Positions 1-64,000 of a stretch of 64,000 bases of DNA are shown piece by piece. The translations under genes were made by a program, and so were the position numbers. The notes beneath the pieces were generated by a model. It ran no database searches. It worked only from the letters and a program-made list of their open reading frames with translations, and was not told where the DNA came from. The stretch is from Paraburkholderia edwinii (GTDB taxonomy: Bacteria > Pseudomonadota > Gammaproteobacteria > Burkholderiales > Burkholderiaceae), in contig NZ_CP080096.1 of NCBI RefSeq assembly GCF_019428685.1, positions 2,728,001 through 2,792,000 of the forward strand, written 5' to 3'. Within the stretch, counting starts at the first letter, position 1, and every line of letters begins with the position of its first letter.

Positions 1-669
1 GCGAAGCGCTTCATCGAAGAGGGTGCCTTCGTTTATATCTTCGGCCGCCGTCAGGAAGCGCTCGACGCCGCTGTGGCCAGCCTCGGGCCCCGTGCCCGCG
101 CCGTGAAGGGCTCGGTGTCCAATCAGGCGGACCTCGACCGACTCTACGCGCTCGTGAAAGCCGAGCGTGGAATGCTCGACATCGTATTCGCCAATGCTGG
201 AGCGGGGAGACCGCTTCGGCTCGGCGAGATCACCGACGAGCACATCGATGACACTTTCGACACCAACGTGAAGGGCACGATCTTCACGGTCCAGAAGGCA
301 CTCCCTCTGATGAGCGAGGGCGGTTCGATCATTCTCACGGGATCGAGCGCCGGCACCACGGGCGCTCCGGCCTTCAGCGCCTACAGCGCGAGCAAGGCGG
401 CAGTGCGCAACCTTGCGCGGACCTGGGCGGAGGACCTGAAGGGCACCGGCATCCGGGTGAACGTTCTCTCGCCCGGGGCGACGGCGACCGAACTCGCGAA
501 GGAAGCGTTAGGCGAGGAAGGCCAGAAGGTCTTCGCCCTGATGACTCCGCTACAGCGCATGGCTGATCCGTCAGAGATCGGGGCGGCGGCTACCTTTCTC
601 GCCTCGCCAGACAGCAGCTTTATGACCGCGAGCGAACTCGCCGTTGATGGTGGCCTTGCGCAACTCTAA
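1..669 (+). CDS. SDR family oxidoreductase (5' end outside the window)
   Basis: The reading frame is open from base 1, so the start codon and the N-terminal glycine-rich nucleotide loop lie upstream of the window. What remains is a classical short-chain dehydrogenase: the N-A-G motif after beta-4 (ANAGAG), a catalytic Ser in LTGSS, the catalytic pair in YSASK, and the C-terminal DGG close to the stop. It should be an NAD(P)-dependent oxidoreductase of unknown substrate, cytoplasmic. Its stop lies 13 bp before the next SDR start, with the Shine-Dalgarno of that gene in between, so the two are almost certainly co-transcribed. Family call is secure; substrate cannot be inferred. Confidence 0.9.
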   Translation, partial: AKRFIEEGAFVYIFGRRQEALDAAVASLGPRARAVKGSVSNQADLDRLYALVKAERGMLDIVFANAGAGRPLRLGEITDEHIDDTFDTNVKGTIFTVQKALPLMSEGGSIILTGSSAGTTGAPAFSAYSASKAAVRNLARTWAEDLKGTGIRVNVLSPGATATELAKEALGEEGQKVFALMTPLQRMADPSEIGAAATFLASPDSSFMTASELAVDGGLAQL

Positions 670-682
670 GGAGAAAGATCAA

Positions 683-1450
683 ATGACACAGCCACTAAAG
701 GGCAAAACCGCTCTCGTTACGGGCGCATCGCGGGGCATTGGCCGCGCCATCGCCGAGCGTCTCGCGAAAGATGGCGCAATCGTCGCGCTGACCTATAACG
801 CCAGCAAATCAGGCGCGGACGAGGCGGTCGCTTCCATCGAGAAAGCGGGAGGCACCGCATTCGCGATCCATGCGGATCTCGTTGATCGGGCGACTGTCCC
901 GGCTTTGTTCGAGAGACTCAACGACGAGTTCACCAGACGGAACGGAAGCAAAGCCCTCGACATTCTGATCAACAACGCCGGCAATTCCGGCTGGGTTGGC
1001 TTCAAGGACGCGACGCCGGAGAGTTGGGACACCTTGATGGCGGTCTACGCCCGCGCGCCCTTCTTCATCATTCAGGCCGCTCTCGATCGTCTCGCCGATG
1101 GTGGACGCATCATCAACATTTCTTCCGCAGCCGCCACGAAGCCCGTGACGGCTGCGCCCGTCTACTCGATGGCGAAAGCGGCCATCAACACCCTGACCCA
1201 TACGCTCGCAATCGAGTTGGGGCCGCGTGGCATCACGGCGAATGCCGTAGCACCGGGCTTCACCCGAACGGATGCGAACGCCGAGTTTCGGGAGAATTCC
1301 GAACTCGTCAAGGCGGTCGAGGCCCAAATCGCGCTGGGCCGCTTTGGCGAGCCTTCGGAGATCGCCGCTGTCGTGGCGTTCCTGGCCTCCGATGAAGGCC
1401 ATTGGGTGACCGGCCAGACGATTGAAGCGAGCGGCGGTTACAAGCTCTGA
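683..1450 (+). CDS. SDR family oxidoreductase (3-oxoacyl-ACP reductase-like)
   Basis: A 255-residue classical SDR. Visible motifs are the cofactor loop TGASRGIG near residue 13, NNAG, the Ser of INISS, the catalytic YSMAK, and a C-terminal GGYKL. The ATG at 683 is chosen because AAGGAGA lies just upstream and the conserved domain starts within ten residues; an in-frame start at 644 would overlap the preceding gene. It is the second gene of a probable three-gene unit (SDR, SDR, NADP oxidoreductase), an arrangement often seen beside LysR regulators in Burkholderia and Pseudomonas (from memory). It probably reduces small carbonyl compounds with NADPH; the substrate is unknown. Confidence 0.9.
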
Positions 1451-1478
1451 CCGCGCCGGGGAAACGAAGGAGAAACGT

Positions 1479-1688
1479 ATGAACTACGCCATCATTGGCT
1501 TCGGCAAGATCGGCCACGCACTTGCCAAGGCGTTCGCCCGCAACGGCATCGAAGTGCGTTGCAACCACGCGCGACCCAGAAAGCTTTGCGACCGATGCGG
1601 CCGCGATTGGACAGGTGGATGGCTTGTGCATGCGCGCGGAAAGAACTGGGGACACCTGATATTCAACGACTTGATCAAGTTCGATTAA
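1479..1688 (+). pseudogene. Frameshifted NADPH-dependent F420 reductase-family protein
   Basis: A good Shine-Dalgarno (AAGGAGA) precedes the ATG at 1479 and the product opens as a coenzyme-F420-type NADP oxidoreductase: MNYAIIGFGKIGHALAKAF, with a GxGxxG-like Rossmann loop. After residue 26 the frame is lost. The next frame, starting near 1560, continues the family sequence as ATTRDPESFATDAAAIGQ, so a small indel near 1555-1561 has broken the gene. The sequence after about 1625 no longer resembles the family, so the 3' two thirds are also missing. A sequencing error could explain the indel but not the missing 3' part. Normal members are roughly 200 residues. Confidence 0.75.
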
Positions 1689-2084
1689 TGAATCGGGATT
1701 GAAGGGATGATGGCAGCGGTAAGTAGCCAGTCGTCCCCGAACTCGGTCCTTACGTCGAACAGGCGCGGTGGTCCACCGTGCATCGACGAACATCGGACAG
1801 CAGTCGACCCAAATCGGCCGCTTGCACCTGCTGGTGCAGAACGGCATCTCTCCGAGGTCACGCTGTGATCTGAGTAGGTCGACCGACGCGCGCGGCAGCA
1901 CGACATGCTATTAGGGTCACTCACACGCCGCGCCGCGCCCCCTATTTCCATAGTTGACCGAAATGACATCCGCGTATTGAATGGCCGTTTGCTGAGCAGA
2001 GCGGTCGTCTGAACGTCCGAGCCGCGCGGGCAGCGCATCCAGGTTACTGGATGCGCGCCTGCACGGGAGCCTGTATTGCGGCCC
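1689..2084. other. Intergenic region without a recognisable gene
   Basis: About 400 bp between the broken NADP oxidoreductase gene and the 3' end of the BKACE gene. Short open frames exist on both strands but none has a Shine-Dalgarno or a recognisable family. The junction near 1625-1690, where homology to the oxidoreductase stops, suggests a deletion or insertion scar, but I see no terminal inverted repeats. Confidence 0.4.
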
Positions 2085-3023
2085 TCAAAATCCAACTCTT
2101 TCCCGACCTTTAAGCGCCAGCATGTCGCGCGCCTCCGCGGGCGTCGCGATTTCATAGCCAAGATCCTCGAGTATCCGGCGAACCTTGACGACCTGCTCAG
2201 CGTTAGAACTAGCGAGCTTGCCACGCGCGATATTCAACGAATCTTCCAGTCCGACACGGACATTCCCGCCCATCATGGCCGCTGTCGTGGCGAAGTTCAT
2301 CTGGGCGCCGCCTGCGCCGAGGACCGACCAGCGATAGTCCTTGCCGAACAGTCGGTCGGCGGTCCGCTTCATGAACACAAGGTTGTCGAGGTCTGCACCG
2401 ATGCCACCCAGAATCCCAAAGATAAACTGAATGAAAACCGGCGGTTTGAACATGCCGATGTCCATGCAGAATCTCAGGTTGTACAAGTGACCGAGGTCGT
2501 AGCACTCGTGCTCGAACTTGACGCCATGTGCTTCGCCCAGTTCCTTCGCCGTGAACCCGATATCGCGGAACGTGTTACGGAAAATGTACGAGTCCGAGTT
2601 GCGCAGATAGGCTTCTTCCCAGTCGAACTTCCACTCTTTGTAGCGATCTGCCAGCGGGTGCATCGAGAAATTCATGCTTCCCATGTTTAACGATGCCATT
2701 TCGGGTGATACGCGGCGTGCCGGCGCGATGCGCTCATCCATCGTGTTCGTAAGGCTGCCTCCCGTCGACAGATTGATAACCGCATCGGTCGACGCCTTGA
2801 TGTCCGGCAGAAACTGCATGAAGTGATCGGGATCGATCGATACCGCACCGTTGGTCGGATTCCGGGCGTGCAGATGGAGAATCGCCGCACCGGCCTGCGC
2901 CGCGTCGATGGCTTGCCGCGCAATGTCTTCGGGTCGATAAGGTAACGCGTCCGACATGGTCGGCGTATGGATGGCGCCAGTGATAGCGCAAGTAATGATG
3001 ACTTTCTTGTCTTGACGAGCCAT
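2085..3023 (-). CDS. Beta-keto acid cleavage enzyme (BKACE, DUF849)
   Basis: A 312-residue protein opening with KVIITCAITGAIHTPTMS, the hallmark start of the BKACE (3-keto-5-aminohexanoate cleavage) family. The family is a zinc-dependent TIM barrel that condenses a beta-keto acid with acetyl-CoA, giving acetoacetate and a new CoA ester. Metal-binding His50 and His52 are visible in HLHAR. Length is typical. It is last in a minus-strand operon behind an AtoE-like transporter and a PanE-like dehydrogenase, with gaps of about 78 bp. The substrate is not predictable from sequence alone. Context suggests that an imported hydroxy- or keto-acid is oxidised and then cleaved. ATG at 3023 follows a GGACGG-type site. 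Confidence 0.88.
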   Translation of the reverse strand: MARQDKKVIITCAITGAIHTPTMSDALPYRPEDIARQAIDAAQAGAAILHLHARNPTNGAVSIDPDHFMQFLPDIKASTDAVINLSTGGSLTNTMDERIAPARRVSPEMASLNMGSMNFSMHPLADRYKEWKFDWEEAYLRNSDSYIFRNTFRDIGFTAKELGEAHGVKFEHECYDLGHLYNLRFCMDIGMFKPPVFIQFIFGILGGIGADLDNLVFMKRTADRLFGKDYRWSVLGAGGAQMNFATTAAMMGGNVRVGLEDSLNIARGKLASSNAEQVVKVRRILEDLGYEIATPAEARDMLALKGRERVGF

Positions 3024-3101
3024 GGACCGTCCTTTCTGCTAAATCCAAATGAAGTCGTGCACGCCCGGTATCGACCGGGCAGCGTTCGCTGTCGTGCGGA
3101 A

Positions 3102-4157
3102 TCAGGCGGTGTGGTACCGCAAATCCGCCACGTGCGCCGCAAGCAGGGCGTCGAATCGATTCAGATCGGCAAACCGATTGACCCCGCGTCTGATTTGCGC
3201 CTCGAGCACCAGTTCGACGACCTTATCGTTAAACGGTGTCGCTACTCGACGCTCGCGGCCTTTTTCACACACGAGCCCGTTGATGTAGCGAATCTCCGTG
3301 TCGCGCCCCTTCTCCAGGTCTTGCAACATGCTGGCCTTCAGTGCAGCGTGTGCGCCCCATATCTTTCGATACAGCGGCATCTTTGAGGGGATATCGGCCG
3401 CAGTGTCGAATTCGAAGGTTTCGAGGTCTTCGCCTTGCATCGTGACAAGACGCACGCCGTGTGCGTGAGCGACCTTGATGCACTCGTTTGCAACGAACGC
3501 CACACAGGTCATCGCCCGCGCGTCGTTGAGCACGTCGCCGAACGTGCAGCCCAATGCTGCAGACATGCCGCTGAACGTGGCATTCATCAACAGCTTGCTA
3601 AAGCGGATGCCCATCAGATCGGTGCGAATATCCGTGTTGCCCACGCACTCGAGATAGGACTGCACTTGCGCCAGCCGCGGCCGGACCACGCCGTCGATTT
3701 CGCCGATTTCAAACGCAAAGTTTTTCAGCGCGGCGTAACTGGAAGTGAGCGACGACACGCCCGGCTTGATCCATGTCGCTCCGAATCCGACGGCGCCGCC
3801 CACGGTGCGCTGCGCGCCGACGATACTGGCCACAGCGTGTTCGGGTATCCCGTTCTGCAAGGTGCAGACGACACTGTCCGCGTGAAGGTGCGGGAGCAAC
3901 TGGGTCAGCGTCTGCTGGTTGCTGGTCTGTTTGGTCAAAAGAAACACGAGATCGTACTGGCCGGTCATCTCATCGGGCGTCAGCGCAGTGACAGGAACGT
4001 TCAGCTCGATAGACCCCGTGATCGTCGCGCCCATCCGGTTGAGCGCCTCGACGTGTTCCCGGTTTGTGTCGAGCAGGTCGATCTGCTTGCCGGCCTGCGC
4101 GATCAATGCGCCGATGATGGTGCCAAGGGACCCCGCGCCTACCACTGCTGCTCTCAT
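3102..4157 (-). CDS. Ketopantoate reductase (ApbA/PanE) family dehydrogenase
   Basis: 351 residues. The N-terminal Rossmann loop is GAGSLGT, followed by the QNG motif near residue 100. The C-terminal helical domain has the family Lys/Asn (SKLLMNA) and a signature in which MLQDLEKGRDTEI is followed by a conserved Asn (YINGLV). PanE enzymes reduce 2-dehydropantoate with NADPH, but this member is longer than biosynthetic PanE and sits between a carboxylate transporter and BKACE. I infer a catabolic dehydrogenase acting on a hydroxy- or keto-acid that feeds the cleavage enzyme, so I give no panE symbol. It follows the transporter gene by 77 bp and precedes BKACE by 78 bp. Confidence 0.82.
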   Translation of the reverse strand: MRAAVVGAGSLGTIIGALIAQAGKQIDLLDTNREHVEALNRMGATITGSIELNVPVTALTPDEMTGQYDLVFLLTKQTSNQQTLTQLLPHLHADSVVCTLQNGIPEHAVASIVGAQRTVGGAVGFGATWIKPGVSSLTSSYAALKNFAFEIGEIDGVVRPRLAQVQSYLECVGNTDIRTDLMGIRFSKLLMNATFSGMSAALGCTFGDVLNDARAMTCVAFVANECIKVAHAHGVRLVTMQGEDLETFEFDTAADIPSKMPLYRKIWGAHAALKASMLQDLEKGRDTEIRYINGLVCEKGRERRVATPFNDKVVELVLEAQIRRGVNRFADLNRFDALLAAHVADLRYHTA

Positions 4158-4234
4158 ACGTTCTCCGTCGTTGGCTGAGTTTGAGTAATCGACCGGTTAT
4201 TTCCCGGTGCGCGATGCAATCGCGCCGGCTGTTA

Positions 4235-5653
4235 TCAAAGGCCGTGCGGGAATATCAGGAATGCGACACTACCCACGACGAGCGCATACAGAAACATGGC
4301 GAACGTGTACGGCAGGATGTCCTGGAACCGGACTTTGAACGCCGCCATGAACGGCAGCGCCCAGAAAGGTTGAATCAGATTCGCGAGCTGGCCGCCGGTG
4401 CTGTATGCGTTGACGACATGGGCGACGGGAATTCCAAGCTTCTGGCCGGCCGCGATGATGTAGGGCGCTTCGACGGCAAACTTGGAACCGCCCGACGGGA
4501 CGAAGAAATCCATGATCGTCGTATAGATGAGCACGATCCATGAATAGGTTCCCTTGGTCGAAATGGACAGAAACCAGTGCGTAATGATGTCGGACAGACC
4601 CGAGTGGACGATCAGTCCGAAGATGCCCGCGTACAGCGGAAACTGGATGATGACGCCATAGGTTGTGCCCACACCTTGTTTGACGGATTCCGTGAAGCTG
4701 CGCGGCGAACCATGAAGCACCATACCCAGACCGAACAGCATGAAGTTGATGACGTTCAGGTCCAGCTTCGCTGCGCCCATGGTCACAATGAACCGCACGG
4801 ACCAGATCAGGATACCCACGCCAAGGATGGTCAACAGAACACGCGAACGCTCCCAACGCTCGGCGGGGCGCAGGTTCTCAGTCGAGTCGGTGGCGCTCGG
4901 GACTCGCGTGAATTCGTCGTACACCGCATCGCTGATCTCAACCGCCCGCTCCTTTCGCGGCATCAGCAATGCGAATATGACCGGCAACGTGACTAGTTGG
5001 AACAGGACGAGCGTCAGCAGAAACGGCGACAACGCCGTCTGCGTGAGCGGAATCAGCCCGCCGATCGCTTTTTCCAGAAAGTTTCCGGAGGTCGCTGCCA
5101 GCAACGGCGCGGATTGCGATGGCCCGTTCGCCATCAACAGCATCATCGTGTAGGCGGCAGCGGCCAGAACCGGATAGTGGATACCCATGCCGCGTTTACG
5201 CACGGCCACTTCCTTCCCCATGACGATCGCCACCATGATTCCCGCCGCCCAGTGCAGCCAGCTCACGACACCAACGATCAGGCAGAACAGGATCAAGGTT
5301 GAGCGTGCGGTCGACGTCATGCCGATCACGCGGACAATCGCCGCCTTGACCAGCTTCGAGTCGGCCACGACGAAGCCGGTGATCATCATCACAGTCAACT
5401 GCATCGCGAACGTAAGCAACACCCAGAAGCCTTTCGCGTAATCGTCGAGGAGTTCCAATGGGCCGTGCCGCGTCAACCCAAGCGCCATCACGTAGACGAT
5501 GAGCGTCAGTGCAACGACAAAGACCATCGAGTCGGGAATCCAGTTGAGACTCCACTGCGTGAACCACTCGGATACGTTTCGCCGGCCTTGTCTCGCCGAC
5601 TCAGTGACGCCGCGCGCTGAGCGCTCGGCGTCGTCTTGCACCATTTGCACCAT
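4235..5653 (-). CDS. Short-chain fatty acid transporter (AtoE family)
   Basis: 472 residues with many hydrophobic segments spread along the chain and a soluble N-terminal tail of about 30 residues. Characteristic stretches include GFWVLLTFAMQLTVMMITGFV, FVPSGGSKFAVEAPYI and the following NAYSTGGQLANLIQPFWALP, typical of the AtoE short-chain fatty acid permease family. It should import acetoacetate, butyrate or a related carboxylate across the inner membrane. It is first in the operon with the PanE-like and BKACE genes. Because BKACE releases acetoacetate, either the imported acid or acetoacetate itself could be its cargo. The divergent AraC gene is the likely regulator. Confidence 0.88.
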   Translation of the reverse strand: MVQMVQDDAERSARGVTESARQGRRNVSEWFTQWSLNWIPDSMVFVVALTLIVYVMALGLTRHGPLELLDDYAKGFWVLLTFAMQLTVMMITGFVVADSKLVKAAIVRVIGMTSTARSTLILFCLIVGVVSWLHWAAGIMVAIVMGKEVAVRKRGMGIHYPVLAAAAYTMMLLMANGPSQSAPLLAATSGNFLEKAIGGLIPLTQTALSPFLLTLVLFQLVTLPVIFALLMPRKERAVEISDAVYDEFTRVPSATDSTENLRPAERWERSRVLLTILGVGILIWSVRFIVTMGAAKLDLNVINFMLFGLGMVLHGSPRSFTESVKQGVGTTYGVIIQFPLYAGIFGLIVHSGLSDIITHWFLSISTKGTYSWIVLIYTTIMDFFVPSGGSKFAVEAPYIIAAGQKLGIPVAHVVNAYSTGGQLANLIQPFWALPFMAAFKVRFQDILPYTFAMFLYALVVGSVAFLIFPHGL

Positions 5654-5916
5654 GTCTTGCTCCCCTTAACTGAATCGAATCGCCTGCTCAGGCGTGAGCG
5701 CGCGCAGGCATCAGCCATGCCGCCGTTCAAATACGTCGGGTGACGCTGTCAACGTCAGGGACTGGCAGGATGCCGCGACGGCCGGTCACAGCATGGAGGG
5801 GCGGATTTACCGCAGGGAGCCGGCGATAACACCGAAGAAGTGATAGTCACGTTGTCTCCATCGTCTGATTGTGTGCAAGCACGGGAACGTGGGCTTTTCC
5901 GTGGCTTGTGATCAGG

Positions 5917-7020
5917 ATGGTAGTGAGATATCCTGCCCGTCGAAAGGTCATTAAGGGACTCGTGCAGGTCAAAAAGGGACAATCGGAGACAGTGGTGCGA
6001 TCACAACTTCCACTGCCGCATGAGCAAATCTACGCGCCGTACAAAATCGGCGCCGTAGTGGAAGTGCTTGCGGAGCAAGGCATTCCGCCTGAAATGAGTT
6101 TGAAGGCAAGCGGTGTCGCCATCGACAAGCTGTACGACGCGTTTGAACTTACGTCGGTCCGCCAGTACCTGACGGTGTGCGAGAACGCGGTCAGGATCGC
6201 CACTGATCCGGCCACCGCCTTCGAGATAGGGCGCCGCCTGCACCTGTCCGCGTACGGAATATACGGATACGCGTTGCTGTCGTGTTTGTCGCTGCGCGAG
6301 TACTTTCGGTTAGCTGTGAAATACCGGCGCCTCGCCACACCGCCCGTCAATATCGAATGGACTGAGCAGGATGAGACCGTGACGTGGACCTTCGCGGATG
6401 CGATCGTCCCCGACCCATCGCCGAGGCTTTGGGAATTCCTGATCGAGCAGCAGGTCAGCCTCAACGTCACTCACCTTCAGGAAATTGCGGGTCGCGAATG
6501 CCCACCTTTGCGCGCGACGTTCTCGTACCCGGCGCCGACGCACGCGCACCTCTACGCCAGGTATCTGGGCTGTTCCTGTGAGTTCGACGCACCTCAGTGC
6601 GCGCTCATTTACGACCGCGCGATCCTCGATCAGAAACCGCAAAAGGCTCACCGGCTGACGACAGCGTTACTGCAAGAAACTTGTGACCGGCTTGTCGGGC
6701 AAGAAAAGACGTCGAGTGGGCTATCGGGGGAAATCTACAAGGTCTTTCTGACTCATCCGGGTGATTTCCCTTCCATGGATGCAATGGCTGCAAGATTCAA
6801 CATGGTCAAGCGAACGCTTCGACGTCGCCTGGATGCGGAAGGGACTTCATTTCAGTCGATTCTGGACGATGTGCGATCTTCCCTCGCGCAAGAGTATCTG
6901 CAGACAACCCGGATGAACGTGAACGACATTGCCACCCTGCTCGGCTTCAGCGATGCCGCAAATTTTCGGCGCGCACTCAAACGTTGGACGGGCAAGGGAC
7001 CGAAAGAGCTTCGCAGTTAG
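5917..7020 (+). CDS. AraC family transcriptional regulator (PF12625-type sensor)
   Basis: The protein has an N-terminal arabinose-binding-like sensor domain, starting at HEQIYAPYKIGAVVEVLAEQG, and a C-terminal HTH_18 DNA-binding domain of about 90 residues. The second HTH ends in IATLLGFSDAANFRRALKRWTG. It is divergent from the transporter-dehydrogenase-BKACE operon, with roughly 260 bp between them, and so is probably its ligand-responsive activator. The start is uncertain: ATG 5917 is the only ATG upstream of the domain, but GTG 5962 (preceded by AAGGGA) and GTG 5995 would give lengths closer to relatives, and a TTG at 5869 is also in frame. Confidence 0.86.
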   Translation: MVVRYPARRKVIKGLVQVKKGQSETVVRSQLPLPHEQIYAPYKIGAVVEVLAEQGIPPEMSLKASGVAIDKLYDAFELTSVRQYLTVCENAVRIATDPATAFEIGRRLHLSAYGIYGYALLSCLSLREYFRLAVKYRRLATPPVNIEWTEQDETVTWTFADAIVPDPSPRLWEFLIEQQVSLNVTHLQEIAGRECPPLRATFSYPAPTHAHLYARYLGCSCEFDAPQCALIYDRAILDQKPQKAHRLTTALLQETCDRLVGQEKTSSGLSGEIYKVFLTHPGDFPSMDAMAARFNMVKRTLRRRLDAEGTSFQSILDDVRSSLAQEYLQTTRMNVNDIATLLGFSDAANFRRALKRWTGKGPKELRS

Positions 7021-7113
7021 TGCGCGAACCGACGCTGCGGTTGGCGCCCGCAATCAGCAAGTGGCATGTCACCAGAAAGCACGGTCATCGTGGCCGGAAT
7101 GCCGTCACTCCGT

Positions 7114-8172
7114 TCAGGCCTCGACGTTCACCGGGCCAAACAACACAACACCGGGACTACCGTCAGGTCGCTTGAATAGCGTCGCGCGATCGCCATTTAC
7201 ACCGTGGCTCGCGATCGACAGGGGCTGCGTAAAACCCACCGTTACGGTGGCGAGCCTGGCATGGTTGCGATTCGGCACCCGATCTCCAGGCCTGGCACCG
7301 GCATTCTTCTCGTTTTCCGTTTGCGCGGCACTGGCCGCAACACGCAGCAAATCGAGTGCGGTACTGACGCCGTGTAGCGTCGGCTGCCCAAGTCCGGAGA
7401 TCAGCCCGCGCAGACGGCTACCTCCATCGTCGTTAGTACCGTTAGGATTCTTGTCCTGCCCGACTGTGGTCGTATTGCCCGGCGGGAGGGAAGTAGCGGG
7501 CGCGCCTGGGGTTGCAACATCGATAACCGACGAGGTCGCGGACACCGACTGGTTTTGGAGCGAAACCGACAACGCACCACTATCGGGATCAAATGATATC
7601 GACACCGAACCTGCACGTGCATTGACTGTCGTCCCCGACGCCGACAACGTCGTCCCATAACCGGCCGATACGGCAACGTCGCCGGCAAATGCTTTAGTGA
7701 AACCAGATACCGTAAACGGTTCGGCAGAGGTCGCGGCGAAGCTTGCATTCAGGCTGATAGAACCGCCTTTTGCCAGTTGCTCGCTAAAACTCGCACCGAC
7801 TGCCTCGGCTTGCTGCGCCGTAAAACCGCTTTCCACAAGTAAATTTTGAAGCGCACCGCTCAGTTCGCTGTTAGCGGTTGCCGTTATCTCCCGTTGTCCG
7901 GTCGCTGGATCGACGTTGGTTGCAGTTTGCAGGATCTGCCCGAAGGTAGCCTCGAACTGGTTGACGTTGGCCGTCGCAACCATCGGAACAGCTGCCGCCC
8001 GAAGCATGGCGAAATTTTCTTGCAGTTGCTGCATTTGGCCGTTATCAACGTGGCCGATCTCCAGCCCTGCCGATTGACTGGATAGTTTCCGCCCGACGTT
8101 GACGGACGCCGACGAATTATTCTGTAAGCCGGACAACTGGGCGTCAGTGATGCTGTTGATCGGTGAAGACAT
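7114..8172 (-). CDS. Orphan Ser/Thr/Ala-rich protein without Cys or Trp
   Basis: A 352-residue protein I do not recognise. It has no signal peptide or membrane segment. The N-terminus is rich in Ser, Asn and Gln (MSSPINSITDAQLSGLQNNS), followed by a predicted helical part with many Gln (to about residue 140), a Thr/Ser/Gly/Ala-rich middle resembling beta-repeat surface proteins, and a Pro/Gly/Asn-rich linker near residue 230. I count no cysteine, no tryptophan and one tyrosine. That profile resembles type III-secreted, harpin or needle-translocator-associated proteins, but no secretion genes are in the window. It is monocistronic, convergent with the AraC gene. The absence of stops over 1 kb and the coding-like composition support a real gene. 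Confidence 0.6.
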   Translation of the reverse strand: MSSPINSITDAQLSGLQNNSSASVNVGRKLSSQSAGLEIGHVDNGQMQQLQENFAMLRAAAVPMVATANVNQFEATFGQILQTATNVDPATGQREITATANSELSGALQNLLVESGFTAQQAEAVGASFSEQLAKGGSISLNASFAATSAEPFTVSGFTKAFAGDVAVSAGYGTTLSASGTTVNARAGSVSISFDPDSGALSVSLQNQSVSATSSVIDVATPGAPATSLPPGNTTTVGQDKNPNGTNDDGGSRLRGLISGLGQPTLHGVSTALDLLRVAASAAQTENEKNAGARPGDRVPNRNHARLATVTVGFTQPLSIASHGVNGDRATLFKRPDGSPGVVLFGPVNVEA

Positions 8173-8477
8173 TTGAATGTACCAGGCGCGGTTATCTATT
8201 CGGGATTTTCTGTCGCGCCCATGAGCAGCAAAAAGCGCAACGCCTACAGAACGATATCGACAAGCGCCTTGCTGGGCTTTAGCTCAAACGATGCTTTTTT
8301 TTTGCGTCCGCGCGCGCCCCCCCGGGCGCCTGAGCGCCCACCGATGGAATGCTTCAGTCGAAGAGACAACTGTCATGCGATTCGGCTTTCAGAATCATCC
8401 TGAGACTCGACCGACACCTGAAGTCGGTTGGCAGTAGTTTCCTCGATGCAGGGGTATTCACGCTTGAGGCGGCTAAC
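8173..8477. other. Intergenic region with homopolymer runs
   Basis: About 300 bp between the orphan secreted-like gene and the GNAT gene. It holds a run of nine T (about 8295-8303) and, 13 bp on, seven C followed by GGG, then a short GC hairpin (GGGCGCCTGAGCGCCC). I see no gene. The hairpin lacks a U-tract on either strand, so I do not call a terminator. It presumably contains the promoter of the orphan gene. Confidence 0.4.
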
Positions 8478-8996
8478 CTATCGGTCGGCCTTGAACACAT
8501 CGGCAAGCACGGCCCATCGCTCGTGATCTTGCCATTCGCCATTGATGCGCAGATAGCGCGGCGAGAAGCCTTCCTTCTGAAATCCTAGTCGGCGTACCAA
8601 CGCTATTGACGCGTGGTTGTTTGGCTGGATGTTCGCTTCGAGCCGATGCAATCCCAACTCACCAAACGCATAGGTGACTGCGCTTCTAACTGCGTCGGTC
8701 ATCAACCCTTTCCCGCTGAATTTCGCCATTCCGTAGTAGGCGAGATAAGCGCTGTGGAATGCTCCGCCCACGATTTCACTGATGTTGATCACACCGACAA
8801 CTTCACCCGTAGCCTGCACCCGCGCTATAAGACCAATGTTCGGGCCAGTAAGGCAACGCGCGAACCAGACATCAAAACCTGCCTGATCTGTGAATGAGGT
8901 GACCCATGGGAGGTGATGGTCCTGACTGGAGCAATTTGCCGAAATCAGATCGGTAGCGTCATCGCGAACTACGCGACTCAGTTGAATCAAGCTCAT
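8478..8996 (-). CDS. GNAT family N-acetyltransferase (RimJ/RimL type)
   Basis: 172 residues starting at ATG 8996; the longer in-frame extension runs into the upstream gene and lacks homology. The acetyl-CoA-binding region is seen around GMAKFSGKGLMTDAVRSAV and the C-terminal part has the RimJ-type LHRLEANIQPNNHASIALV followed by RLGF. It should acetylate a protein N-terminus, an amino acid or a small amine in the cytoplasm; the substrate is unknown. Its start lies 23 bp after the stop of the D-Ala-D-Ala dipeptidase-like gene, so the two are probably co-transcribed. Confidence 0.85.
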   Translation of the reverse strand: MSLIQLSRVVRDDATDLISANCSSQDHHLPWVTSFTDQAGFDVWFARCLTGPNIGLIARVQATGEVVGVINISEIVGGAFHSAYLAYYGMAKFSGKGLMTDAVRSAVTYAFGELGLHRLEANIQPNNHASIALVRRLGFQKEGFSPRYLRINGEWQDHERWAVLADVFKADR

Positions 8997-9019
8997 GATT
9001 ATTGTGAAGCCCGAAAGCC

Positions 9020-9712
9020 TTAGATTTTCGGATGCAGGGCTGTACTTTCCAGATCTTCCACCGGACCATACAGCGCGTTCGCTTGCTGTTTCACTACTGC
9101 CCAGTACTTGTCGCCGTATGACCAATGCCACCATTCGAACGGGTAATTGACGAAGCCTGCATCTTCCAGAGCAGAGAACATCAGCGAGCGGTGCTTGCGA
9201 GCGTGCGCATTCAGATTGTCGAACTGCGAAAAACAGGCCCCGCCCGACACCACCTCGTCGGCATCGTAGGCGCAGCCGAGGTCAAGCTCACGCCCGTCGC
9301 GATCACACAGGGTGATGTCTATTGCTCCACCGCCGGGATGCCCTGCGACCGTTGGGGGTGCAACGAACCGCGAAGTAACCTCGATTGCATCGGACTCGGC
9401 CAGGCCCGGATTGCTAGCCAGTACCTTGCGCAACCGCCGCTCAAAATAAAATCTCTGCAGAGCGGCTGGTCGTAGCGATTCCTTCACCAGAAGACAATAG
9501 TCCGATGGCAGGTTCGAAACAGCGTCGACGAGTCGACAGGCGACCGATTCCCGTACCGTGAATGTTGGCTGATAGCCAAGGCAAGCGATATTCTCGTCCG
9601 ATTCATCAATGCTCAGCCGAGCATGCAGGCCGGCGATCGCGACAAGCGGTTCACCACATTCCACTGTCGGCATCGCACTCACGCGAGCATCGGAAAGACT
9701 TAGCCAATTCAT
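9020..9712 (-). CDS. D-alanyl-D-alanine dipeptidase (VanX/DdpX family)
   Basis: 230 residues from ATG 9712. The M15D-type zinc motif is seen as GHPGGGAIDITL (His and Asp ligands), with the third ligand and catalytic Glu in EWWHW near the C-terminus. The usual Ser-Gly before the first His is changed (VAGHPGG). The family cleaves D-Ala-D-Ala, allowing recycling of peptidoglycan dipeptide or resistance to vancomycin in other bacteria. I see no signal peptide in this start; the longer frame to 9826 has no better one. It is followed by the GNAT gene, a pairing that hints at dipeptide processing, but that is only inference. Confidence 0.83.
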   Translation of the reverse strand: MNWLSLSDARVSAMPTVECGEPLVAIAGLHARLSIDESDENIACLGYQPTFTVRESVACRLVDAVSNLPSDYCLLVKESLRPAALQRFYFERRLRKVLASNPGLAESDAIEVTSRFVAPPTVAGHPGGGAIDITLCDRDGRELDLGCAYDADEVVSGGACFSQFDNLNAHARKHRSLMFSALEDAGFVNYPFEWWHWSYGDKYWAVVKQQANALYGPVEDLESTALHPKI

Positions 9713-9989
9713 GTTAAGGGATATCGAGGCGCTTATTCTGGTTGTGATGCCGGACGCATTCTTGCGGTCATCCGCTACGTTTGCCGAACCACCGCCTGCG
9801 AGCGACAGACTTATAACAGAGGTCAATAAAACGGGCTAGCAAAGAACCTGTTGGGGGCTGTTTGAGCACGCTGAGAGCCTCCGAGCGGCCTACATAAAAT
9901 GATTGGAACGCAAGTGCCTAAAAAAATGTGACATGCGCCCGTCATAGGCACTGACCGGTTTCGTTCCTTTTTCGGACGTTTCGTTTGCC

Positions 9990-10147
9990 CCTGCAAATGA
10001 CTCTTCACGGCCCCGGCAGCGGCCACGCCGATCGACGGCGACGACTTTGCCCCCGTCGGCTTGAAGTCAGGCGGTGAGGTGGCCCCGTACCTGCACATTT
10101 TCAAAGGCGCCGTGGACGAGGACGATGGGCGGCTTTTCCGCGGACAT
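9990..10147 (-). pseudogene. Alpha/beta hydrolase 5' fragment, frameshifted
   Basis: From ATG 10147 the minus strand reads MSAEKPPIVLVHGAF, the oxyanion-loop start of an alpha/beta hydrolase, and ends at a stop at 10067. In the next frame the family sequence resumes as LQADGGKVVAVDRRGR, so one indel separates the two parts. Beyond about 9990 homology fades, and the catalytic Ser, Asp and His regions are missing. It is a dead remnant of about 50 residues. Confidence 0.65.
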
Positions 10148-10322
10148 CGCGCTGGCGTCTGTGCGGCGTAGCCTGACTTCCGGCTTTCGCGATCCTTCGC
10201 ACCTGATGACAGTCGCAGGTGATGCTACGATGCCTCGGCATCGTCTCCTTATCCCGCGCAAGAAATGGCGATCGATGCATAACCATTAAACGATGATATT
10301 TGCGGTTAATAGGCGAAAGGAC

Positions 10323-11171
10323 ATGAGTTCGATATACCGTGGAATGGACCGTGCGGCGCTTGACCTGGCCTATAACAACGTCCGGGCAGAGCCCGAGTAT
10401 CGGGCGATCATGGGTCGATTCAAGGAGCAGAGTGAAGCTGTTTATCGCAATGCGGAAGTGAGGCGGGACCTTCGCTACGGTAACCGGTCACGTCAACGCT
10501 TTGACTGGCTCTCATGCGGCAAGCAAGCGGCGCCGACTTTTGTCTTTATCCATGGCGGTTACTGGCAAAACTATGTGAAAGAAGATTTGGCGTTCGTCGC
10601 ACGTGGTCCGCTCGAGCGCGGATTCAATGTCGTGATGGCGGAATATACGCTCGCTCCCGAAGCATCGATGACGGAAATCGTCGACGAAATCGGAGCGCTG
10701 CTCGATTTATTGCAGTGGGATACCAGCGAGGCAGGTTTCGGCGATCGTCCCGTTTGTGTCTGTGGTCATTCGGCGGGAGGGCACCTTGCCGCCCTTCATC
10801 GGGATCACCCCGGGGTCGCGATGACAGTCTCTGTGAGCGGGTTGTACGATCTGGAACCCATCTCACTGTGCTGGCTGGATGACAAGCTGAATCTAACGGA
10901 GGAAGAGATTGCCCGTTTGAGTCCGTTGCATCGCATCGCTCGCGGTGCACCTACCATTGTGTCTGTCGGCATGGCAGAACTCCCGGAACTGATCGGACAG
11001 TCTCAGCGTTATGCGACCGCGTGCGAAGCAAGTGGGGAGAATGTGATCTTTCTGCCGCTTCCAGAGCAACGGCATTTCACGATCCTGACAGATCTGGCAA
11101 ACCCGAATGGATCACATATGGCAGCGATCGTCGATAGCCTGGTGTTTCGCCCCAAAACTAACTTTGCATAA
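10323..11171 (+). CDS. Alpha/beta hydrolase (arylformamidase/esterase-like)
   Basis: 282 residues from ATG 10323, which is preceded by AAAGGA; the in-frame ATG at 10293 lacks such a site. The oxyanion motif HGGYW and the nucleophile elbow GHSAGGHL are clear, a combination typical of the kynurenine formamidase/BNA7-like and carboxylesterase group. A late Asp and the C-terminal His of RHFTI complete a plausible triad. It hydrolyses an ester or formamide in the cytoplasm. No kynurenine pathway genes adjoin it, so the physiological substrate is open. Monocistronic. Confidence 0.85.
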   Translation: MSSIYRGMDRAALDLAYNNVRAEPEYRAIMGRFKEQSEAVYRNAEVRRDLRYGNRSRQRFDWLSCGKQAAPTFVFIHGGYWQNYVKEDLAFVARGPLERGFNVVMAEYTLAPEASMTEIVDEIGALLDLLQWDTSEAGFGDRPVCVCGHSAGGHLAALHRDHPGVAMTVSVSGLYDLEPISLCWLDDKLNLTEEEIARLSPLHRIARGAPTIVSVGMAELPELIGQSQRYATACEASGENVIFLPLPEQRHFTILTDLANPNGSHMAAIVDSLVFRPKTNFA

Positions 11172-11494
11172 ACGCGCGATCTTTTCGAGGAATCAACGGT
11201 TGAGGTAGCGCACCGGAAACGGTGAAGTAACGCGCGATGGAACGCTTCGATGCCCGTTTTATCGGCTGCGGGCGCTCGCTTCAATGCGTCGAACCCGAAG
11301 GCGTTTCACGCAAATCGTCGCTATGCCCCCACCGCAACGGCCTCATCGCCATACGGACGAGGTCGGCCAGATTACGCCTGATCGTAAAGACCAGCCATGA
11401 TTTGCGGCGACGGTCATTAGCGCGTATCGCTTCGACATGAGTCACCTCGCAAGGATACGAGGTCTTACCGATCTTCGACTGGCTATCGAATCCT
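11172..11494. other. Intergenic region with decayed coding sequence
   Basis: About 320 bp downstream of the esterase gene. A minus-strand frame (about 11300-11420) reads like a protein C-terminus (RRNLADLVRMAMRPLRW), but I cannot name a family and it has no start or Shine-Dalgarno. No intact gene seen. Confidence 0.35.
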
Positions 11495-11695
11495 TTACCC
11501 TACCCTTGGCTGGCCATTCGATGCACTCAAGCCGCCGTCGACGGGTAAATTTACGCCAGTAACGAAGCGAGCGTCATCGCTTGCAAGAAAAGCAATCACC
11601 GCCGCGATATCATCGGGTTCGGCCGCACGACCTAGCGGAATGCGCTCCACGAACTTCGCGATTAACGATTCGTTGCCTTGCATGTCGGCGGTCAA
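11495..11695 (-). pseudogene. C-terminal fragment of an SDR oxidoreductase
   Basis: Only the last 66 residues remain, with the unmistakable SDR C-terminus: PLGRAAEPDDIAAVIAFLAS, then VTGVNLPVDGG. The Rossmann loop, the NAG motif and the YxxxK catalytic pair are absent, and the upstream sequence switches at about 11700 to an unrelated fragment. It is a truncated relic and is unlikely to be functional. Confidence 0.75.
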
Positions 11696-11718
11696 ACGCT
11701 ACAACGTCTGGACCACAC

Positions 11719-12058
11719 TTATCCCAGCCGCTCGCAGAAGGTAAGCACTAGAGGATCGAACGGATTCGTGAGCTCTGCGATAAGCGACTTGCGGAGGTGC
11801 TTGAGCTTGCGCAGGTTCTTTTTATCGAACGTGGCGGGTTTCTCGAGCGCGATTGAGAGTTCGACGAGCAATCGATGCTATACACCGCGGCGCTGCAAAC
11901 AAGCGCGCATTGATATCGGACTTCGATACCCAAGGGAGGGGAATATACGCAGGTATGTCACGCCGCTACTCAATATCTTGAACAAGCGGGCTCGCTCGCT
12001 CTATGCTTCGCACAAGGAAGTGCGCTTGACCAACTAAGCAGACGATTGGAGCCTATCT
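11719..12058. other. Intergenic region with an unidentified C-terminal fragment
   Basis: The minus strand from about 11876 to a stop at 11719 reads as a plausible protein C-terminus (ELSIALEKPATFDKKNLRKL, ending NPFDPLVLTFCERLG), but no start or family is recognisable. The rest, up to msrB, holds nothing I can identify. With the neighbouring SDR fragment this marks a stretch of gene decay. Confidence 0.35.
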
Positions 12059-12502
12059 ATGAAATATGAAAAATCACAGTCAGCGATCGATCGACTGACC
12101 CCGGAGCAGCGACGCATCACCCAGGAGAACGGCACCGAGCGTTCGTTCACAGGTGAGTACAACAGCAACAAGGAGCCCGGCATCTACGTCGATATCGTCT
12201 CGGGCGAGCCTCTCTTTGCGTCGACTGACAAGTTCGACTCGGGCACAGGGTGGCCGAGCTTCACCAAGCCAATCGTTGCCGCAAACGTCAACGAGGTGCG
12301 GGACGGCACCCACGGGATGGTGAGAACCGAGGTCAGATCAGTTCACGGCGACAGCCACCTCGGCCATGTCTTCCCGGACGGCCCGTCCGATCGCGGTGGA
12401 CTGCGCTATTGCATCAATTCCGCGTCGCTCCGCTTCATCCACCGCGATGAGATGGATGCCGAAGGGTACGGCGAGTATCTCGATCAGGTTGCGGAGAAGT
12501 AA
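12059..12502 (+). CDS. msrB: Peptide-methionine (R)-S-oxide reductase MsrB
   Basis: 147 residues, single SelR domain. Diagnostic segments are the [10 protein letters not shown] substrate loop, [10 protein letters not shown], and the catalytic Cys in [11 protein letters not shown]. The two CxxC pairs that bind structural zinc in many MsrB proteins are absent, so this is the zinc-free form. It repairs oxidised methionine (R-sulfoxide) with thioredoxin as reductant; no signal peptide, so it is cytoplasmic. ATG 12059 is preceded by GGAG at a suitable distance. A stem-loop follows directly after the stop. Confidence 0.95.
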
Positions 12503-12507
12503 CATGC

Positions 12508-12534
12508 AACCGTATATATCTTGTATATCCGGTT
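12508..12534 (+). terminator. Stem-loop after msrB
   Basis: Arms AACCGTATATA and TATATCCGGTT pair over 11 bp with one mismatch around a five-base loop, starting six bases after the msrB stop. There is no clear U-tract, so it may be an mRNA-stabilising hairpin rather than an intrinsic terminator. Confidence 0.4.
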
Positions 12535-12828
12535 ACTAAATGATCGCTTCAACATCAAATTGCGAGAGCTGTTCCGACCTTGAGCACTATTCAGTGATGG
12601 ATGGACGGAGATACGCACCTGTCGGCACTTCATAGTGCCTGATGCTCATCAGCAGCGACTAGCGTGGCCATGTCTCGCTTGCCATCAGATGTGGCACCAG
12701 GCGAGCATGGTCCAATCCCAGATCTTGACGCTTCGTCATTGTCATCCGCTCGGTCGCAGTCGTCGAACCTTCCGGCGCCGGACCGGCGGCTGCCGGACAG
12801 GATATGCGTCAGGAAAGCGGACTCCCGT
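12535..12828. other. Intergenic, nothing recognised
   Basis: About 290 bp between the msrB hairpin and the stop of the DUF4148 gene; no supported gene or repeat seen. Confidence 0.4.
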
Positions 12829-13131
12829 TCAACACTGTGACGAACGCGGCGCCGGCTGTGAGGGAGGGGCGACGGGCACAGCCGTCAGCTCTCCGGACGC
12901 GGGGAGACCAGAGCGCGTGTTTTCGGCCTTCTCGCTCTCTTTTTTTGCGGCATAGGACATTGCGGGGTCTCGCTTGTTCCCCTTGTTCTGCGGGAACTTG
13001 CCGCTCAGCTCCGCGGCAATCAGATCCGCGCGGACCTGTTCGCGCGTCAGCGAAGCGGCGGTGACCGCGTGACTAAGAAACGATAAAGCGAAGAGGGTCG
13101 CGACGACCCAGGCATAGTTAGCGCGTTGCAT
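12829..13131 (-). CDS. DUF4148 domain periplasmic protein
   Basis: 100 residues with a clear Sec signal peptide (hydrophobic ATLFALSFLSHAVTAA, cleavage after about residue 26). The DUF4148 signature follows: ASLTREQVRADLIAAELSG, where a conserved SLTREQV-type motif starts the mature protein. This small exported family is expanded in Burkholderia and its function is unknown. The C-terminus is Pro/Ser-rich. It is divergent from a gene-poor stretch and appears monocistronic. Confidence 0.85.
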   Translation of the reverse strand: MQRANYAWVVATLFALSFLSHAVTAASLTREQVRADLIAAELSGKFPQNKGNKRDPAMSYAAKKESEKAENTRSGLPASGELTAVPVAPPSQPAPRSSQC

Positions 13132-13715
13132 GTCGACGTCTCCTGAAGTGATCGCCGTCCGTCGTTCGCGGCGGCGTTGGGCTTATCGTAGCTGCGGAGA
13201 TCGGCGGGCAAAAGGCGCGTCGACTGAATAACACTGATTCCCCGGCGAGAATGATGGCGCACACGCCGCGTGAGTAAGGAAGGTGGCCTCGCTTGTATCT
13301 GATGAGGCACTTCTCGAAAAACATTGTTTGAAGTCCGAATGTAACCGGACGTATTGCCGAACGCTACGACCCTGTCGCTCGTTTCGAGGCACTCAGCCCC
13401 TACCATTTATTCTTGTCGTTCATGTCTATCATAACCATATTGGCCTAATGATCCGGCGTACACGAGAAAACGCTCGTAAAGGCAGTGCGTCGCCGAAGCG
13501 CCAATGCATTCGTAACTGGACCAAAGAAGAGCGGCACGACTCAATCAACCTTAGGAAGACCTAGCGAGGAGGCAATGCATGCCGGAAGGCACAGGCCTCG
13601 CAAAGCTCAGACGACAGGCCTTTGCGTGCACGCAAGAAGGAATGAGCCGAGCCAATTGTGGCGCGAGGCTGACGGACGGGTACATGCTCGTTGACAAGCT
13701 ATCTAAGGGATACGT
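13132..13715. other. Intergenic region, no supported gene
   Basis: About 580 bp between the DUF4148 gene and a doubtful small ORF ahead of the porin. Short frames on both strands lack ribosome sites and family resemblance. It should hold the DUF4148 promoter. Confidence 0.4.
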
Positions 13716-13844
13716 ATGTTTACATCTATCCGTCGGGACGCGCCGCTAACGATCGTCATGATTGCGTTGTCGGGACCTGTCGCCCCTCGTGCCAGACGGA
13801 GAATCGGCAACACCAGCGGACAGCGCGAGTATCGTGCCCGGTGA
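13716..13844 (+). CDS. Possible small exported ORF or broken gene
   Basis: A 42-residue frame starting at ATG 13716, preceded by AAGGGA at good spacing. It begins like a signal peptide (MFTSIRRDAPLTIVMIALSG, ending PVA) but turns into an Arg-rich tail (PRARRRIG), as if a frameshift follows the leader. No family is recognised. It lies 120 bp upstream of the porin gene. It may be a decayed exported protein or a chance frame. Confidence 0.25.
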   Translation: MFTSIRRDAPLTIVMIALSGPVAPRARRRIGNTSGQREYRAR

Positions 13845-13966
13845 AAAACACGGAGCTCGCGCAGCAGGCAGCGAGACATATGGATCGGCTGCAGCATCGC
13901 TCAGCAGATCAATAATCCTTATGAAGTCGGCGCTGATCAGTGCGCTCTCACCGGGATACCATAAAC

Positions 13967-15145
13967 ATGAGAAAGACCCTTATGTTTGCTGCGTTGTCGA
14001 GTGTGCTTTCGTCAGCCTCGCATGCACAAAGCAGTGTCTCGCTGTACGGCCTGGTCGACGCGGGCATCACGTACACCAACAACGTGAAAGGCCACTCCCT
14101 CTGGCAAGAAACAAGCGGCGCAGTCAACTCAACCCGCTGGGGCCTGCGTGGCACCGAGGACTTGGGTGGCGGTCTGATGGCTATCTTCACGTTGGAAGGG
14201 GGCTTCAGTACCAACAACGGCACGCTTAGCCAGGGTGGGCGCGAATTCGGTCGCCAGGCGTTCGTCGGTCTGGCGGACTCTAAATTCGGCGCGCTGACGC
14301 TTGGCCGCCAATACGACAGCATGGTTGACTATGTCGAACCGCTTGCACTGCCAGGCCAGCAGTTCGGGGGCACATTTACGGCACACCCCTTCGATAACGA
14401 CAACCTGGACAATACGTTCCGCCTCAACAACTCGGTCAAGTATGAAAGTCCGGACATCGCTGGCTTGAAATTCGGAGGGGTGTATGCGTTCTCGAACAAC
14501 GCAGGACAATTCGCGAACAACCGCGCATACAGCGCCGGGGCGACGTACAGCTACGGCGCGCTGACCGTCGCGGCGGCTTACTTGCAACTGAACAACAACC
14601 TCTCGGGCGCCACGCCCGCCGCGGCGCTTACCTCCGTGAGCAGCACAGGCGCGGTCGCTGGCGACAGCACGCTGCTGGCAGGCCGTCAACAAACGTGGGG
14701 CGCCGCCGTGAACTACGGGATCGGCCCGGTGGTCGCCGGCTTCGTGTATTCGCAAACAAACCTGACCCAAGGTTTTGGCGTTAATCCGACCACCGCCGGC
14801 CAGACGATCTCGTTCGGAGGCAACAGCGTTCACTTTCAGAATTTCGAATTGAATGGGCACTATGCGCTAACGCCGGCAGTGAGCCTCGCGGGCAGTTACA
14901 CCTACACGCAGGCCAATTTTGGCGCGGGTTCGGAGCCGAAGTGGGGCCAGGTGAATTTGCAGGCAGCCTACTATTTCTCGAAGCTGACGACGGTGTATCT
15001 GCAGGGCGAGTACCAACACCTGATGAATCGTGAGGGATTGAACGGTCAGACCATTGGCGCGATGATCAACAATACCGCCAGTGGCGGAGCGTCGTCGACG
15101 GGCAACCAGGTTGCCGTGACCGCAGGCCTGCGTGTCCGCTTCTAA
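13967..15145 (+). CDS. Gram-negative trimeric porin (Burkholderia OmpC-like)
   Basis: 392 residues from ATG 13967. A signal peptide ends at SHAQ; the mature protein begins SSVSLYGLVDAGITYTNN, the standard opening of betaproteobacterial general porins. Alternating beta-strand pattern, Gly-Ala-Tyr-rich strands and the C-terminal aromatic (GLRVRF) needed for BAM recognition are present. It forms a 16-stranded trimeric channel in the outer membrane for small hydrophilic solutes. An in-frame start nine codons upstream would interrupt the signal peptide design. It is convergent with the response-regulator gene on the other strand. Confidence 0.93.
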   Translation: MRKTLMFAALSSVLSSASHAQSSVSLYGLVDAGITYTNNVKGHSLWQETSGAVNSTRWGLRGTEDLGGGLMAIFTLEGGFSTNNGTLSQGGREFGRQAFVGLADSKFGALTLGRQYDSMVDYVEPLALPGQQFGGTFTAHPFDNDNLDNTFRLNNSVKYESPDIAGLKFGGVYAFSNNAGQFANNRAYSAGATYSYGALTVAAAYLQLNNNLSGATPAAALTSVSSTGAVAGDSTLLAGRQQTWGAAVNYGIGPVVAGFVYSQTNLTQGFGVNPTTAGQTISFGGNSVHFQNFELNGHYALTPAVSLAGSYTYTQANFGAGSEPKWGQVNLQAAYYFSKLTTVYLQGEYQHLMNREGLNGQTIGAMINNTASGGASSTGNQVAVTAGLRVRF

Positions 15146-15234
15146 GCCATCTGGCGAGCCCGCTTCACCTAGATTTGCAGGCAAATGTCTTTCTGGTATC
15201 GATTCGGCTTGCAGAAGTGTTCAAACGGTTGGCG

Positions 15235-16221
15235 TTACCCACCCGCCTTTTTCCTGTTCTTTCGAGAAGGACCACTATCTGTCTTCGGAGTAGACGACGA
15301 TGTGGTCGAGTTGCGCAGGACCTGGTTCTCCTCCCTTGTCCTGGCTAGCATGCGTCGCAATCTGCGGATTGTCTCGATCGCGGCACCGAGGTCCGATACA
15401 AGAACCGGTTCGTCATAGGCTTGCTGTGCGGCTGGCTTCGTCTGGATAGTGCGCTGCTCATGCTCACATGAAGGCTGCGGAACACTGTCATTCAACAACG
15501 CTTCCCTCACCTTCTCCGGTGTTGTCAGGCGGAAGCCGCGTCCTCTAACCGTCTCAATGACCACGCGCTGCTGCACTACCTTGAGTGCCTGCCGTACCTT
15601 GGCCATGTGCACATCGATTGTGCCTGTTTTCACGTCTGCACCAAACCAAACCGTCTCGATGATGCTCCGACGGGAAATCACGATGAAGGGATTTTCAATT
15701 AGAAGCCGCAAAAGTAGAAATCCCGTTGGCACAAGATCCAGTTCATGCCCGTCGATCCCGTCATCTGTGCACACCAACGCACGACGTGCGTCGAAATCCA
15801 TTGTTAGCGTCTCGAACGACACACGAGCGGGCGCTTGAATTCGCGGAGCATGACGAAGTAAAGCCTTAAGCCGAGCCAGAAGCTCGCTTAGCCCATACGG
15901 TTTCCTGACGTAATCGTCAGCACCGCTCTCGAGAAAGCGAATGCTCTCAGTTTCTGTGGAGTCACGTTCGCCGATAGCAATGACTGGCGTTCTTACCGTG
16001 GCACTCAGATTACGCAGGTCATGAATCAATGACAGGCCCGAGCCATCGGGCATTCTGGCTCGCACGAATATCGCTCCCGGGCATTCCGCGTCGATCAGCG
16101 CTTTAGCCCGCTCAATGGAGAACGCCGCCAACGGATCGTAGCCTGCACCGCGGAGTTCATGCCACAAGACCTCTACATCAGCTGTGTCTGAATCGCAAAT
16201 TAATACTTTGAGCCTTGCCAT
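15235..16221 (-). CDS. OmpR/PhoB-type regulator with degenerate receiver
   Basis: 328 residues: a receiver-like domain (1-125), a winged-helix DNA-binding domain (about 135-235, with TIDVHMAKVRQALK and the wing GRGFRL), and a C-terminal extension of about 90 residues including a basic helix (AIETIRRLRRMLARTREEN) and a Ser/Lys tail. Aligned by eye to PhoB, the phospho-acceptor Asp is replaced by Arg (FVRARMPDGSG where PhoB has LLDWMLPGGSG) and the switch Thr by Gly. One acidic-pocket Asp and the Lys of RKP are kept. It cannot be phosphorylated in the usual way. No kinase gene adjoins it. It is convergent with the porin gene. Confidence 0.88.
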   Translation of the reverse strand: MARLKVLICDSDTADVEVLWHELRGAGYDPLAAFSIERAKALIDAECPGAIFVRARMPDGSGLSLIHDLRNLSATVRTPVIAIGERDSTETESIRFLESGADDYVRKPYGLSELLARLKALLRHAPRIQAPARVSFETLTMDFDARRALVCTDDGIDGHELDLVPTGFLLLRLLIENPFIVISRRSIIETVWFGADVKTGTIDVHMAKVRQALKVVQQRVVIETVRGRGFRLTTPEKVREALLNDSVPQPSCEHEQRTIQTKPAAQQAYDEPVLVSDLGAAIETIRRLRRMLARTREENQVLRNSTTSSSTPKTDSGPSRKNRKKAGG

Positions 16222-16480
16222 ATCTGCCGTCGAGGCGGGAACTAGTCGACCGCACTCGAATGTTCATACAACACCGGTGCCTAAAACCAGCTCAAGAATA
16301 TAGCATGGATATGCTTTATGGGTAGAACCTCATGTCGCAAGTCCATCGCGACGACAAGCTCGAATCATGACGCGCCGCTCGCGCCCAATCTGTTGGAGCG
16401 CAACTGCGTTGCAACAGTGCCGAATCGGGTCCGGAGGAGTGACATCACATAAGTGGTGACGGCCAAATCTGGCCGTGTAT
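16222..16480. other. Intergenic, nothing recognised
   Basis: About 260 bp upstream of the pseudo-receiver regulator; no gene seen. It should carry that gene's promoter. Confidence 0.4.
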
Positions 16481-16619
16481 GCGGCGGGCTGTTTCAGGAC
16501 TCGCTAAAGGCGTACGGCTGCATTCGGCAATGAGCCGTCGCGGCGATTGTCGGGACGATGCGCTAACGGAAAGCGTGTGGGGTTCGCTGAAGGTCGCGCG
16601 GGTGACATTCGAGAAGAAT
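16481..16619 (+). mobile_element. IS3-family transposase relic
   Basis: In two frames separated by one indel the plus strand reads GLFQDSLKAYG and then MSRRGDCRDDALTES followed by VWGSLKV, the C-terminal region of the DDE transposase OrfB of IS3-family elements, including the conserved Glu of the DDE triad in LTES. Sequence on both sides is unrelated, and no terminal inverted repeats were found. It is a dead fragment. Confidence 0.7.
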
Positions 16620-16714
16620 TAAGCGCTGCTCAGGAAGAGCACGCTGCCTGATTGCCAGGGCTATGGGACTCGTCAAACAAACAGTCGCACGGTCGGTTAT
16701 CGTGCCACGAAACT

Positions 16715-17314
16715 TTAAACGTCCTGTTCTGGCAGCTTGATGCCTTCACGACACCTTTCGATCATCTCGGTAGCGAGTGACTTGTCCGACACAGCTCGAG
16801 AGATGACCATTGCGCCGACGAGGGTTGCGTAAGTGACCACCGCGCGCTGTCTGCGCGATTCATCATCGAGCTCCGGCGGCAGAACCGAGGCGACGGCATC
16901 AAGCGCGCGGCGGACGCCTGCATTGAAAGTCTCGCGCAGCACATTGTCTTCCGGCAATCGCGACACGTCGGTGGCCAGCGTGGAAATCACGCAGCCGTAC
17001 GCGGGAGTGTTCCGGTGCTCGATAGAAAGGTAAGCGTCAATGAGCGGTTCAAATGCATCGGTGGGTCGTTCGGCTTGGGAAATGGCGGCCTGCCATACTG
17101 ACTCCACCTGCTCAAACGCTTTAAGACAGGCTTCGTCCGCAAGCGCTTCCTTTGAACCGAATTTGCTGTGGAAGGCGCCAGCGGTCATGCCGGCCTCCGC
17201 CATGATTTCGGCGACCCCTACACCCTGAAATCCCCGCTCGCGATACAGCCGGGCTGCAGTAGCCGCGACCCTCTCGTGATTCAACTGCGACTGCTCTTTC
17301 GACGCCTTCGGCAT
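16715..17314 (-). CDS. TetR family transcriptional regulator
   Basis: 199 residues with an N-terminal TetR HTH (about 10-57): LYRERGFQGVGVAEIMAEAG, then MTAGAFHSKFGSKEALADE. The C-terminal ligand-binding half resembles the LmrA/YxaF type (TetR_C group). It lies 115 bp downstream of the MBL-fold hydrolase gene on the same strand, so it may control that gene or an upstream neighbour. Cytoplasmic repressor; effector unknown. ATG 17314 starts right before the HTH, as is usual. Confidence 0.9.
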   Translation of the reverse strand: MPKASKEQSQLNHERVAATAARLYRERGFQGVGVAEIMAEAGMTAGAFHSKFGSKEALADEACLKAFEQVESVWQAAISQAERPTDAFEPLIDAYLSIEHRNTPAYGCVISTLATDVSRLPEDNVLRETFNAGVRRALDAVASVLPPELDDESRRQRAVVTYATLVGAMVISRAVSDKSLATEMIERCREGIKLPEQDV

Positions 17315-17429
17315 TTCGCGACTTCCTTGACTTCCAGCAGATTCAAACTTGCTGACGAAGGGATAAGTAATATGAATGAATTGTGGCAGGGAAAGGGTGC
17401 GACTTCAACTCGTGCAAGCACCAGCGGTT

Positions 17430-18197
17430 TCACGCCCGCTTCACCAGATACGCATCCACAAGCTCAACCAGCCGCTCCCGACCAAAACTCGGATCGTGAC
17501 CCGCATGCACCACCTGCACAGGAAGTTCGCGCAGACGTTTCATCGTTTGCACGTACATCGGGATATCGGCACCACCGATTTCATCAAGCAGCGGACCGTC
17601 GTAAATTGCATCGCCGGAGAACAGCGTGCCGGTTGCCGCTTCCCACAGCCCGATGCTTCCCGGCGAATGACCGGGCAGGTGCAGAACCTCAAAATGCCGA
17701 TCTCCGAGATCGACGACACTCCCTTCCTTGACGATTTCGCTGACGGTCGCCGCCCGCACGTGATACGTGGACATCTCGTAGTCAGCATCGGGAAGCGCGG
17801 TGATCAGGTCGCCATCGAACGGATAGCCCGCTTCGTGATAGCGGCGGATGGCAGCGTCACCCAGGACCGACGCGAGCAGCGTGCCGCGCTCGCGCGGCGC
17901 ACGCAGGTTGTCGGCTTCCAGCTCGTGCACCAGCGTATGCTCGAATTCGTGGTGGCCGCCGATATGGTCCGCATGCGTGTGGGTCGCGACGGCGGTCACC
18001 TTCTTTTGCAGCAGATGCCGCGCGGCCTCGCGCAGGCTGGCGATGCCCATACCGGTGTCGATCATCAAGTCGCGGTCGCGGCCGCGAATGTGCCAGATAT
18101 TGCAGCGCATGAGCGGCACGACGTGCGGCTCCCACAACAAGGTGATGTCGTCACTGATGCGCTTCAGTTCGAACCAACGGCTGGCAATCGGTAGCAT
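17430..18197 (-). CDS. MBL-fold metallo-hydrolase
   Basis: 255 residues from ATG 18197. The metallo-beta-lactamase motif HTHADHIGG is present (two to four zinc or iron ligands), with a later His in LPGHSPGS, an Asp in FSGDAIYDG, and a C-terminal His (VVHAGHDPSF). It is a cytoplasmic hydrolase, possibly a thioesterase, lactonase or glyoxalase-like enzyme. Substrate unknown. The next gene in the same direction is a TetR regulator, suggesting induction by its own substrate. The in-frame extension to 18257 lacks homology. Confidence 0.88.
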   Translation of the reverse strand: MLPIASRWFELKRISDDITLLWEPHVVPLMRCNIWHIRGRDRDLMIDTGMGIASLREAARHLLQKKVTAVATHTHADHIGGHHEFEHTLVHELEADNLRAPRERGTLLASVLGDAAIRRYHEAGYPFDGDLITALPDADYEMSTYHVRAATVSEIVKEGSVVDLGDRHFEVLHLPGHSPGSIGLWEAATGTLFSGDAIYDGPLLDEIGGADIPMYVQTMKRLRELPVQVVHAGHDPSFGRERLVELVDAYLVKRA

Positions 18198-18336
18198 GAT
18201 CGTAGTCCTTCGGGGGTGGCAGCGGCACAGCATTGAATGCGTGACCATAGCGACCACGCAGCATGACGACGACTGATGATACGCGGCGTAGCCGGCGAGA
18301 ACTTATTGTCGTCCGCTCCAGGTGTTCAAAACGCGC

Positions 18337-19071
18337 TTAGTGATCGTCCCGATGACCGGGCAAGAGGCGCTGGACAATTTCGTCCGACAGCTTTGAGGCA
18401 GTGTGCTTGACGTCGCCATCGCTATCCACACCGGCAGCAACGAATCCACCGGCCGCGAGAAACGCGTTAAAGCCCAATGCCGCTCCCGGTGTCTTACCAC
18501 TTCTTGCAGTCGTCGTAACGTCAAGCAGGGGTCGTGCGGCAGGCGGTTCGGCGAGATCGGTGACCTGTGCCTCGACTTCCAGACTGGTATGACCGGCACC
18601 GAAACCGATTAACGCACGCTTGGCGCGGTCTCCTTCGTCAACGGATATAAATTCACCACTTACGAGCCAACCCGACGATGGGGTCTGTGCTCCCGGCACA
18701 AGACGCTCGACGTGCAATCCATGCTTCTTCAAATCGTCGGCAATCGAACGGCTCATCAGCGTTGCCAGATGCGTCGCCTTATCCTGCCTGGTTGTATGAA
18801 CCATCAGCGGGGAATCGGGAAATACGTGCCCTAGCAGTTCCCGACGGTCGACGTTGGCCCCGGGGCCTTCGAAGCGGATATCACTTCCTTGCAGATGGAA
18901 ATCCTCGACGTACACCGTATCGGGCATCGCGTTAGCCTGAACCGGCTGCTGCTGTGCGCTTGATGTCACTTCAACGGTGCCGCATGCGGATAGCCAGAGA
19001 ACCAGGAAAGCAATGGCCGCCGTCTTCGGCACTCGTGCCCGATGTATCCGGAAGCCGGTTATTTCGCGCAT
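18337..19071 (-). CDS. DUF4410 domain lipoprotein
   Basis: 244 residues. The N-terminus is basic, then hydrophobic (TAAIAFLVLWLSAC) with lipobox LSAC, so Cys30 is the likely lipidated residue; the Gly-Thr after it is compatible with outer-membrane sorting. The mature part matches the DUF4410 type: an early VYVEDFHL strand, LVSGEFISVDEGDRAKRALI, then IGFGAG, and a Gly/Ala-rich hydrophobic stretch (ALGFNAFLAAGGFVAAGV). Function unknown. It diverges from a TetR gene, with a perfect 9-bp inverted repeat between them, so it is probably under that repressor. Confidence 0.8.
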   Translation of the reverse strand: MREITGFRIHRARVPKTAAIAFLVLWLSACGTVEVTSSAQQQPVQANAMPDTVYVEDFHLQGSDIRFEGPGANVDRRELLGHVFPDSPLMVHTTRQDKATHLATLMSRSIADDLKKHGLHVERLVPGAQTPSSGWLVSGEFISVDEGDRAKRALIGFGAGHTSLEVEAQVTDLAEPPAARPLLDVTTTARSGKTPGAALGFNAFLAAGGFVAAGVDSDGDVKHTASKLSDEIVQRLLPGHRDDH

Positions 19072-19150
19072 GTCTTCGATCTCTCATAGACGAGGCTAAC
19101 GATTCTCGCTTTCTCATCTTCGATCGCGGTCAGCCTGATGGCCCCGATCA

Positions 19151-19174
19151 AAACGATAGCTTATACTATCGTTT
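19151..19174. promoter_or_regulatory. Perfect inverted repeat, candidate TetR operator
   Basis: AAACGATAG and CTATCGTTT are perfect 9-bp arms around a six-base centre (CTTATA). The element lies in the divergent region, 80 bp before the DUF4410 lipoprotein start and 68 bp before the tetR start, and overlaps a TATACT sequence that could serve as a -10. Position and symmetry fit autoregulation by the adjacent TetR protein. Confidence 0.65.
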
Positions 19175-19241
19175 CTGGATGCAGCAAAATCAAGATTTTT
19201 GAGGGGTGAGGAAACCCATGTCGCCATCTGCGGAGGTTTGA

Positions 19242-19922
19242 ATGACCAATCGGCCTGAAACGCGACGAAAGGTGGGAAGAAGAATGCCGGCGCTCGATAC
19301 AAAGACGGCACCCTCACAAGCCCGCAGCCAGGATACTTACGAATACATTCTCGAAACAGCCGGAAAATTGCTCGGCCAGATGGGCTTCGAGGAACTCACG
19401 ACCAATCTGATTTGCCGTACTGCGGGCATGACGCCCCCCGCTCTGTATCGGTATTTTCCGAACAAGTACGCCATCCTCAAGATATTGGGCGAGCGCCTGA
19501 TCGCTGCGCAGGACGCCGTGGTGGATCAATGGCTCAAATCCGGTGCAATGGGGCCATCGAGGCCGGAGGACTCGATCAAGAGAATCGCGTCGGTGTTGCG
19601 TGGCCTCATCACTGTTACGAAGCGCTTTCCTGGAGGCGTTGTCGTCAATCGGGCCATTCATGCCGTACCGCTTCTGCAGCAGCTTCATATCGAATCACGT
19701 GAGGCGGTCGCCGCACAGCTCTGTGACATCCTGCAGCCGCAATTCCCGATGGTGTCGGCCGCAAGGCTGCGTGTAGCGGCGCGCATGGTGTCAGAGCTCA
19801 GTTCCGCGCTCGTGCAGATGGCGATCGAGGACGCCGAACGGAATCCGGAAGGCCTGGTTTACGAAACCGCGGTTCTCTTCGCGTCGTATTTCCGCGCGCT
19901 ACAGGATTCACCTGCGGCGTGA
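19242..19922 (+). CDS. TetR family transcriptional regulator
   Basis: 226 residues. ATG 19242 is preceded by GGAGG at ideal spacing. After a basic N-terminal tail of about 25 residues comes the TetR HTH (ILETAGKLLGQMGFEELTTN, then AGMTPPALYRYFPNKYAIL). The C-terminal domain is of the AcrR-like ligand-binding type. It is divergent from the DUF4410 lipoprotein gene with a strong palindrome between, so it is likely an autoregulated local repressor of the lipoprotein gene. Confidence 0.92.
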   Translation: MTNRPETRRKVGRRMPALDTKTAPSQARSQDTYEYILETAGKLLGQMGFEELTTNLICRTAGMTPPALYRYFPNKYAILKILGERLIAAQDAVVDQWLKSGAMGPSRPEDSIKRIASVLRGLITVTKRFPGGVVVNRAIHAVPLLQQLHIESREAVAAQLCDILQPQFPMVSAARLRVAARMVSELSSALVQMAIEDAERNPEGLVYETAVLFASYFRALQDSPAA

Positions 19923-20056
19923 ATATATGGAGGATTCAGATCGATGCAATCGATTGCGCCGTCATACACGAAAATGGACAAGACCCTCTTCTTAAGGACG
20001 CTATGTTTCGTGCACGAAGGGCGCGATAGCTGGTCGCGGCGCATTCCACTATGAAC

Positions 20057-20305
20057 TCATCGGCCAGCGGCGATACTCAGGCCACGCGTTGCTGCCGTCG
20101 CCGAAATCAGATCCTGCAACGTACGTGCATCCCGTAGCATCGTCTCTATGAGCGGCCGATCGGCACCGTGATTCAGCACAAACTGGAGCGCATAGACAGC
20201 GCCATGATGAATAAGATGCTGGTCGATAAGTTCGCGCGCACTCGTTTCATTCAACGCCTTGAATGTCGTGTCCCAGGCATCTGCGTTGTTTCCGATGTTT
20301 GACAT
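20057..20305 (-). CDS. Small hypothetical protein
   Basis: 82 residues from ATG 20305. Predicted all-helical and soluble, with no signal peptide or Cys: an N-terminal NADAWDTTFKALNETSAREL, a His-rich turn (IDQHLIHHGAVYA), and a Leu/Ala-rich C-terminus. I do not recognise the family. An AGGGACG stretch just before the start serves as a ribosome site. Monocistronic, flanked by gene-free sequence. Confidence 0.55.
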   Translation of the reverse strand: MSNIGNNADAWDTTFKALNETSARELIDQHLIHHGAVYALQFVLNHGADRPLIETMLRDARTLQDLISATAATRGLSIAAGR

Positions 20306-20678
20306 GGTCGTCCCTTCAGAGTCAATCGCGGCACAACGTTCTGGTCGTCGGCCGGATGCCCCCAATCAGGCAAATGACATGCCATCCTGCATCGGGTCTT
20401 GCACAGCCAGATGACTACCCGCGACCCTCCCGAACTGAATCGGCGGGAAGGTCGTAAGTGTTCCGGTTGTGAGACAGCAAGAATGATTCGCGGGCGGCCC
20501 GGGTCTGCTCGCCCGATGTGCCGGCAAACTGTAGGTAGGGAATTGCGGATGTAGAGATTGTCTCAAAGATGAGACAGCGCGTCGGCTAGTTCGTCGGCCG
20601 CTGTTACGTTTGCCGAAAGCGCAGGACTCGCCAGGATCCACCCAGAGGTGTTACGTATGGGCTGGATGATCGTTTCAA
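20306..20678. other. Intergenic, nothing recognised
   Basis: About 370 bp between the small hypothetical gene and the SnoaL-like gene. A minus-strand frame at 20366-20641 has low-complexity Arg/Ser content and no ribosome site; I regard it as noncoding. Confidence 0.4.
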
Positions 20679-21158
20679 TTAGTCGCCCGTCCATGTCCAC
20701 GTCGAGATCAGCCATTTGCCCTCTGATCTCTCAAGCGTGGCCGTGATAACGCCGGGAATACTCAACTGCTTATTTTCGCGCTCGAAGCGGTAGTCCACCG
20801 GTAGCACAACATAAGCATGTCCATTGTCCACAGTCACACGCCGCGGCGCGCGCAGTTGTAGCGAAAACTGCGACACCCCGGCGTGCTCTGCTTCCGCCGC
20901 GTTGACTTTACGCCACGCCTCGATGGCCTGGGCCGAGGGCCCTGAAAATACGAACGGCGGAACACCACCGATCAGTACAACCGATGCCGTAAAGTACGAG
21001 GCCATCACTGATGCACTCGCGCGCTGATTGGTCGCGTCGACTGCCTGTTGGATACGGTCCATCACCTCCGACTGCTCCGACGCGCGGGCGGGCGCGCCCG
21101 ATAACGAGAACAGGCATGCTGTGGCCACGATAGTTCGAATCAGCATAGTGTGTTTCAT
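20679..21158 (-). CDS. Exported SnoaL-like / DUF4440-type protein
   Basis: 159 residues with a Sec signal peptide (TIVATACLFSLSGAPARA, cleavage near residue 26). The mature domain, about 130 residues, has the cone-shaped alpha+beta pattern of NTF2/SnoaL proteins: an initial helix (EVMDRIQQAVDATNQ), a Tyr/Phe-rich strand after it, a central VDNGHAYVVLPVDYRF and a terminal WLISTWTWTG. Such exported members bind small ligands; the function is unknown. No operon partner. Confidence 0.7.
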   Translation of the reverse strand: MKHTMLIRTIVATACLFSLSGAPARASEQSEVMDRIQQAVDATNQRASASVMASYFTASVVLIGGVPPFVFSGPSAQAIEAWRKVNAAEAEHAGVSQFSLQLRAPRRVTVDNGHAYVVLPVDYRFERENKQLSIPGVITATLERSEGKWLISTWTWTGD

Positions 21159-21305
21159 GACAGTATTGAACTGCGACCACGATACCCCGCGTAGACGCCG
21201 ACACGGATCGGAACATGCGAAGCGACGCGGTGAGGCCCGAAAAGCAAGGAGCGTCTCGGACGGCGTCGCTTCTTGCGTTAGCGGCTCTTAAACGTAGCGT
21301 CGTCC

Positions 21306-22073
21306 TTAGTCAACGTTCTGAGCGTCGCGATAGAGTGCTTTGTGTCGCTTAGTGGCGACCCACTCGTCTATTTCCGCGTCCGTCATGAAATGGGAGCGAT
21401 CGAACTGGTTCCAGCTGGTGATCTCGTCGACCGATTTCTTCCAGCGTTTGTACGGTACTTTGGATGGTGGCCCAAAGCACATGATGTCAATGACTGAAAG
21501 TTCTTCCGGGACGCCGAGCAAAGGCTTCATCGCCTGCTGGGCTTTTTTCTGTCCAATAGCGGTCACCCACCACACGTTGTAGCCGAGAGCGGCGGCGGCC
21601 AGATGGGCCGACATGGTCGCTGCCGCCACGCTCTGCAGCAAAATCCTTTCGGCGTTCTGTTCATACATCGCGGCCAGTTCGCTGCCGTCGTTCAAGGTCG
21701 GAAAGGCTTTCACCCAACGGAAATCAGTGGCGACGACGACCATGCCCGGTGCCGAGGCAAGGCCCCGGTAATCGGGCGTGGGAAACTTCATGTGGAGCTT
21801 TGCGCGATGGGTTTGTTCTTCACGAAAGTACTCCGCGATCCGGTCTTTAAGCGCCTGCTCGGTCACCACAATAAAGTGCCAGGGTTGTGCGTTGGCCCCG
21901 GATGGTGCGTGGCGCGCAGCGTCGAGAATCATTTCATAGTGTTCCCGCGGCACCACATACGCGGAGTCGAATGCTCGGGTCGTCATCCGGTTCGCCACCA
22001 CATCCATCAGCGCATCGTACCTGGAGCGGTCTTCGAAATTCCGGGTAACAGGGAGGGATACTTCGTCAGTCAT
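21306..22073 (-). CDS. Nitroreductase family protein
   Basis: 255 residues from ATG 22073. Family features: RMTTRAFDS near the N-terminus (FMN phosphate-binding Arg), RHAPSGANAQPWHFIVV (FMN-binding Ser and Asn), and a C-terminal segment PYKRWKKSVDEI. It should be a cytoplasmic FMN-dependent oxidoreductase acting on nitro compounds, quinones or a halogenated or flavin substrate. Specific role unknown. Extension upstream to 22163 lacks homology and is Arg-rich. Monocistronic, next to the fimbrial operon but not related to it. Confidence 0.88.
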   Translation of the reverse strand: MTDEVSLPVTRNFEDRSRYDALMDVVANRMTTRAFDSAYVVPREHYEMILDAARHAPSGANAQPWHFIVVTEQALKDRIAEYFREEQTHRAKLHMKFPTPDYRGLASAPGMVVVATDFRWVKAFPTLNDGSELAAMYEQNAERILLQSVAAATMSAHLAAAALGYNVWWVTAIGQKKAQQAMKPLLGVPEELSVIDIMCFGPPSKVPYKRWKKSVDEITSWNQFDRSHFMTDAEIDEWVATKRHKALYRDAQNVD

Positions 22074-22211
22074 GTGTGATCCTCGACGCCTTTCCAGGTG
22101 GGTGAGCCGACCTTGCAACCGACCGATCGGACGAGATACGGCTCTGTCGATTGAACGCCTCACCAGGGATGGCTATTCCATGTCAGTCACCTCGTATTCA
22201 ACGAGACACCT

Positions 22212-23354
22212 CTACTGATAGATAAGCGTGAAGGTAAGGACGGTGTTCACACTCCCGGGTGTGACGGTCGCCGCTGTTTGGTAGTAAGCCGCTGTCAATG
22301 GAATCGTGTACGAGCCGCCCGTCGTGGTGTTGTACGCCGACAGCGTGTACTGCGTCGTGTTGTACTGGAGCGGATTCCCGCTGCCGTCCTTCAACTGAAG
22401 GCCAATGCCAGTCGCAGTCGAAGTGCTCGACAACGCGAGCACGCCGTTTGTCGGATCGAGCACCGCGTTAATCGAATTGAACTGGTACTGGATTTTCGTG
22501 AGTCCGGCCGGGCATGCATTGACGGCGATCGTGAAATTCTTCGCTGTATTGGTCGCCGGCCCTATGCTCTTGAACGTCGACTGTTGATACGAACCCAAGT
22601 CGAGTGTCACGTCCGCCGTCGTGCAGCCGGCAACGACCACGTTCGTCGCAGACAGCGAAAAGGAATTCTGTGCCGCGGCCCCCGAAGGCAATTTCGCGAA
22701 CGTAATGGCACCGTTGACATTGGTTGCCCCAGTGCCTCGCAATATCTGGCCACCGGTTGTCGTGCCGGCGACCACTGTGCCAGTGGCCACTAGCGCCATC
22801 TCGACCTGCCCACCCGTCGCCCAAGAGCCGGCCTTATTGCACAGGGTGCCGGTCCAACCTGACACATTGGCCAGAGCGAGATCCTGCCAGGGCTGCCAGC
22901 CGCCACAGCCGGCCGAATAGGAACTCACGGCGATCGCGATCCCAACGCCCGAAACATTCGTATTCCAGACCGTAACGGTCACACCATGCGGTTCCACCAC
23001 CGTGATGCCGGATTTCGTCAACGAAACCGGTTGGAACACCATGCCCGCACTGGCGGTACCGGACGTGACACAGCCAAAGTACGAGGTTGTCTGCGGTGAC
23101 GTCGCCCACGTAGTCAAGACAGAACCAGGCACCTTGTCGCGCGGCACCGTGATCGACGCTGGCATCGAAATCGCGACCGTTGAAGTGCTGGCGGTCGAGC
23201 AAATAGCGGTCTGTGCGAATGCCGCGTGCGAACCTAATCCGCACATGAACAACACCAACAGCGTGAACACCATCCGGCGCCAACTATCGCGGCGCCCGCG
23301 CACGAGCGCCATCAGCATTGGCATGACGCGCGTCATATTTCGCTTATCGAACAT
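22212..23354 (-). CDS. Fimbrial tip adhesin-like protein
   Basis: 380 residues from ATG 23354 (a GAGGAAAG site is better placed here than for the ATG at 23375). Signal peptide ends at AAFAQ. The mature chain has an N-terminal domain with Cys pairs (AICSTAST; YFGCVT; SAGCGGWQ; TLCNKAG), typical of two-domain adhesins, then a C-terminal pilin domain from about residue 235 (VVAGCTTADVTLDLGSYQQ) ending in LTFTLIYQ, the beta-strand that docks with the chaperone. It is the last gene of the chaperone-usher operon, the normal place for the tip adhesin. Receptor unknown. Confidence 0.85.
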   Translation of the reverse strand: MFDKRNMTRVMPMLMALVRGRRDSWRRMVFTLLVLFMCGLGSHAAFAQTAICSTASTSTVAISMPASITVPRDKVPGSVLTTWATSPQTTSYFGCVTSGTASAGMVFQPVSLTKSGITVVEPHGVTVTVWNTNVSGVGIAIAVSSYSAGCGGWQPWQDLALANVSGWTGTLCNKAGSWATGGQVEMALVATGTVVAGTTTGGQILRGTGATNVNGAITFAKLPSGAAAQNSFSLSATNVVVAGCTTADVTLDLGSYQQSTFKSIGPATNTAKNFTIAVNACPAGLTKIQYQFNSINAVLDPTNGVLALSSTSTATGIGLQLKDGSGNPLQYNTTQYTLSAYNTTTGGSYTIPLTAAYYQTAATVTPGSVNTVLTFTLIYQ

Positions 23355-23400
23355 CGTGGCTTTCCTCGCGCGCATCGCGCGTTCATCGCGCGTTTATCGG

Positions 23401-26043
23401 TTAATTCCGGCACGTCGCCTCCGCATCGGTCCAGCGCTGCGTGTTGCCGCGCACCGCCACCGGCAACCTGTACGACACAGTGCAGCCTTCCACCGCCGTA
23501 TCGCCCCAGCGCACGCTCAGCGTCGCCGCATCGGCATGCACACCGCGCAGCACGATGCGGCCTTCCTGTGCAACGGTGCCGACGTTCTGCCCGCCCACAT
23601 CCATCACCTGCGCGCCAAACGGCACCGGCTGGCCGTCGGCCATCCGCACGCGCAGCAGCACCGCCCGTCCGCCGCCCTCGGTCTCGAACTTCAACCGCAC
23701 CACGGCGCCGGCCGTCGGCGCGACATGCTGCGAGGATGACTTCAGTTCCACGCTCATCGGCAGCCCCTTCGGATCGATCTCGATCTCGTTGGTCTCGAAC
23801 GGCTGCAGGCTCGACACGAGCGCATGACCGAACGGATCGATACGCAGACCGGCGCCGGACGTGACGCGCGCGCCGCCTGCATCCTTCGCTTCGACGATCG
23901 CGACCGTCTCGCCCATCGTCGGCGTGAATGCGACGCCGCCGCCATAGGCGACCATGCCGCCCGACATGCCGCCGCCGTATTGCGTGAAGCCCGTTCCCTT
24001 CGACGCATTCGCGGTCAGCGTCGCATAAGGCGACAGATAGGCCACATTGCCGCCGACATCGGTCGTCGCGCCTGCTCCGCCGCCGCTCGTACGAGCGACG
24101 TTGACGCCGTAGTTCACCGCGTTGTCGACGCCGAGCGAGCCGCTCAGCGCTTGCTGGATGGACATCGATCCGTTCGAATCGCGCTGCACACTCGTCGTCG
24201 AGTAGACCGATTTCGCACCGATGTTGAGCGGGATCGACACGTTCAGCATGACCCGGTTGTCCCAGCGGCCGCGTGTGATATCGAACTGGCGCGACGCCGA
24301 CACGCCATAGTTGATGCGCCGGAACTTGTTGTTGTAGCCGGCCTGGAACTGCGTATCGCTGCCGCCGCGATTCCAGTAATTGACCGTCGATCCCGACACG
24401 TAGAACGAGCCAAAGCCATCCGGGAGACTCTGATTCAACGTGACCTGAAACTGCCCGCGCTGAATTCCGCCGGACATCAGCGCGTCCGGTCCGCCGCTAT
24501 TGTTCTCGCGCAATTGCATGGCGTCCTGCAGGCCCAGATAGCCGCTGCTCGAGTATCGATACGCGGCGACCGCGATGTTGGTGTTGGTCGAGGTCAGCAG
24601 CTTGCTGTACGCGATCTTCACGCTTTGACCGTGGCGTGCAGCCTGCCCCGGCAGATCGGTGTTCGCCTGCGTGACGTCAAGACTGAATGCGCCCAGTTCG
24701 GTGTTAAGCGCCGCGCCTGCCACGCCGGCGAGATAGCCTTGCGCGACGGTCACGCCGCCGTAACCGGTGATCAGGTTCGTGACGCCGTGCTGGATCGTCG
24801 CCTGAAACAGCACGGGCTTGCCCGAGATCAGCGGATTGCGATACTGGCCCGCCGTGACGCTGAAATGCGTGATGCCCGGCCGCAGCGAATTCACTGCCGA
24901 CGCATACGGCACCTTGAAGGTTTCTACGCTGCCGTCCGCCGCTGTCACGCTGACATCGAGATCGCCGCCATAACCGGTCGGATACAGATCGTTAATCTCG
25001 AACGGGCCAGTCGCGACGTTGGCCGTATAGATGATGTTGCCGTTCTGGCGCACCTGCACCAGCGAGTTGCTGGGCGCAATGCCGCGAATTGTCGGCGCGT
25101 AGCCGCGCTGCGACTCCGGATACATCCGCTCGTCGCTCGAGAGCTGCACGCCGCGAAAACCGACGCTGTCGAACATCGCGCCGTCGGTGAACGCATCGCC
25201 GATCACTAACTGGCTTTTGAGCCGCGCGATCGAGCGCTGCAGGCTTGTCTGCACGCTCTGGTAATGCGTGCCGCCGTGCGTGTCGTAGGTCGCGTTGCCG
25301 TTATGACGGAAGCGCCACGGGCCGGCATTCAGGCCGGCGGTCAGGCCGACGTACGCCTGGGTCGACGAGGCACCTTCGCTGTCCGCGCGGTAGACGCTCG
25401 CGTTGTACTGCAGCAGCGCGGCCGGCACGCCGTTGTCCCAGTAACGCGGGTCGACGTAACCACGCGCTTCGAGGCGCATCGCCGCCTGCGGCACGCTGAC
25501 GTCGAGCCGCTGCTCGCCGTTGTCGAACGATGCTGTTGCATCGGGCACGAGTGCGTCGAGCGTGATGCAGGCGTTAGAGCCACCGGTCAGCTTTTGTGTC
25601 GCCTCGGGCGACAGCTTCGCGAGGTCCACGCCGACACGCTCGAGCAGTTCGCGATCGAAACACGGCCGCACGTCGTTCGGGTTGTCGCCCGCCTGCCTGA
25701 GCGTGATCTCGGCCCGGCCGAGCCAGTTCGTGTTGACATACAGATCGACGCGATATGTGCCCGGCGCTGCAAGGTTGCCCTTTTCGAAGCGACTGACGTC
25801 GATGTGCGCGCCGTCCGGACGCTGCAGGAACAGGTCGTTGAACTGAACTTCCGCCACTTGCGGCGCGTCCGTCGTTCCAGCTGTCGCACCGGCGGACGCG
25901 AAGCACAGGAGTGCGAGCACGCAGCAAGGACGCGGACGCGCACGCGCGGACAACGGCAACATCGAAGTGCGTTGAATCACGATAGCCAGCCGGAACGTGA
26001 GCAAGCCGACACCCTGTCCCAACGGACATCCGCGGTCTTGCAT
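23401..26043 (-). CDS. Fimbrial outer membrane usher protein
   Basis: 880 residues. A signal peptide probably begins at the internal Met at 25962 (MLPLSARARP, then hydrophobic to ATAG), so the start could be there. Mature N-terminal domain: VQFNDLFLQRPDGAHIDVSRF. Then the 24-strand beta-barrel, with QRGYAPTIRGIAPSNSLVQV and the plug region VRQNGNIIYTANVATGPFEI followed by NDLYPTGYGGDL, and C-terminal CTD domains ending in CTVSYRLPVAV. It assembles and exports pilins delivered by the chaperone. It lies between the chaperone gene (63 bp upstream) and the adhesin gene (46 bp downstream). Confidence 0.93.
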   Translation of the reverse strand: MQDRGCPLGQGVGLLTFRLAIVIQRTSMLPLSARARPRPCCVLALLCFASAGATAGTTDAPQVAEVQFNDLFLQRPDGAHIDVSRFEKGNLAAPGTYRVDLYVNTNWLGRAEITLRQAGDNPNDVRPCFDRELLERVGVDLAKLSPEATQKLTGGSNACITLDALVPDATASFDNGEQRLDVSVPQAAMRLEARGYVDPRYWDNGVPAALLQYNASVYRADSEGASSTQAYVGLTAGLNAGPWRFRHNGNATYDTHGGTHYQSVQTSLQRSIARLKSQLVIGDAFTDGAMFDSVGFRGVQLSSDERMYPESQRGYAPTIRGIAPSNSLVQVRQNGNIIYTANVATGPFEINDLYPTGYGGDLDVSVTAADGSVETFKVPYASAVNSLRPGITHFSVTAGQYRNPLISGKPVLFQATIQHGVTNLITGYGGVTVAQGYLAGVAGAALNTELGAFSLDVTQANTDLPGQAARHGQSVKIAYSKLLTSTNTNIAVAAYRYSSSGYLGLQDAMQLRENNSGGPDALMSGGIQRGQFQVTLNQSLPDGFGSFYVSGSTVNYWNRGGSDTQFQAGYNNKFRRINYGVSASRQFDITRGRWDNRVMLNVSIPLNIGAKSVYSTTSVQRDSNGSMSIQQALSGSLGVDNAVNYGVNVARTSGGGAGATTDVGGNVAYLSPYATLTANASKGTGFTQYGGGMSGGMVAYGGGVAFTPTMGETVAIVEAKDAGGARVTSGAGLRIDPFGHALVSSLQPFETNEIEIDPKGLPMSVELKSSSQHVAPTAGAVVRLKFETEGGGRAVLLRVRMADGQPVPFGAQVMDVGGQNVGTVAQEGRIVLRGVHADAATLSVRWGDTAVEGCTVSYRLPVAVRGNTQRWTDAEATCRN

Positions 26044-26105
26044 CAGGAAAGTGAGAAGGGATCGCGCGAACGGGCGTCCCGCCGGGGCGCTACGTCAGGC
26101 GCGCA

Positions 26106-26906
26106 TCATTTGGATACGGCAGCCGTTCCCGGCCCAAGTGGCGCATCGCCGCCGCCCGGACCACCGTAGTCGTTCAGCCATTGGTAGTGAACCGTCGCAT
26201 CGGGCGCGTCGGCCACCTCGCCCTTTAGCTGAAACGCGTGTGTTTCACCCGGACCGATCATGCCGCCGTCGTCGAAAGTCGCGGCCTTGCCTGCGGCGTG
26301 TACGGTGATTTCAGTCAGCGATACGTGAAATGCTGTCGGGTTGTGGACCTCGATGGCGAGTTGTCCGCCGGTCTGCGTCAGCCGCCATGTGAGCTGTGCC
26401 GCCGCTGTATCAGGCGTGCCCTGCAGATGAGCAGGTCGGAAGAACAGCTTGATCCGCGAACGGAACGCGAGTTGCAGGTGGTTGGTCTCTCGGCTGTCAG
26501 CCGCAGGTTTCGGCGGCACCTCGAGCACGTCGAGCCAGAACACCGACTCGCGGTCCTGCGGTAACGCCTCGCCTGTATAGACGAGGCGCAGCGTCTGCGA
26601 TCGGGACGGATCGATGCGCGAGATCGGCGGCGTCACCGTGAACGGCACGTTAATGTTCGACGGCGCGCCGCGCACGTCACCGGCATCGACCCACGACTGC
26701 ACGAGTGCCGGCGACTGACCTTCGTTCGATAGCTTGAGCGTGACCTCAGGCTCATTCGCGTCGTAGATCACGCGCGTCGCCGCGATGACGACGGAAGCCT
26801 CCGCTGGCACGGGCAGAGAGGCCAGCCAGGCGGCGTATCCCGCAGCGATTGCGATTCTGAATGCTTTCCGAACCATATGGGTGCCCCGAAACGGTATCCG
26901 ATGCAT
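26106..26906 (-). CDS. Periplasmic fimbrial chaperone
   Basis: 266 residues from ATG 26906, or 256 from ATG 26876 (MVRKAF), which gives a tidier signal peptide ending at PAEA. The PapD-like first domain has VVIAATRVIYDANEPEVTLK, with the Arg that anchors the subunit C-terminus, and PFTVTPPISRIDPSRSQTLR followed by LVYTG. The second Ig domain runs to WLNDYGGPGG. It donates a strand to pilins and delivers them to the usher. A 63-bp copy of its coding DNA (26718-26779) is found again between the two pilin genes. Confidence 0.93.
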   Translation of the reverse strand: MHRIPFRGTHMVRKAFRIAIAAGYAAWLASLPVPAEASVVIAATRVIYDANEPEVTLKLSNEGQSPALVQSWVDAGDVRGAPSNINVPFTVTPPISRIDPSRSQTLRLVYTGEALPQDRESVFWLDVLEVPPKPAADSRETNHLQLAFRSRIKLFFRPAHLQGTPDTAAAQLTWRLTQTGGQLAIEVHNPTAFHVSLTEITVHAAGKAATFDDGGMIGPGETHAFQLKGEVADAPDATVHYQWLNDYGGPGGGDAPLGPGTAAVSK

Positions 26907-26966
26907 AGGCAAGGCGAAGCGGACAACGACCCGTCCGACTCGCGCCTGCGTATAGGCTTTATTGCG

Positions 26967-27521
26967 TTACTGGTAGACCATCGTGTACAGCACGCTCGTG
27001 CTTACCGCACCTGGCGTTGCCGCGCCCGTAGCGATGTACTGCGCGATGTAATTCAGAGTCGCGGTACCGGCAGCGCTGATCGCCACAGACTTCGAGTTCT
27101 GCGCCGCATCGGCTACGCCGAGTTTGATTGGCGTTGAGTCGCTGTTCAACAGCTGGATCTCGACGTTGGTCGCGGCGCCGTTTGCCGCCGTGTTGAACAG
27201 GTTGCCCGTTGCTGTATCGACCGTTGGGCCCGGTTCGAAATAAGTGTGCACGTTGCCCGAGGCGGGCGTACAAGCCGACAGTGAGATGTTGAACTGCGTC
27301 GCGCCTGCCGGCTTGCCAGCGCCAGGCAACGAACTTGCCGACACTTTGATCAGCGGCACAGTGAAGTTGCTCGAGCCGCTAAGGAAGCCCCTGATCGTAC
27401 AGGTCTGCGCGGTGACGGTGCCGGTGATCGTGATCGTACCGTCGGCCGCGAAGGCAAACGGGGAGGTAAGCGCGGCACTCGCGAGAATCGCGGCGGAAAT
27501 GAGGTTAGTCCTGGAAATCAT
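26967..27521 (-). CDS. Fimbrial major subunit, second copy
   Basis: 184 residues from ATG 27521. Signal peptide ends SPFAFAADG; the mature protein starts GTITITGTVTAQTCTI, with the conserved Cys pair (QTC and LSAC) and the C-terminal beta-strand STSVLYTMVYQ, ending in the penultimate Tyr needed for chaperone binding. It is a close paralogue of the pilin at 27749; differences cluster in the loop after the first Cys (RGFLSG versus NGNGSG) and near residue 125. Both coding DNA and leader are duplicated. Its own -35 sequence is not duplicated, so it is likely transcribed from the upstream promoter. Confidence 0.92.
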   Translation of the reverse strand: MISRTNLISAAILASAALTSPFAFAADGTITITGTVTAQTCTIRGFLSGSSNFTVPLIKVSASSLPGAGKPAGATQFNISLSACTPASGNVHTYFEPGPTVDTATGNLFNTAANGAATNVEIQLLNSDSTPIKLGVADAAQNSKSVAISAAGTATLNYIAQYIATGAATPGAVSTSVLYTMVYQ

Positions 27522-27667
27522 AGTCTCAAGATAAATCTGGAGGGGTATGAGGATCTGCGACTCCGTTACACCCATGTCGTCGCCCGATGTCCACGGGCCG
27601 CGTCGGAATAGTTCATCGCGCGCCGAGGCGCCTCTGGACACGCCAAATGTAGATACGCTTTTGAAAT

Positions 27668-27730
27668 GTGACCGTTCGACAGCCTGAGCGTAACTTCAGG
27701 CTCATTCGCGTCGTAGATCACGCGCGTCGG
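27668..27730 (-). pseudogene. Relic of the fimbrial chaperone gene
   Basis: Sixty-three bases between the two pilin genes match, with few changes, the chaperone coding DNA at 26718-26779, including an exact stretch from CTCATTCGCG through TCGTAGATCACGCGCGTCG. The relic then joins directly to the 3' flank of the pilin gene (GCGTATAGGCTTTATTGCG), which in the intact locus lies about 170 bp from that chaperone sequence. So a pilin-chaperone unit was duplicated and the first chaperone copy was deleted. Confidence 0.8.
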
Positions 27731-27748
27731 CGTATAGGCTTTATTGCG

Positions 27749-28297
27749 TTACTGGTAGACCATCGTGTACAGCACGCTCGTGCTTACCGCACCTGCTGTT
27801 GCTGCGCCCGTAGCGATGTACTGCGCGATGTAATTCAGCGTCGCGGTACCGCCAGCGCTGATCGCCACAGACTTCGAGTTCTGCGACGTATCGATTACAC
27901 CGAGTTTGATCGGCGTGGAGTCGCCGTTCAACAGTTGAACCTCGACGTTGGTCGCACCGCCGGTCGCGATGATCAGGTTGCCCGTTGCCGTATCGACCGT
28001 CGGGCCCGCTTCGAAAAAAGTGTGCACGTTGCCCGAGGCGGGCGTACAAGCCGACAGTGAGATGTTGAATGGTGTAGCGCCTGCCGGCTTGCCGGCGCTT
28101 GGCAACGAACTCGCCGACACGCTGATCAGCGGCACAGTGAAGTTGCTCGAGCCGCTACCGTTGCCGTTGATCGTACAGGTCTGCGCGGTCACGGTACCGG
28201 TGATCGTAATCGTACCGTCGGCCGCAAAGGCGAACGGGGAGATGAGTGCCGCACTCGTGAGAATTGCTGCGGAAATGAACCTGGTTCTGGAAGTCAT
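27749..28297 (-). CDS. Fimbrial major subunit, first copy
   Basis: 182 residues from ATG 28297 (an in-frame TTG lies three codons earlier). Signal peptide to PFAFA; mature start ADGTITITGTVTAQTCTING; Cys pair as in the paralogue; C-terminal strand ending YTMVYQ. It is the first gene of the operon pilin-pilin-chaperone-usher-adhesin. A promoter with consensus TTGACA and a 17-bp spacer lies about 145 bp upstream. It probably forms the shaft of a type 1-like fimbria on the cell surface. Confidence 0.92.
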   Translation of the reverse strand: MTSRTRFISAAILTSAALISPFAFAADGTITITGTVTAQTCTINGNGSGSSNFTVPLISVSASSLPSAGKPAGATPFNISLSACTPASGNVHTFFEAGPTVDTATGNLIIATGGATNVEVQLLNGDSTPIKLGVIDTSQNSKSVAISAGGTATLNYIAQYIATGAATAGAVSTSVLYTMVYQ

Positions 28298-28439
28298 AGG
28301 TCTCAAGATGAATCTGGAAGGATATGAGGATCTGCGACTCCGTTACACCCATGTCGTCGCCCGATGTCCAAAGCAACCTCGAAATAATTCATCTTGTGCC
28401 GACGCTTTATTGTCCTGGCGTCTCTGGACATACCAAGTG

Positions 28440-28468
28440 TAGATAAAGCGGTTAAATATGACTGTCAA
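28440..28468 (-). promoter_or_regulatory. Candidate fimbrial operon promoter
   Basis: On the minus strand a consensus -35 (TTGACA, 28468-28463) is followed after 17 bp by TATCTA (28445-28440). The -10-like TATCTA is also present at the matching place upstream of the second pilin gene (27650-27655), but there the -35 has been replaced by chaperone-derived DNA. Confidence 0.5.
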
Positions 28469-28500
28469 TAATGCAAATATCACTGTCAACAATTGCAAAG
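28461..28500. repeat. Two direct repeats in the fim-regulator intergenic region
   Basis: ACTGTCAATAATGCAAA (from 28461) and ACTGTCAACAATTGCAAA (from 28482) are near-identical and start 21 bp apart, two helical turns. An inverted copy of the core, TTGTTGACA, lies at 28541-28549. They overlap the fimbrial -35. This is a plausible binding array for the divergent MalT-like activator. Confidence 0.5.
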
Positions 28501-28774
28501 TGAATTTGGCGCCGAATTCGATAGAGCCCTGACTTTTCACTTGTTGACAACGCTCGCCAATCGTCATCGATATATTGGATGCATCCAGGATGCATTGAAT
28601 GTGCATGGGTGTGCCCCACACGCGCACTATTTTTTGGGTAACATCGCACTTCGTTTCAACATTGACTTACGCGCACCGGATTTCCGATGCCGAAACAATT
28701 CCAATAGCCTTGCCAAGGCAAACGTTAAAAAAATGACGTCTGTATAAAGTCGTCGGAGGGAAGGAACAGCAATC

Positions 28775-31531
28775 ATGGAAGCCTATTCGGATAGTCCCGA
28801 TCGCAAGTGGAACGTATCGCTGATCCAGACCAAAATGATGCCGCCGCGTCTGCCTCCCGGCTACGTGCAGCGGCCAGCATTGTTCGAGCGGCTGCGTGAA
28901 CGAGGCGTCGGCAGCATAACGCTCGTAACGGCGCCCGCGGGTTTTGGCAAAACCACGTTGCTTGCAGGTTGGAAAGAAGCGCTGTCGAACGAGGCACACC
29001 CCGTTGCGTGGCTCACACTCGATGAAGAAGACGACGATCCGCAGCAGTTCGGCGCCTATCTGATCACCGCATTTTCTCGCGCCTCGGAAGACATCGCCGA
29101 GCCCGCGCAACGACTGCTGAATAACGATGCGCTGACCCCAATCAAAACCGTGATCTCGGTGCTCCTGAACAGCATCGCCACATGCGGCCGGTACGTGTTC
29201 CTCGTGCTCGACGACGTCGACCGCCTGACCGTGAAGCCGGTTCTCACAGTCCTGTCCCGTCTGTTGCGCTACGCGCCCGAGAACATGCACATATTGTTGG
29301 GTGCGCGAGGCGAACCGGCGCTGGCGCTCGGTCAACTGAGAACGCCGGAGAAACTGATGCGTCTCGATACCGACGATTTGCGTTTTTCGGTCGACGATGC
29401 GGGAGCGTTTTTTGATCAGATAGGCACAGCGCCGCTCGACCGAACCGGCATCGGTTTATTGCACGATGCCACTGAAGGATGGGTAGCCGGTTTGCAACTG
29501 GCCTCGCTTTCGTTAAGCCGGGATGGCGATGCGGCGAAGGTCGCCGGTCATCTTGCCGAAACCCGTTCCGGCATCGATCGTTACCTGAACGATACGGTCC
29601 TCGCACATTTGCCGCCCGCCGTGCTGAAATTCCTGCTGTACACGTCGATTCTTCAGCGGCTCAACCATGCCGTGTGCGACGCGATCATGGAAGGCGGCAG
29701 CGAAGGAACGCTCGATTGGCTGGAGCGGCATAACGTGTTCATCCGGCCGATCGATGAAGGGCACGAATGGTATCGATACCATTCGCTGCTGTCCGAAGCG
29801 CTACGGCGGCGCCTCGATCGCCAGATGCCGAAACAGGTACCCCTGCTGCATCGTCGCGCGTACCAATGGTTTGCCGGCGCGGGTCTCTGGCCCGAGGCGG
29901 TTAGACATGCGTTGGCCGCGGGCGATCATGAAAAGGCGGCGCAATGGGTTGAAAATTGCGCAATGGAAATGCTTGAACGCGGCGACCCGCATACGTTGTT
30001 AGGGTGGATCGGGAAACTGCCGCGCGATCTCGTCATGGAACGGCTGCGCTTGCGTCTCCTGAAAGCGTGGGCGCTCGGCTTTTCACTGCAAGCGCCGCTT
30101 GCTACCAGGGAAATCCGCGGAATTGCCGAAGAAATGAACCAGTCGCGCCGCGATGGTCGTGGCGTTGTCGAAGACGTTTCGCAGGCGGAGCTGAATGCGC
30201 TCCATGGATTTATTGCCGGTGCGAGCGACGACAGCGAGCGCGCGTTCGAACTCGGGCGCGCCGCACAGGCAACCATCGCGTCCGCGGCTCCCTGGGTAAA
30301 GAGTTACGCGCAAATCGCGCAATTCTTTGGCCTGATGTACAAAGGCGGCTTCGACGAGATACGTCGCATATGGGCAGTCGCGAGAGATAACGCGCCGCGT
30401 ATTCAGGACCCGATTCACTCCGACATGATGCGGCACGCAATGTACGGTCATGCCGCACTGGTACATGGCGAGCTGCCCGAGGCAAGACGCATTTTCGAAG
30501 CCACCGTCAAGCGCGCCGAGGCCGCTTTAGGCCCCTCGTCGCCCGGCACCGCTGGATTAGCGAGTTGCCTTGCATCGATCTACTACGAATGCAATGAGTT
30601 GCACGAAGCACGCAGGCTGATCGAAGGTCGCACGCCCCTTGTCCTGGAAACCTCCCCTCTCGGCGCACTGATACGACATACGCTGTGTGCTTCACGCCTT
30701 CTGGGGCGTAACGGGGAAACAGGGCCCGCGCTCGCTGTTCTTGAAGACGGTCGACAGGTCGCACTGAGCCGGCAGTGGTTACGCCTGAAGTTGGCCTGCG
30801 ACGCCGAGACAGTACGATTGTTTATTCGCGACGGTAACCTTGCCGGGGCAAGACAACTCGCCGACGAATTAAGCATGAGCGTGCCGGCAACCTGTGAAGG
30901 TCGGTCGGGGTCTGCTGTGGAAACGTGGACAAGCTATTGCCTGCTACAAGCACGCGTGCTGCTTGCCGAAAATCTCGCGGAGAAGGCTTCCGTATTGCTA
31001 GCACGCTCGCTCGATACGGTAGCCTCGATGGGCTGGCGTTATCAGGAAGCGCTGATCTCCTTGCTGCTTTCCCTCGCGTTCGAACAACGCGGTGCATCCG
31101 AAAAATCGCTCGTCTCGCTCGAACGCGCACTTCGCGTCGGAGAGGCAATTGGCCTGCTCAATAGCTTCGTGGATGAAGGGCGACCGGTGCAAGCGTTGCT
31201 GCAGCAATTCCGCAAGGCTTCAGCGAGCGCCTCTGGCGCGCAGACGGCCTATGTCGACAGATTGCTCGTCGCTTTCGATGCGACCGATATTGAATCACCG
31301 GCACTGCCCGCCACTGTCGCGGCGGCGCCCGCATTGCCGGACGTTCTTAGCGTGAGGGAGCGGGAAGTGCTTGATCATGTCGCTCGCGGCCTTTCGAATA
31401 AGGAAATCGGGCGAGCGTTGAAGCTGGCGCCTGAGACCGTGAAGTGGCATTTGAAGAACATCTTCGAAAAGCTCAATGTCAGTTCGCGCATCGAAGCCAT
31501 GCAAAGCTATTTTGGACCTCGCGGTAGATAG
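28775..31531 (+). CDS. MalT-like LuxR family transcriptional regulator (STAND ATPase)
   Basis: 918 residues. N-terminal STAND-type NTPase: Walker A in [14 protein letters not shown] (residues 53-66) and Walker B in [12 protein letters not shown]. Then a winged helix and a long TPR-like helical region (about 400-800) for ligand sensing. The C-terminal LuxR HTH (about 852-915) begins [20 protein letters not shown] and continues to [22 protein letters not shown] 28775 has GGAGGGAAGGA upstream. It is divergent from the fimbrial operon and probably activates it when an inducer opens the NTPase, as MalT does for maltose genes. The inducer is unknown. Confidence 0.93.
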
Positions 31532-31579
31532 ATCTGCTCCGCCCTGTGGCGGTGCCGTTCGCGGTCACCGCTGTTCTCG

Positions 31580-32743
31580 CTATTCCCGCTGGTCCGTGGC
31601 GAATAGCCCCTCAAGCAGTTCGTCGTAGCGCGCGATCAGCTCGAGGTTGGTCGCGAGAAATCGCACGATCGCCTTGCGCTGTTTTGCGCGATACGACTGC
31701 CAGTCGTCGTCGTGACGACGGATCGCATGGACCAGTTGGCGCGCACCTGCCTCGACGTCGTTACCCTCATAGTAGTAACCGATTTCGCGGCACAGCTGCG
31801 CGTTATGCACGAGCGCAAAGCCATTCCAGCACGCGTCAAAATAGAAGTAGTTGAGCGCGAGCCCCCACTGGTGCGAGATCACGATATCCGTGTGCTCAGA
31901 CAGAAACTGCGGCGTCTCGTAGCGGCCAACGAAGCTCGCCTTGCCCGCCTTCACGATGTCAAGGTACTGCGCGATGCCGATGAATTCAGGGCTATGGCGC
32001 GCGAGGTGTTTCGCGTTCGTCACGTGCAGGTGTGCAATTGCGTCCCTATCGCTGCGAAACGCCTGTTCGGCAATCAGCAGTGGATACAGGCAGAACTTCA
32101 GCACGTCGATGTTCGGCTCCATCACCGTCAGGCGCTTCTTCGTGCGATCGGCGACGTCCGGCGTTGCGATTTCGCGCGGACGGTATTCGCCTTCGAACGG
32201 CAGGTCGCGCGTACGCATGTTCAGACACATCGGGTCCCAGACGAACGGCACTTCACATACCGGCACGCGCCGCAATGTGCCGAGAAAACTCGCGGTCGTT
32301 TCCATTACCTGCGGAATGGCCCACACCGCGTCGTACTGCTGGTTGATGAATACCGTGTCGGCGAGACGCCGGTTGAAGATCATCGCCTCCATCATCTGCA
32401 CGTATTCGGGCCCACAGCAGTAGCTGACGAGCTTCGTGCCGCGCGCTTTCAGATAGCGTGTTTGTTCTTCGCTGATCTGACCGCCGAGTTCGATGAGCAC
32501 ATCGAGCGCGTCTTTGACGTCCTCGAACTGACGCACGGGGAAGCGCGCCGTATCCCAGGGCAGCACGCCGGTCAAGGCGACCGAAGTCGTATTGACGATC
32601 GCCACCGAATGCCCGAGCGGCGAGTGCTGGAAGAGTTTTGCTAGGTACAGCGCATTCTGCTTGATGCCGTTGACCCACATGCCTTCCGTTTCGCTGCGAA
32701 TGCCGATCGTGATGCCGATTCGCAAGGCGCGTTGCTGTGCCAT
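31580..32743 (-). CDS. DUF2827 protein, paralogue 1 (putative glycosyltransferase-like)
   Basis: 387 residues, no signal peptide. Conserved blocks shared with two paralogues in this locus: an N-terminal strand and loop (RIGITIGIRSETEGMWVNGI), a FVWDP motif near residue 190, VMEPNIDVLKFCLYPLLIAE, and a C-terminal block with DIVISHQWGLALNYFYFDA and NGFALVHNAQLCREIGYYYE. The last part resembles the donor-binding half of GT-B glycosyltransferases (a small-residue PLVHN loop followed by GYYYEG). DUF2827 is a Burkholderia family of unknown function, and glycosyltransfer is my inference. It is last in the adhesin locus, 43 bp after paralogue 2. Confidence 0.82.
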   Translation of the reverse strand: MAQQRALRIGITIGIRSETEGMWVNGIKQNALYLAKLFQHSPLGHSVAIVNTTSVALTGVLPWDTARFPVRQFEDVKDALDVLIELGGQISEEQTRYLKARGTKLVSYCCGPEYVQMMEAMIFNRRLADTVFINQQYDAVWAIPQVMETTASFLGTLRRVPVCEVPFVWDPMCLNMRTRDLPFEGEYRPREIATPDVADRTKKRLTVMEPNIDVLKFCLYPLLIAEQAFRSDRDAIAHLHVTNAKHLARHSPEFIGIAQYLDIVKAGKASFVGRYETPQFLSEHTDIVISHQWGLALNYFYFDACWNGFALVHNAQLCREIGYYYEGNDVEAGARQLVHAIRRHDDDWQSYRAKQRKAIVRFLATNLELIARYDELLEGLFATDQRE

Positions 32744-32786
32744 GTCGTGTTCTCCGTTCTTCGATTCTGATTGGCGCAGTGAGGGC

Positions 32787-33941
32787 TCAGTAAGCGAACG
32801 CGGTGGCGCGGGCTGGCTTGGCGCTCAGTTGCAACACACGTCGCGCGTAGCATTCACGGTTCGCTGCATGAAGCGAGCTCAAGGTTGCGATGAAGTCGCG
32901 TGAACGGCGCAGATAGTTCGTGTGATCCGCGTCATGTTCATGCGCAATGCGCAGCAGCTGTTTCGCGCCCGCCGGAATATCCGAGCCCTCGTAGTAATAG
33001 CCGATGTCTTTCAGCCACGGCGAGTTATGCACGAGCGGATAGCCGCCATACAGCGCGTCGAGATACACGAAATTCTGGTCGTTCTGCCACTGGTGGCTCA
33101 CCACCACATCGGCGAACTGGCTCATATAGCCGGCGAAGTCGTGACGGCTGTCGAGATGCACCTTTTCGTTCTTGTGCAGATCGAGGGAACGCACGAGGAA
33201 CGTGAAGGTCATCTGCTCGCTCATCTGTACGGTGTTGAGCAGGTTCAGGCGTGCAATCGCCGCGGGTTCCATCCGGAATGCGGTATCACACACCAGCGCC
33301 GGAATCGCAAAGCACTTGACCACCGAGATATTCGGTTCGAACACCGCAACGCGCAGCGCGCGCGGCGTGCTGTCCTCGGCGACGTGCTCCGCCGGTTTAT
33401 AGCCGAAATGAAGGCCCGCCTCCTTTACCACCTGCGCGCGCCGCTCGAGAAAGACCGGATCCCACAGATAAGGCACTTCAAACACGGGGCAACGATGCAG
33501 CGCCTCGAGCATCGGCGCGAGTGCGCGATCCTTCGGCAGAATCCACACTTCATCGCAGCGCTGCGCACGCGAGAAAAAGCCCCGTTTCTTGAAGACGGTC
33601 GACTCGATCAAGCCAACATAGGGCTGCCCGCAACATATGAACACCACTTTCTTGCCGAGCGCGCGCAGGTAATCGACCCATTCGACATCAAGTCCGCCGC
33701 CCATCTCGATCGCGACATCGATGCGATCCGTCGCGGCACGCATCGGCACGAGCGGGAAGCCGAACGCCGCCTGCTCGGCCTCGAGTGGCAACGCGCTCTG
33801 GTCGCCACAATTGAGAAGAATGACATCCGTCACCGCGGGCAAGGCCCGCAGCAACTGCGCAAGGAAGAACACGTTCTGGCCGAGCCCGTTTTCCCAGATG
33901 TTCTGGCCTTCGTGTGTCAGCACTGATATTCCAATCCGCAT
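32787..33941 (-). CDS. DUF2827 protein, paralogue 2 (putative glycosyltransferase-like)
   Basis: 384 residues from ATG 33941, with GAAAGGAAAGG upstream. Start RIGISVLTHEGQNIWENGLG; VPYLWDPVF near residue 175; VFEPNISVVKCFAIPALVCD; then ADVVVSHQWQNDQNFVYLDA and GGYPLVHNSPWLKDIGYYYE. The pattern is that of a two-lobed Rossmann (GT-B-like) enzyme, cytoplasmic. It is separated from the OmpA-like gene by 288 bp containing two terminator-like hairpins and an AT-rich repeat, so with paralogue 1 it likely forms its own transcription unit. Catalytic activity is inferred, not shown. Confidence 0.82.
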   Translation of the reverse strand: MRIGISVLTHEGQNIWENGLGQNVFFLAQLLRALPAVTDVILLNCGDQSALPLEAEQAAFGFPLVPMRAATDRIDVAIEMGGGLDVEWVDYLRALGKKVVFICCGQPYVGLIESTVFKKRGFFSRAQRCDEVWILPKDRALAPMLEALHRCPVFEVPYLWDPVFLERRAQVVKEAGLHFGYKPAEHVAEDSTPRALRVAVFEPNISVVKCFAIPALVCDTAFRMEPAAIARLNLLNTVQMSEQMTFTFLVRSLDLHKNEKVHLDSRHDFAGYMSQFADVVVSHQWQNDQNFVYLDALYGGYPLVHNSPWLKDIGYYYEGSDIPAGAKQLLRIAHEHDADHTNYLRRSRDFIATLSSLHAANRECYARRVLQLSAKPARATAFAY

Positions 33942-33989
33942 GATCGACCTTTCCTTTCGTTCTCTGATTGGCGAAACTGCCACCTGCTT

Positions 33990-34048
33990 GTGCGTTTTTA
34001 TTGCGCGCTTTTATTGCACTTTTATCTGCACTTTTGTGCAGGCGCCCT
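33990..34048 (-). repeat. AT-rich tandem element upstream of DUF2827 paralogue 2
   Basis: On the minus strand, copies of a degenerate 11-12-base word follow each other: GTGCAGATAAAA, GTGCAATAAAA, GCGCGCAATAAAAA, CGCACAAG. A TGCACAAAAGTGCA palindrome begins the array. It stands out from the GC-rich surroundings and lies about 50-105 bp before the gene, where a promoter or operator would be expected. Confidence 0.45.
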
Positions 34049-34129
34049 ATTACTGCATCGGCGCCCGCGGCCCGTCGTCTTTCCGTCACACTGCGCTTGT
34101 CCGCTGCTGCCTGCTTTCCCGCTGCCGGG

Positions 34130-34160
34130 AAAAGAGGGCGACGGCCTCGCGGCCATCGCC
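34130..34160 (-). terminator. Rho-independent terminator-like hairpin
   Basis: On the minus strand GGCGATGGCC, loop GCGA, GGCCGTCGCC (one G-U wobble), then CTCTTTT. It lies downstream of the OmpA-like gene and of a first hairpin at 34163-34218. Confidence 0.6.
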
Positions 34161-34162
34161 CA

Positions 34163-34218
34163 TAAAAACCGTGCCACTTCTGATGCTGACGGAGACACAT
34201 CGATGCGGGGTGGCACGG
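34163..34218 (-). terminator. Terminator-like hairpin after the OmpA-like gene
   Basis: Perfect 9-bp arms (CCGTGCCAC and GTGGCACGG) enclose a 32-base loop and are followed on the minus strand by TTTTTAT. It starts 12 bp after the stop of the OmpA-like lipoprotein gene. The large loop makes it weaker than the second hairpin just beyond. Confidence 0.5.
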
Positions 34219-34229
34219 CCAGAGAAGCG

Positions 34230-34739
34230 TTACTGCGACTTCACTTTCTGCTCGTTGAGCACGATCTCGACGCGCCGGTTCTGCGCGCGCCCTTCGGCCG
34301 TCGCGTTCGACGCAATCGGGTTCGCCTTGCCGAAACCGTCCACCCGCACCGAGCCGTGCGTTCTCATGCCATGCACCGCGAGGTATTTCGCGACCGACAG
34401 CGCACGCTGCTCCGATAACTCCTGGTTGTGCGTATCCGAGCCGGACGCGTCTGTATAGCCAGCGATGCTGATCGAGTCGATCGTGATGTGGCGCGTGCCT
34501 TCGATCAACCGGTCGAGTGCGATCACGGCGGACGCGGTTAGCGTGGCGCTGTTCGTTTCGAAATTCGCGTCGCCGCGCAATGTCAAACGCTCCGTGTGCG
34601 CCGGCGTGGCGTTTGCGGGCTGCGTGTACTCCACTGGCCTCGGTTCTACGCGCTGCCCGCGCGACACCTGCGGCGGTGTGGACGAACACGCCGCAAGCGT
34701 TGCAACGGCACACAGTGCGATCATTTGTGGTTTCAACAT
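34230..34739 (-). CDS. OmpA-like (Pal-type) peptidoglycan-binding lipoprotein
   Basis: 169 residues. Signal peptide with lipobox LAAC (Cys18). A short Pro-rich linker follows, then an OmpA C-terminal domain (about 55-165): NFETNSATLTASAVIALDRL, ISIAGYTDASGSDTHNQELS with the diaminopimelate-binding Asp, and the NRRVEIVL end. It has no beta-barrel. It would tether the outer membrane to peptidoglycan. It sits between DUF2827 paralogues 3 and 2 inside the adhesin locus, 39 bp after paralogue 3. I infer that it steadies the wall around the giant fibres. Confidence 0.9.
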   Translation of the reverse strand: MLKPQMIALCAVATLAACSSTPPQVSRGQRVEPRPVEYTQPANATPAHTERLTLRGDANFETNSATLTASAVIALDRLIEGTRHITIDSISIAGYTDASGSDTHNQELSEQRALSVAKYLAVHGMRTHGSVRVDGFGKANPIASNATAEGRAQNRRVEIVLNEQKVKSQ

Positions 34740-34778
34740 TTCCCCGTTTCCCTTTTGTAAATGGCTAATCTGGTCGAG

Positions 34779-35903
34779 TTATCGATAAAGCGCTTCGATT
34801 TCGGCGGTGTAGTGCGTGACGTTGGCCGGTGCCTCCGGGTCTAGCGTCGCGAGAAAATCGCGTGCGGTCTGTTTGTAGTCGGCGAGATTCGTGTCGTGCT
34901 CAACGAATGCGCGCCGCAATGCAAGCGCGCCATCGCCGCAATCAAAATCCGCATAGCGGTAGCCGCAATAGCCGATAAACGACGAGTTGTGAATCAGCGG
35001 ATAACCGCCGTAGAGGGCTTCGTAGTACACGTAGTTCTGTCCGTTTTCCCAGTGATGAGCGACGACTGCGTCGGCTTGCTGCGCCATGATGTGATACACG
35101 GGCAGGCGTGGCTCGAAGGTCGCGATACCGTGGCGCACGAGATCGAGGCTGCGCGCGAAGCCGAAAAACACGTTGTCCTCTTTCAGGTGAAACGTGTTGA
35201 ACACGCGCAGCACTTCGATCATGTCCGGGTCCTGCCGATGCGCGACATCGGCGACCAGCATCGGAATGTGGCTTGTTTTCACCATGCAGATGTTCGGCTC
35301 GAGTACTGCGAGGCGCCAGCGCCGCCGGCCGGGTTGATACGCGAAACTCTTCGACGCACCGGCTGCGCTGATCGAGCGTTCGAGCAGCAGCGGGCTCCAC
35401 AGATGCGGCATCGCGCGCACCGGCGCGCGCATCGTCGCCGCGTAGTAGTCGGCGCAGGTCGCTTCGAAGGCCGGCAGCGTCCATACCGCGCTGTACGGCG
35501 TCTCTGAAACGAGCGTGCCGTGCGGCAGGTTGAACATCATGCGTTCGATGTCGATCACATAATCGTTGGCGACGCGCATGCCGATTACATGGCCGCCGCG
35601 CTCGCGAAACGCACGCGCCCAGTTCGCGTCGAGTTGCGCGCTCAGTTCGATCACGACGTCGAGCTTTTGCTGCGCTGTTTCCATATCGATGACCGGCGCC
35701 GGCGCGAGTTCGAGGAATTCGTTAGCCGTATCGATTCGGCCGTCGCCGCCTTTGACCAGAAACACTTCGTCGACTACAGGCGAGCGCTTGAGCAGCATCA
35801 CCATAAAGAAGCAGTTCTGGAAAATGCCGTTTTCCCAGATCGATTGCGCTCCGCTACGCAAGTGAATCGTTACACCCACCTTCAAACGCCTGCTGTTTTT
35901 CAT
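34779..35903 (-). CDS. DUF2827 protein, paralogue 3 (putative glycosyltransferase-like)
   Basis: 374 residues from ATG 35903. Shares all family blocks: KVGVTIHLRSGAQSIWENGI, FFMVMLLKRSPVVDEVFLVK, MPHLWSPLL, VLEPNICMVKTSHIPMLVAD, then ADAVVAHHWENGQNYVYYEA and GGYPLIHNSSFIGYCGYRYA. In the last block the usual GYYYEG becomes GYRYAD, the main departure from the other two. It lies 65 bp downstream of adhesin 1 and directly upstream of the OmpA-like gene. About 85 bp of its coding DNA near residues 31-64 recurs as a relic between the two adhesin genes. Confidence 0.82.
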   Translation of the reverse strand: MKNSRRLKVGVTIHLRSGAQSIWENGIFQNCFFMVMLLKRSPVVDEVFLVKGGDGRIDTANEFLELAPAPVIDMETAQQKLDVVIELSAQLDANWARAFRERGGHVIGMRVANDYVIDIERMMFNLPHGTLVSETPYSAVWTLPAFEATCADYYAATMRAPVRAMPHLWSPLLLERSISAAGASKSFAYQPGRRRWRLAVLEPNICMVKTSHIPMLVADVAHRQDPDMIEVLRVFNTFHLKEDNVFFGFARSLDLVRHGIATFEPRLPVYHIMAQQADAVVAHHWENGQNYVYYEALYGGYPLIHNSSFIGYCGYRYADFDCGDGALALRRAFVEHDTNLADYKQTARDFLATLDPEAPANVTHYTAEIEALYR

Positions 35904-35968
35904 TGTTTTCTCCCTGAACGTGCCCGTCACACGACCGTCTTAACGCCTGACTTCAGTGACCCATTCCG

Positions 35969-38900
35969 TCACCAGTAATACCCGACACCCGCGCCCATCG
36001 ACACACCCGCGGAACTCACGCCGGCGCCCGCCTTGATCTTCAGGTTCTTCGTGATACGCGCGTTCACGCCTAACGCCGTTGCGCCATAACCGTGGTAAGT
36101 CGCTGCGCCGATACCGATCGCCAGCGTCTTGCCCGGATCGACTTCCGGAATCATCGTCAGCGCAACGGCCGCGGCAATACCTGAATAGGCGTTGCGCGCC
36201 ACGCTATTGACGCTCGACTGCACACCGCGCAGCTGGTTCATGGTGACCGCGTCGGTGCCGTTGATGCCGGGGGCGACGTTGGTGATCCGGCGTTCGTTGT
36301 TCGGCGAACCGACCGACACCGTGTTTTCCTCGTTGGCGATCGAGCCTGCGCCGAGCGCGACCGAGTTCGGGGCGGTGGCCGACGAGTTCGCGCCCACTGC
36401 CGTCGCGCTTTGTGCGGATGCCGACGAACTCGCGCCGAGTGCGGTGCTGCTCTCCGCCGACGCCGATACGTGCCAGCCGAGCGCCGTCGCGTTCGATTGC
36501 GATGCCGTGGCGCCCGCACCGACGGCGCTTGCGTTGGTGGCGGTTGCTGCTGAGCCCGTGCCCAGGCCGGTGCCGCCGTCCGCGGTGGACGTGTTGCCGC
36601 CGCCAGTGCTCATCGATGCCACGGCCTGCGACAGCGAACCCACATTGCTGTCGGTGGTGCTCAGGCCTGTCGACAGCGAGGCGACATTGCTGTTGGTCGT
36701 CGATAACCCCGTCGACAGGGAATCGACGCCGCTTTGCGCCGTGCTCACCGCGCTCGACGTCGAAGTCGACAGCGAACCCACCGCGCTGGCGGTCGTCGAT
36801 ATGCTGGTCGATAGCGCATTTACACTGCTTTGCGTGGTGCCGATGGTGGTCGAGGTGGACGTCGACAGCGAGGCGACGGTGCTGTTCGTGGTCGACAAGG
36901 CGCTCGATACCGCCGTCGACAGCGACGTCAGCTGGCCGAAGTTCACCGCGTCGTTCACGTTTACACCGGCCGCGACGTTGGCGAGACGCACGGGTAACGT
37001 TGTGCCAACGCCGCCGAGCGTGACCTGCGTGTGCGTCGTGTCGTCGTACTGCACGGCCAGATTCGACAGCGTGCTGAGCGAAGTCGAGAGCGTCGATACG
37101 TTGCTATCGGTGGTCGACAGACCCGTCGACAGCGATGCAACGTTGCTGCCGGTCGTCGACTGCGCGGTCGACAGCGAATCGATGCCGCTTTGCGCCGTGC
37201 TGATGCCGCTGGCAACGGTGCCCGACAGTGCGGTCGACAGCGAGCTGATGCCCGTCGAGGTCGACGTGGACAGCGTGGTCAGCTGACTGACGTTCACCGC
37301 ATCAGTAGGATTCACGCCTGCCGCGACGTTGGTCAGCGTGACGGGCGCGGGGGCACCTACGCCGCCGAGCGTGACCTTCGTGTGCGACGCGTCGTCGTAT
37401 TGCACGGCGGCATTGGACAGCGTGCTCAGTGCGGTTGAGGTCGAATTCGACAGCGCCGTGACATTGCTGTTCGTGGTCGACAGGCCGGTGGACAACGAGG
37501 TCACACCGCTTTGCGCCGTGCTGATGCCGGTTGAGGTGGACGTCGATAACGTAGCCAGATTGCTGTCGGTCGTCGAGAGGCCCGTGGACAGCGACGCGAC
37601 GTTGCTGTTGGTCGACGAGAGCGCCGTCGACAGCGAATCCACCCCGCTTTGCGCGGTGCTGATGCCGCTGGCAGCCGTTTGCGTCAGTGCAGTCGATAGC
37701 GAAGTGATGCCGGTCGAAGTCGATATCGACAGCGTCGTCAGTTGACTCATGTTCACCGCGTCGGTCGGGTTCACGCCCGCCGCGACGTTGGTAAGCGTGA
37801 CCGGTGGCGCACCCGTGCCGCCGAGCGTGACCTGCGCATGCGTTGTGTCGTCATACTGAACCGCATTTGCCACACCTGTGGACAGCGAACCGAGCGCGGT
37901 CGACGTCGAAGTCGACAGTGCCGTGACAGTGCTGTTCGTGGTCGACAGACCCGTGGACAGCGACGCGACGTTGCTGTCGGTCGTCGATTGCGCGGTCGAC
38001 AGCGAATCGATGCCGCTTTGCGTGGTGCTGATGCCGCTAGCGACCGTCCCCGACAGCGCGGTCGACAGCGAGGTGATACCCGTCGAGGTCGACGTGGACA
38101 GCGTGGTCAGCTGGCCGACGTTTACCGCATCGGTCGGGTTCACGCCGGCTGCGACGTTCGTCAGCGTGACCGGCGCAGTGGCGCCCGCGCCGAGCGTAAC
38201 CTTCGTGTGGCTGGCGTTGTCGTACTGAACCGCGGCGCTCGACAACGTGCTCAATGCGGTCGAGGTTGAATTCGACAGCGCCGTGACATTGCTGTTCGTC
38301 GTCGACAGGCCGGTGGACAGCGAGGTCACGCCGCTTTGTGCCGTGCTGATACCCGTCGATGCCGACGTCGACAGCACGGCGAGATTGCTGTTGGTGGTCG
38401 ACAGCCCCGTCGACAGTGAGGCGACGTTGCTGCCGGTCGAGGACAGTGCCGCGGACAGCGATCCGATGCCGCTTGCCACCGATTGCGTGAGCGCCGTCGA
38501 CAGCGAACTGATACCGGTTGAGCTCGACGTGGACAGCGTGGTCAACTGGCCCATGTTCACCGCATCGGTCGGATTCACGCCGGCCGCGACGTTCGTCAGC
38601 GTGACCGGCGCAGTGGCGCCCGCGCCCAGCGTAACCTTCGTGTGGCTGGTGTCGTCGTACTGAACGGCGTTTGCCACGCCGGTCGACAGAGAATTGATCG
38701 CGGCTAAGATTGCCGTGGAAAGTGTCGCCAGGTTGCCGGTTGCAGCCGACACCGAGCTCGACAGCACAGCCACATTGCTCGTGTTGGTCGACAGCCCCGT
38801 GGTCAGCGCATTCACGCCGGCCTGCGCCGTGCTGATGCCGGTCGATGCCGAGGTCGACAGCGTCGCCACGCCGGAATTCGTGGTGGAAAGACCCGTCGAC

Positions 38901-39934
38901 AATGACGCAGCGGCGGTCGATGCCGTCGTCGACAGCGTGCTCAACTGACTGAAGTTCACCGCATCGGTCGCGTTCACGCCCGCTGCGACGTTCGTCAGCG
39001 TGACGGGCGCGGTGGCGCCGGCGCCCAGCGTGACCTTCGTGTGGCCGGCGTTGTCGTACTGCACCGCGTTGGCCACGCCGGTCGACAGCGAACCGATCGC
39101 CGTCGACGTCGAATTCGACAGCGTCGTGACAGTGCTGTTCGTGGTCGACAGGCCCGTGCCCAGCACGCCCACATTGCTGTTCGTCGTCGACAGCGCCGTG
39201 TTCAGCGCGTTCACACCGCTTTGCGCGGTGCTGATGCCGGTCGATGTCGAGGTCGACAGCACGGCAACGCTGCTGTTCATCGTCGACAGGCCCGTGGACA
39301 GCGAGTTGACTCCGCTTTGCGCCGTGCTGATGCCCGTCGATGTCGAAGCCGACAGCACTGCCACATTGCTATTGGTGGTCGATGCCGCGGTAGACAATGA
39401 ACTCATGCTGGTCGACGTGGCCGTCGACAACGTGAAGAGCTGGGATCCATTTATCGCGTCTGTGCTGCTTGCGGACACCGCGCCCGCAACCAGGCCGGTG
39501 ATATTTGTGGCAGTCACGACACCGAGCATCGAAATTCCACCGGCACCCGTCAACAGAAGCGATCCGTTGTCAAATCCTTGTATGCTGGCCTGCGGCGCGG
39601 TTCCGGTCGCACCATTGCCGAGAATGAAATCCCTGTTCGCGAGGCAACCTGCAACAACCCCAGTGGTGCTGTTTGAGACCCACCCTGAACCGCTTGTACC
39701 GGTGCCTCCTGGACATAACTGCAAAACGCCCCCAGCCTGCGCCGTGGACGAAACACCCAACACACCTGCAACAGCGAAAGCGATCGCCGACAGACAACCG
39801 AGCGTCCTGCGCCTTTCAAGGCGTGCACGGCCAGAGCCTGCCTCCCCTCCCTTGCCCTGCCCCCGCACATCCTCTGCGACGACCGCAATCTTCCCGGTTC
39901 GGCGGTTCACCACCAGACGATAGACTTTATTCAT
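35969..39934 (-). CDS. Trimeric autotransporter adhesin 1 (YadA/BpaA-like)
   Basis: 1321 residues from ATG 39934 ([15 protein letters not shown]). An extended signal peptide region (ESPR) runs to about residue 68, cleaved at STAQA. A very long stalk is built of Ser/Thr-rich heptad-like text ([18 protein letters not shown]), interrupted by six copies of a block that starts VQYDD, passes HTKVTLG and [12 protein letters not shown], and ends in a DAVNxxQL neck motif. Near the C-terminus is a YadA-like head ([20 protein letters not shown]), a neck ([13 protein letters not shown]), then the four-strand anchor ending GAGVGYYW. It forms a trimeric surface fibre. Shares about 1.39 kb of identical DNA with adhesin 2. 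Confidence 0.93.
37812..39205. repeat. 1.39-kb tract identical to 41919-43312
   Basis: Read line by line, the DNA of adhesin 1 from 37812 to 39205 equals that of adhesin 2 shifted by 4107 bp, with no difference seen. Mismatches start at once on both sides (37811 and 39206). Flanking adhesin DNA is homologous but diverged. Confidence 0.88.
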
Positions 39935-39947
39935 TTTATTGGTTTTC

Positions 39948-40034
39948 CTTATCGATTCGGCCGTCGCCGCCTTTGACCAGAAATACTTTGTCGATTGCCG
40001 GCGAACGCCTGAGCAGCATCTACATGAAGAAGCT
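39948..40034 (-). pseudogene. Relic of a DUF2827 gene between the adhesin genes
   Basis: The minus strand reads FFM, stop, [20 protein letters not shown], then RID, matching paralogue 3 ([27 protein letters not shown]) at about residues 31-64. The DNA is close to 35738-35812. Nothing else of the gene remains, and the relic ends a few bases before the adhesin 1 start codon, so it now forms that gene's 5' leader. Confidence 0.82.
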
Positions 40035-40049
40035 GGCCGGTAACGCAGT

Positions 40050-40075
40050 AAAGAAATGCGCCCGCACGGGCGCAT
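40050..40075 (-). terminator. Rho-independent terminator after adhesin 2
   Basis: Perfect 9-bp stem ATGCGCCCG / CGGGCGCAT with a two-base centre (a tetraloop if the last pair opens), starting seven bases after the adhesin 2 stop and followed on the minus strand by TTCTTTAC. Outer complementary bases (TAACGC at 40041 and GCGTTA at 40079) could extend it. It should limit read-through into adhesin 1. Confidence 0.65.
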
Positions 40076-40081
40076 CCCGCG

Positions 40082-43000
40082 TTACCACTGGTATCCGACA
40101 CCCGCACCCATCGCGACGCCCGCTGAGCTCACACCCACGCCCGCCTTGATCTTCACGTTCTGCGTGATGCGCGCATTCATGCCGAACGCGGTTGCGCCAT
40201 AACCCTGGTAAGTGCCCGTGCCGATACCGATCGCCAGTGTCTTGCCCGGATCGACTTCCGGAATCATCGTCAGCGCAGTGGCAGCGGCAACACCGGAATA
40301 CGCGTCGCGCGCCACGCTGTTGATGCTCGACTGCACGCCCTGCAACTGGTTCATGTTCACCGCGTCGGTGCCGTTGATGCCCGGTGCGACGTTGGTGATC
40401 CGGCGTTCGTTGTTCAGCGAGCCGACCGACACCGTGTTCTCCTCGTTGGCGACCGAGCCTGCGCCGAGCGCGACCGAGTTCGGGGCGGTGGCCGACGAAT
40501 TTGCTCCCACTGCGGTGGCGCTTTGCGCGGATGCCGATGAGCTTGCGCCGAGCGCGGTGCTGCTGTCCGCCGACGCCGACGCGTGCCAGCCGAGCGCTGT
40601 TGCGTTCGATTGCGATGCCGTGGCGCCCGCGCCGACCGCGGTCGCGTTGGTGGCGGTGGCCGCCGAGCCTGTGCCGAGGCCGGTGCCGCCGTCCGCCGTC
40701 GACGTGTTGCCGCCGCCGCTGCCCATCGTCGAGATCGCCTGCGACAGCGCGCTTACATTGCTGTCCGTGGTGCTAAGGCCTGTGGACAGCGAGGCAACAT
40801 TGCTGTTGGTCGTCGACAGCCCCGTCGACAGGGAATCGACACCGCTTTGCGCCGTGCTCACCGCACTCGACGTCGAGGTCGACAGCGAACCCACCGCGCT
40901 GGCGGTCGTCGATATGCTGGTCGAGAGCGCATTCACGCTGCTCGCTGTGGTGCCGATCGTCGTCGAGGTCGAGGTGGACAGCGACGCCACCGTGCTGTTG
41001 GTGGTCGACAGTGCGCTCGATACCGCCGTCGACAGCGACGTCAGCTGGCCGAAATTCACCGCGTCGTTCACGTTCACGCCGTCCGCGACGTTGGCGAGAC
41101 GCACCGGTGCCGCACCGATGCCACCGAGCGTGACCTGCGTGTGCGTCGCATCGTCGTACTGCACTGCGTTGCTCGACAGCGTACTGAGCGAAGTGGAAAG
41201 CACGGAGACGTTGCTGTCGGTGGTCGACAGACCCGTCGACAGCGAGGCGACGCTGCTGTCGGTCGTCGACTGCGCGGTCGACAGCGAATCGATGCTGCTT
41301 TGTGCCGTGCTGATGCCGCTGGCAACGGTCCCCGACAGAGCGGTCGACAGCGAGCTGATGCCGGTCGAGGTCGAGGTGGACAGCGTGGTCAACTGGCTGA
41401 AGTTCACCGCATCGGTTGGGTTCACGCCGGCCGCGACGTTGGTCAGCGTGACCGGCGCCGCACCTACGCCGCCGAGCGTGACCTTCGTGTGCGTCGTGTC
41501 GTCGTACTGAACCGCGGCGCTCGACAACGTGCTCAGTGCGGTTGAGGTCGACGTCGACAGCGTCGTGACATTGCTGTTCGTCGTCGACAGGCCCGTCGAC
41601 AACGAGGTCACGCCACTTTGCGCGGTACTGATGCCGGTCGAAGCGGACGTCGACAATACGGCGAGGTTGCTATCGGTCGTCGACAACCCCGTCGACAGCG
41701 ACGCGACATTGCTATCGGTCGTCGACTGCGCGGTCGACAGCGAATCGATGCCGCTTTGCGCCGTGCTGATGCCGCTGGCAACGGTTCCCGACAGCGCGGT
41801 CGACAGCGAGCTGATGCCCGTCGAGGTCGAGGTGGACAGCGTGGTCAGCTGGCCGAAGTTCACCGCATCGGTCGGGTTCACACCGCCCGCGACGTTCGTC
41901 AGCGTGACTGGCGGCGCGCCCGTGCCGCCGAGCGTGACCTGCGCATGCGTTGTGTCGTCATACTGAACCGCATTTGCCACACCTGTGGACAGCGAACCGA
42001 GCGCGGTCGACGTCGAAGTCGACAGTGCCGTGACAGTGCTGTTCGTGGTCGACAGACCCGTGGACAGCGACGCGACGTTGCTGTCGGTCGTCGATTGCGC
42101 GGTCGACAGCGAATCGATGCCGCTTTGCGTGGTGCTGATGCCGCTAGCGACCGTCCCCGACAGCGCGGTCGACAGCGAGGTGATACCCGTCGAGGTCGAC
42201 GTGGACAGCGTGGTCAGCTGGCCGACGTTTACCGCATCGGTCGGGTTCACGCCGGCTGCGACGTTCGTCAGCGTGACCGGCGCAGTGGCGCCCGCGCCGA
42301 GCGTAACCTTCGTGTGGCTGGCGTTGTCGTACTGAACCGCGGCGCTCGACAACGTGCTCAATGCGGTCGAGGTTGAATTCGACAGCGCCGTGACATTGCT
42401 GTTCGTCGTCGACAGGCCGGTGGACAGCGAGGTCACGCCGCTTTGTGCCGTGCTGATACCCGTCGATGCCGACGTCGACAGCACGGCGAGATTGCTGTTG
42501 GTGGTCGACAGCCCCGTCGACAGTGAGGCGACGTTGCTGCCGGTCGAGGACAGTGCCGCGGACAGCGATCCGATGCCGCTTGCCACCGATTGCGTGAGCG
42601 CCGTCGACAGCGAACTGATACCGGTTGAGCTCGACGTGGACAGCGTGGTCAACTGGCCCATGTTCACCGCATCGGTCGGATTCACGCCGGCCGCGACGTT
42701 CGTCAGCGTGACCGGCGCAGTGGCGCCCGCGCCCAGCGTAACCTTCGTGTGGCTGGTGTCGTCGTACTGAACGGCGTTTGCCACGCCGGTCGACAGAGAA
42801 TTGATCGCGGCTAAGATTGCCGTGGAAAGTGTCGCCAGGTTGCCGGTTGCAGCCGACACCGAGCTCGACAGCACAGCCACATTGCTCGTGTTGGTCGACA
42901 GCCCCGTGGTCAGCGCATTCACGCCGGCCTGCGCCGTGCTGATGCCGGTCGATGCCGAGGTCGACAGCGTCGCCACGCCGGAATTCGTGGTGGAAAGACC

Positions 43001-44074
43001 CGTCGACAATGACGCAGCGGCGGTCGATGCCGTCGTCGACAGCGTGCTCAACTGACTGAAGTTCACCGCATCGGTCGCGTTCACGCCCGCTGCGACGTTC
43101 GTCAGCGTGACGGGCGCGGTGGCGCCGGCGCCCAGCGTGACCTTCGTGTGGCCGGCGTTGTCGTACTGCACCGCGTTGGCCACGCCGGTCGACAGCGAAC
43201 CGATCGCCGTCGACGTCGAATTCGACAGCGTCGTGACAGTGCTGTTCGTGGTCGACAGGCCCGTGCCCAGCACGCCCACATTGCTGTTCGTCGTCGACAG
43301 CGCCGTGTTCAGTGCGTTCACGCCGCTTTGCGCGGTGCTGATGCCGCTCGATGTCGAGGTCGACAGCACGGCCACGCTGCTGTTCGTCGTCGACAGGCCC
43401 GTGGACAGCGAGTTGACTCCGCTTTGCGCCGTACTGATGCCCGTCGACGTCGAAGTCGACAGCACCGCCACATTGCTATTGGTGGTCGATGCCGCGGTAG
43501 ACAGTGAGCTCATGCTGGTCGACGTGGACGTCGACAAGGTGAAGAGCTGCGCTCCGTTTATCGCGTCTTTGCTCGTTGCGGACACCGCGCCCGCAGCCAG
43601 GCCGGTGATATTTGTGGCCGTCACGACACCGGTCATCGTAATTCCGGCAGTGCCCACCAGCTCGAGCAAACCGGTGCTGTATCCCGTTACACGCGCCGTC
43701 ACGTTCGGGAATGCATTGTTTCCGGTGGTACTTCCGGTATTGTTGAGCGAGAAAACAACGTTGGCGGGGACGGGGGTGCCGCAATCTAGAGCAGATCCAG
43801 CTGCGGCGCTGCCTGAGCCCCACGACGTACCGGCTGTACTGCCGCCTCCTGCACATAGATACAAGCCGCCCCCAGCCTGCGCCGTGGACGAGACGCCTAG
43901 CACACCCGCAACAGCGAAAGCGATCGCCGACAGACAGCCGAGCGCCCTGCGGCTTTCAAGGCGCACGCCATCTGAGCCTGCCTCGCCCCCGTTTCCCTGC
44001 CCCCGCACATCCTCTGCGACGACCGCAATCTTCCCGGTTCGGCGATCAGCCACCAGCCGATAGACTTTATTCAT
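40082..44074 (-). CDS. Trimeric autotransporter adhesin 2 (YadA/BpaA-like)
   Basis: 1330 residues from ATG 44074. Same plan as adhesin 1: ESPR signal ([15 protein letters not shown] to STAQA), a short unique N-terminal region (about 70-165, with [15 protein letters not shown] and a predicted beta-rich part), Ser/Thr-rich stalk with six VQYD...DAVNxxQL blocks, YadA-like head near the C-terminus ([20 protein letters not shown]), neck, and beta-barrel anchor ending GAGVGYQW. The N-terminal unique parts of the two adhesins differ most, which would give the fibres different tips. First adhesin gene of the locus, 164 bp after the EAL gene; an AT-rich stretch (44145-44185) in that gap may hold its promoter. 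Confidence 0.93.
41919..43312. repeat. 1.39-kb tract identical to 37812-39205
   Basis: Partner copy, within adhesin 2, of the identical tract. It encodes stalk blocks one to four of the six VQYD-type repeats (counted from the N-terminus), so the identity covers fibre shaft rather than tip or anchor. Confidence 0.88.
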
Positions 44075-44238
44075 TTTCCTTCTCTCCAAGGCAGTTCGCC
44101 ACGGCGCTTCCCAGCCCGTGCAAACGGAATCACCAGCAGCTTCTGGCGATCCCTATTTTTATTTCTATTCCTAACTATATTAAGTACTCGATCACCGACG
44201 ATCGACGCACACATTCCCACCGACATCAGACCCGCGAC

Positions 44239-45498
44239 TTACCCTGCTACCGCTCCATCCCCAAACGAACACACGATCAATTCCCCATGCATGCGCCCGA
44301 ACGCCGCAATACACCTGAGCAACCGCACTGACCGCTCCGGATGCTCTTTCCCTTGCCGCATCACCCCGGCCATCTCATCGCGCAACGACGCCGCGATCGC
44401 TGACCGCTTGCCATACACGCTGCTGGTCAGCCCGGTCACATAAGCGAGCTTCGCGAAGCTGCGCAGCTTGCAGCACACCATCGGCTCGACGACCGCGTCA
44501 GCGTTCCGCTCGAATAGCTTGACGGCCCACTCGACCGCCGCGCCTGTCATCGGCAACGAGGCGTCGTGCGCCATCTCCGTCTCCAGGATCAGATCAGTGA
44601 GTTGCGCAAGCGGCATGAGGCTGATTTCATGGCCCGGCAGGCCCGCCGAATCGCATGTGCCGGCATCGCACATCGGCTCGCGCGGCTCATGCTGCACGTA
44701 CGCCGCAACGCTATGCGGCTCGCCGATATAGAACCCCTGCACACAATCGACGCCCGCATCGCGCGCCACCTCGATCGCTTGCGCGCTCTCGATCCCCTCG
44801 AGCACGACGTACGGCGCGATATCTCGGGCGAGCAGGACAAGCCTCTCAAGCTCATCATTGCGCGCGCCCCGATCGTCACTGCCCGCCAGCAATTCGCCGG
44901 CGATCTTCACAATGTCCGCCGAACCGATTTGCGAGCCCGTCTCGATACCGCAACCGGCTCCGAAGTCGTCGATCGCAACGCAGCAGCCAATCTTGCGCAA
45001 GCGCTTGACGAACGCGTGGCCAGCCGCATGGAGCGGCGCGGTCTCGGTGATCTCGATCACAAGCCGCCGCGCGACATCCGGCATCGCCGCGAGATCGAGG
45101 AACGTCGATTCCCACCACTCGTCTTCCACCGCGCTTTGCGCCGAAATATTCGCGCCCAGATGCACATTCGAATGCGTCTTCAGCAATTCGATGACGCGCG
45201 TCACCACATGGCGGTCGAGGCACTGCATCATGCCGAGCCGCTCGAGGCTCGGAATGAAATTCCCCGGACACTCGTGCGTTTGCCGATCTTCCCGCAGCAA
45301 ACGCACGAGGCATTCGAAGTACCGCACCTCTCCCAGGTCTCCCACGCTACACACCGGCTGACAGAACAGCTCGATTCGATCGCTTTCGATTGCGTCGATG
45401 ACCGTACCCGCGATTCGCATGTCACGGTCCAGATCCGCGCGAACCCGTGCATCCCATGACGCGGGTGATTCTTGTAATGGTTCGATCAAGTTGTTCAT
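44239..45498 (-). CDS. EAL domain protein (c-di-GMP phosphodiesterase-like)
   Basis: 419 residues from ATG 45498; the frame extends upstream without homology. The EAL fold is complete. The signature is ECL (YFECLVRLL); the Asn of ANISAQS, Glu of IEITET, Asp pair of IDDFGAG, Lys of DIVKI, Glu of VLEGIES and Gln of QGFYIG are all present, so most metal and catalytic residues survive. The change of Ala to Cys in EAL is mild, so activity is possible. A C-terminal helical region of about 140 residues resembles the HDOD-like part of YuxH-type proteins. Located between the regulatory genes and adhesin 2, it probably ties adhesin expression to c-di-GMP. Confidence 0.87.
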   Translation of the reverse strand: MNNLIEPLQESPASWDARVRADLDRDMRIAGTVIDAIESDRIELFCQPVCSVGDLGEVRYFECLVRLLREDRQTHECPGNFIPSLERLGMMQCLDRHVVTRVIELLKTHSNVHLGANISAQSAVEDEWWESTFLDLAAMPDVARRLVIEITETAPLHAAGHAFVKRLRKIGCCVAIDDFGAGCGIETGSQIGSADIVKIAGELLAGSDDRGARNDELERLVLLARDIAPYVVLEGIESAQAIEVARDAGVDCVQGFYIGEPHSVAAYVQHEPREPMCDAGTCDSAGLPGHEISLMPLAQLTDLILETEMAHDASLPMTGAAVEWAVKLFERNADAVVEPMVCCKLRSFAKLAYVTGLTSSVYGKRSAIAASLRDEMAGVMRQGKEHPERSVRLLRCIAAFGRMHGELIVCSFGDGAVAG

Positions 45499-45689
45499 GT
45501 CGTCGATTCCCCGATGTTCAATCTGGACTCCGCACCACTCATTCATCTGCGGAGTCGTTGTCGGAAGCATGAAACCTGGGGCCATCGATGTCCAGCTAAA
45601 CGCCACGGACTTCACCATCGTTGTGCTTCGTCAAGCGAGTGCCTGACGATTGTTAAGCCAAAGGCCGCACGAATTGACAATCTCCAGCA

Positions 45690-46295
45690 TCACTGTCGGA
45701 TCGGCTCGACCGAGATGAGCCGCGGCGCACCGCCCGGAATCGCGGCTGGATGCAATTTAACGCGCCAGTGCTGGTACCGGGCAAACGGCAGTTGCGCGAG
45801 CGCGCTCTTCACGAGGTAAGGCGCCGCGTGCTGCATCCCGGCCTCGCTGTCGCGGCTCGCCGCGCTGACCTTGTACACTTCGTCGCCGCTTGCCGGATCG
45901 AAGAAACGTAACGTCAGCGTGTGCCGCCACGCGCGGCCGAACCACACGAAACCTGCATCGCCCCCGCTTTGGCATACCCCGTCCAGGCAATCACCGGCGT
46001 CGACGCCGACGCTCGCCGGCCGCGTGTCATACGCGATCGACAACACGTACTGCGCGTTCCCCGCCCCCGTATCGACAAAGCCGTATCGGTTCAATTCACC
46101 GCGTACCAGATCCTCATAGCGCGCCTGATCCGCGTTCGCTCCCTGCACGGGCGAGCGCACGATTGCGTATCGAGGACCGAGTTGAAAATCACTCGCCGTT
46201 TGCGACGCGAGAACGTCGGTGTGCACGCCGGCGCAACCGGTGAGCATGCAAAGTCCCGCCGCTACGACTGCAAGGCCCATGAGCCGCTTTTTCAT
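45690..46295 (-). CDS. DUF4136 domain lipoprotein
   Basis: 201 residues. Signal peptide with lipobox LTGC (Cys21). The mature domain reads as DUF4136: DFQLGPRYAIVRSPVQGANA, VRGELNRYGFVDTGAGNAQY followed by VLSIAYD, and later TLTLRFFDPASGDEVYKVSA. An extra Cys pair (DCLDGVC) lies mid-domain. Probably an outer-membrane lipoprotein of unknown role. It follows the CHASE2 kinase gene by 51 bp and so belongs to the same unit; it may be part of the envelope-sensing module. Confidence 0.82.
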   Translation of the reverse strand: MKKRLMGLAVVAAGLCMLTGCAGVHTDVLASQTASDFQLGPRYAIVRSPVQGANADQARYEDLVRGELNRYGFVDTGAGNAQYVLSIAYDTRPASVGVDAGDCLDGVCQSGGDAGFVWFGRAWRHTLTLRFFDPASGDEVYKVSAASRDSEAGMQHAAPYLVKSALAQLPFARYQHWRVKLHPAAIPGGAPRLISVEPIRQ

Positions 46296-46346
46296 TTTCC
46301 CGTTCCTTCGACTGAACGCGGTCCAGTCATACCTTCAAAGAAAGAT

Positions 46347-48779
46347 TCACGCGGACGCTTCGTCGAACGCAGGCAGTACGATCGTGATCGCCGTGCCCTC
46401 GCCCACCACACTCGCAACACGAATGCCGCCGCCATGCCGCGTCACAACCGTCTTTACAAATGCCATCCCGAGTCCCGCGCCGCCCACCTCGGGACATTGC
46501 GCCTCGTGAAAGCGCTGGAACCGCTCGAACAGATGAACCTGCCGTTCGGCCGGAATGCCGTAGCCCTGGTCGCGCACGGTGCACCGCACTTGAGCCGGCG
46601 TCGCACCGGACGGCGATGCGTCCTGCTCGATCGTGCAGGTGATCTGTGTGCCGCTCGGGCTATATTTGACGGCATTGTTCATGATGTTCACCAGCACGCG
46701 CGTCATCATCGAACGATCGGCGTTAATCCAGTGGCCAAAATCATGCTCGTCGTATTGCAGGTCGAGGCGAATCTGCTTCGTTTGCGCCTGGGGCCACACC
46801 TCATCGCTCGCGTCCATCATGAGCTCCAGCAGGCTCACCGGTTCGAGCTCATACGTCTGCGATTCGGCGCGCGCGAGTCGCACGAAATCGTCGGCTAGCG
46901 CCAGCGAGCGCCGCGCATAGCGTTCGATACGCGACAGCAGTTCGCGCGTGTGCGCTGATTCGTTTGCACGTGCCCGCTCCATCTCCACCAGCGCGAGAAT
47001 CGACGCCTGCGGCGAGCGAACTTCGTGCGTCAGCAGACGCAACGCATCTTCGCGTTGCCGCTCGGCCGCATGCAGCGCCGTGACGTCGACGAGACCCGCA
47101 ATCCAGCCGGTCGCTTCGCCATATGCGTTCGCACGCTTCGCATAGCGCAGCAGAAGATCGCGCGCATGGCGATCGCGCACCTCGCAACCCTGCTCCATCA
47201 GCCTCGAAAACTCGCGGCGTGCCGGATCGAGCATCGCAGGCCAGTTCGCACGGACCCACACATCGGCATCGTCGCCGGCATCGATCGTCTTGATGAACAT
47301 GAGATCGCCGAGCGCCGCACGCAGCGATTTACCGACCGGGTTTCCCGCATTGAGGGCCTGAAAGTAGCGCTTCGCGGCATGGTTCGCGATCACGACCACC
47401 CCTTGCACGTCGCTGACGAGAATCGGTTCCGGCACGCTATCGAGGCTGTCCCAGACAAAGCGCTTCATGTCCTGCACGCGCTGCGCGGCCTGCGCCATCA
47501 GCGCCATATGCTGCTCGAGCACATCGCCGCCGAACTCGCGGCGCCGCCGCGGTGTCTCGGGCAGCAGATACGGTTCGTCGGCAAGGCGCTGCAGTTCCTT
47601 GCGCAGATACGCCATCGTCATCTCGAGGCGTCGCCAGTTCCAGATCGGGTACACCACCACCAGCCCCGCGATCGCCGGCATCGGCGAGATCCAGAGTTGC
47701 GCGCCGAACAGTGCCGCCGCGCTGCACAGCGCCGTGATCGCACCTAGCACAGCCGTCAGCAGCAGCGCACGCAACGGCGACAGCATCAGCAGTCCGGCCA
47801 GCAGGGCGACAAGCGGTGCAAGCGAAAACGCGAACACCACGAGGCCGCTCGCCGGATCGATCTCGCGCCCGGTCAGCAACGTATCGAGGACGGCCGCGTG
47901 AATATAGACACCGGGCATCGGTCCGAGCGTTCCTGACATCGGTGTCGAGAACCGGTCGTACAGCCCCGACGCCGTGACACCAATCAGCACAATCTTGCCT
48001 CGCAGCTCATCGGGCGATACGCCACCGTCGAGCAGCGTCGCGAAAGACACCTTCCTGTACGGGGCAGCAAGCGGGCTGAACGGAATCAGAAAGCGCCCCT
48101 CGTCACTGCTCGCGAACGTACGCGCCTCGCTCCTGCGTGCCGCCGCGCTTACGCTGCTATAGCTGTCGTGCAGCTTAATCGTTCCATCGCCGATCGCGCG
48201 CGCGAGCGGCGCCATCAATTGCGGCCAGCGTGTATTCGCATCGCCTTCGGAAAGCGCGACGCTGCGTACGACACCGTCGCTGTTCACTTCGAAGTTGATA
48301 TGTCCGAGACCCGCCGCGGCGCGCGCCAACGGCGCGACCGGTTTAATCGCGGCACGTTCTCCTCGACTGTCTTGCGGCGTCAGCAGGATCGGCAAGTAAG
48401 TCGGGCTCGCGGACATCGCGTGCGCAAGCATCGCATCGTCGCCGCTCGGCTCGGTGAACAGCACGTCGTACACCACCGCAGCCGGCTGCGCCTTCGCGAT
48501 TTCGTCGAGTACGTGTGCATGCACGCTGCGCGGCCACGGCCAGCGTCCGAGCTTCGCAATGCTCTCGTTATCGATTTCGACGACAACGATATCGGGCAAC
48601 GCACGCCGCAGATTCAAACGCAGATAGCGGTCGAAAATCAGATGATCGATGCTCGCCGTCATGCCGTACAACGCGCCAGGCAGGATCACGGCGAGACCGA
48701 GACAGCCGACGCATAACCATTCGTAGAAAAATCGCCGCCCGACCGGCAAGCCGAGCCACGTGCGCGGATAAAAGATCAT
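46347..48779 (-). CDS. CHASE2-domain sensor histidine kinase
   Basis: 810 residues from ATG 48779. One N-terminal membrane segment (LCVGCLGLAVILPGALYGM), a periplasmic CHASE2 domain (about 45-310, with GRWPWPRSVHAHVLDEIAKA), then three clustered membrane segments (about 325-400), a PAS domain (about 460-570) and a kinase core: H-box LLTHEVRSPQASIL, N-box NNAVKYSP, G1 DQGYGIP, F-box LFERFQRFHE and G2 GGAGLGMAFV. CHASE2 senses an unknown periplasmic signal, often with an exported FecR partner, which is encoded just upstream (19-bp gap). Its output should be the OmpR-type regulator at 50265. Confidence 0.92.
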   Translation of the reverse strand: MIFYPRTWLGLPVGRRFFYEWLCVGCLGLAVILPGALYGMTASIDHLIFDRYLRLNLRRALPDIVVVEIDNESIAKLGRWPWPRSVHAHVLDEIAKAQPAAVVYDVLFTEPSGDDAMLAHAMSASPTYLPILLTPQDSRGERAAIKPVAPLARAAAGLGHINFEVNSDGVVRSVALSEGDANTRWPQLMAPLARAIGDGTIKLHDSYSSVSAAARRSEARTFASSDEGRFLIPFSPLAAPYRKVSFATLLDGGVSPDELRGKIVLIGVTASGLYDRFSTPMSGTLGPMPGVYIHAAVLDTLLTGREIDPASGLVVFAFSLAPLVALLAGLLMLSPLRALLLTAVLGAITALCSAAALFGAQLWISPMPAIAGLVVVYPIWNWRRLEMTMAYLRKELQRLADEPYLLPETPRRRREFGGDVLEQHMALMAQAAQRVQDMKRFVWDSLDSVPEPILVSDVQGVVVIANHAAKRYFQALNAGNPVGKSLRAALGDLMFIKTIDAGDDADVWVRANWPAMLDPARREFSRLMEQGCEVRDRHARDLLLRYAKRANAYGEATGWIAGLVDVTALHAAERQREDALRLLTHEVRSPQASILALVEMERARANESAHTRELLSRIERYARRSLALADDFVRLARAESQTYELEPVSLLELMMDASDEVWPQAQTKQIRLDLQYDEHDFGHWINADRSMMTRVLVNIMNNAVKYSPSGTQITCTIEQDASPSGATPAQVRCTVRDQGYGIPAERQVHLFERFQRFHEAQCPEVGGAGLGMAFVKTVVTRHGGGIRVASVVGEGTAITIVLPAFDEASA

Positions 48780-48798
48780 GCGGGCCCCGCCACGAGCG

Positions 48799-50268
48799 TC
48801 ACCGCGCGAGCTGGAATGAGCGGATCGCACTACTTTTCTGGTAGAAGCGGCCATTCTCAAACTGCTCGACAACGATGGTCCAGTAATAGAGGCCCGGCTG
48901 CAGATCCGACACGACGATTTCGGCGTTCTTCAGATCCGTTCGATCGACAATCGGATTGCGCAGGTCCGGCGTGCTGGCGAGCACGAAGCGATAGCGCGTC
49001 GCGACGTGCGCACGGTCGGCAAGCCAGCGGAACTCGAATTCACGGCTGCCAAGACGCCGCGCCGACGTGGTGATACCGAGTCGACGGCGCTCGAACGCGT
49101 AGATCTGCGGTAAGCCTTCAAGGCCGTTTTCATCGATCGCCGACACGCGCACGAAGTAGGTGCCGTCCGGCACATCGCTGAACGTCGTATGCGGTACACG
49201 CACCCGCTGATCGCGCATCAGATCGAGCAGGTCCGCGTCGCGCGCGATCTGCACGCGATACGCGCGCGCGCCGCCAGACGGCAGCAAATCGGGCAGCAGA
49301 TCGAATGCGACATCCTTCCCGTCCTGAACCTTGCCTGGATTCGCGAGCTCCGGCGACGCCAGCAATTCGACTGGCACACCCACGCGGCCGGACGCATCGG
49401 TCACATTGCCGAACTTCGCGCGGATCAGCTGCGCGGACGCCTGCAGCGGCTGGCCGGGCGGTGCGATATTGCCGCCCAATGCGAGCGCCGCATCCACGCC
49501 GACCGCGCCGTCGAGCACCTCGACTGCAGTCGAGCGATTGTCGTTGTCGTAATTCACGCGAAAGCGCGTACCGCGCACACCCGCCACCACCGACGGCGAG
49601 CGTATCTGGAAACGATCGGCGGGCTGCGTCGCATGCGTCACTTCGCTGTCGACCTCGCCACGCCGCAGCAGAATCACGCGATCTTTTGCACCGGTCAACG
49701 CAGTGCGGCGCAGCGTGCCGATCTCGATCAGGCTGTCCTGCGGCAGCGACAGATGCGAACCGTCTTCGAGTTCCAGCGTGACAAAGCCGTTATTCCCGGT
49801 GCGCAGTCGATCGCCTTCGCCGAGCGTCATGCCGACACTCACAGGCGTGAATACGTTCTCGCGGTAGGCATGCTCGGCTGGGCCGTTTGTCGCCACGATG
49901 CGCGCGGACTGAGGCTCCTTTTTAAGCAACGCAACCGGCAAGCGCAGCTCGATACCCGGCTGCAAGCGCCGCGACGCCTTCACGCGATTCAGGCTGCGCA
50001 GTGCCGCCCAGTCGCGCGGATCGCGCAGATAGCGCGACGCGATATCGTAGAGCGAATCGCCGGACTGCGTGACATAGGTCACCGTCGCGGACGCTGTTCG
50101 AGTACCTGCGTCTTGTGCGCTCGCGGGCCCGGACAGCAGGCCTAGTGCCGCGGCAAGACAAAGACTGGTACGGCAAAATGCGAATGGCACAAATACATCG
50201 ACAGGGGTGCAGCGGTTCAATAGAAGCGCAGCGTGTGCCGGAGTTATCGCAAGCGGAGGAAGCTTCAT
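48799..50268 (-). CDS. LysM-FecR domain exported protein
   Basis: 489 residues; ATG 50268 overlaps the stop of the response-regulator gene by four bases (ATGA) and has GGAGGAGG upstream. A long leader ends at PASAQ (about residue 51). Then LysM (about 64-112, VTQSGDSLYDIASRYLRDPR), a FecR domain (about 140-255, DRLRTGNNGFVTLELEDGSH and SPSVVAGVRGTRFRV), and fibronectin-III-like beta domains to the end. LysM would anchor it to peptidoglycan, while FecR domains act as signal relays or co-sensors for CHASE2 proteins. With the kinase and regulator it makes an envelope-sensing trio. Confidence 0.88.
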   Translation of the reverse strand: MKLPPLAITPAHAALLLNRCTPVDVFVPFAFCRTSLCLAAALGLLSGPASAQDAGTRTASATVTYVTQSGDSLYDIASRYLRDPRDWAALRSLNRVKASRRLQPGIELRLPVALLKKEPQSARIVATNGPAEHAYRENVFTPVSVGMTLGEGDRLRTGNNGFVTLELEDGSHLSLPQDSLIEIGTLRRTALTGAKDRVILLRRGEVDSEVTHATQPADRFQIRSPSVVAGVRGTRFRVNYDNDNRSTAVEVLDGAVGVDAALALGGNIAPPGQPLQASAQLIRAKFGNVTDASGRVGVPVELLASPELANPGKVQDGKDVAFDLLPDLLPSGGARAYRVQIARDADLLDLMRDQRVRVPHTTFSDVPDGTYFVRVSAIDENGLEGLPQIYAFERRRLGITTSARRLGSREFEFRWLADRAHVATRYRFVLASTPDLRNPIVDRTDLKNAEIVVSDLQPGLYYWTIVVEQFENGRFYQKSSAIRSFQLAR

Positions 50269-50963
50269 AAATCCTCCTCCGTGATTTTTTCGAGCCGATA
50301 TCCGTACCCGTATACCGGGCTCAAGCGGTAGCCGTTCTCGGGACGCAGCCCGAGCTTGGCGCGCAACGATGAAACATGCGTGTCTATCGTCCGCGAGGGA
50401 ACATCGGTCGCCTGCTTCCAGACAACGTCCCTGATATAGGAGCGGGACAGCGGGCGACTCATATGCTGGAACAGCAGGAGCGCGAGTTCGAATTGCTTGT
50501 GCATCAACGTTACGGGTGTGCCGCGTACGATCACTACTTTCGACTTCAGATCGAATGCGATTTCGTCGAAAACCTCCATCGTGGAAGCATGATTTGACTG
50601 ATAGGTACGGCGCAGCAAAGACTTGACACGCGCGAGCAGAATTTCGGGCGAGACCGGTTTAACGACGTAATCGTCCGCGCCCGCATTCAGAATCATTGCA
50701 ATGTCCGCCTCCAGACTCCTGCTCGTCATGAAAAGAACGGGCACATGGTCGGATAGACTTTTACGTATCCATCGGAGCACCTCTTCACCCGACATATCGG
50801 GTACTTGCCAGTCGAGCACGAGCAGATCGAACGTCTGATGCCGTAGTTCCTTGACGAGTGCCGGTCCGGTCGAGTACGCGAGACAGCTATGTCCGACTGC
50901 GGACAAGGTTTGACAGATAAAATCCGCCTGCGCTGGATCGTCTTCCAGAACTGCGATTCGCAT
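50265..50963 (-). CDS. OmpR family response regulator
   Basis: 232 residues: an intact receiver (acidic pair in LEDDP, phospho-acceptor Asp in LLVLDWQVPDMSG, Thr in FMTSR, Lys in VVKPVSP) and a winged-helix DNA-binding domain with TIDTHVSSLRAKL and YGYGYRLEKI. It is first in the unit regulator, LysM-FecR, CHASE2 kinase, and is translationally coupled to the second gene. Likely partner of the CHASE2 kinase and regulator of the adhesin genes downstream. Confidence 0.93.
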   Translation of the reverse strand: MRIAVLEDDPAQADFICQTLSAVGHSCLAYSTGPALVKELRHQTFDLLVLDWQVPDMSGEEVLRWIRKSLSDHVPVLFMTSRSLEADIAMILNAGADDYVVKPVSPEILLARVKSLLRRTYQSNHASTMEVFDEIAFDLKSKVVIVRGTPVTLMHKQFELALLLFQHMSRPLSRSYIRDVVWKQATDVPSRTIDTHVSSLRAKLGLRPENGYRLSPVYGYGYRLEKITEEDL

Positions 50964-51426
50964 AACACCCCTGCTAATGATTTTTTACTGGTTGCACCAG
51001 TGGACTAATTGGCTGCGGGCCGAGCCCGCCATGCCCCGAACGCGTGCCAGCACGCCAGATCACCACCAGGCGCAATAGCTGATGGTCGATCGAGCGTTCC
51101 ACTGCGAATTAAGGCAACGAATGGGGCAGAGCCGTCTGGCTGCAGCAGCGCTGAACGTGGCGAGCGTGCTATGTGTTTCCCCGAGGCTGACAACGCAAAC
51201 ATCTGCGTGACAATCCTGGTCTGCGAGACCATGCCGAGGCGATGGCTGAACGGTTTCGTGTATGACACGTCCGAATGTGCCCCCGTAGCTCACGAGCGGC
51301 GGTCAGTGGCTGCTATCGTGAGTTTCGTTTCGTGGCCACACTATAGATCGCGCCAAACGGCAATGTAGCCCCCCATGCGGGGGGGTGAATTTTGAAAAGC
51401 GGCGCCGCCGGATGAACGCATTTGCT
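50964..51426. other. Intergenic region upstream of the adhesin-locus regulator
   Basis: About 460 bp between the PdeM stop and the response-regulator start, both on the minus strand. It holds a CCCCCC-ATGC-GGGGGGG hairpin (51369-51385) 40 bp beyond the PdeM stop. No gene is seen. The promoter of the regulator operon must lie here, but I cannot fix its hexamers. Confidence 0.5.
51369..51385 (-). terminator. C6/G7 hairpin downstream of pdeM
   Basis: Six C and seven G flank ATGC, forming a very stable short stem. The minus-strand continuation (CTACATT) has no U-tract, so the terminator role is uncertain. Confidence 0.4.
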
Positions 51427-52095
51427 CTATCGCCGCTTCCGCACAACCACCAAACGCTTTTGCGCGATCGCATAGATCGCCGCATCGTCAACGTGCTGGT
51501 TGACAACAAACCCACCAGTGAATGCGCCGAAAGCCGGCAGCACCCCGTATTCCGCCGCAAAGCGAAAGCACGGCACGCGCGCGGAATCGGCCCTGCTCGC
51601 AATCACGTAGACCGGATGCTCATGGCCGGCGAGCACGTATGCACCGTCGACCACTTGCGGGTAGTGGCACAGCGCCCACGGCCCATGCCTCCACGGCTCA
51701 GGCACCGTCTCGATGTCGAGCGAGGGCGGCAACGTTCCAGCGCTGCGGTCATGATTGCCTTCGATTGTCACGACGCGCACGGATGCGTGCCGCGCACGCC
51801 ATTCGCTAAGCGCATTCACGGTTTCGCTGCCGAGCGATTCGCGTCCATGCAGCAGATCGCCAAGGAACACGATCGATACCGGCCGGTGCGTCGCGATCAG
51901 CGAGTCGAGGCGCGCGAGATCGTCGCGCGTCCCACCGGCCGGCACCGGCACACCGTGCGCACGGAACACGGCGTCCTTGCCAAAGTGCGGGTCCGCGATA
52001 AACAGGCTCCGCAGATGCGGGTCGAACGCGGCGCGCTGCGCGCACAACTGCAGCGCAAAGCCACCCACTTCGACAGTCAAGGTCTGGTAAGTCAT
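51427..52095 (-). CDS. pdeM: Ligase-associated DNA damage response endonuclease PdeM
   Basis: 222 residues. A metallophosphoesterase with the full motif set: ADPHFGK, FLGDLLHG, EGNHDR, and GHEHP near residue 160. This is the small nuclease that accompanies ATP-dependent DNA ligase in bacterial repair cassettes. Its ATG overlaps the helicase stop by one base (TGATG), so the two are translationally coupled. The cassette's ligase and exonuclease genes are not adjacent here. Confidence 0.92.
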   Translation of the reverse strand: MTYQTLTVEVGGFALQLCAQRAAFDPHLRSLFIADPHFGKDAVFRAHGVPVPAGGTRDDLARLDSLIATHRPVSIVFLGDLLHGRESLGSETVNALSEWRARHASVRVVTIEGNHDRSAGTLPPSLDIETVPEPWRHGPWALCHYPQVVDGAYVLAGHEHPVYVIASRADSARVPCFRFAAEYGVLPAFGAFTGGFVVNQHVDDAAIYAIAQKRLVVVRKRR

Positions 52096-54752
52096 CAGCG
52101 CCCTGCCTTGTCGAGTTCGGCCAGCATCCGCTCGATGCGGTCGGCGAGCTTTTCGGTGCTGAGTTTCTCGCGGATACGCGCAACGATCAGCGGAAATGCG
52201 AATGGTGTCGGTTTCTTCGGGTGCGTCAATACAAGCCGGCAGGCATTCATCGCAACGAGCGCCCGCTCGATACGGCCTAGTTCAAGTTCCTGCAACTTAA
52301 CCTCCGAATCGGCTTGCGCGAGCAGCAGGTTGTCGCTGTCGTGCTTGCGAAACACCTCGTAGAACAGGCCGCTCGAGGCTTGCAGTTGCCGCGCGCTTTT
52401 GTGCTGCCCCGGGTGACTTTGGTAAATCAGCCCTGAAACGCGGGCGATTTCGCGAAAGCGACGCATCGCCAGTTCAGATGCGTTAAGGCTTTCCATGATG
52501 TCGTCGGTAAGGTGCGTGGCGGAAAACAGGCCGCCGTCAATCAGGCTCGCCCAGTCGAATGGTTGCGACGACAACAGTTCGAAGCCATAGTCGTTGGCGG
52601 AGATCGAGAATGTGCCTGGTTGATGTCGCGACGCGCGCCAGCCGAGCAGCGATGCGAGGCCGATGTGTGCGATGCGCCCGGCGAACGGATAGCAAAAGAA
52701 GTGATGCCCTTCGCGGGTATGCAGGACTTCGACGACCAGTACGTCGGCTTCCGGCAGCGCCGACCAGTCGGCCTGTAACTGCAGCAAGGGCCGAACCGCG
52801 ATCATCTCCGGCTCGACGTAGACGCCGGCTTTTGCTTCCGCCAGCATCGTCAGTGTCGCGTCCGCCAACTCGGACGACAAAGGCATTTTGCTACCCGCCC
52901 ACTGCGGCATCGCACCTCGCGACGAACTCGCGCGCCGCACATAGGCCGTCATGTCGCGCACGCGCACCAGTTCCAGCGCGCGGCCGCCGAATGTGAAGAT
53001 GTCGCCGGGCTTAAGCCGCGAGATAAACGATTCTTCCATCGAGCCGATGCGTCCGCCGCTGAGCCACGCGACTTGCAACGTCGCGTTCGAGACGATCGTG
53101 CCGATATTGTTGCGATGTCGCCTGATCAGGTCTTCACGCGGCACACGATACACACCGTCATCGTCACGCACCACGCGGTGAAAGTCCGGATACGCGTGCA
53201 GCGACGCACCGCCGCGCTCCACAAAGGTGAGCGCCCAGTCGAATTCGGCAGCGGTCAGGTCACGGTATGCGAAGGTCGTGCGGACTTCGTCGAGCATCCC
53301 GGGCGCGCTGAAACCGCCCCCAATCGCGACCGTGACGAGATGCTGGACCAGCACGTCGAATGGTTTGTGCGGCGTGTCACGGCCTTCGATCCGCCGCGCC
53401 TCGACCGCGCGCCGCGCGGCGGCGGCTTCCACCAGTTCGAGCGCGTGGGTCGGCACGATCGTGATGCGCGATGCGCGGCCAGGCGCGTGCCCCGAGCGTC
53501 CCGCGCGCTGCATGAGGCGCGCGACGCCCTTGGGCGAGCCGATCTGAAACACGCGCTCGACCGGCAGAAAGTCGACGCCGAGATCGAGGCTCGATGTGCA
53601 GACCACCGCTTTGAGTGTGCCGTTCTTCAGGCCGTCTTCGACCCATTCACGCACTTCCTGCGCGAGCGAGCCGTGATGGAGCGCGATCAGTCCGGCCCAC
53701 TCGGGCCGCGCTTCGAGCAACGCCCGATACCAGATCTCGGCCTGCGAACGCGTATTGGTGAACACCAGCGACGTGCGCGCCTCGTCGATACCGGCGGCGA
53801 CTGCTTCGACCTGACGCGTGCCGAGATGGCCGCCCCATGGAAAGCGTTCGATCGTCGCGGGAATCAGCGTATCGATGATCAACGTCTTCGGCTGCATGCC
53901 GCTGACGGTCACACGCGGCGTGCGAACCGGCCCGAGCAGCACGTCCGCGGCGAAATCGAGGTTGCCGAGCGTCGCCGATAGCCCCCACACCTGCAGATCG
54001 GCGCGCCAGCGCGCGAGCCGCGCAAGCGCGAGCTGCATCTGCGTGCCGCGTTTGTTGCCAAGCAGTTCGTGCCATTCGTCGACCACCACGAGGCGCACCT
54101 GCTTGAGTTCATCGCGCGCATCGCTGCGCGTGAGCATCAGCGCGAGGCTTTCCGGCGTCGTGACGAGCGCGCTCGGCATTCGCCGGTTCTGGCGCGCGCG
54201 CTCGGCCGAACCGGTGTCGCCGGTACGCAGGCCAACGCTCCAGGGCACCGCGAGTTCGCGCGCCGAGCTTTGCAGCGCGCCGGCGGTATCGGCGGCCAGT
54301 GCACGCATGGGCGTAACCCATAGGACCGTGAGCGGGTCCGCGAGCGCACGCGGCGCGTGATCACCGAACGCCGCCATTGCCCCAAACCATACGGCCCAGG
54401 TCTTGCCGGCGCCGGTGGTCGCATGCAGCAAGCCGCTCGCGCCCGTTGCGACCGAACGCCAGACCTCGCGCTGGAAGTCGAATGGTTGCCAGCCGCGGGC
54501 GGCGAACCATTGCTGCGTGCGCGTGTTGAACGGCAGCGCCGCGCGCTCGGGATCAGGCGAATAGCCGGTTGACGTGAACGTATCGCGCGGCGGTTCGATG
54601 CGCGCTTTCGGGATCCGACGCGGGCGGGGCGCGCGCTGACGCGTCGGCGGAATGCTGGAAGCGTCGGGCCCGTCGCCGCCCGTCGAATCGGTGTCGGCGG
54701 CAGTGCCGGCCTCGCGTGCCGCGTTGCGGTCGGGATCGATCGGATCAGTCAT
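52095..54752 (-). CDS. Ligase-associated DNA damage response DEXH helicase (Lhr-like)
   Basis: 885 residues from ATG 54752 (MTDPIDP). In-frame ATGs at 54761, 54836 and 54863 are possible, but no start has a strong ribosome site. A charged, Pro-rich N-terminal tail of about 70 residues precedes the helicase. Motifs: [13 protein letters not shown] (Walker A), [10 protein letters not shown] (DEWH box), SATLG, and [11 protein letters not shown] (motif VI), followed by the Lhr-core winged helix and C-terminal domains. A 3'-5' DNA helicase of the Lhr family, acting with PdeM, the ligase and a nuclease in repair. Confidence 0.92.
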
Positions 54753-55196
54753 GGGCGGCATGGGTAACCGACGCCAGATCAGACGCCTGATGTGGCCGAT
54801 AGTCTGTTGCGACGTGCGATTGACAGCAACCTGCATGCCCAGCTTTGAGCGCCTGCATAGCAACGCCCGGATGCGTGCGGTTTTGACAAATGCTCAACTC
54901 TTCTCTTCCGAAAGCTCACAAATTTGCCAGGCATTGCGACATTTAGCTCATCCGGTTTGGCACCTGGCAGACGTCGTCCGCTTCATAAATACGCTTGTAG
55001 ATCATAGCCGTTTGTGCAAAAAGCTCGACAACGCCAATCAATGCGTCATCTCGTTGAAAGTTCGCTTGACGCCTCATATGGAGTACCCCATACGACAGAT
55101 CTCCATGTCATGTCACTGCACTCGAAATGACTTCTCGTTACTATCGGCGGCCGTACCCGTTTCGGTACGCCAGTCCAATTCCACGGAGAGAAGTCA
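54753..55196. other. Divergent intergenic region, helicase and bufferin genes
   Basis: About 440 bp (330 if the helicase starts at 54863). It contains the promoters of both genes. An inverted repeat CGTACC-CGTTTC-GGTACG lies at 55152-55169, 27 bp before the DUF2282 start. No other gene seen. Confidence 0.5.
55152..55169. promoter_or_regulatory. Inverted repeat in the bufferin gene leader
   Basis: Perfect 6-bp arms CGTACC and GGTACG around CGTTTC, 27 bp upstream of the DUF2282 start. It could be an operator or an mRNA hairpin near the ribosome site (CGGAGAG). Confidence 0.35.
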
Positions 55197-55511
55197 ATGT
55201 CTGCAAAGAAGACCGCTGTTAGTTCCGCCCTGCTTGCAAGCGCAGTGGCCACCCTGCTCGCAACGGCCGCGCACGCTGCGCCGCTGACCAAGGCAGAAGC
55301 CAGCGCGGCAGTCGCGGCTCACAAGGAAAAGTGCTTCGGCGTCGCATTGAAAGGACAGAACGACTGCGCTGCGGGTCCGGGCACGACGTGCCAGGGTACA
55401 TCGACGACCGACTTCCAGGGTAACTCGTGGAAGTTCGTTCAGGGCGGCACGTGTACGAGCATCGTGACGCCGGCCGGCAATCACGGCTCGCTCGCGCCAA
55501 TCAAGTCCTGA
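55197..55511 (+). CDS. DUF2282 bufferin-like periplasmic copper peptide (BufA1 type)
   Basis: 104 residues. Signal peptide ends at AAHAAP; the mature peptide has four Cys in the DUF2282 pattern: [20 protein letters not shown], then TTCQGTS and GGTCTS. DUF2282 members are precursors of bufferins, ribosomal peptides whose Cys are converted to copper-chelating heterocycles by a DUF692 (MNIO) enzyme with a DUF2063 partner. Strong Shine-Dalgarno (CGGAGAG). Usually the maturation genes follow directly, with DoxX last. Here DoxX follows after only 46 bp and the maturation genes are absent. Copper role is family knowledge. Confidence 0.85.
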
Positions 55512-55557
55512 TCGCGCATCTCAAGACTTACCGCCACCCAACGTGGAGATGAGGACG

Positions 55558-56061
55558 ATGTCCAAACTGGAAAACGCCAAGCCCACTTTTGCGGCTTGTG
55601 TGGCAACGAAGATTGGCCTGGCGAGCGGCCTCGTGCGCAAACTGGCACAGCCCTCGCTCACGCAACTCGTCTTGCGCCTTGCGTTGTCCGTACCGTTCTG
55701 GCGTTCAGGCATCCTTAAGTGGCATGGATTTCTTCAACTGAACGATACGGCGATCGCCCTCTTCACGGATGAGTTCCAGTTGCATTTGCCCGGTGGCCCC
55801 TATGCGTTTCCGGCGCCTGCAGTCGTTGCCTTTCTGTCCGCTTGCGGCGAGGTCGGTTTTCCCGTGCTGCTGGTGCTGGGCTTCGGTACCCGCTTCGCCG
55901 CGCTCGGCCTGTTCCTCATGACATGCGTCATCGAACTGACCGTACCTGATGGCTGGCCGATCCATATCACCTGGGCGGCGATGGCATTGGGAATAGCCGC
56001 ATGGGGACCCGGCGCAATGTCGATCGATCATCTGTTGTCGCGATCGATCAAACGGCAATGA
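55558..56061 (+). CDS. DoxX family membrane protein
   Basis: 167 residues from ATG 55558, four membrane segments (about 40-60, 85-105, 110-128, 138-155). DoxX features are LALSVPFWRSGILKW, GEVGFPVLLVLGFGTRFAAL and the terminal W of ITWAAMALGIAAWGPGAMSI. Members of this family end the bufferin operons, where they may help membrane redox chemistry. It lies 46 bp after the DUF2282 gene on the same strand, so it is co-transcribed. Function unknown. Confidence 0.86.
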   Translation: MSKLENAKPTFAACVATKIGLASGLVRKLAQPSLTQLVLRLALSVPFWRSGILKWHGFLQLNDTAIALFTDEFQLHLPGGPYAFPAPAVVAFLSACGEVGFPVLLVLGFGTRFAALGLFLMTCVIELTVPDGWPIHITWAAMALGIAAWGPGAMSIDHLLSRSIKRQ

Positions 56062-56394
56062 TCTCAGCGCACATTGCGTTGAGCCCCCTACCTCCTGCCT
56101 TCACGGCCAGTAAGCATTCGTTCGTTAAACGAAAGTAAACCGGCGCGAGCATGGTCGACCTTGCATCGTCATGCACGCGCCGCGTGTCCCCACCTCGATT
56201 GTTCACTCATTCATAAGTGATTCTTGGCAAATAAGCCGTTGAACACGCAACGCCAGAACAGGCATGCTTTGACGCTAGTACTTTGAGCCATCGCCGACGA
56301 TGTCGTGCACAACCTGCGATCGATAAATCCGGGAAGCGCCCTTCAAGTCGCGGTGAGAGGAGAGCGTCACCGTCTCTGCAATTCTGGAGTCCGC
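56062..56394. other. Promoter region of the RND efflux operon
   Basis: About 330 bp without a gene. A 13-bp inverted repeat, TTCGTT-A-AACGAA, lies at 56121-56133, about 260 bp before the pump start. No regulator gene is adjacent. Confidence 0.45.
56121..56133. promoter_or_regulatory. Candidate operator upstream of the efflux operon
   Basis: Perfect 6-bp inverted repeat TTCGTT and AACGAA around one A, embedded in AT-rich DNA. Short symmetric sites of this kind are bound by TetR or MarR repressors of efflux operons, but none is encoded next to it. Confidence 0.35.
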
Positions 56395-59300
56395 ATGGTT
56401 GGCATCGTTCGCATCGCGTTGAAGAGGCCCTACACGTTTGTCGTGCTGGCCATCTTTATTCTTATCGTCGGCATTCTCTCGGCGCTCAGGACACCAACCG
56501 ACATCTTCCCCGACATCAATATCCCGGTGATCGCCGTGATATGGCAATACACGGGGCTGCCGCCTGATCAGATGGAGGGGCGCGTGATGGCGCCGTTCGA
56601 GCGCGTGCTGACGACCACGGTCAACGACGTGCAGCACATCGAGGGACGGTCCATCTCCGGTTATGGGGTCGTCAAGATCTATTTCCAGAAGCACGCGGAC
56701 ATCCGCACGGCAAACGCGCAGGTCACATCGATCGCCCAGTACATCCTCAAGCAGTTGCCGCCCGGCGCGACACCGCCATTGATCGTGACGTATAGCGCCT
56801 CGACTGTTCCTATCGTCCAGCTCGCGCTTTCCGGCAAGGGCCTCACGGAGCAGAACCTTGGCGATCTCGGCCTAAACCAGTTGCGACCGATTCTGACCAC
56901 GGTCGAAGGGGCCTCGCTGCCCTATCCGTATGGCGGAAAAACGCGGCAAGTGCAGATCAACGTCAAGGCGTCCGAACTCGAGGCGCGCGGACTGTCCGCG
57001 CAGGACGTGGCCAACGCGCTCGCAGCGCAAAACCTGATTACGCCCGTCGGCACCGAGAAAGTCGGCGACTATGAATACATCGTGCAGCTGAACAGCGCGC
57101 CGTCGTCGATTGCCGCTATCGGGAATATCCCGATCAAGACCGCCAACGGGACCGCGGTTTTCATGCATGACGTTGCTGACGTGACGGACGGCAGCCCGCC
57201 GCAGACCAACATCGTGCACGTCGATGGCAAGCGCTCTGTCCTGCTGACGATCCTGAAGAACGGTTCAGTGTCCACGCTCGCCATCATCGCCGGCGTCAAG
57301 CAAAAAGTGGCTGACGCAAAGGCGTCTTTGCCGGACGCGCTCAAGGTGGATGTGATCGGCGATCAGTCGGTCTTCGTGCGCGCGGCGATAACCGGTGTCG
57401 CGCGCGAAGGGGTGATCGCCGCGGTGCTCACGAGCCTGATGATCCTGCTGTTCCTCGGCAGCTGGCGCTCGACGGTCATCATCGCAACTTCGATTCCGCT
57501 CGCCATTCTCGGCTCGATTGCCGCATTGTCGGCGCTCGGCGAAACGCTGAACATCATGACGCTTGGCGGGCTGGCACTCGCCGTCGGGATTCTCGTCGAT
57601 GATGCCACCGTAACCATCGAAAACATCAACTGGCATCTCGAACACGGCAAGGCGGTCGAAGACGCGATTCTCGACGGTGCCGCTCAGATCGTGACGCCGG
57701 CATTCGTGTCGCTGCTGTGTATCTGCATCGTATTCGTCCCGATGTTTTTCCTCGACGGCGTGGCCCGCTTCCTGTTCGTACCGATGGCGGAGGCGGTGAT
57801 CTTCGCGATGGTGTCGTCGTTCATTCTGTCGCGCACGCTCGTGCCGACGATGGCGAAGTATCTGCTCAAACCTCATGCGCCCGAAAACGCACCCGAAAAC
57901 TCGCCAGAACACGCGCACGCCCCGCGTAAAACGTCGAATCCGCTGGTTCTCTTCCAGCGCCGGTTCGAGGCGGGCTTCGAGCGCGTCCGCACGCACTACA
58001 GCGCGATGCTCGAACTGGTGCTTACGCATCGTCGCGGTTTCGTGTCGGGCTTCTTTGCGTTTGCCGTGCTGTCGCTCGCACTGGTGCCGTTTCTCGGCCG
58101 CAACTTCTTCCCCGATGTCGATGCCGGTGAAGTCCTCATGCACGTCCGCGCGCCGGTCGGCACGCGTGTGGAGAAGACAGCCGAGATCTTCGCGGCCGTG
58201 GAAAAACGCATTCAGGCGACCATCCCGCCAACCGAGCTCGGCACGATGGTCGACAATATGGGCCTGTCGATTAGCGGCCTGAATACGGCCTACAACAATA
58301 CCGGCACGATCGGCTCGCAGGACGGCGACATTCAGGTTTCGCTAAAAGAGGGCCACCGCCCCACCCGCGAATACGTGCGCAAGCTGCGCGAGACCTTGCC
58401 ACAGGCGTTTCCCGGCGTCACGTTCTCGTTCCCACCGGCCGATATCGTTAGTCAGATCCTGAACTTCGGCGCACCGGCGCCGATCGATCTGCAGATTCGC
58501 GGCAGCCATTTGCCGGCCGATTTCACCTACGCCAACCGGCTGTTGCGCCAGATTCGCCATGTGCCCGGCGTGGTCGACGCGCGTATCCAGCAATCGCAAA
58601 GCGATCCGCAATTCGACGTCGACGTGAACCGGACCCAGGCGCTATTGCAGGGCGTGACCGAACGCGATGTAACGAATAGCCTGGTTGTGCATATGGCAGG
58701 CTCGGGTCAGGTCGCCCCGACGTACTGGCTGAATGCCGCCAACGGCGTCGAGTATCCGATCGTGCTGCAAACGCCGCAGTACGGACTCAATACGCTCCCC
58801 TCGCTCGCCAACCTGCCGGTCGGAGGCGGCCCGGCGGTCAGCGACGGGCAAATCCTCGGCGGCGTGGCCACGATTCGCCGCACAACCAGCAACGCCGTCG
58901 TCGACGACTACAACATCCAGCCGATGGTCGAGATCTTCGCAACGACGCAAGGGCGCGACCTCGGTGCAGTGGCGTCCGATCTCCAGCGCATCGTCGCCGA
59001 CAATGCGCACGCCGTGCCCAAGGGCGCGAAAGTTGTCCTGCTTGGCCAGGTGCAGACGATGAACAGCGCATTCAGCGGCCTGCTGTTCGGGCTGATCGGC
59101 GCGGTTGTGCTGATTTACCTGCTGATCGTCGTCAACTTCCAGTCGTGGTCGGATCCGCTCGTGATCATCACGGCGTTGCCGCTCGCGTTAGCGGGCATTG
59201 TATGGATGCTGTACGCCACCCACACGCCGCTGTCGGTGCCCGCGTTGACTGGCGCAATCATGTGCATGGGGGTCGCCACGGCGAACTCTATCCTCGTGGT

Positions 59301-59610
59301 GAGCTTCTGCCGCGAACGTCTCGCGGTGCACGGCGACGCGCTCAAAGCGGCGCTCGAAGCCGGCGCCACGCGCTTTCGCCCCGTATTGATGACAGCACTG
59401 TCGATGATGATCGGCATGGCGCCGATGGCACTGATCCTCGGCGAAGGCGGCGAACAGAATGCGCCGCTCGGCCGCGCCGTAATCGGCGGACTGCTCTTCG
59501 CGACCACCGCGACGCTGTTCCTTGTGCCAGCCGTCTTTTGCATCGTGCATTCACGTAAGGGGCGCGATTCCGCGCTACCGACGATTTCCGGAGGCCCCTC
59601 CCATGTCTGA
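56395..59610 (+). CDS. RND family efflux transporter permease
   Basis: 1071 residues from ATG 56395, preceded by CTGGAG; the frame upstream to 56305 has no homology. Typical RND layout: TM1 (PYTFVVLAIFILIVGILSAL), a first large periplasmic loop (about 30-330), TM2-6 with the proton-relay Asp pair in GILVDDATVTIEN, a cytoplasmic linker, TM7, a second loop and TM8-12. The linker (about residue 505) has a His/Pro/Glu run, PHAPENAPENSPEHAHAP, unusual for the family. It is the inner-membrane, proton-driven pump of a tripartite system. Substrate unknown. Confidence 0.93.
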   Translation: MVGIVRIALKRPYTFVVLAIFILIVGILSALRTPTDIFPDINIPVIAVIWQYTGLPPDQMEGRVMAPFERVLTTTVNDVQHIEGRSISGYGVVKIYFQKHADIRTANAQVTSIAQYILKQLPPGATPPLIVTYSASTVPIVQLALSGKGLTEQNLGDLGLNQLRPILTTVEGASLPYPYGGKTRQVQINVKASELEARGLSAQDVANALAAQNLITPVGTEKVGDYEYIVQLNSAPSSIAAIGNIPIKTANGTAVFMHDVADVTDGSPPQTNIVHVDGKRSVLLTILKNGSVSTLAIIAGVKQKVADAKASLPDALKVDVIGDQSVFVRAAITGVAREGVIAAVLTSLMILLFLGSWRSTVIIATSIPLAILGSIAALSALGETLNIMTLGGLALAVGILVDDATVTIENINWHLEHGKAVEDAILDGAAQIVTPAFVSLLCICIVFVPMFFLDGVARFLFVPMAEAVIFAMVSSFILSRTLVPTMAKYLLKPHAPENAPENSPEHAHAPRKTSNPLVLFQRRFEAGFERVRTHYSAMLELVLTHRRGFVSGFFAFAVLSLALVPFLGRNFFPDVDAGEVLMHVRAPVGTRVEKTAEIFAAVEKRIQATIPPTELGTMVDNMGLSISGLNTAYNNTGTIGSQDGDIQVSLKEGHRPTREYVRKLRETLPQAFPGVTFSFPPADIVSQILNFGAPAPIDLQIRGSHLPADFTYANRLLRQIRHVPGVVDARIQQSQSDPQFDVDVNRTQALLQGVTERDVTNSLVVHMAGSGQVAPTYWLNAANGVEYPIVLQTPQYGLNTLPSLANLPVGGGPAVSDGQILGGVATIRRTTSNAVVDDYNIQPMVEIFATTQGRDLGAVASDLQRIVADNAHAVPKGAKVVLLGQVQTMNSAFSGLLFGLIGAVVLIYLLIVVNFQSWSDPLVIITALPLALAGIVWMLYATHTPLSVPALTGAIMCMGVATANSILVVSFCRERLAVHGDALKAALEAGATRFRPVLMTALSMMIGMAPMALILGEGGEQNAPLGRAVIGGLLFATTATLFLVPAVFCIVHSRKGRDSALPTISGGPSHV

Positions 59611-60778
59611 TGAACCCACACCGCGTTCCACGCCGCGGCGCATGCTCTCGCGCGCCGGAATGATCGGCGCGGCCGCCGCGGTCGTCATTCTCGCCACGGG
59701 CACGGCGGTACGCGCCAGAAACAGTCGCGAACTCAAGGACTGGACCGAAACGCAGGCGATCCCAACCGTCACGGTGATCCGGCCGACGCCACCCGCATCC
59801 GACGGCGCACTGAATCTGCCCGGGCGTCTCGAGTCATTCACCGATGCGCCGATCTATGCGCGAGTGAACGGCTACCTCAAATCGTGGCGCGTCGATATCG
59901 GCGACCGCGTGAAAGCCGGACAGGTGCTCGCGACCATCGACACGCCCGAACTCGATCAGCAATTGATTCAGGCAAAAGCGGACCTCGCAAGCGCGCAGGC
60001 CGACGCTGCGCTCGCGAAAACAAGCGCCGAGCGCTGGCAAGCGCTGCTCGATTCCGACGCGGTATCGCGTCAGGAGGTCGACGACCGTACGCAGGACTAT
60101 GCGCAAAAGAAAGCGCGTGTCGCGGCCGCGCAAGCGAATGTGGACAGACTGATTGCGATGAAGGCATTCGCGACTATCGTCGCGCCGTTCGACGGTGTCG
60201 TCACCGCAAGGAATACCGATATCGGCGCATTGATCGACGCGGGCAGCAGCAGCCACACGCAATTGTTCTCGGTATCGAGCGTGAACCGGTTGCGCGTCTA
60301 TGTGCATGTGCCGCAGTTTTACGCGCCGATGGTCAAGCGCGGCGGCAGCGCGGACTTCACGGTTCCCGAATATCCGGGCCGGCATTTCACGGCCAATATT
60401 GTCGGTCTCGCCGACGCTGTGAACGCGTCATCGGGCACGACGCTCGTGCAGTTGCAGGTGGATAACGCAGCGCACCTGCTGTTGCCCGGCAGCTTCGTGA
60501 CGCTGCACTTTGCGCTGCCGGCGCCCGATGGCGCGATGCGCATACCGGCAAGCGCGCTGATCTTCGACGAGCACGGTCTGCGTGTGGCAACCGTCAACAA
60601 CCACGACGAAGTCAGATTCAAGCCGGTGGCGATCGAACAGGATTTGGGAAAGGCCGTAGAAATCGGTTCGGGACTAAGCGGCAGCGACCGCGTGATCGAT
60701 ACGCCGCCCGATGGTCTCAGCGAGGGCGATCGCGTGCATGTCGCGCGTAACGGCGTCGAGGCGGCGAGTCATGGTTAG
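59603..60778 (+). CDS. RND efflux periplasmic adaptor (membrane fusion protein)
   Basis: 391 residues from ATG 59603, overlapping the pump gene by 8 bp, with GGAGG upstream. One N-terminal membrane anchor (GAAAAVVILATGTAV), then an adaptor fold: barrel-sandwich start (GRLESFTDAPIYARVNGYLK), coiled-coil hairpin (about 105-180), lipoyl half (FATIVAPFDGVVTARNTDIG), beta-barrel and membrane-proximal domains. No lipobox. It joins the pump to the outer-membrane channel. Overlaps the next gene by 8 bp as well, so all three are translationally coupled. Confidence 0.93.
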   Translation: MSDEPTPRSTPRRMLSRAGMIGAAAAVVILATGTAVRARNSRELKDWTETQAIPTVTVIRPTPPASDGALNLPGRLESFTDAPIYARVNGYLKSWRVDIGDRVKAGQVLATIDTPELDQQLIQAKADLASAQADAALAKTSAERWQALLDSDAVSRQEVDDRTQDYAQKKARVAAAQANVDRLIAMKAFATIVAPFDGVVTARNTDIGALIDAGSSSHTQLFSVSSVNRLRVYVHVPQFYAPMVKRGGSADFTVPEYPGRHFTANIVGLADAVNASSGTTLVQLQVDNAAHLLLPGSFVTLHFALPAPDGAMRIPASALIFDEHGLRVATVNNHDEVRFKPVAIEQDLGKAVEIGSGLSGSDRVIDTPPDGLSEGDRVHVARNGVEAASHG

Positions 60779-62222
60779 GTTACGGACAGCTGCGTTCCTT
60801 GCCGGCTTCGCGGCCTTGAGCGGCTGTTCGCTCGCCCCGCACTATCAGGTTCCGGACGTGCCCGTCGCGGCGCACTACCAATCGTCGACATCATGGACGG
60901 TCGCGGCGCCGGCCGACCGGCTCGATCGCGCGGGGTGGTGGAAACTGTATCGCGAGCCTCGGCTCGACGAACTCGAAGCGCAGCTGATCGCCCACAACCA
61001 CGATCTGCGCGCCGCCTACTACCACTATGTGCAGTCGCAGGCATTCGTCAGGCAGGCCCGTTCGCAGTTCTATCCACAGGTTTCGGCAGGGGGCGAGGCG
61101 CAACGTGCGCGCGAGTCGGACACCCGGCCGCTGCGCAGCGTGACCGCCCCGACCGACTACAACGCCGCGACGCTCGGCATTGAAGCCGATTACGAGGTTG
61201 ACCTGTGGGGACGCGTCCGGGACACGGTCGCGGCCAGCAAGGAAGAAAGCGAGGCTGAGAACGATGATCTCGCGTCGACACAACTGAGCCTCGAGGTCGA
61301 GCTCGCGCGCGCCTGGCTCGACTTGCGCGGCTCCGATCAGCAGATCCAGTTGCTCGAAGACACGATCGATGCGGATCGGAAGGCACTCGAATTGACGCGC
61401 AAGCGGCACGACGGCGGCGTGGCATCGGAACTCGATGTTGCGCGCGCCACCACTCAGCTGTCGTTCGTGCAGTCCGATCTCACGCAAGCGCAGGCTAAAC
61501 GCGCGCTGCTCGAGCATGCGATTGCCGCGCTGGTCGGCGCCTCGGCATCGGACTTCTCGGTCGCGCCAAACACGGAACCGGTGCCGCTTCCTGCGATTCC
61601 TGCGGGCGTGCCGGCGGAGTTGCTGCAACGCAGGCCCGACGTCGCAGCGGCCGAGCGCCGGGTCGCAGCAGCCAACTCGAAAATTGGCGTGGCGCGCGCG
61701 GCTTACTTCCCATCGCTTACGCTTAGCGCACAGGGCGGTTTTCAAAGTTCGATCTACGCGGACCTGCTCAGCTTGCCAAGTTCGTACTGGGCGCTCGGCT
61801 CAGCGCTCGCTGTCTATCTGTTCGACGGCGGCAAGCGGCGCGCGCAAGTCCAGTCCGCCAAAGCAGCGACAGCCGAGGCGGGCGAACGCTACCGCAGCGT
61901 CGTTCTCGCGTCGTTCAAACAGGTGGAAGACGATCTGACGTTGCTTACGCAGCTCGGCATGGCGACAACGCAGCAGCAACAGGCCGTAGACGCGGCTGAC
62001 CTGTCGGTCAATCTTGCGCTGTCACGCTACCGTCGGGGCGCGGTCAGCTATCTTGAAGTAGTCGATGCGCAAACCGCCGCGCTGACGGCGGAACGCGGCG
62101 TCATCGACATCAGGACCCGGCAGCTCGATGCAAACGTCGATCTGATCCGTGCGCTGGGCGGCGGCTGGCGCAACGAGCCAGTCGATCACGCAAAGACGGT
62201 ACCGATCGCAGCGACGCGGTGA
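60771..62222 (+). CDS. RND efflux outer membrane lipoprotein (NodT/OprM family)
   Basis: 483 residues from ATG 60771. Signal peptide with lipobox LSGC (Cys18) followed by SLAPHYQVPDVPV, the usual NodT start. Two TolC-like OEP repeats form the periplasmic helices and barrel: GWWKLYREPRLDELEAQLIA, then QRRPDVAAAERRVAAANSKI, then FDGGKRRAQVQ. It is the trimeric exit duct. Third gene of the efflux operon, starting inside the adaptor gene's last codons. Confidence 0.93.
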   Translation: MVRLRTAAFLAGFAALSGCSLAPHYQVPDVPVAAHYQSSTSWTVAAPADRLDRAGWWKLYREPRLDELEAQLIAHNHDLRAAYYHYVQSQAFVRQARSQFYPQVSAGGEAQRARESDTRPLRSVTAPTDYNAATLGIEADYEVDLWGRVRDTVAASKEESEAENDDLASTQLSLEVELARAWLDLRGSDQQIQLLEDTIDADRKALELTRKRHDGGVASELDVARATTQLSFVQSDLTQAQAKRALLEHAIAALVGASASDFSVAPNTEPVPLPAIPAGVPAELLQRRPDVAAAERRVAAANSKIGVARAAYFPSLTLSAQGGFQSSIYADLLSLPSSYWALGSALAVYLFDGGKRRAQVQSAKAATAEAGERYRSVVLASFKQVEDDLTLLTQLGMATTQQQQAVDAADLSVNLALSRYRRGAVSYLEVVDAQTAALTAERGVIDIRTRQLDANVDLIRALGGGWRNEPVDHAKTVPIAATR

Positions 62223-62321
62223 CACGCCGTACGAGGAACACCCATTTGACGTCATCTATTCCGCGCGACGAGGAAACACTCGCTTTCCGATGCACCTATC
62301 GTTCGAGCCATTCCCGCTTCA

Positions 62322-62327
62322 TATAAT
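62322..62327 (+). promoter_or_regulatory. Consensus -10 (TATAAT) upstream of hmp
   Basis: A perfect TATAAT lies 88 bp before the hmp start. No good -35 is found at 16-18 bp, suggesting an activator-dependent or weak promoter. An 11-bp palindrome, GTACG-T-CGTAC, follows at 62340-62350 and could be a repressor site in the leader. Confidence 0.45.
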
Positions 62328-62414
62328 CGGCAGAACGGAGTACGTCGTACACCTAAGATGCTGACCTGAAAGCCCTTACCCTGATGTGCTTCAATTTACC
62401 GCTGGAGACATTTT

Positions 62415-63632
62415 ATGCTGTCGACCGAACATCGCACTATCGTCAAAGCCACCATTCCGTTGCTCGAAAGCGGCGGCGAAGCCCTCATTGCCCACTTCTA
62501 CAAGACGTTGCTCGCCGAGTATCCGCAAGTGCGCCCGCTGTTCAATCAGGCACACCAGGCAAACGGCGATCAGGCGCGCGCGCTGGCCAACGGCGTGCTG
62601 ATGTACGCACGCCATATCGATCAGCTCGAGCAGCTGGGCGGTCTGGTTTCGCAGATCGTCAACAAGCACGTATCGCTGAATATCCTGCCCGAGCATTATC
62701 CGATCGTCGGCGCGTGTCTGCTGCGAGCGATCCGCGAAGTGCTCGGCGCGGAGATCGCCACCGACGCGGTCATCGAAGCGTGGGGCGCGGCCTACCAGCA
62801 GCTTGCCGATATCCTGATCGGGCTCGAGGAAAGCGCGTATGCGACGAAGGCGGAGGCGCCGGGCGGCTGGCGCGGCACGCGCAAGTTCACGGTCGCGCGC
62901 AAGGTGCGCGAAAGCGATGAGATCACGTCGTTCTATCTGCGCCCCACGGATGGCGGCGCACTGCTCGACTTCAAGCCGGGCCAGTTCATTGCGCTGCGTC
63001 TGATGATTAACGGCGAGGAAGTGCGCCGCAATTATTCGTTGTCGGCCGCGCCGAACGGGCATGAGTACCGGATCAGTGTGAAGCGCGAGCCGAACGGCAA
63101 GGTGTCGAATTACCTGCACGATCATGTGATCGAGGAAGACACGCTCGATGTGTTTGCGCCGTCCGGCGACTTCACGCTCGAAGACAGCACGAAGCCGCTC
63201 GTGCTGATCAGCGGCGGCGTGGGTATTACGCCGACGCTTGCGATGCTGCGCGTTGCGCTGAAAACGTCGCGTCCCGTGCACTTCATCCATGCCTCGCGTC
63301 ACGGCGGCGTGCATGCATTCCGTCACTTTATCGACGAGCTCGCCACGCGCAACCCGCAACAACTGAAGCGCTTCTACGTGTATGAAAAGCCGCGCGCGGA
63401 AGACAGCGCGCATGACGCAGCGGGCTATCTCGACGAAGCGCGGCTGCGCGAATTCATGCCGTCCTCGAACGATGTCGATGTGTATTTCCTCGGGCCGAAG
63501 CCTTTCATGAAGGCAATCGGCACACACCTGAAGACGATCGGCGTGCCGCCGGCGCAAGTCCGATATGAATTTTTCGGTCCCGCCGCGCAGCTGTTCGATG
63601 CAGCGCCTTCAACGGAGAAGCACGGAGCATAG
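62415..63632 (+). CDS. hmp: Flavohaemoglobin / nitric oxide dioxygenase
   Basis: 405 residues, full-length Hmp. The globin part (1-140) has the haem-pocket Tyr in FYKTLL and the proximal His in NKHVSLNI. The FAD domain (about 155-260) has RRNYSLSAAPN; the NAD(P)H domain has LISGGVGITPTLAM and the C-terminal YEFFGP. It converts NO with O2 and NADPH to nitrate, protecting against nitrosative stress. ATG 62415 is preceded by CTGGAGA. Monocistronic or followed by the LpxO-like gene 31 bp on. Confidence 0.95.
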   Translation: MLSTEHRTIVKATIPLLESGGEALIAHFYKTLLAEYPQVRPLFNQAHQANGDQARALANGVLMYARHIDQLEQLGGLVSQIVNKHVSLNILPEHYPIVGACLLRAIREVLGAEIATDAVIEAWGAAYQQLADILIGLEESAYATKAEAPGGWRGTRKFTVARKVRESDEITSFYLRPTDGGALLDFKPGQFIALRLMINGEEVRRNYSLSAAPNGHEYRISVKREPNGKVSNYLHDHVIEEDTLDVFAPSGDFTLEDSTKPLVLISGGVGITPTLAMLRVALKTSRPVHFIHASRHGGVHAFRHFIDELATRNPQQLKRFYVYEKPRAEDSAHDAAGYLDEARLREFMPSSNDVDVYFLGPKPFMKAIGTHLKTIGVPPAQVRYEFFGPAAQLFDAAPSTEKHGA

Positions 63633-63663
63633 AAGCGACAGGTCATTCAGCGCGAGAGACCGA

Positions 63664-64000
63664 ATGCCCTGGATCTACAACTGCGCGGTCGGAGCACTTC
63701 GCTGGTGGTTCGACCGCCGGATGTCGGATGGAGCGATTCTCGACGCAGAGAAACTGTTTCCGGATGCCGGGATGTTCGTCTCGAACTGGAAGAAAATCAG
63801 TATCGAAGCATCCCGCGCAATGAGGCATCTGAACAATATCCCTCGTTTTCATATGTCTGCGTCTGCGCAGAATCGGGATTCGACGGATGACAGCACGGAT
63901 TGGCGCGTGTTTATCATGCGTGCATACGGTGTGACGCTTTACAGAAATCTCGCGCAATGCCCCACTGTTGCCGACATTCTGGCCAGGTCACCCGACGTGC
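63664..64000 (+). CDS. Aspartyl/asparaginyl beta-hydroxylase family protein (LpxO-like), 3' end outside
   Basis: The frame from ATG 63664 stays open to the end of the window (112 codons). After a short hydrophobic N-terminus (WIYNCAVGALRWWF) it reads NWKKISIEASRAMRHLNNIP followed by RFH, then DWRVFIMRAYGVTLYRNLAQ and CPTVADIL, the N-terminal part of the family that includes lipid A hydroxylase LpxO. The HxD iron ligands should lie beyond the window. If LpxO, it would add a 2-hydroxyl to a lipid A acyl chain in an Fe(II)/2-oxoglutarate reaction; other family members act on peptides. It starts 31 bp after hmp. Confidence 0.75.
   Translation, partial: MPWIYNCAVGALRWWFDRRMSDGAILDAEKLFPDAGMFVSNWKKISIEASRAMRHLNNIPRFHMSASAQNRDSTDDSTDWRVFIMRAYGVTLYRNLAQCPTVADILARSPDV

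Follow-up and report, generated by a model that had tools for sequence, protein, structure and literature searches.

Organization of the locus

Three proteins of the DUF2827 family are encoded beside two large trimeric autotransporter adhesins (TAAs) in Paraburkholderia edwinii, and the question raised by this arrangement is whether they act on the adhesins. The genes lie in a window (the whole stretch of DNA analysed) of 64,000 nucleotides. A preliminary description of this window proposed that the DUF2827 proteins are cytoplasmic O-glycosyltransferases modifying the adhesins before export, a proposal that the predicted fold and the co-occurrence data presented below both support. A Pfam search of the predicted proteins recovered all of the genes then named, on the minus strand between 31580 and 50963, although they number 11 rather than 12:

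31580..32743, minus strand: DUF2827 clade c (P0001, 387 aa; PF10933, E 3.8e-136)
32787..33941, minus strand: DUF2827 clade b (P0002; PF10933, E 4.2e-113)
34136..34161, minus strand: terminator-like hairpin, located between DUF2827-b and the OmpA gene (suggestive at most)
34230..34739, minus strand: OmpA-domain lipoprotein (OmpA, E 1.2e-19)
34779..35903, minus strand: DUF2827 clade a (P0003; PF10933, E 8e-138)
35969..39934, minus strand: trimeric autotransporter adhesin 1, SLST-repeat stalk, proposed substrate (ESPR, stalk, anchor)
40082..44074, minus strand: trimeric autotransporter adhesin 2, SLST-repeat stalk, proposed substrate (stalk, YadA anchor)
44239..45618, minus strand: EAL-domain protein (EAL, E 7.6e-40)
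45690..46295, minus strand: DUF4136 protein (PF13590, E 2e-11)
46347..48872, minus strand: CHASE2 sensor histidine kinase (CHASE2, E 2.7e-58; HATPase_c, 7.7e-24)
48799..50268, minus strand: LysM-FecR protein (FecR, E 4.9e-19; LysM, 8e-07)
50265..50963, minus strand: OmpR/PhoB-type response regulator (Response_reg, E 8.2e-22; Trans_reg_C, 3.1e-16)

The three DUF2827 proteins match PF10933 over their full length (454, 378 and 460 bits against a curated cut-off of 25), and the P. edwinii genome holds exactly these three, all at this locus. The open reading frames (ORFs) of P0002 and P0003 extend to 33983 and 35930, their likely starts being Met15 at 33941 and Met10 at 35903, respectively. The EAL protein is one that we take, from motif residues judged by eye, to be a likely c-di-GMP phosphodiesterase, and the CHASE2 kinase carries a weak PAS match (E 0.0046, Pfam). 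The DUF4136 protein was named a lipoprotein in the preliminary description. The region holds 13 terminator-like hairpins, and its shuffled versions hold 16.9 on average.

Both adhesins were confirmed as TAAs by their domains: each has eight YadA_stalk stretches and, at the C terminus, a YadA anchor (E 2.2e-16 in adhesin 2). The genome encodes 10 such anchors. The adhesin ORFs extend to 40075 and 44089, but the ESPR starts at residue 48 in ORF 1 and at residue 6 in ORF 2, so that the true starts probably lie inside the ORFs. The two proteins show the type Vc architecture, in which an ESPR or other signal is followed by a coiled stalk and a YadA anchor, the ESPR of adhesin 1 scoring over its cut-off and that of adhesin 2 under it (20.4 versus 25 bits). 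Over 3560 nt the two genes are 92.7% identical in DNA, which makes the adhesins near-duplicates, and each has 25 SLST motifs. Their stalks had been said to consist almost entirely of Ser and Thr, which overstates a real enrichment: Ser+Thr makes up about 38-39% of the passenger, roughly twice the proportion (0.145-0.22) in the eight further TAAs that the genome encodes.

Predicted fold and sequence of the DUF2827 proteins

The suspected likeness of DUF2827 to GT-B glycosyltransferases was borne out by structure prediction. DUF2827-a yielded a confident GT-B model (pLDDT 95.0, pTM 0.91) in which two Rossmann-like domains face each other, as in the GT-B superfamily. Glycosyltransferases account for all 50 fold matches listed for this model (VIA list), part of them presumably so, by the function that we ascribe to the named enzyme; SdgB bound to a Ser-Asp peptide is among the matches listed, and O-GlcNAc transferases are among the Foldseek matches of DUF2827. 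By homology, DUF2827-b and -c would share the fold of DUF2827-a. No signal peptide was seen by eye in DUF2827.

In sequence comparisons DUF2827 matched no known glycosyltransferase family. Pfam gave no GT4 match for the three proteins at E up to 0.1 and no Glyco_transf_9 match, and neither Pfam nor NCBIfam gave a GT41 or HMW1C-type NGT match at E up to 0.1. Given that the family profile had no match in the PDB up to E = 10, and that profile-profile comparison with eight GT4 proteins of the genome was weak (probability 1.2%), the glycosyltransferase assignment rests on the predicted fold. In GT-B enzymes an acidic residue of the C-terminal domain binds the nucleotide ribose. The only alignment found with the GT4 EX7E motif places a DUF2827 consensus of N-x7-D/E there, with N at the first Glu and D/E304 paired with the second Glu in hhalign, at that same probability of 1.2%. 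At 26 positions, among them E211, N213, K218, H292, H314, N315, G323 and Y324, conservation reaches at least 95% in each of the three clades. Across 147 DUF2827 sequences, cysteine is absent from all invariant and nearly invariant columns.

Clade labels denote the nearest of the three P. edwinii paralogues and mean little for L119, L120 and L122 (33-36% identity). Clade c is monophyletic with a support of 1.0, and clade b, with a support of 0.996, holds 80 of its 81 members. All three clades occur together in 58 of 87 loci, and they probably stem from an old triplication, its products being mostly kept together. The paralogues probably perform different steps, such as addition of a first sugar followed by extension, or form a hetero-oligomer.

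DUF2827 genes accompany one class of trimeric autotransporter adhesins

YadA anchors were found in 65 of the 68 DUF2827-positive Burkholderiaceae genomes versus 86 of the 181 DUF2827-negative ones, four of the positive genomes (G314, G315, G354 and G334) having only broken copies, a fragment or an under-cut-off match. DUF2827 in genomes devoid of such adhesins had been named as a refuting case; it exists but is rare, the three anchorless genomes being G314, whose DUF2827 is broken, and G408 and G452, in each of which there is a single DUF2827, intact but divergent; that of G408 lies near type III secretion genes.

At the gene level, a TAA-like gene lies within 6 kb of DUF2827 in 72 of 80 loci, these being the best 80 of 319 when ordered by similarity to DUF2827-a; some share a genome (four belong to P. 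kururiensis, for example), and 8 of the 72 count through a Ser/Thr-rich ORF with no detected anchor. The regulator genes included in the surface-fibre locus as first described lie near only a few other DUF2827 loci. A soil relative, Paraburkholderia solisilvae, carries the same locus (L025). A homologue of the OmpA lipoprotein was found by phmmer with the P. edwinii protein in 10 of the same best 80 loci.

The TAAs that DUF2827 tracks belong to one class, with Ser/Thr-rich, charge-poor stalks and SLST repeats. This class comprises 65 of 68 DUF2827-linked TAAs, 7 of 34 unlinked TAAs in DUF2827-positive genomes and 0 of 36 TAAs from DUF2827-negative genomes, the latter two sets being a non-random sample hand-picked from the best-scoring anchors, from which four of 40 DUF2827-negative loci (L171, L178, L187 and L188) were omitted as no anchor was found in them. 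These counts use a rebuilt anchor model, the earlier one having missed some anchors (e.g. that of L122). Of the 42 genomes with at least five SLST-pattern sites, 40 are DUF2827-positive; one of the two exceptions holds a transposon-split adhesin and the other an anchorless chimera. With the pattern reversed as a control, only G484 reached 5 sites (3+2) and no genome reached 10, and the genus-level test of this tracking covered 189 of 249 genomes, from genera with a positive genome, one single-genome genus being dropped. Where DUF2827 has no adjacent adhesin, an SLST TAA is encoded elsewhere in 5 of the 7 genomes checked, a check that covered, of the eight loci concerned, all but L037 and L082.

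We note several departures from this pattern. Ser+Thr falls below 0.30 in 12 of the 68 linked TAAs, eight of which are short or cut pieces, and those longer than 1000 residues are found at L043, L075, L087 and L088. Fewer than five SLST-pattern matches occur in 28 of the 68 DUF2827-positive genomes, and G910 (L053) has two intact DUF2827 genes, yet its sole anchor protein is devoid of SLST.

Alternative explanations

DUF2827 proteins might be glycosyltransferases for some other surface glycan (LPS, capsule or exopolysaccharide) that the fibre binds or with which it is co-regulated. The GT-B matches include WaaG, TarM and HepE, which we take, in part, to be LPS, teichoic acid and polysaccharide enzymes, and FkbM- or TPR-type proteins neighbour DUF2827 in 15-16 of the best 80 of 319 loci. 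However, DUF2827 follows the Ser/Thr-rich TAA class rather than TAAs generally, even when unlinked, and in a survey using less than the whole of Pfam its commonest neighbours seen were the adhesin and, in 52 of these 80 loci, a small secreted protein. We consider this explanation unlikely.

Alternatively, the fold may serve something other than transfer: the proteins might epimerize sugar nucleotides, or be catalytically inactive and assist adhesin export as chaperones or adaptors. The same fold occurs in UDP-GlcNAc 2-epimerases, which are among the Foldseek matches listed; P0002 matches NeuC below threshold (E 0.025); the first Glu of EX7E is not kept; and the donor-side motif of clade c deviates at positions 298, 306 and 316. 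Against these points, the conservation of the 26 positions in all clades is a pattern typical of enzymes, and an epimerase gives no reason for the link to Ser/Thr-rich repeats, leaving little likelihood to a non-transferase role.

That the Ser/Thr-rich TAA lineage merely shares a mobile segment with DUF2827, its stalk unmodified, is very improbable: the module does occur on plasmids, one typed as conjugative, and repeats may expand easily, but SLST TAAs distant from DUF2827 are still found in DUF2827-positive genomes (7/34, versus 0/36 in negative ones), five of the seven genomes with no adjacent adhesin carry one elsewhere, and the two SLST-rich negative genomes hold the split and chimeric proteins described above.

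Proposed function of the DUF2827 module

The computed fold of DUF2827-a, the homology of b and c, the gene linkage and the co-occurrence with one TAA class argue that DUF2827 a, b and c are, with good probability, GT-B cytoplasmic O-glycosyltransferases by which the SLST stalks of TAAs are modified before Sec and outer-membrane export. We infer catalysis, a donor sugar, the O-linkage, the order of steps and the cytoplasmic timing. DUF2827 would add an O-linked sugar to Ser/Thr of the SLST-repeat stalk in the cytoplasm, and the modified chain would then pass through Sec and outer-membrane export. The YadA barrel is narrow and glycosylated chains must still pass it; therefore, glycan size would be limited. 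The two-component system and the EAL protein probably set the timing of fibre production.

The chances are about even that the genes form an O-glycosylation module, dedicated to TAAs and passed on horizontally, in which an a/b/c relay coats the coiled coil with glycans that replace charges for solubility and stiffness. Charged residues (DEKR) make up about 3% of the stalk; Ser/Thr would replace nearly all charged surface residues, glycans keeping the fibre soluble and stiff. If correct, the proposal would give a function to a family listed as unknown, add a new protein glycosyltransferase family and account for the SLST stalks, rich in Ser/Thr, of an adhesin class already under study. Known members of that class would then carry glycans, in some cases added by DUF2827 enzymes encoded at unlinked loci. 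Among CC-licensed PMC papers, DUF2827 occurs in one, a database paper with a table that places it under 'Uronic acid pathway'; of the papers listed in searches linking SLST adhesins or trimeric autotransporters to glycosyltransferases, none names an enzyme for SLST adhesins in its title or abstract opening.

Comparison with known systems

By analogy, the DUF2827 locus would work like the TibC/AAH or serine-rich-repeat glycosylation loci. TibC and AAH, bacterial autotransporter heptosyltransferases (BAHTs) that assemble as dodecamers, modify their substrates in the cytoplasm, the enzyme gene being paired with an autotransporter gene. The passages of PMC4358343 on these BAHTs describe GT-B-like enzymes that hyperglycosylate a partner autotransporter adhesin on Ser and depend on two elements, a beta-hairpin thumb and an iron-finger whose ligands are cysteines. 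DUF2827 resembles them as a GT-B-like protein with an autotransporter adhesin partner, adjacent in the 72 loci noted above. Unlike BAHTs, it shows neither an invariant or nearly invariant cysteine in the 147 sequences nor a Glyco_transf_9 match, it is paired with a fibre of the trimeric coiled-coil kind (type Vc), and there are three paralogues instead of one.

In the Fap1 cluster, as outlined in parts of PMC5207161 and PMC7948813, a Ser-rich repeat adhesin is modified stepwise and intracellularly by several clustered glycosyltransferases. The P. edwinii locus likewise groups a Ser-rich repeat adhesin with several candidate glycosyltransferases; in contrast to the Gram-positive loci, accessory Sec genes and GtfA/GtfB are absent from its 11 genes, and, unlike in the Fap1 cluster, all three putative enzymes belong to one family with no match to another Pfam glycosyltransferase family. 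SdgA and SdgB of Staphylococcus belong to a Gram-positive system and have no sequence match to DUF2827 in the PDB profile search.

A comparable layout is that of BCAM0219-BCAM0228 in B. cenocepacia, where the neighbours of the TAAs include histidine kinases, response regulators and an outer membrane protein or lipoprotein (sections of PMC3404963, a paper that lacks 'glycosyl' in its main text and makes no mention of DUF2827), much as TAAs here cluster with a lipoprotein, a histidine kinase and a response regulator. The model for the OmpA lipoprotein is TpgA, a periplasmic peptidoglycan-binding partner that secures the anchor of AtaA (part of PMC13082670); by analogy, the lipoprotein probably ties the fibre anchor to peptidoglycan.

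Finally, BoaA, BoaB and BCAM2418 belong to the same adhesin class, being trimeric autotransporters with repeated SLST in the passenger (excerpts of PMC2955633 and PMC7142374). The relevant passages of both papers leave the responsible enzyme unnamed, and PMC2955633 does not use 'glycosyl' in its main text; for BCAM2418, PMC7142374 had already suggested that the Ser/Thr repeats bear O-linked glycans. DUF2827 is a candidate for this role, and since candidate enzymes are now named, the suggestion made for BCAM2418 becomes directly testable.

The adhesin-DUF2827 locus of Paraburkholderia edwinii

Eleven genes occupy positions 31580-50963 of the window, all on the minus strand. The preliminary description counted twelve, a number that its own gene list, which comes to eleven, did not bear out.

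31580-50963, minus strand, genes 1-5: response regulator, LysM-FecR protein, CHASE2 histidine kinase, DUF4136 protein, EAL protein
31580-50963, minus strand, genes 6-11: two trimeric autotransporter adhesins (TAAs), DUF2827-a, OmpA-like lipoprotein, DUF2827-b, DUF2827-c

Both adhesins combine a stalk with YadA anchor domains and an ESPR (that of the second adhesin scoring below the cut-off), and the two are near-duplicates (92.7% DNA identity, 3560 nt). The three DUF2827 genes are the only ones in the whole genome (8.3 Mb, two contigs), which contains ten YadA anchors. The closest named locus among the best 80 of 319 DUF2827 matches is that of Paraburkholderia solisilvae (L025; 90, 86 and 85% identity for DUF2827-a, -b and -c, respectively), where relatives of the EAL, DUF4136, CHASE2 kinase and OmpA proteins are also encoded. 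Bordering the locus (28775-31531 and 51427-54863) are, on one side, a MalT-like LuxR regulator and, on the opposite side, a metallophosphoesterase together with an Lhr-type helicase. No tRNA lies within the window, and an Rfam search of it at gathering scores returned no match.

Spread of DUF2827 and adjacency to adhesins

DUF2827 was found in 6 of 300 genomes in an order survey, 6 of 398 in a phylum survey and 68 of 249 in the family survey; four of these 68 genomes have nothing more than broken copies, a fragment or a sub-cut-off match. Adjacency was assessed in the best 80 of the 319 loci, which come from named genomes and MAGs that, judging by record titles, we take to belong to the Burkholderiaceae, Comamonadaceae, Sphingomonadales, Caulobacteraceae, Xanthomonadaceae and Neisseriaceae. 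A TAA-like gene lies within 6 kb of DUF2827 in 72 of these 80 loci, with an anchor detected in 64; the loci share ancestry, so that such counts are not independent events, and the within-genus test described below alone corrects for this, at the level of genus. Of the other eight loci, L037, L038, L039 and L082 lie on short contigs or at contig ends, and L053 has a broken third DUF2827 gene; L090, L100 and L102 have no TAA-like gene within 6 kb.

A Burkholderia ambifaria plasmid that was typed as conjugative also carries the module (in order: YadA-like, OmpA, two DUF2827, hypothetical, third DUF2827, hypothetical and TPR genes), and tblastn over 72,556 plasmid records placed DUF2827 in 18, including chromosome-sized replicons. 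Also encoded near DUF2827 are TPR proteins, some of which contain a Glyco_transf_9-like stretch, and a protein resembling FkbM methyltransferases (L216:14784-16781, L217:15420-17222, L100:9481-11325), their relatives occurring in 15-16 of the best 80 of 319 loci.

Phylogenetic analysis resolved DUF2827 into three monophyletic clades, a, b and c (support 0.994, 0.996 and 1.0), in which 87 of 88, 80 of 81 and 63 of 63 members were placed, respectively. Conservation of at least 95% is common to all three at 26 positions, and clade c deviates at positions 298, 306 and 316 of the donor-side motif. Many of the 87 loci scored for clade content end early at contig or flank boundaries; 55 have one gene of each clade, 3 have the full set plus a second c gene, 23 have a and b without c, 4 have a alone and 2 have other sets. 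The recurrent set suggests a division of labour in which, for example, one enzyme would add the first sugar and the others extend it. Outside bacteria, in a comparison with a structure library, an uncharacterised Pyramimonas orientalis virus protein (A0A7L9AXF5, 497 residues) matches the DUF2827 model (E 8.7e-22, TM 0.82, 16% identity), the next viral protein being far weaker (E 1.4e-9).

Linked adhesins are rich in Ser/Thr and SLST repeats

TAAs were picked by their anchor, hence without selection on composition. Median passenger Ser+Thr is 0.413 in TAAs beside DUF2827 (linked; n = 68), 0.206 in those elsewhere in DUF2827-positive genomes (unlinked; n = 34) and 0.216 in those of DUF2827-negative genomes (n = 36). 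The SLST stalk motif reaches at least 3 per 1000 residues in 65 of 68, 7 of 34 and 0 of 36, respectively, the linked adhesins under this threshold (L066, L077 and L089) being short pieces. A first, narrower comparison gave Ser+Thr values of 0.38-0.54 for linked (n = 11) versus 0.14-0.36 for unlinked TAAs (n = 34). Linked stalks are poor in charge (median DEKR 3.2%, n = 58, versus 11.8% and 8.7% in the comparison TAAs). Against this trend, Ser+Thr is below 0.30 in 12 of the 68 linked TAAs, among which those of L043, L075, L087 and L088 are long. Hydrophobic residues and Ser/Thr alike follow a 14-residue period in the window adhesins, from which we infer a coiled coil displaying Ser/Thr on its surface.

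At the genome level, a DNA pattern for SLSTGLST was searched in the 249 family genomes (68 DUF2827-positive, 181 negative). At least five sites were present in 42 genomes (40 of the 68 positive, 2 of the 181 negative) and at least ten in 29, 28 of them DUF2827-positive; a backward control pattern gave at least five sites in one genome and at least ten in none. The association remains when genomes are stratified by genus (CMH p 2.5e-12, odds ratio ~50). Against it, 28 of the 68 positive genomes have fewer than five sites, which is probably in part a sensitivity limit, because the pattern captures one form of the repeat among several. As to the two SLST-rich negatives, the SLST adhesin of G444 (L224) is interrupted by an IS66 transposase, and G356 (L225:6793-9396) encodes an ESPR, YadA head and SLST stalk fused to an OmpA domain, a chimera without YadA anchor whose gene adjoins a type VI secretion gene related to IcmF.

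DUF2827 genes with no adhesin beside them

Seven genomes lacking an adhesin beside DUF2827 were checked; all have YadA anchors elsewhere, and five have an SLST TAA elsewhere (89, 48 and 36 motifs in G007, 46 in G912, 31 in G911, 11 in G909 and 9 in G913). In G908 a single motif is present, in an ORF truncated by the contig end, and the sole anchor protein of G910 has no SLST motif. SLST TAAs remote from DUF2827 are what a trans-acting enzyme would leave.

YadA anchors occur in 65 of the 68 DUF2827-positive genomes. Among the three without, G314 (L112) has DUF2827 only as a broken copy, and G408 (L119) and G452 (L120) each have a single intact, divergent gene; another use of DUF2827 may therefore exist. 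A neighbour scan, made for G408, placed PrgH and SopE-GEF-like genes near its copy. L123 (G333) has three DUF2827 genes, no adjacent adhesin and, genome-wide, three anchors in frames of at most 256 residues; near the three genes lie one encoding a protein that resembles Glyco_transf_34 and one encoding a protein with a methyltransferase domain. Decaying copies were seen in L112, L114 (G354), L053, L098 and L224. L114 retains a fragment of DUF2827, the sole anchor of its genome likewise being a fragment, and the truncated third DUF2827 gene of L098 lies beside a short anchor frame.

Comparison with known glycosylation systems

The best reading of these data is that DUF2827-a, -b and -c are probably O-glycosyltransferases dedicated to SLST-type TAAs. 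TibC carries out its glycosylation in the cytoplasm. It is established that TibC glycosylates autotransporters (PMC4358343) and that clustered enzymes glycosylate a Ser-rich adhesin step by step (PMC5207161), so that this type of system is already known. SLST repeats have been described in BoaA and BoaB (PMC2955633) and in BCAM2418, whose Ser/Thr repeats were suggested to be O-glycosylated (PMC7142374). DUF2827 appears in the open-licence literature searched in a database table only, and within that literature DUF2827 as an enzyme family, its set of three clades and its link with SLST-type TAAs appear to be new.
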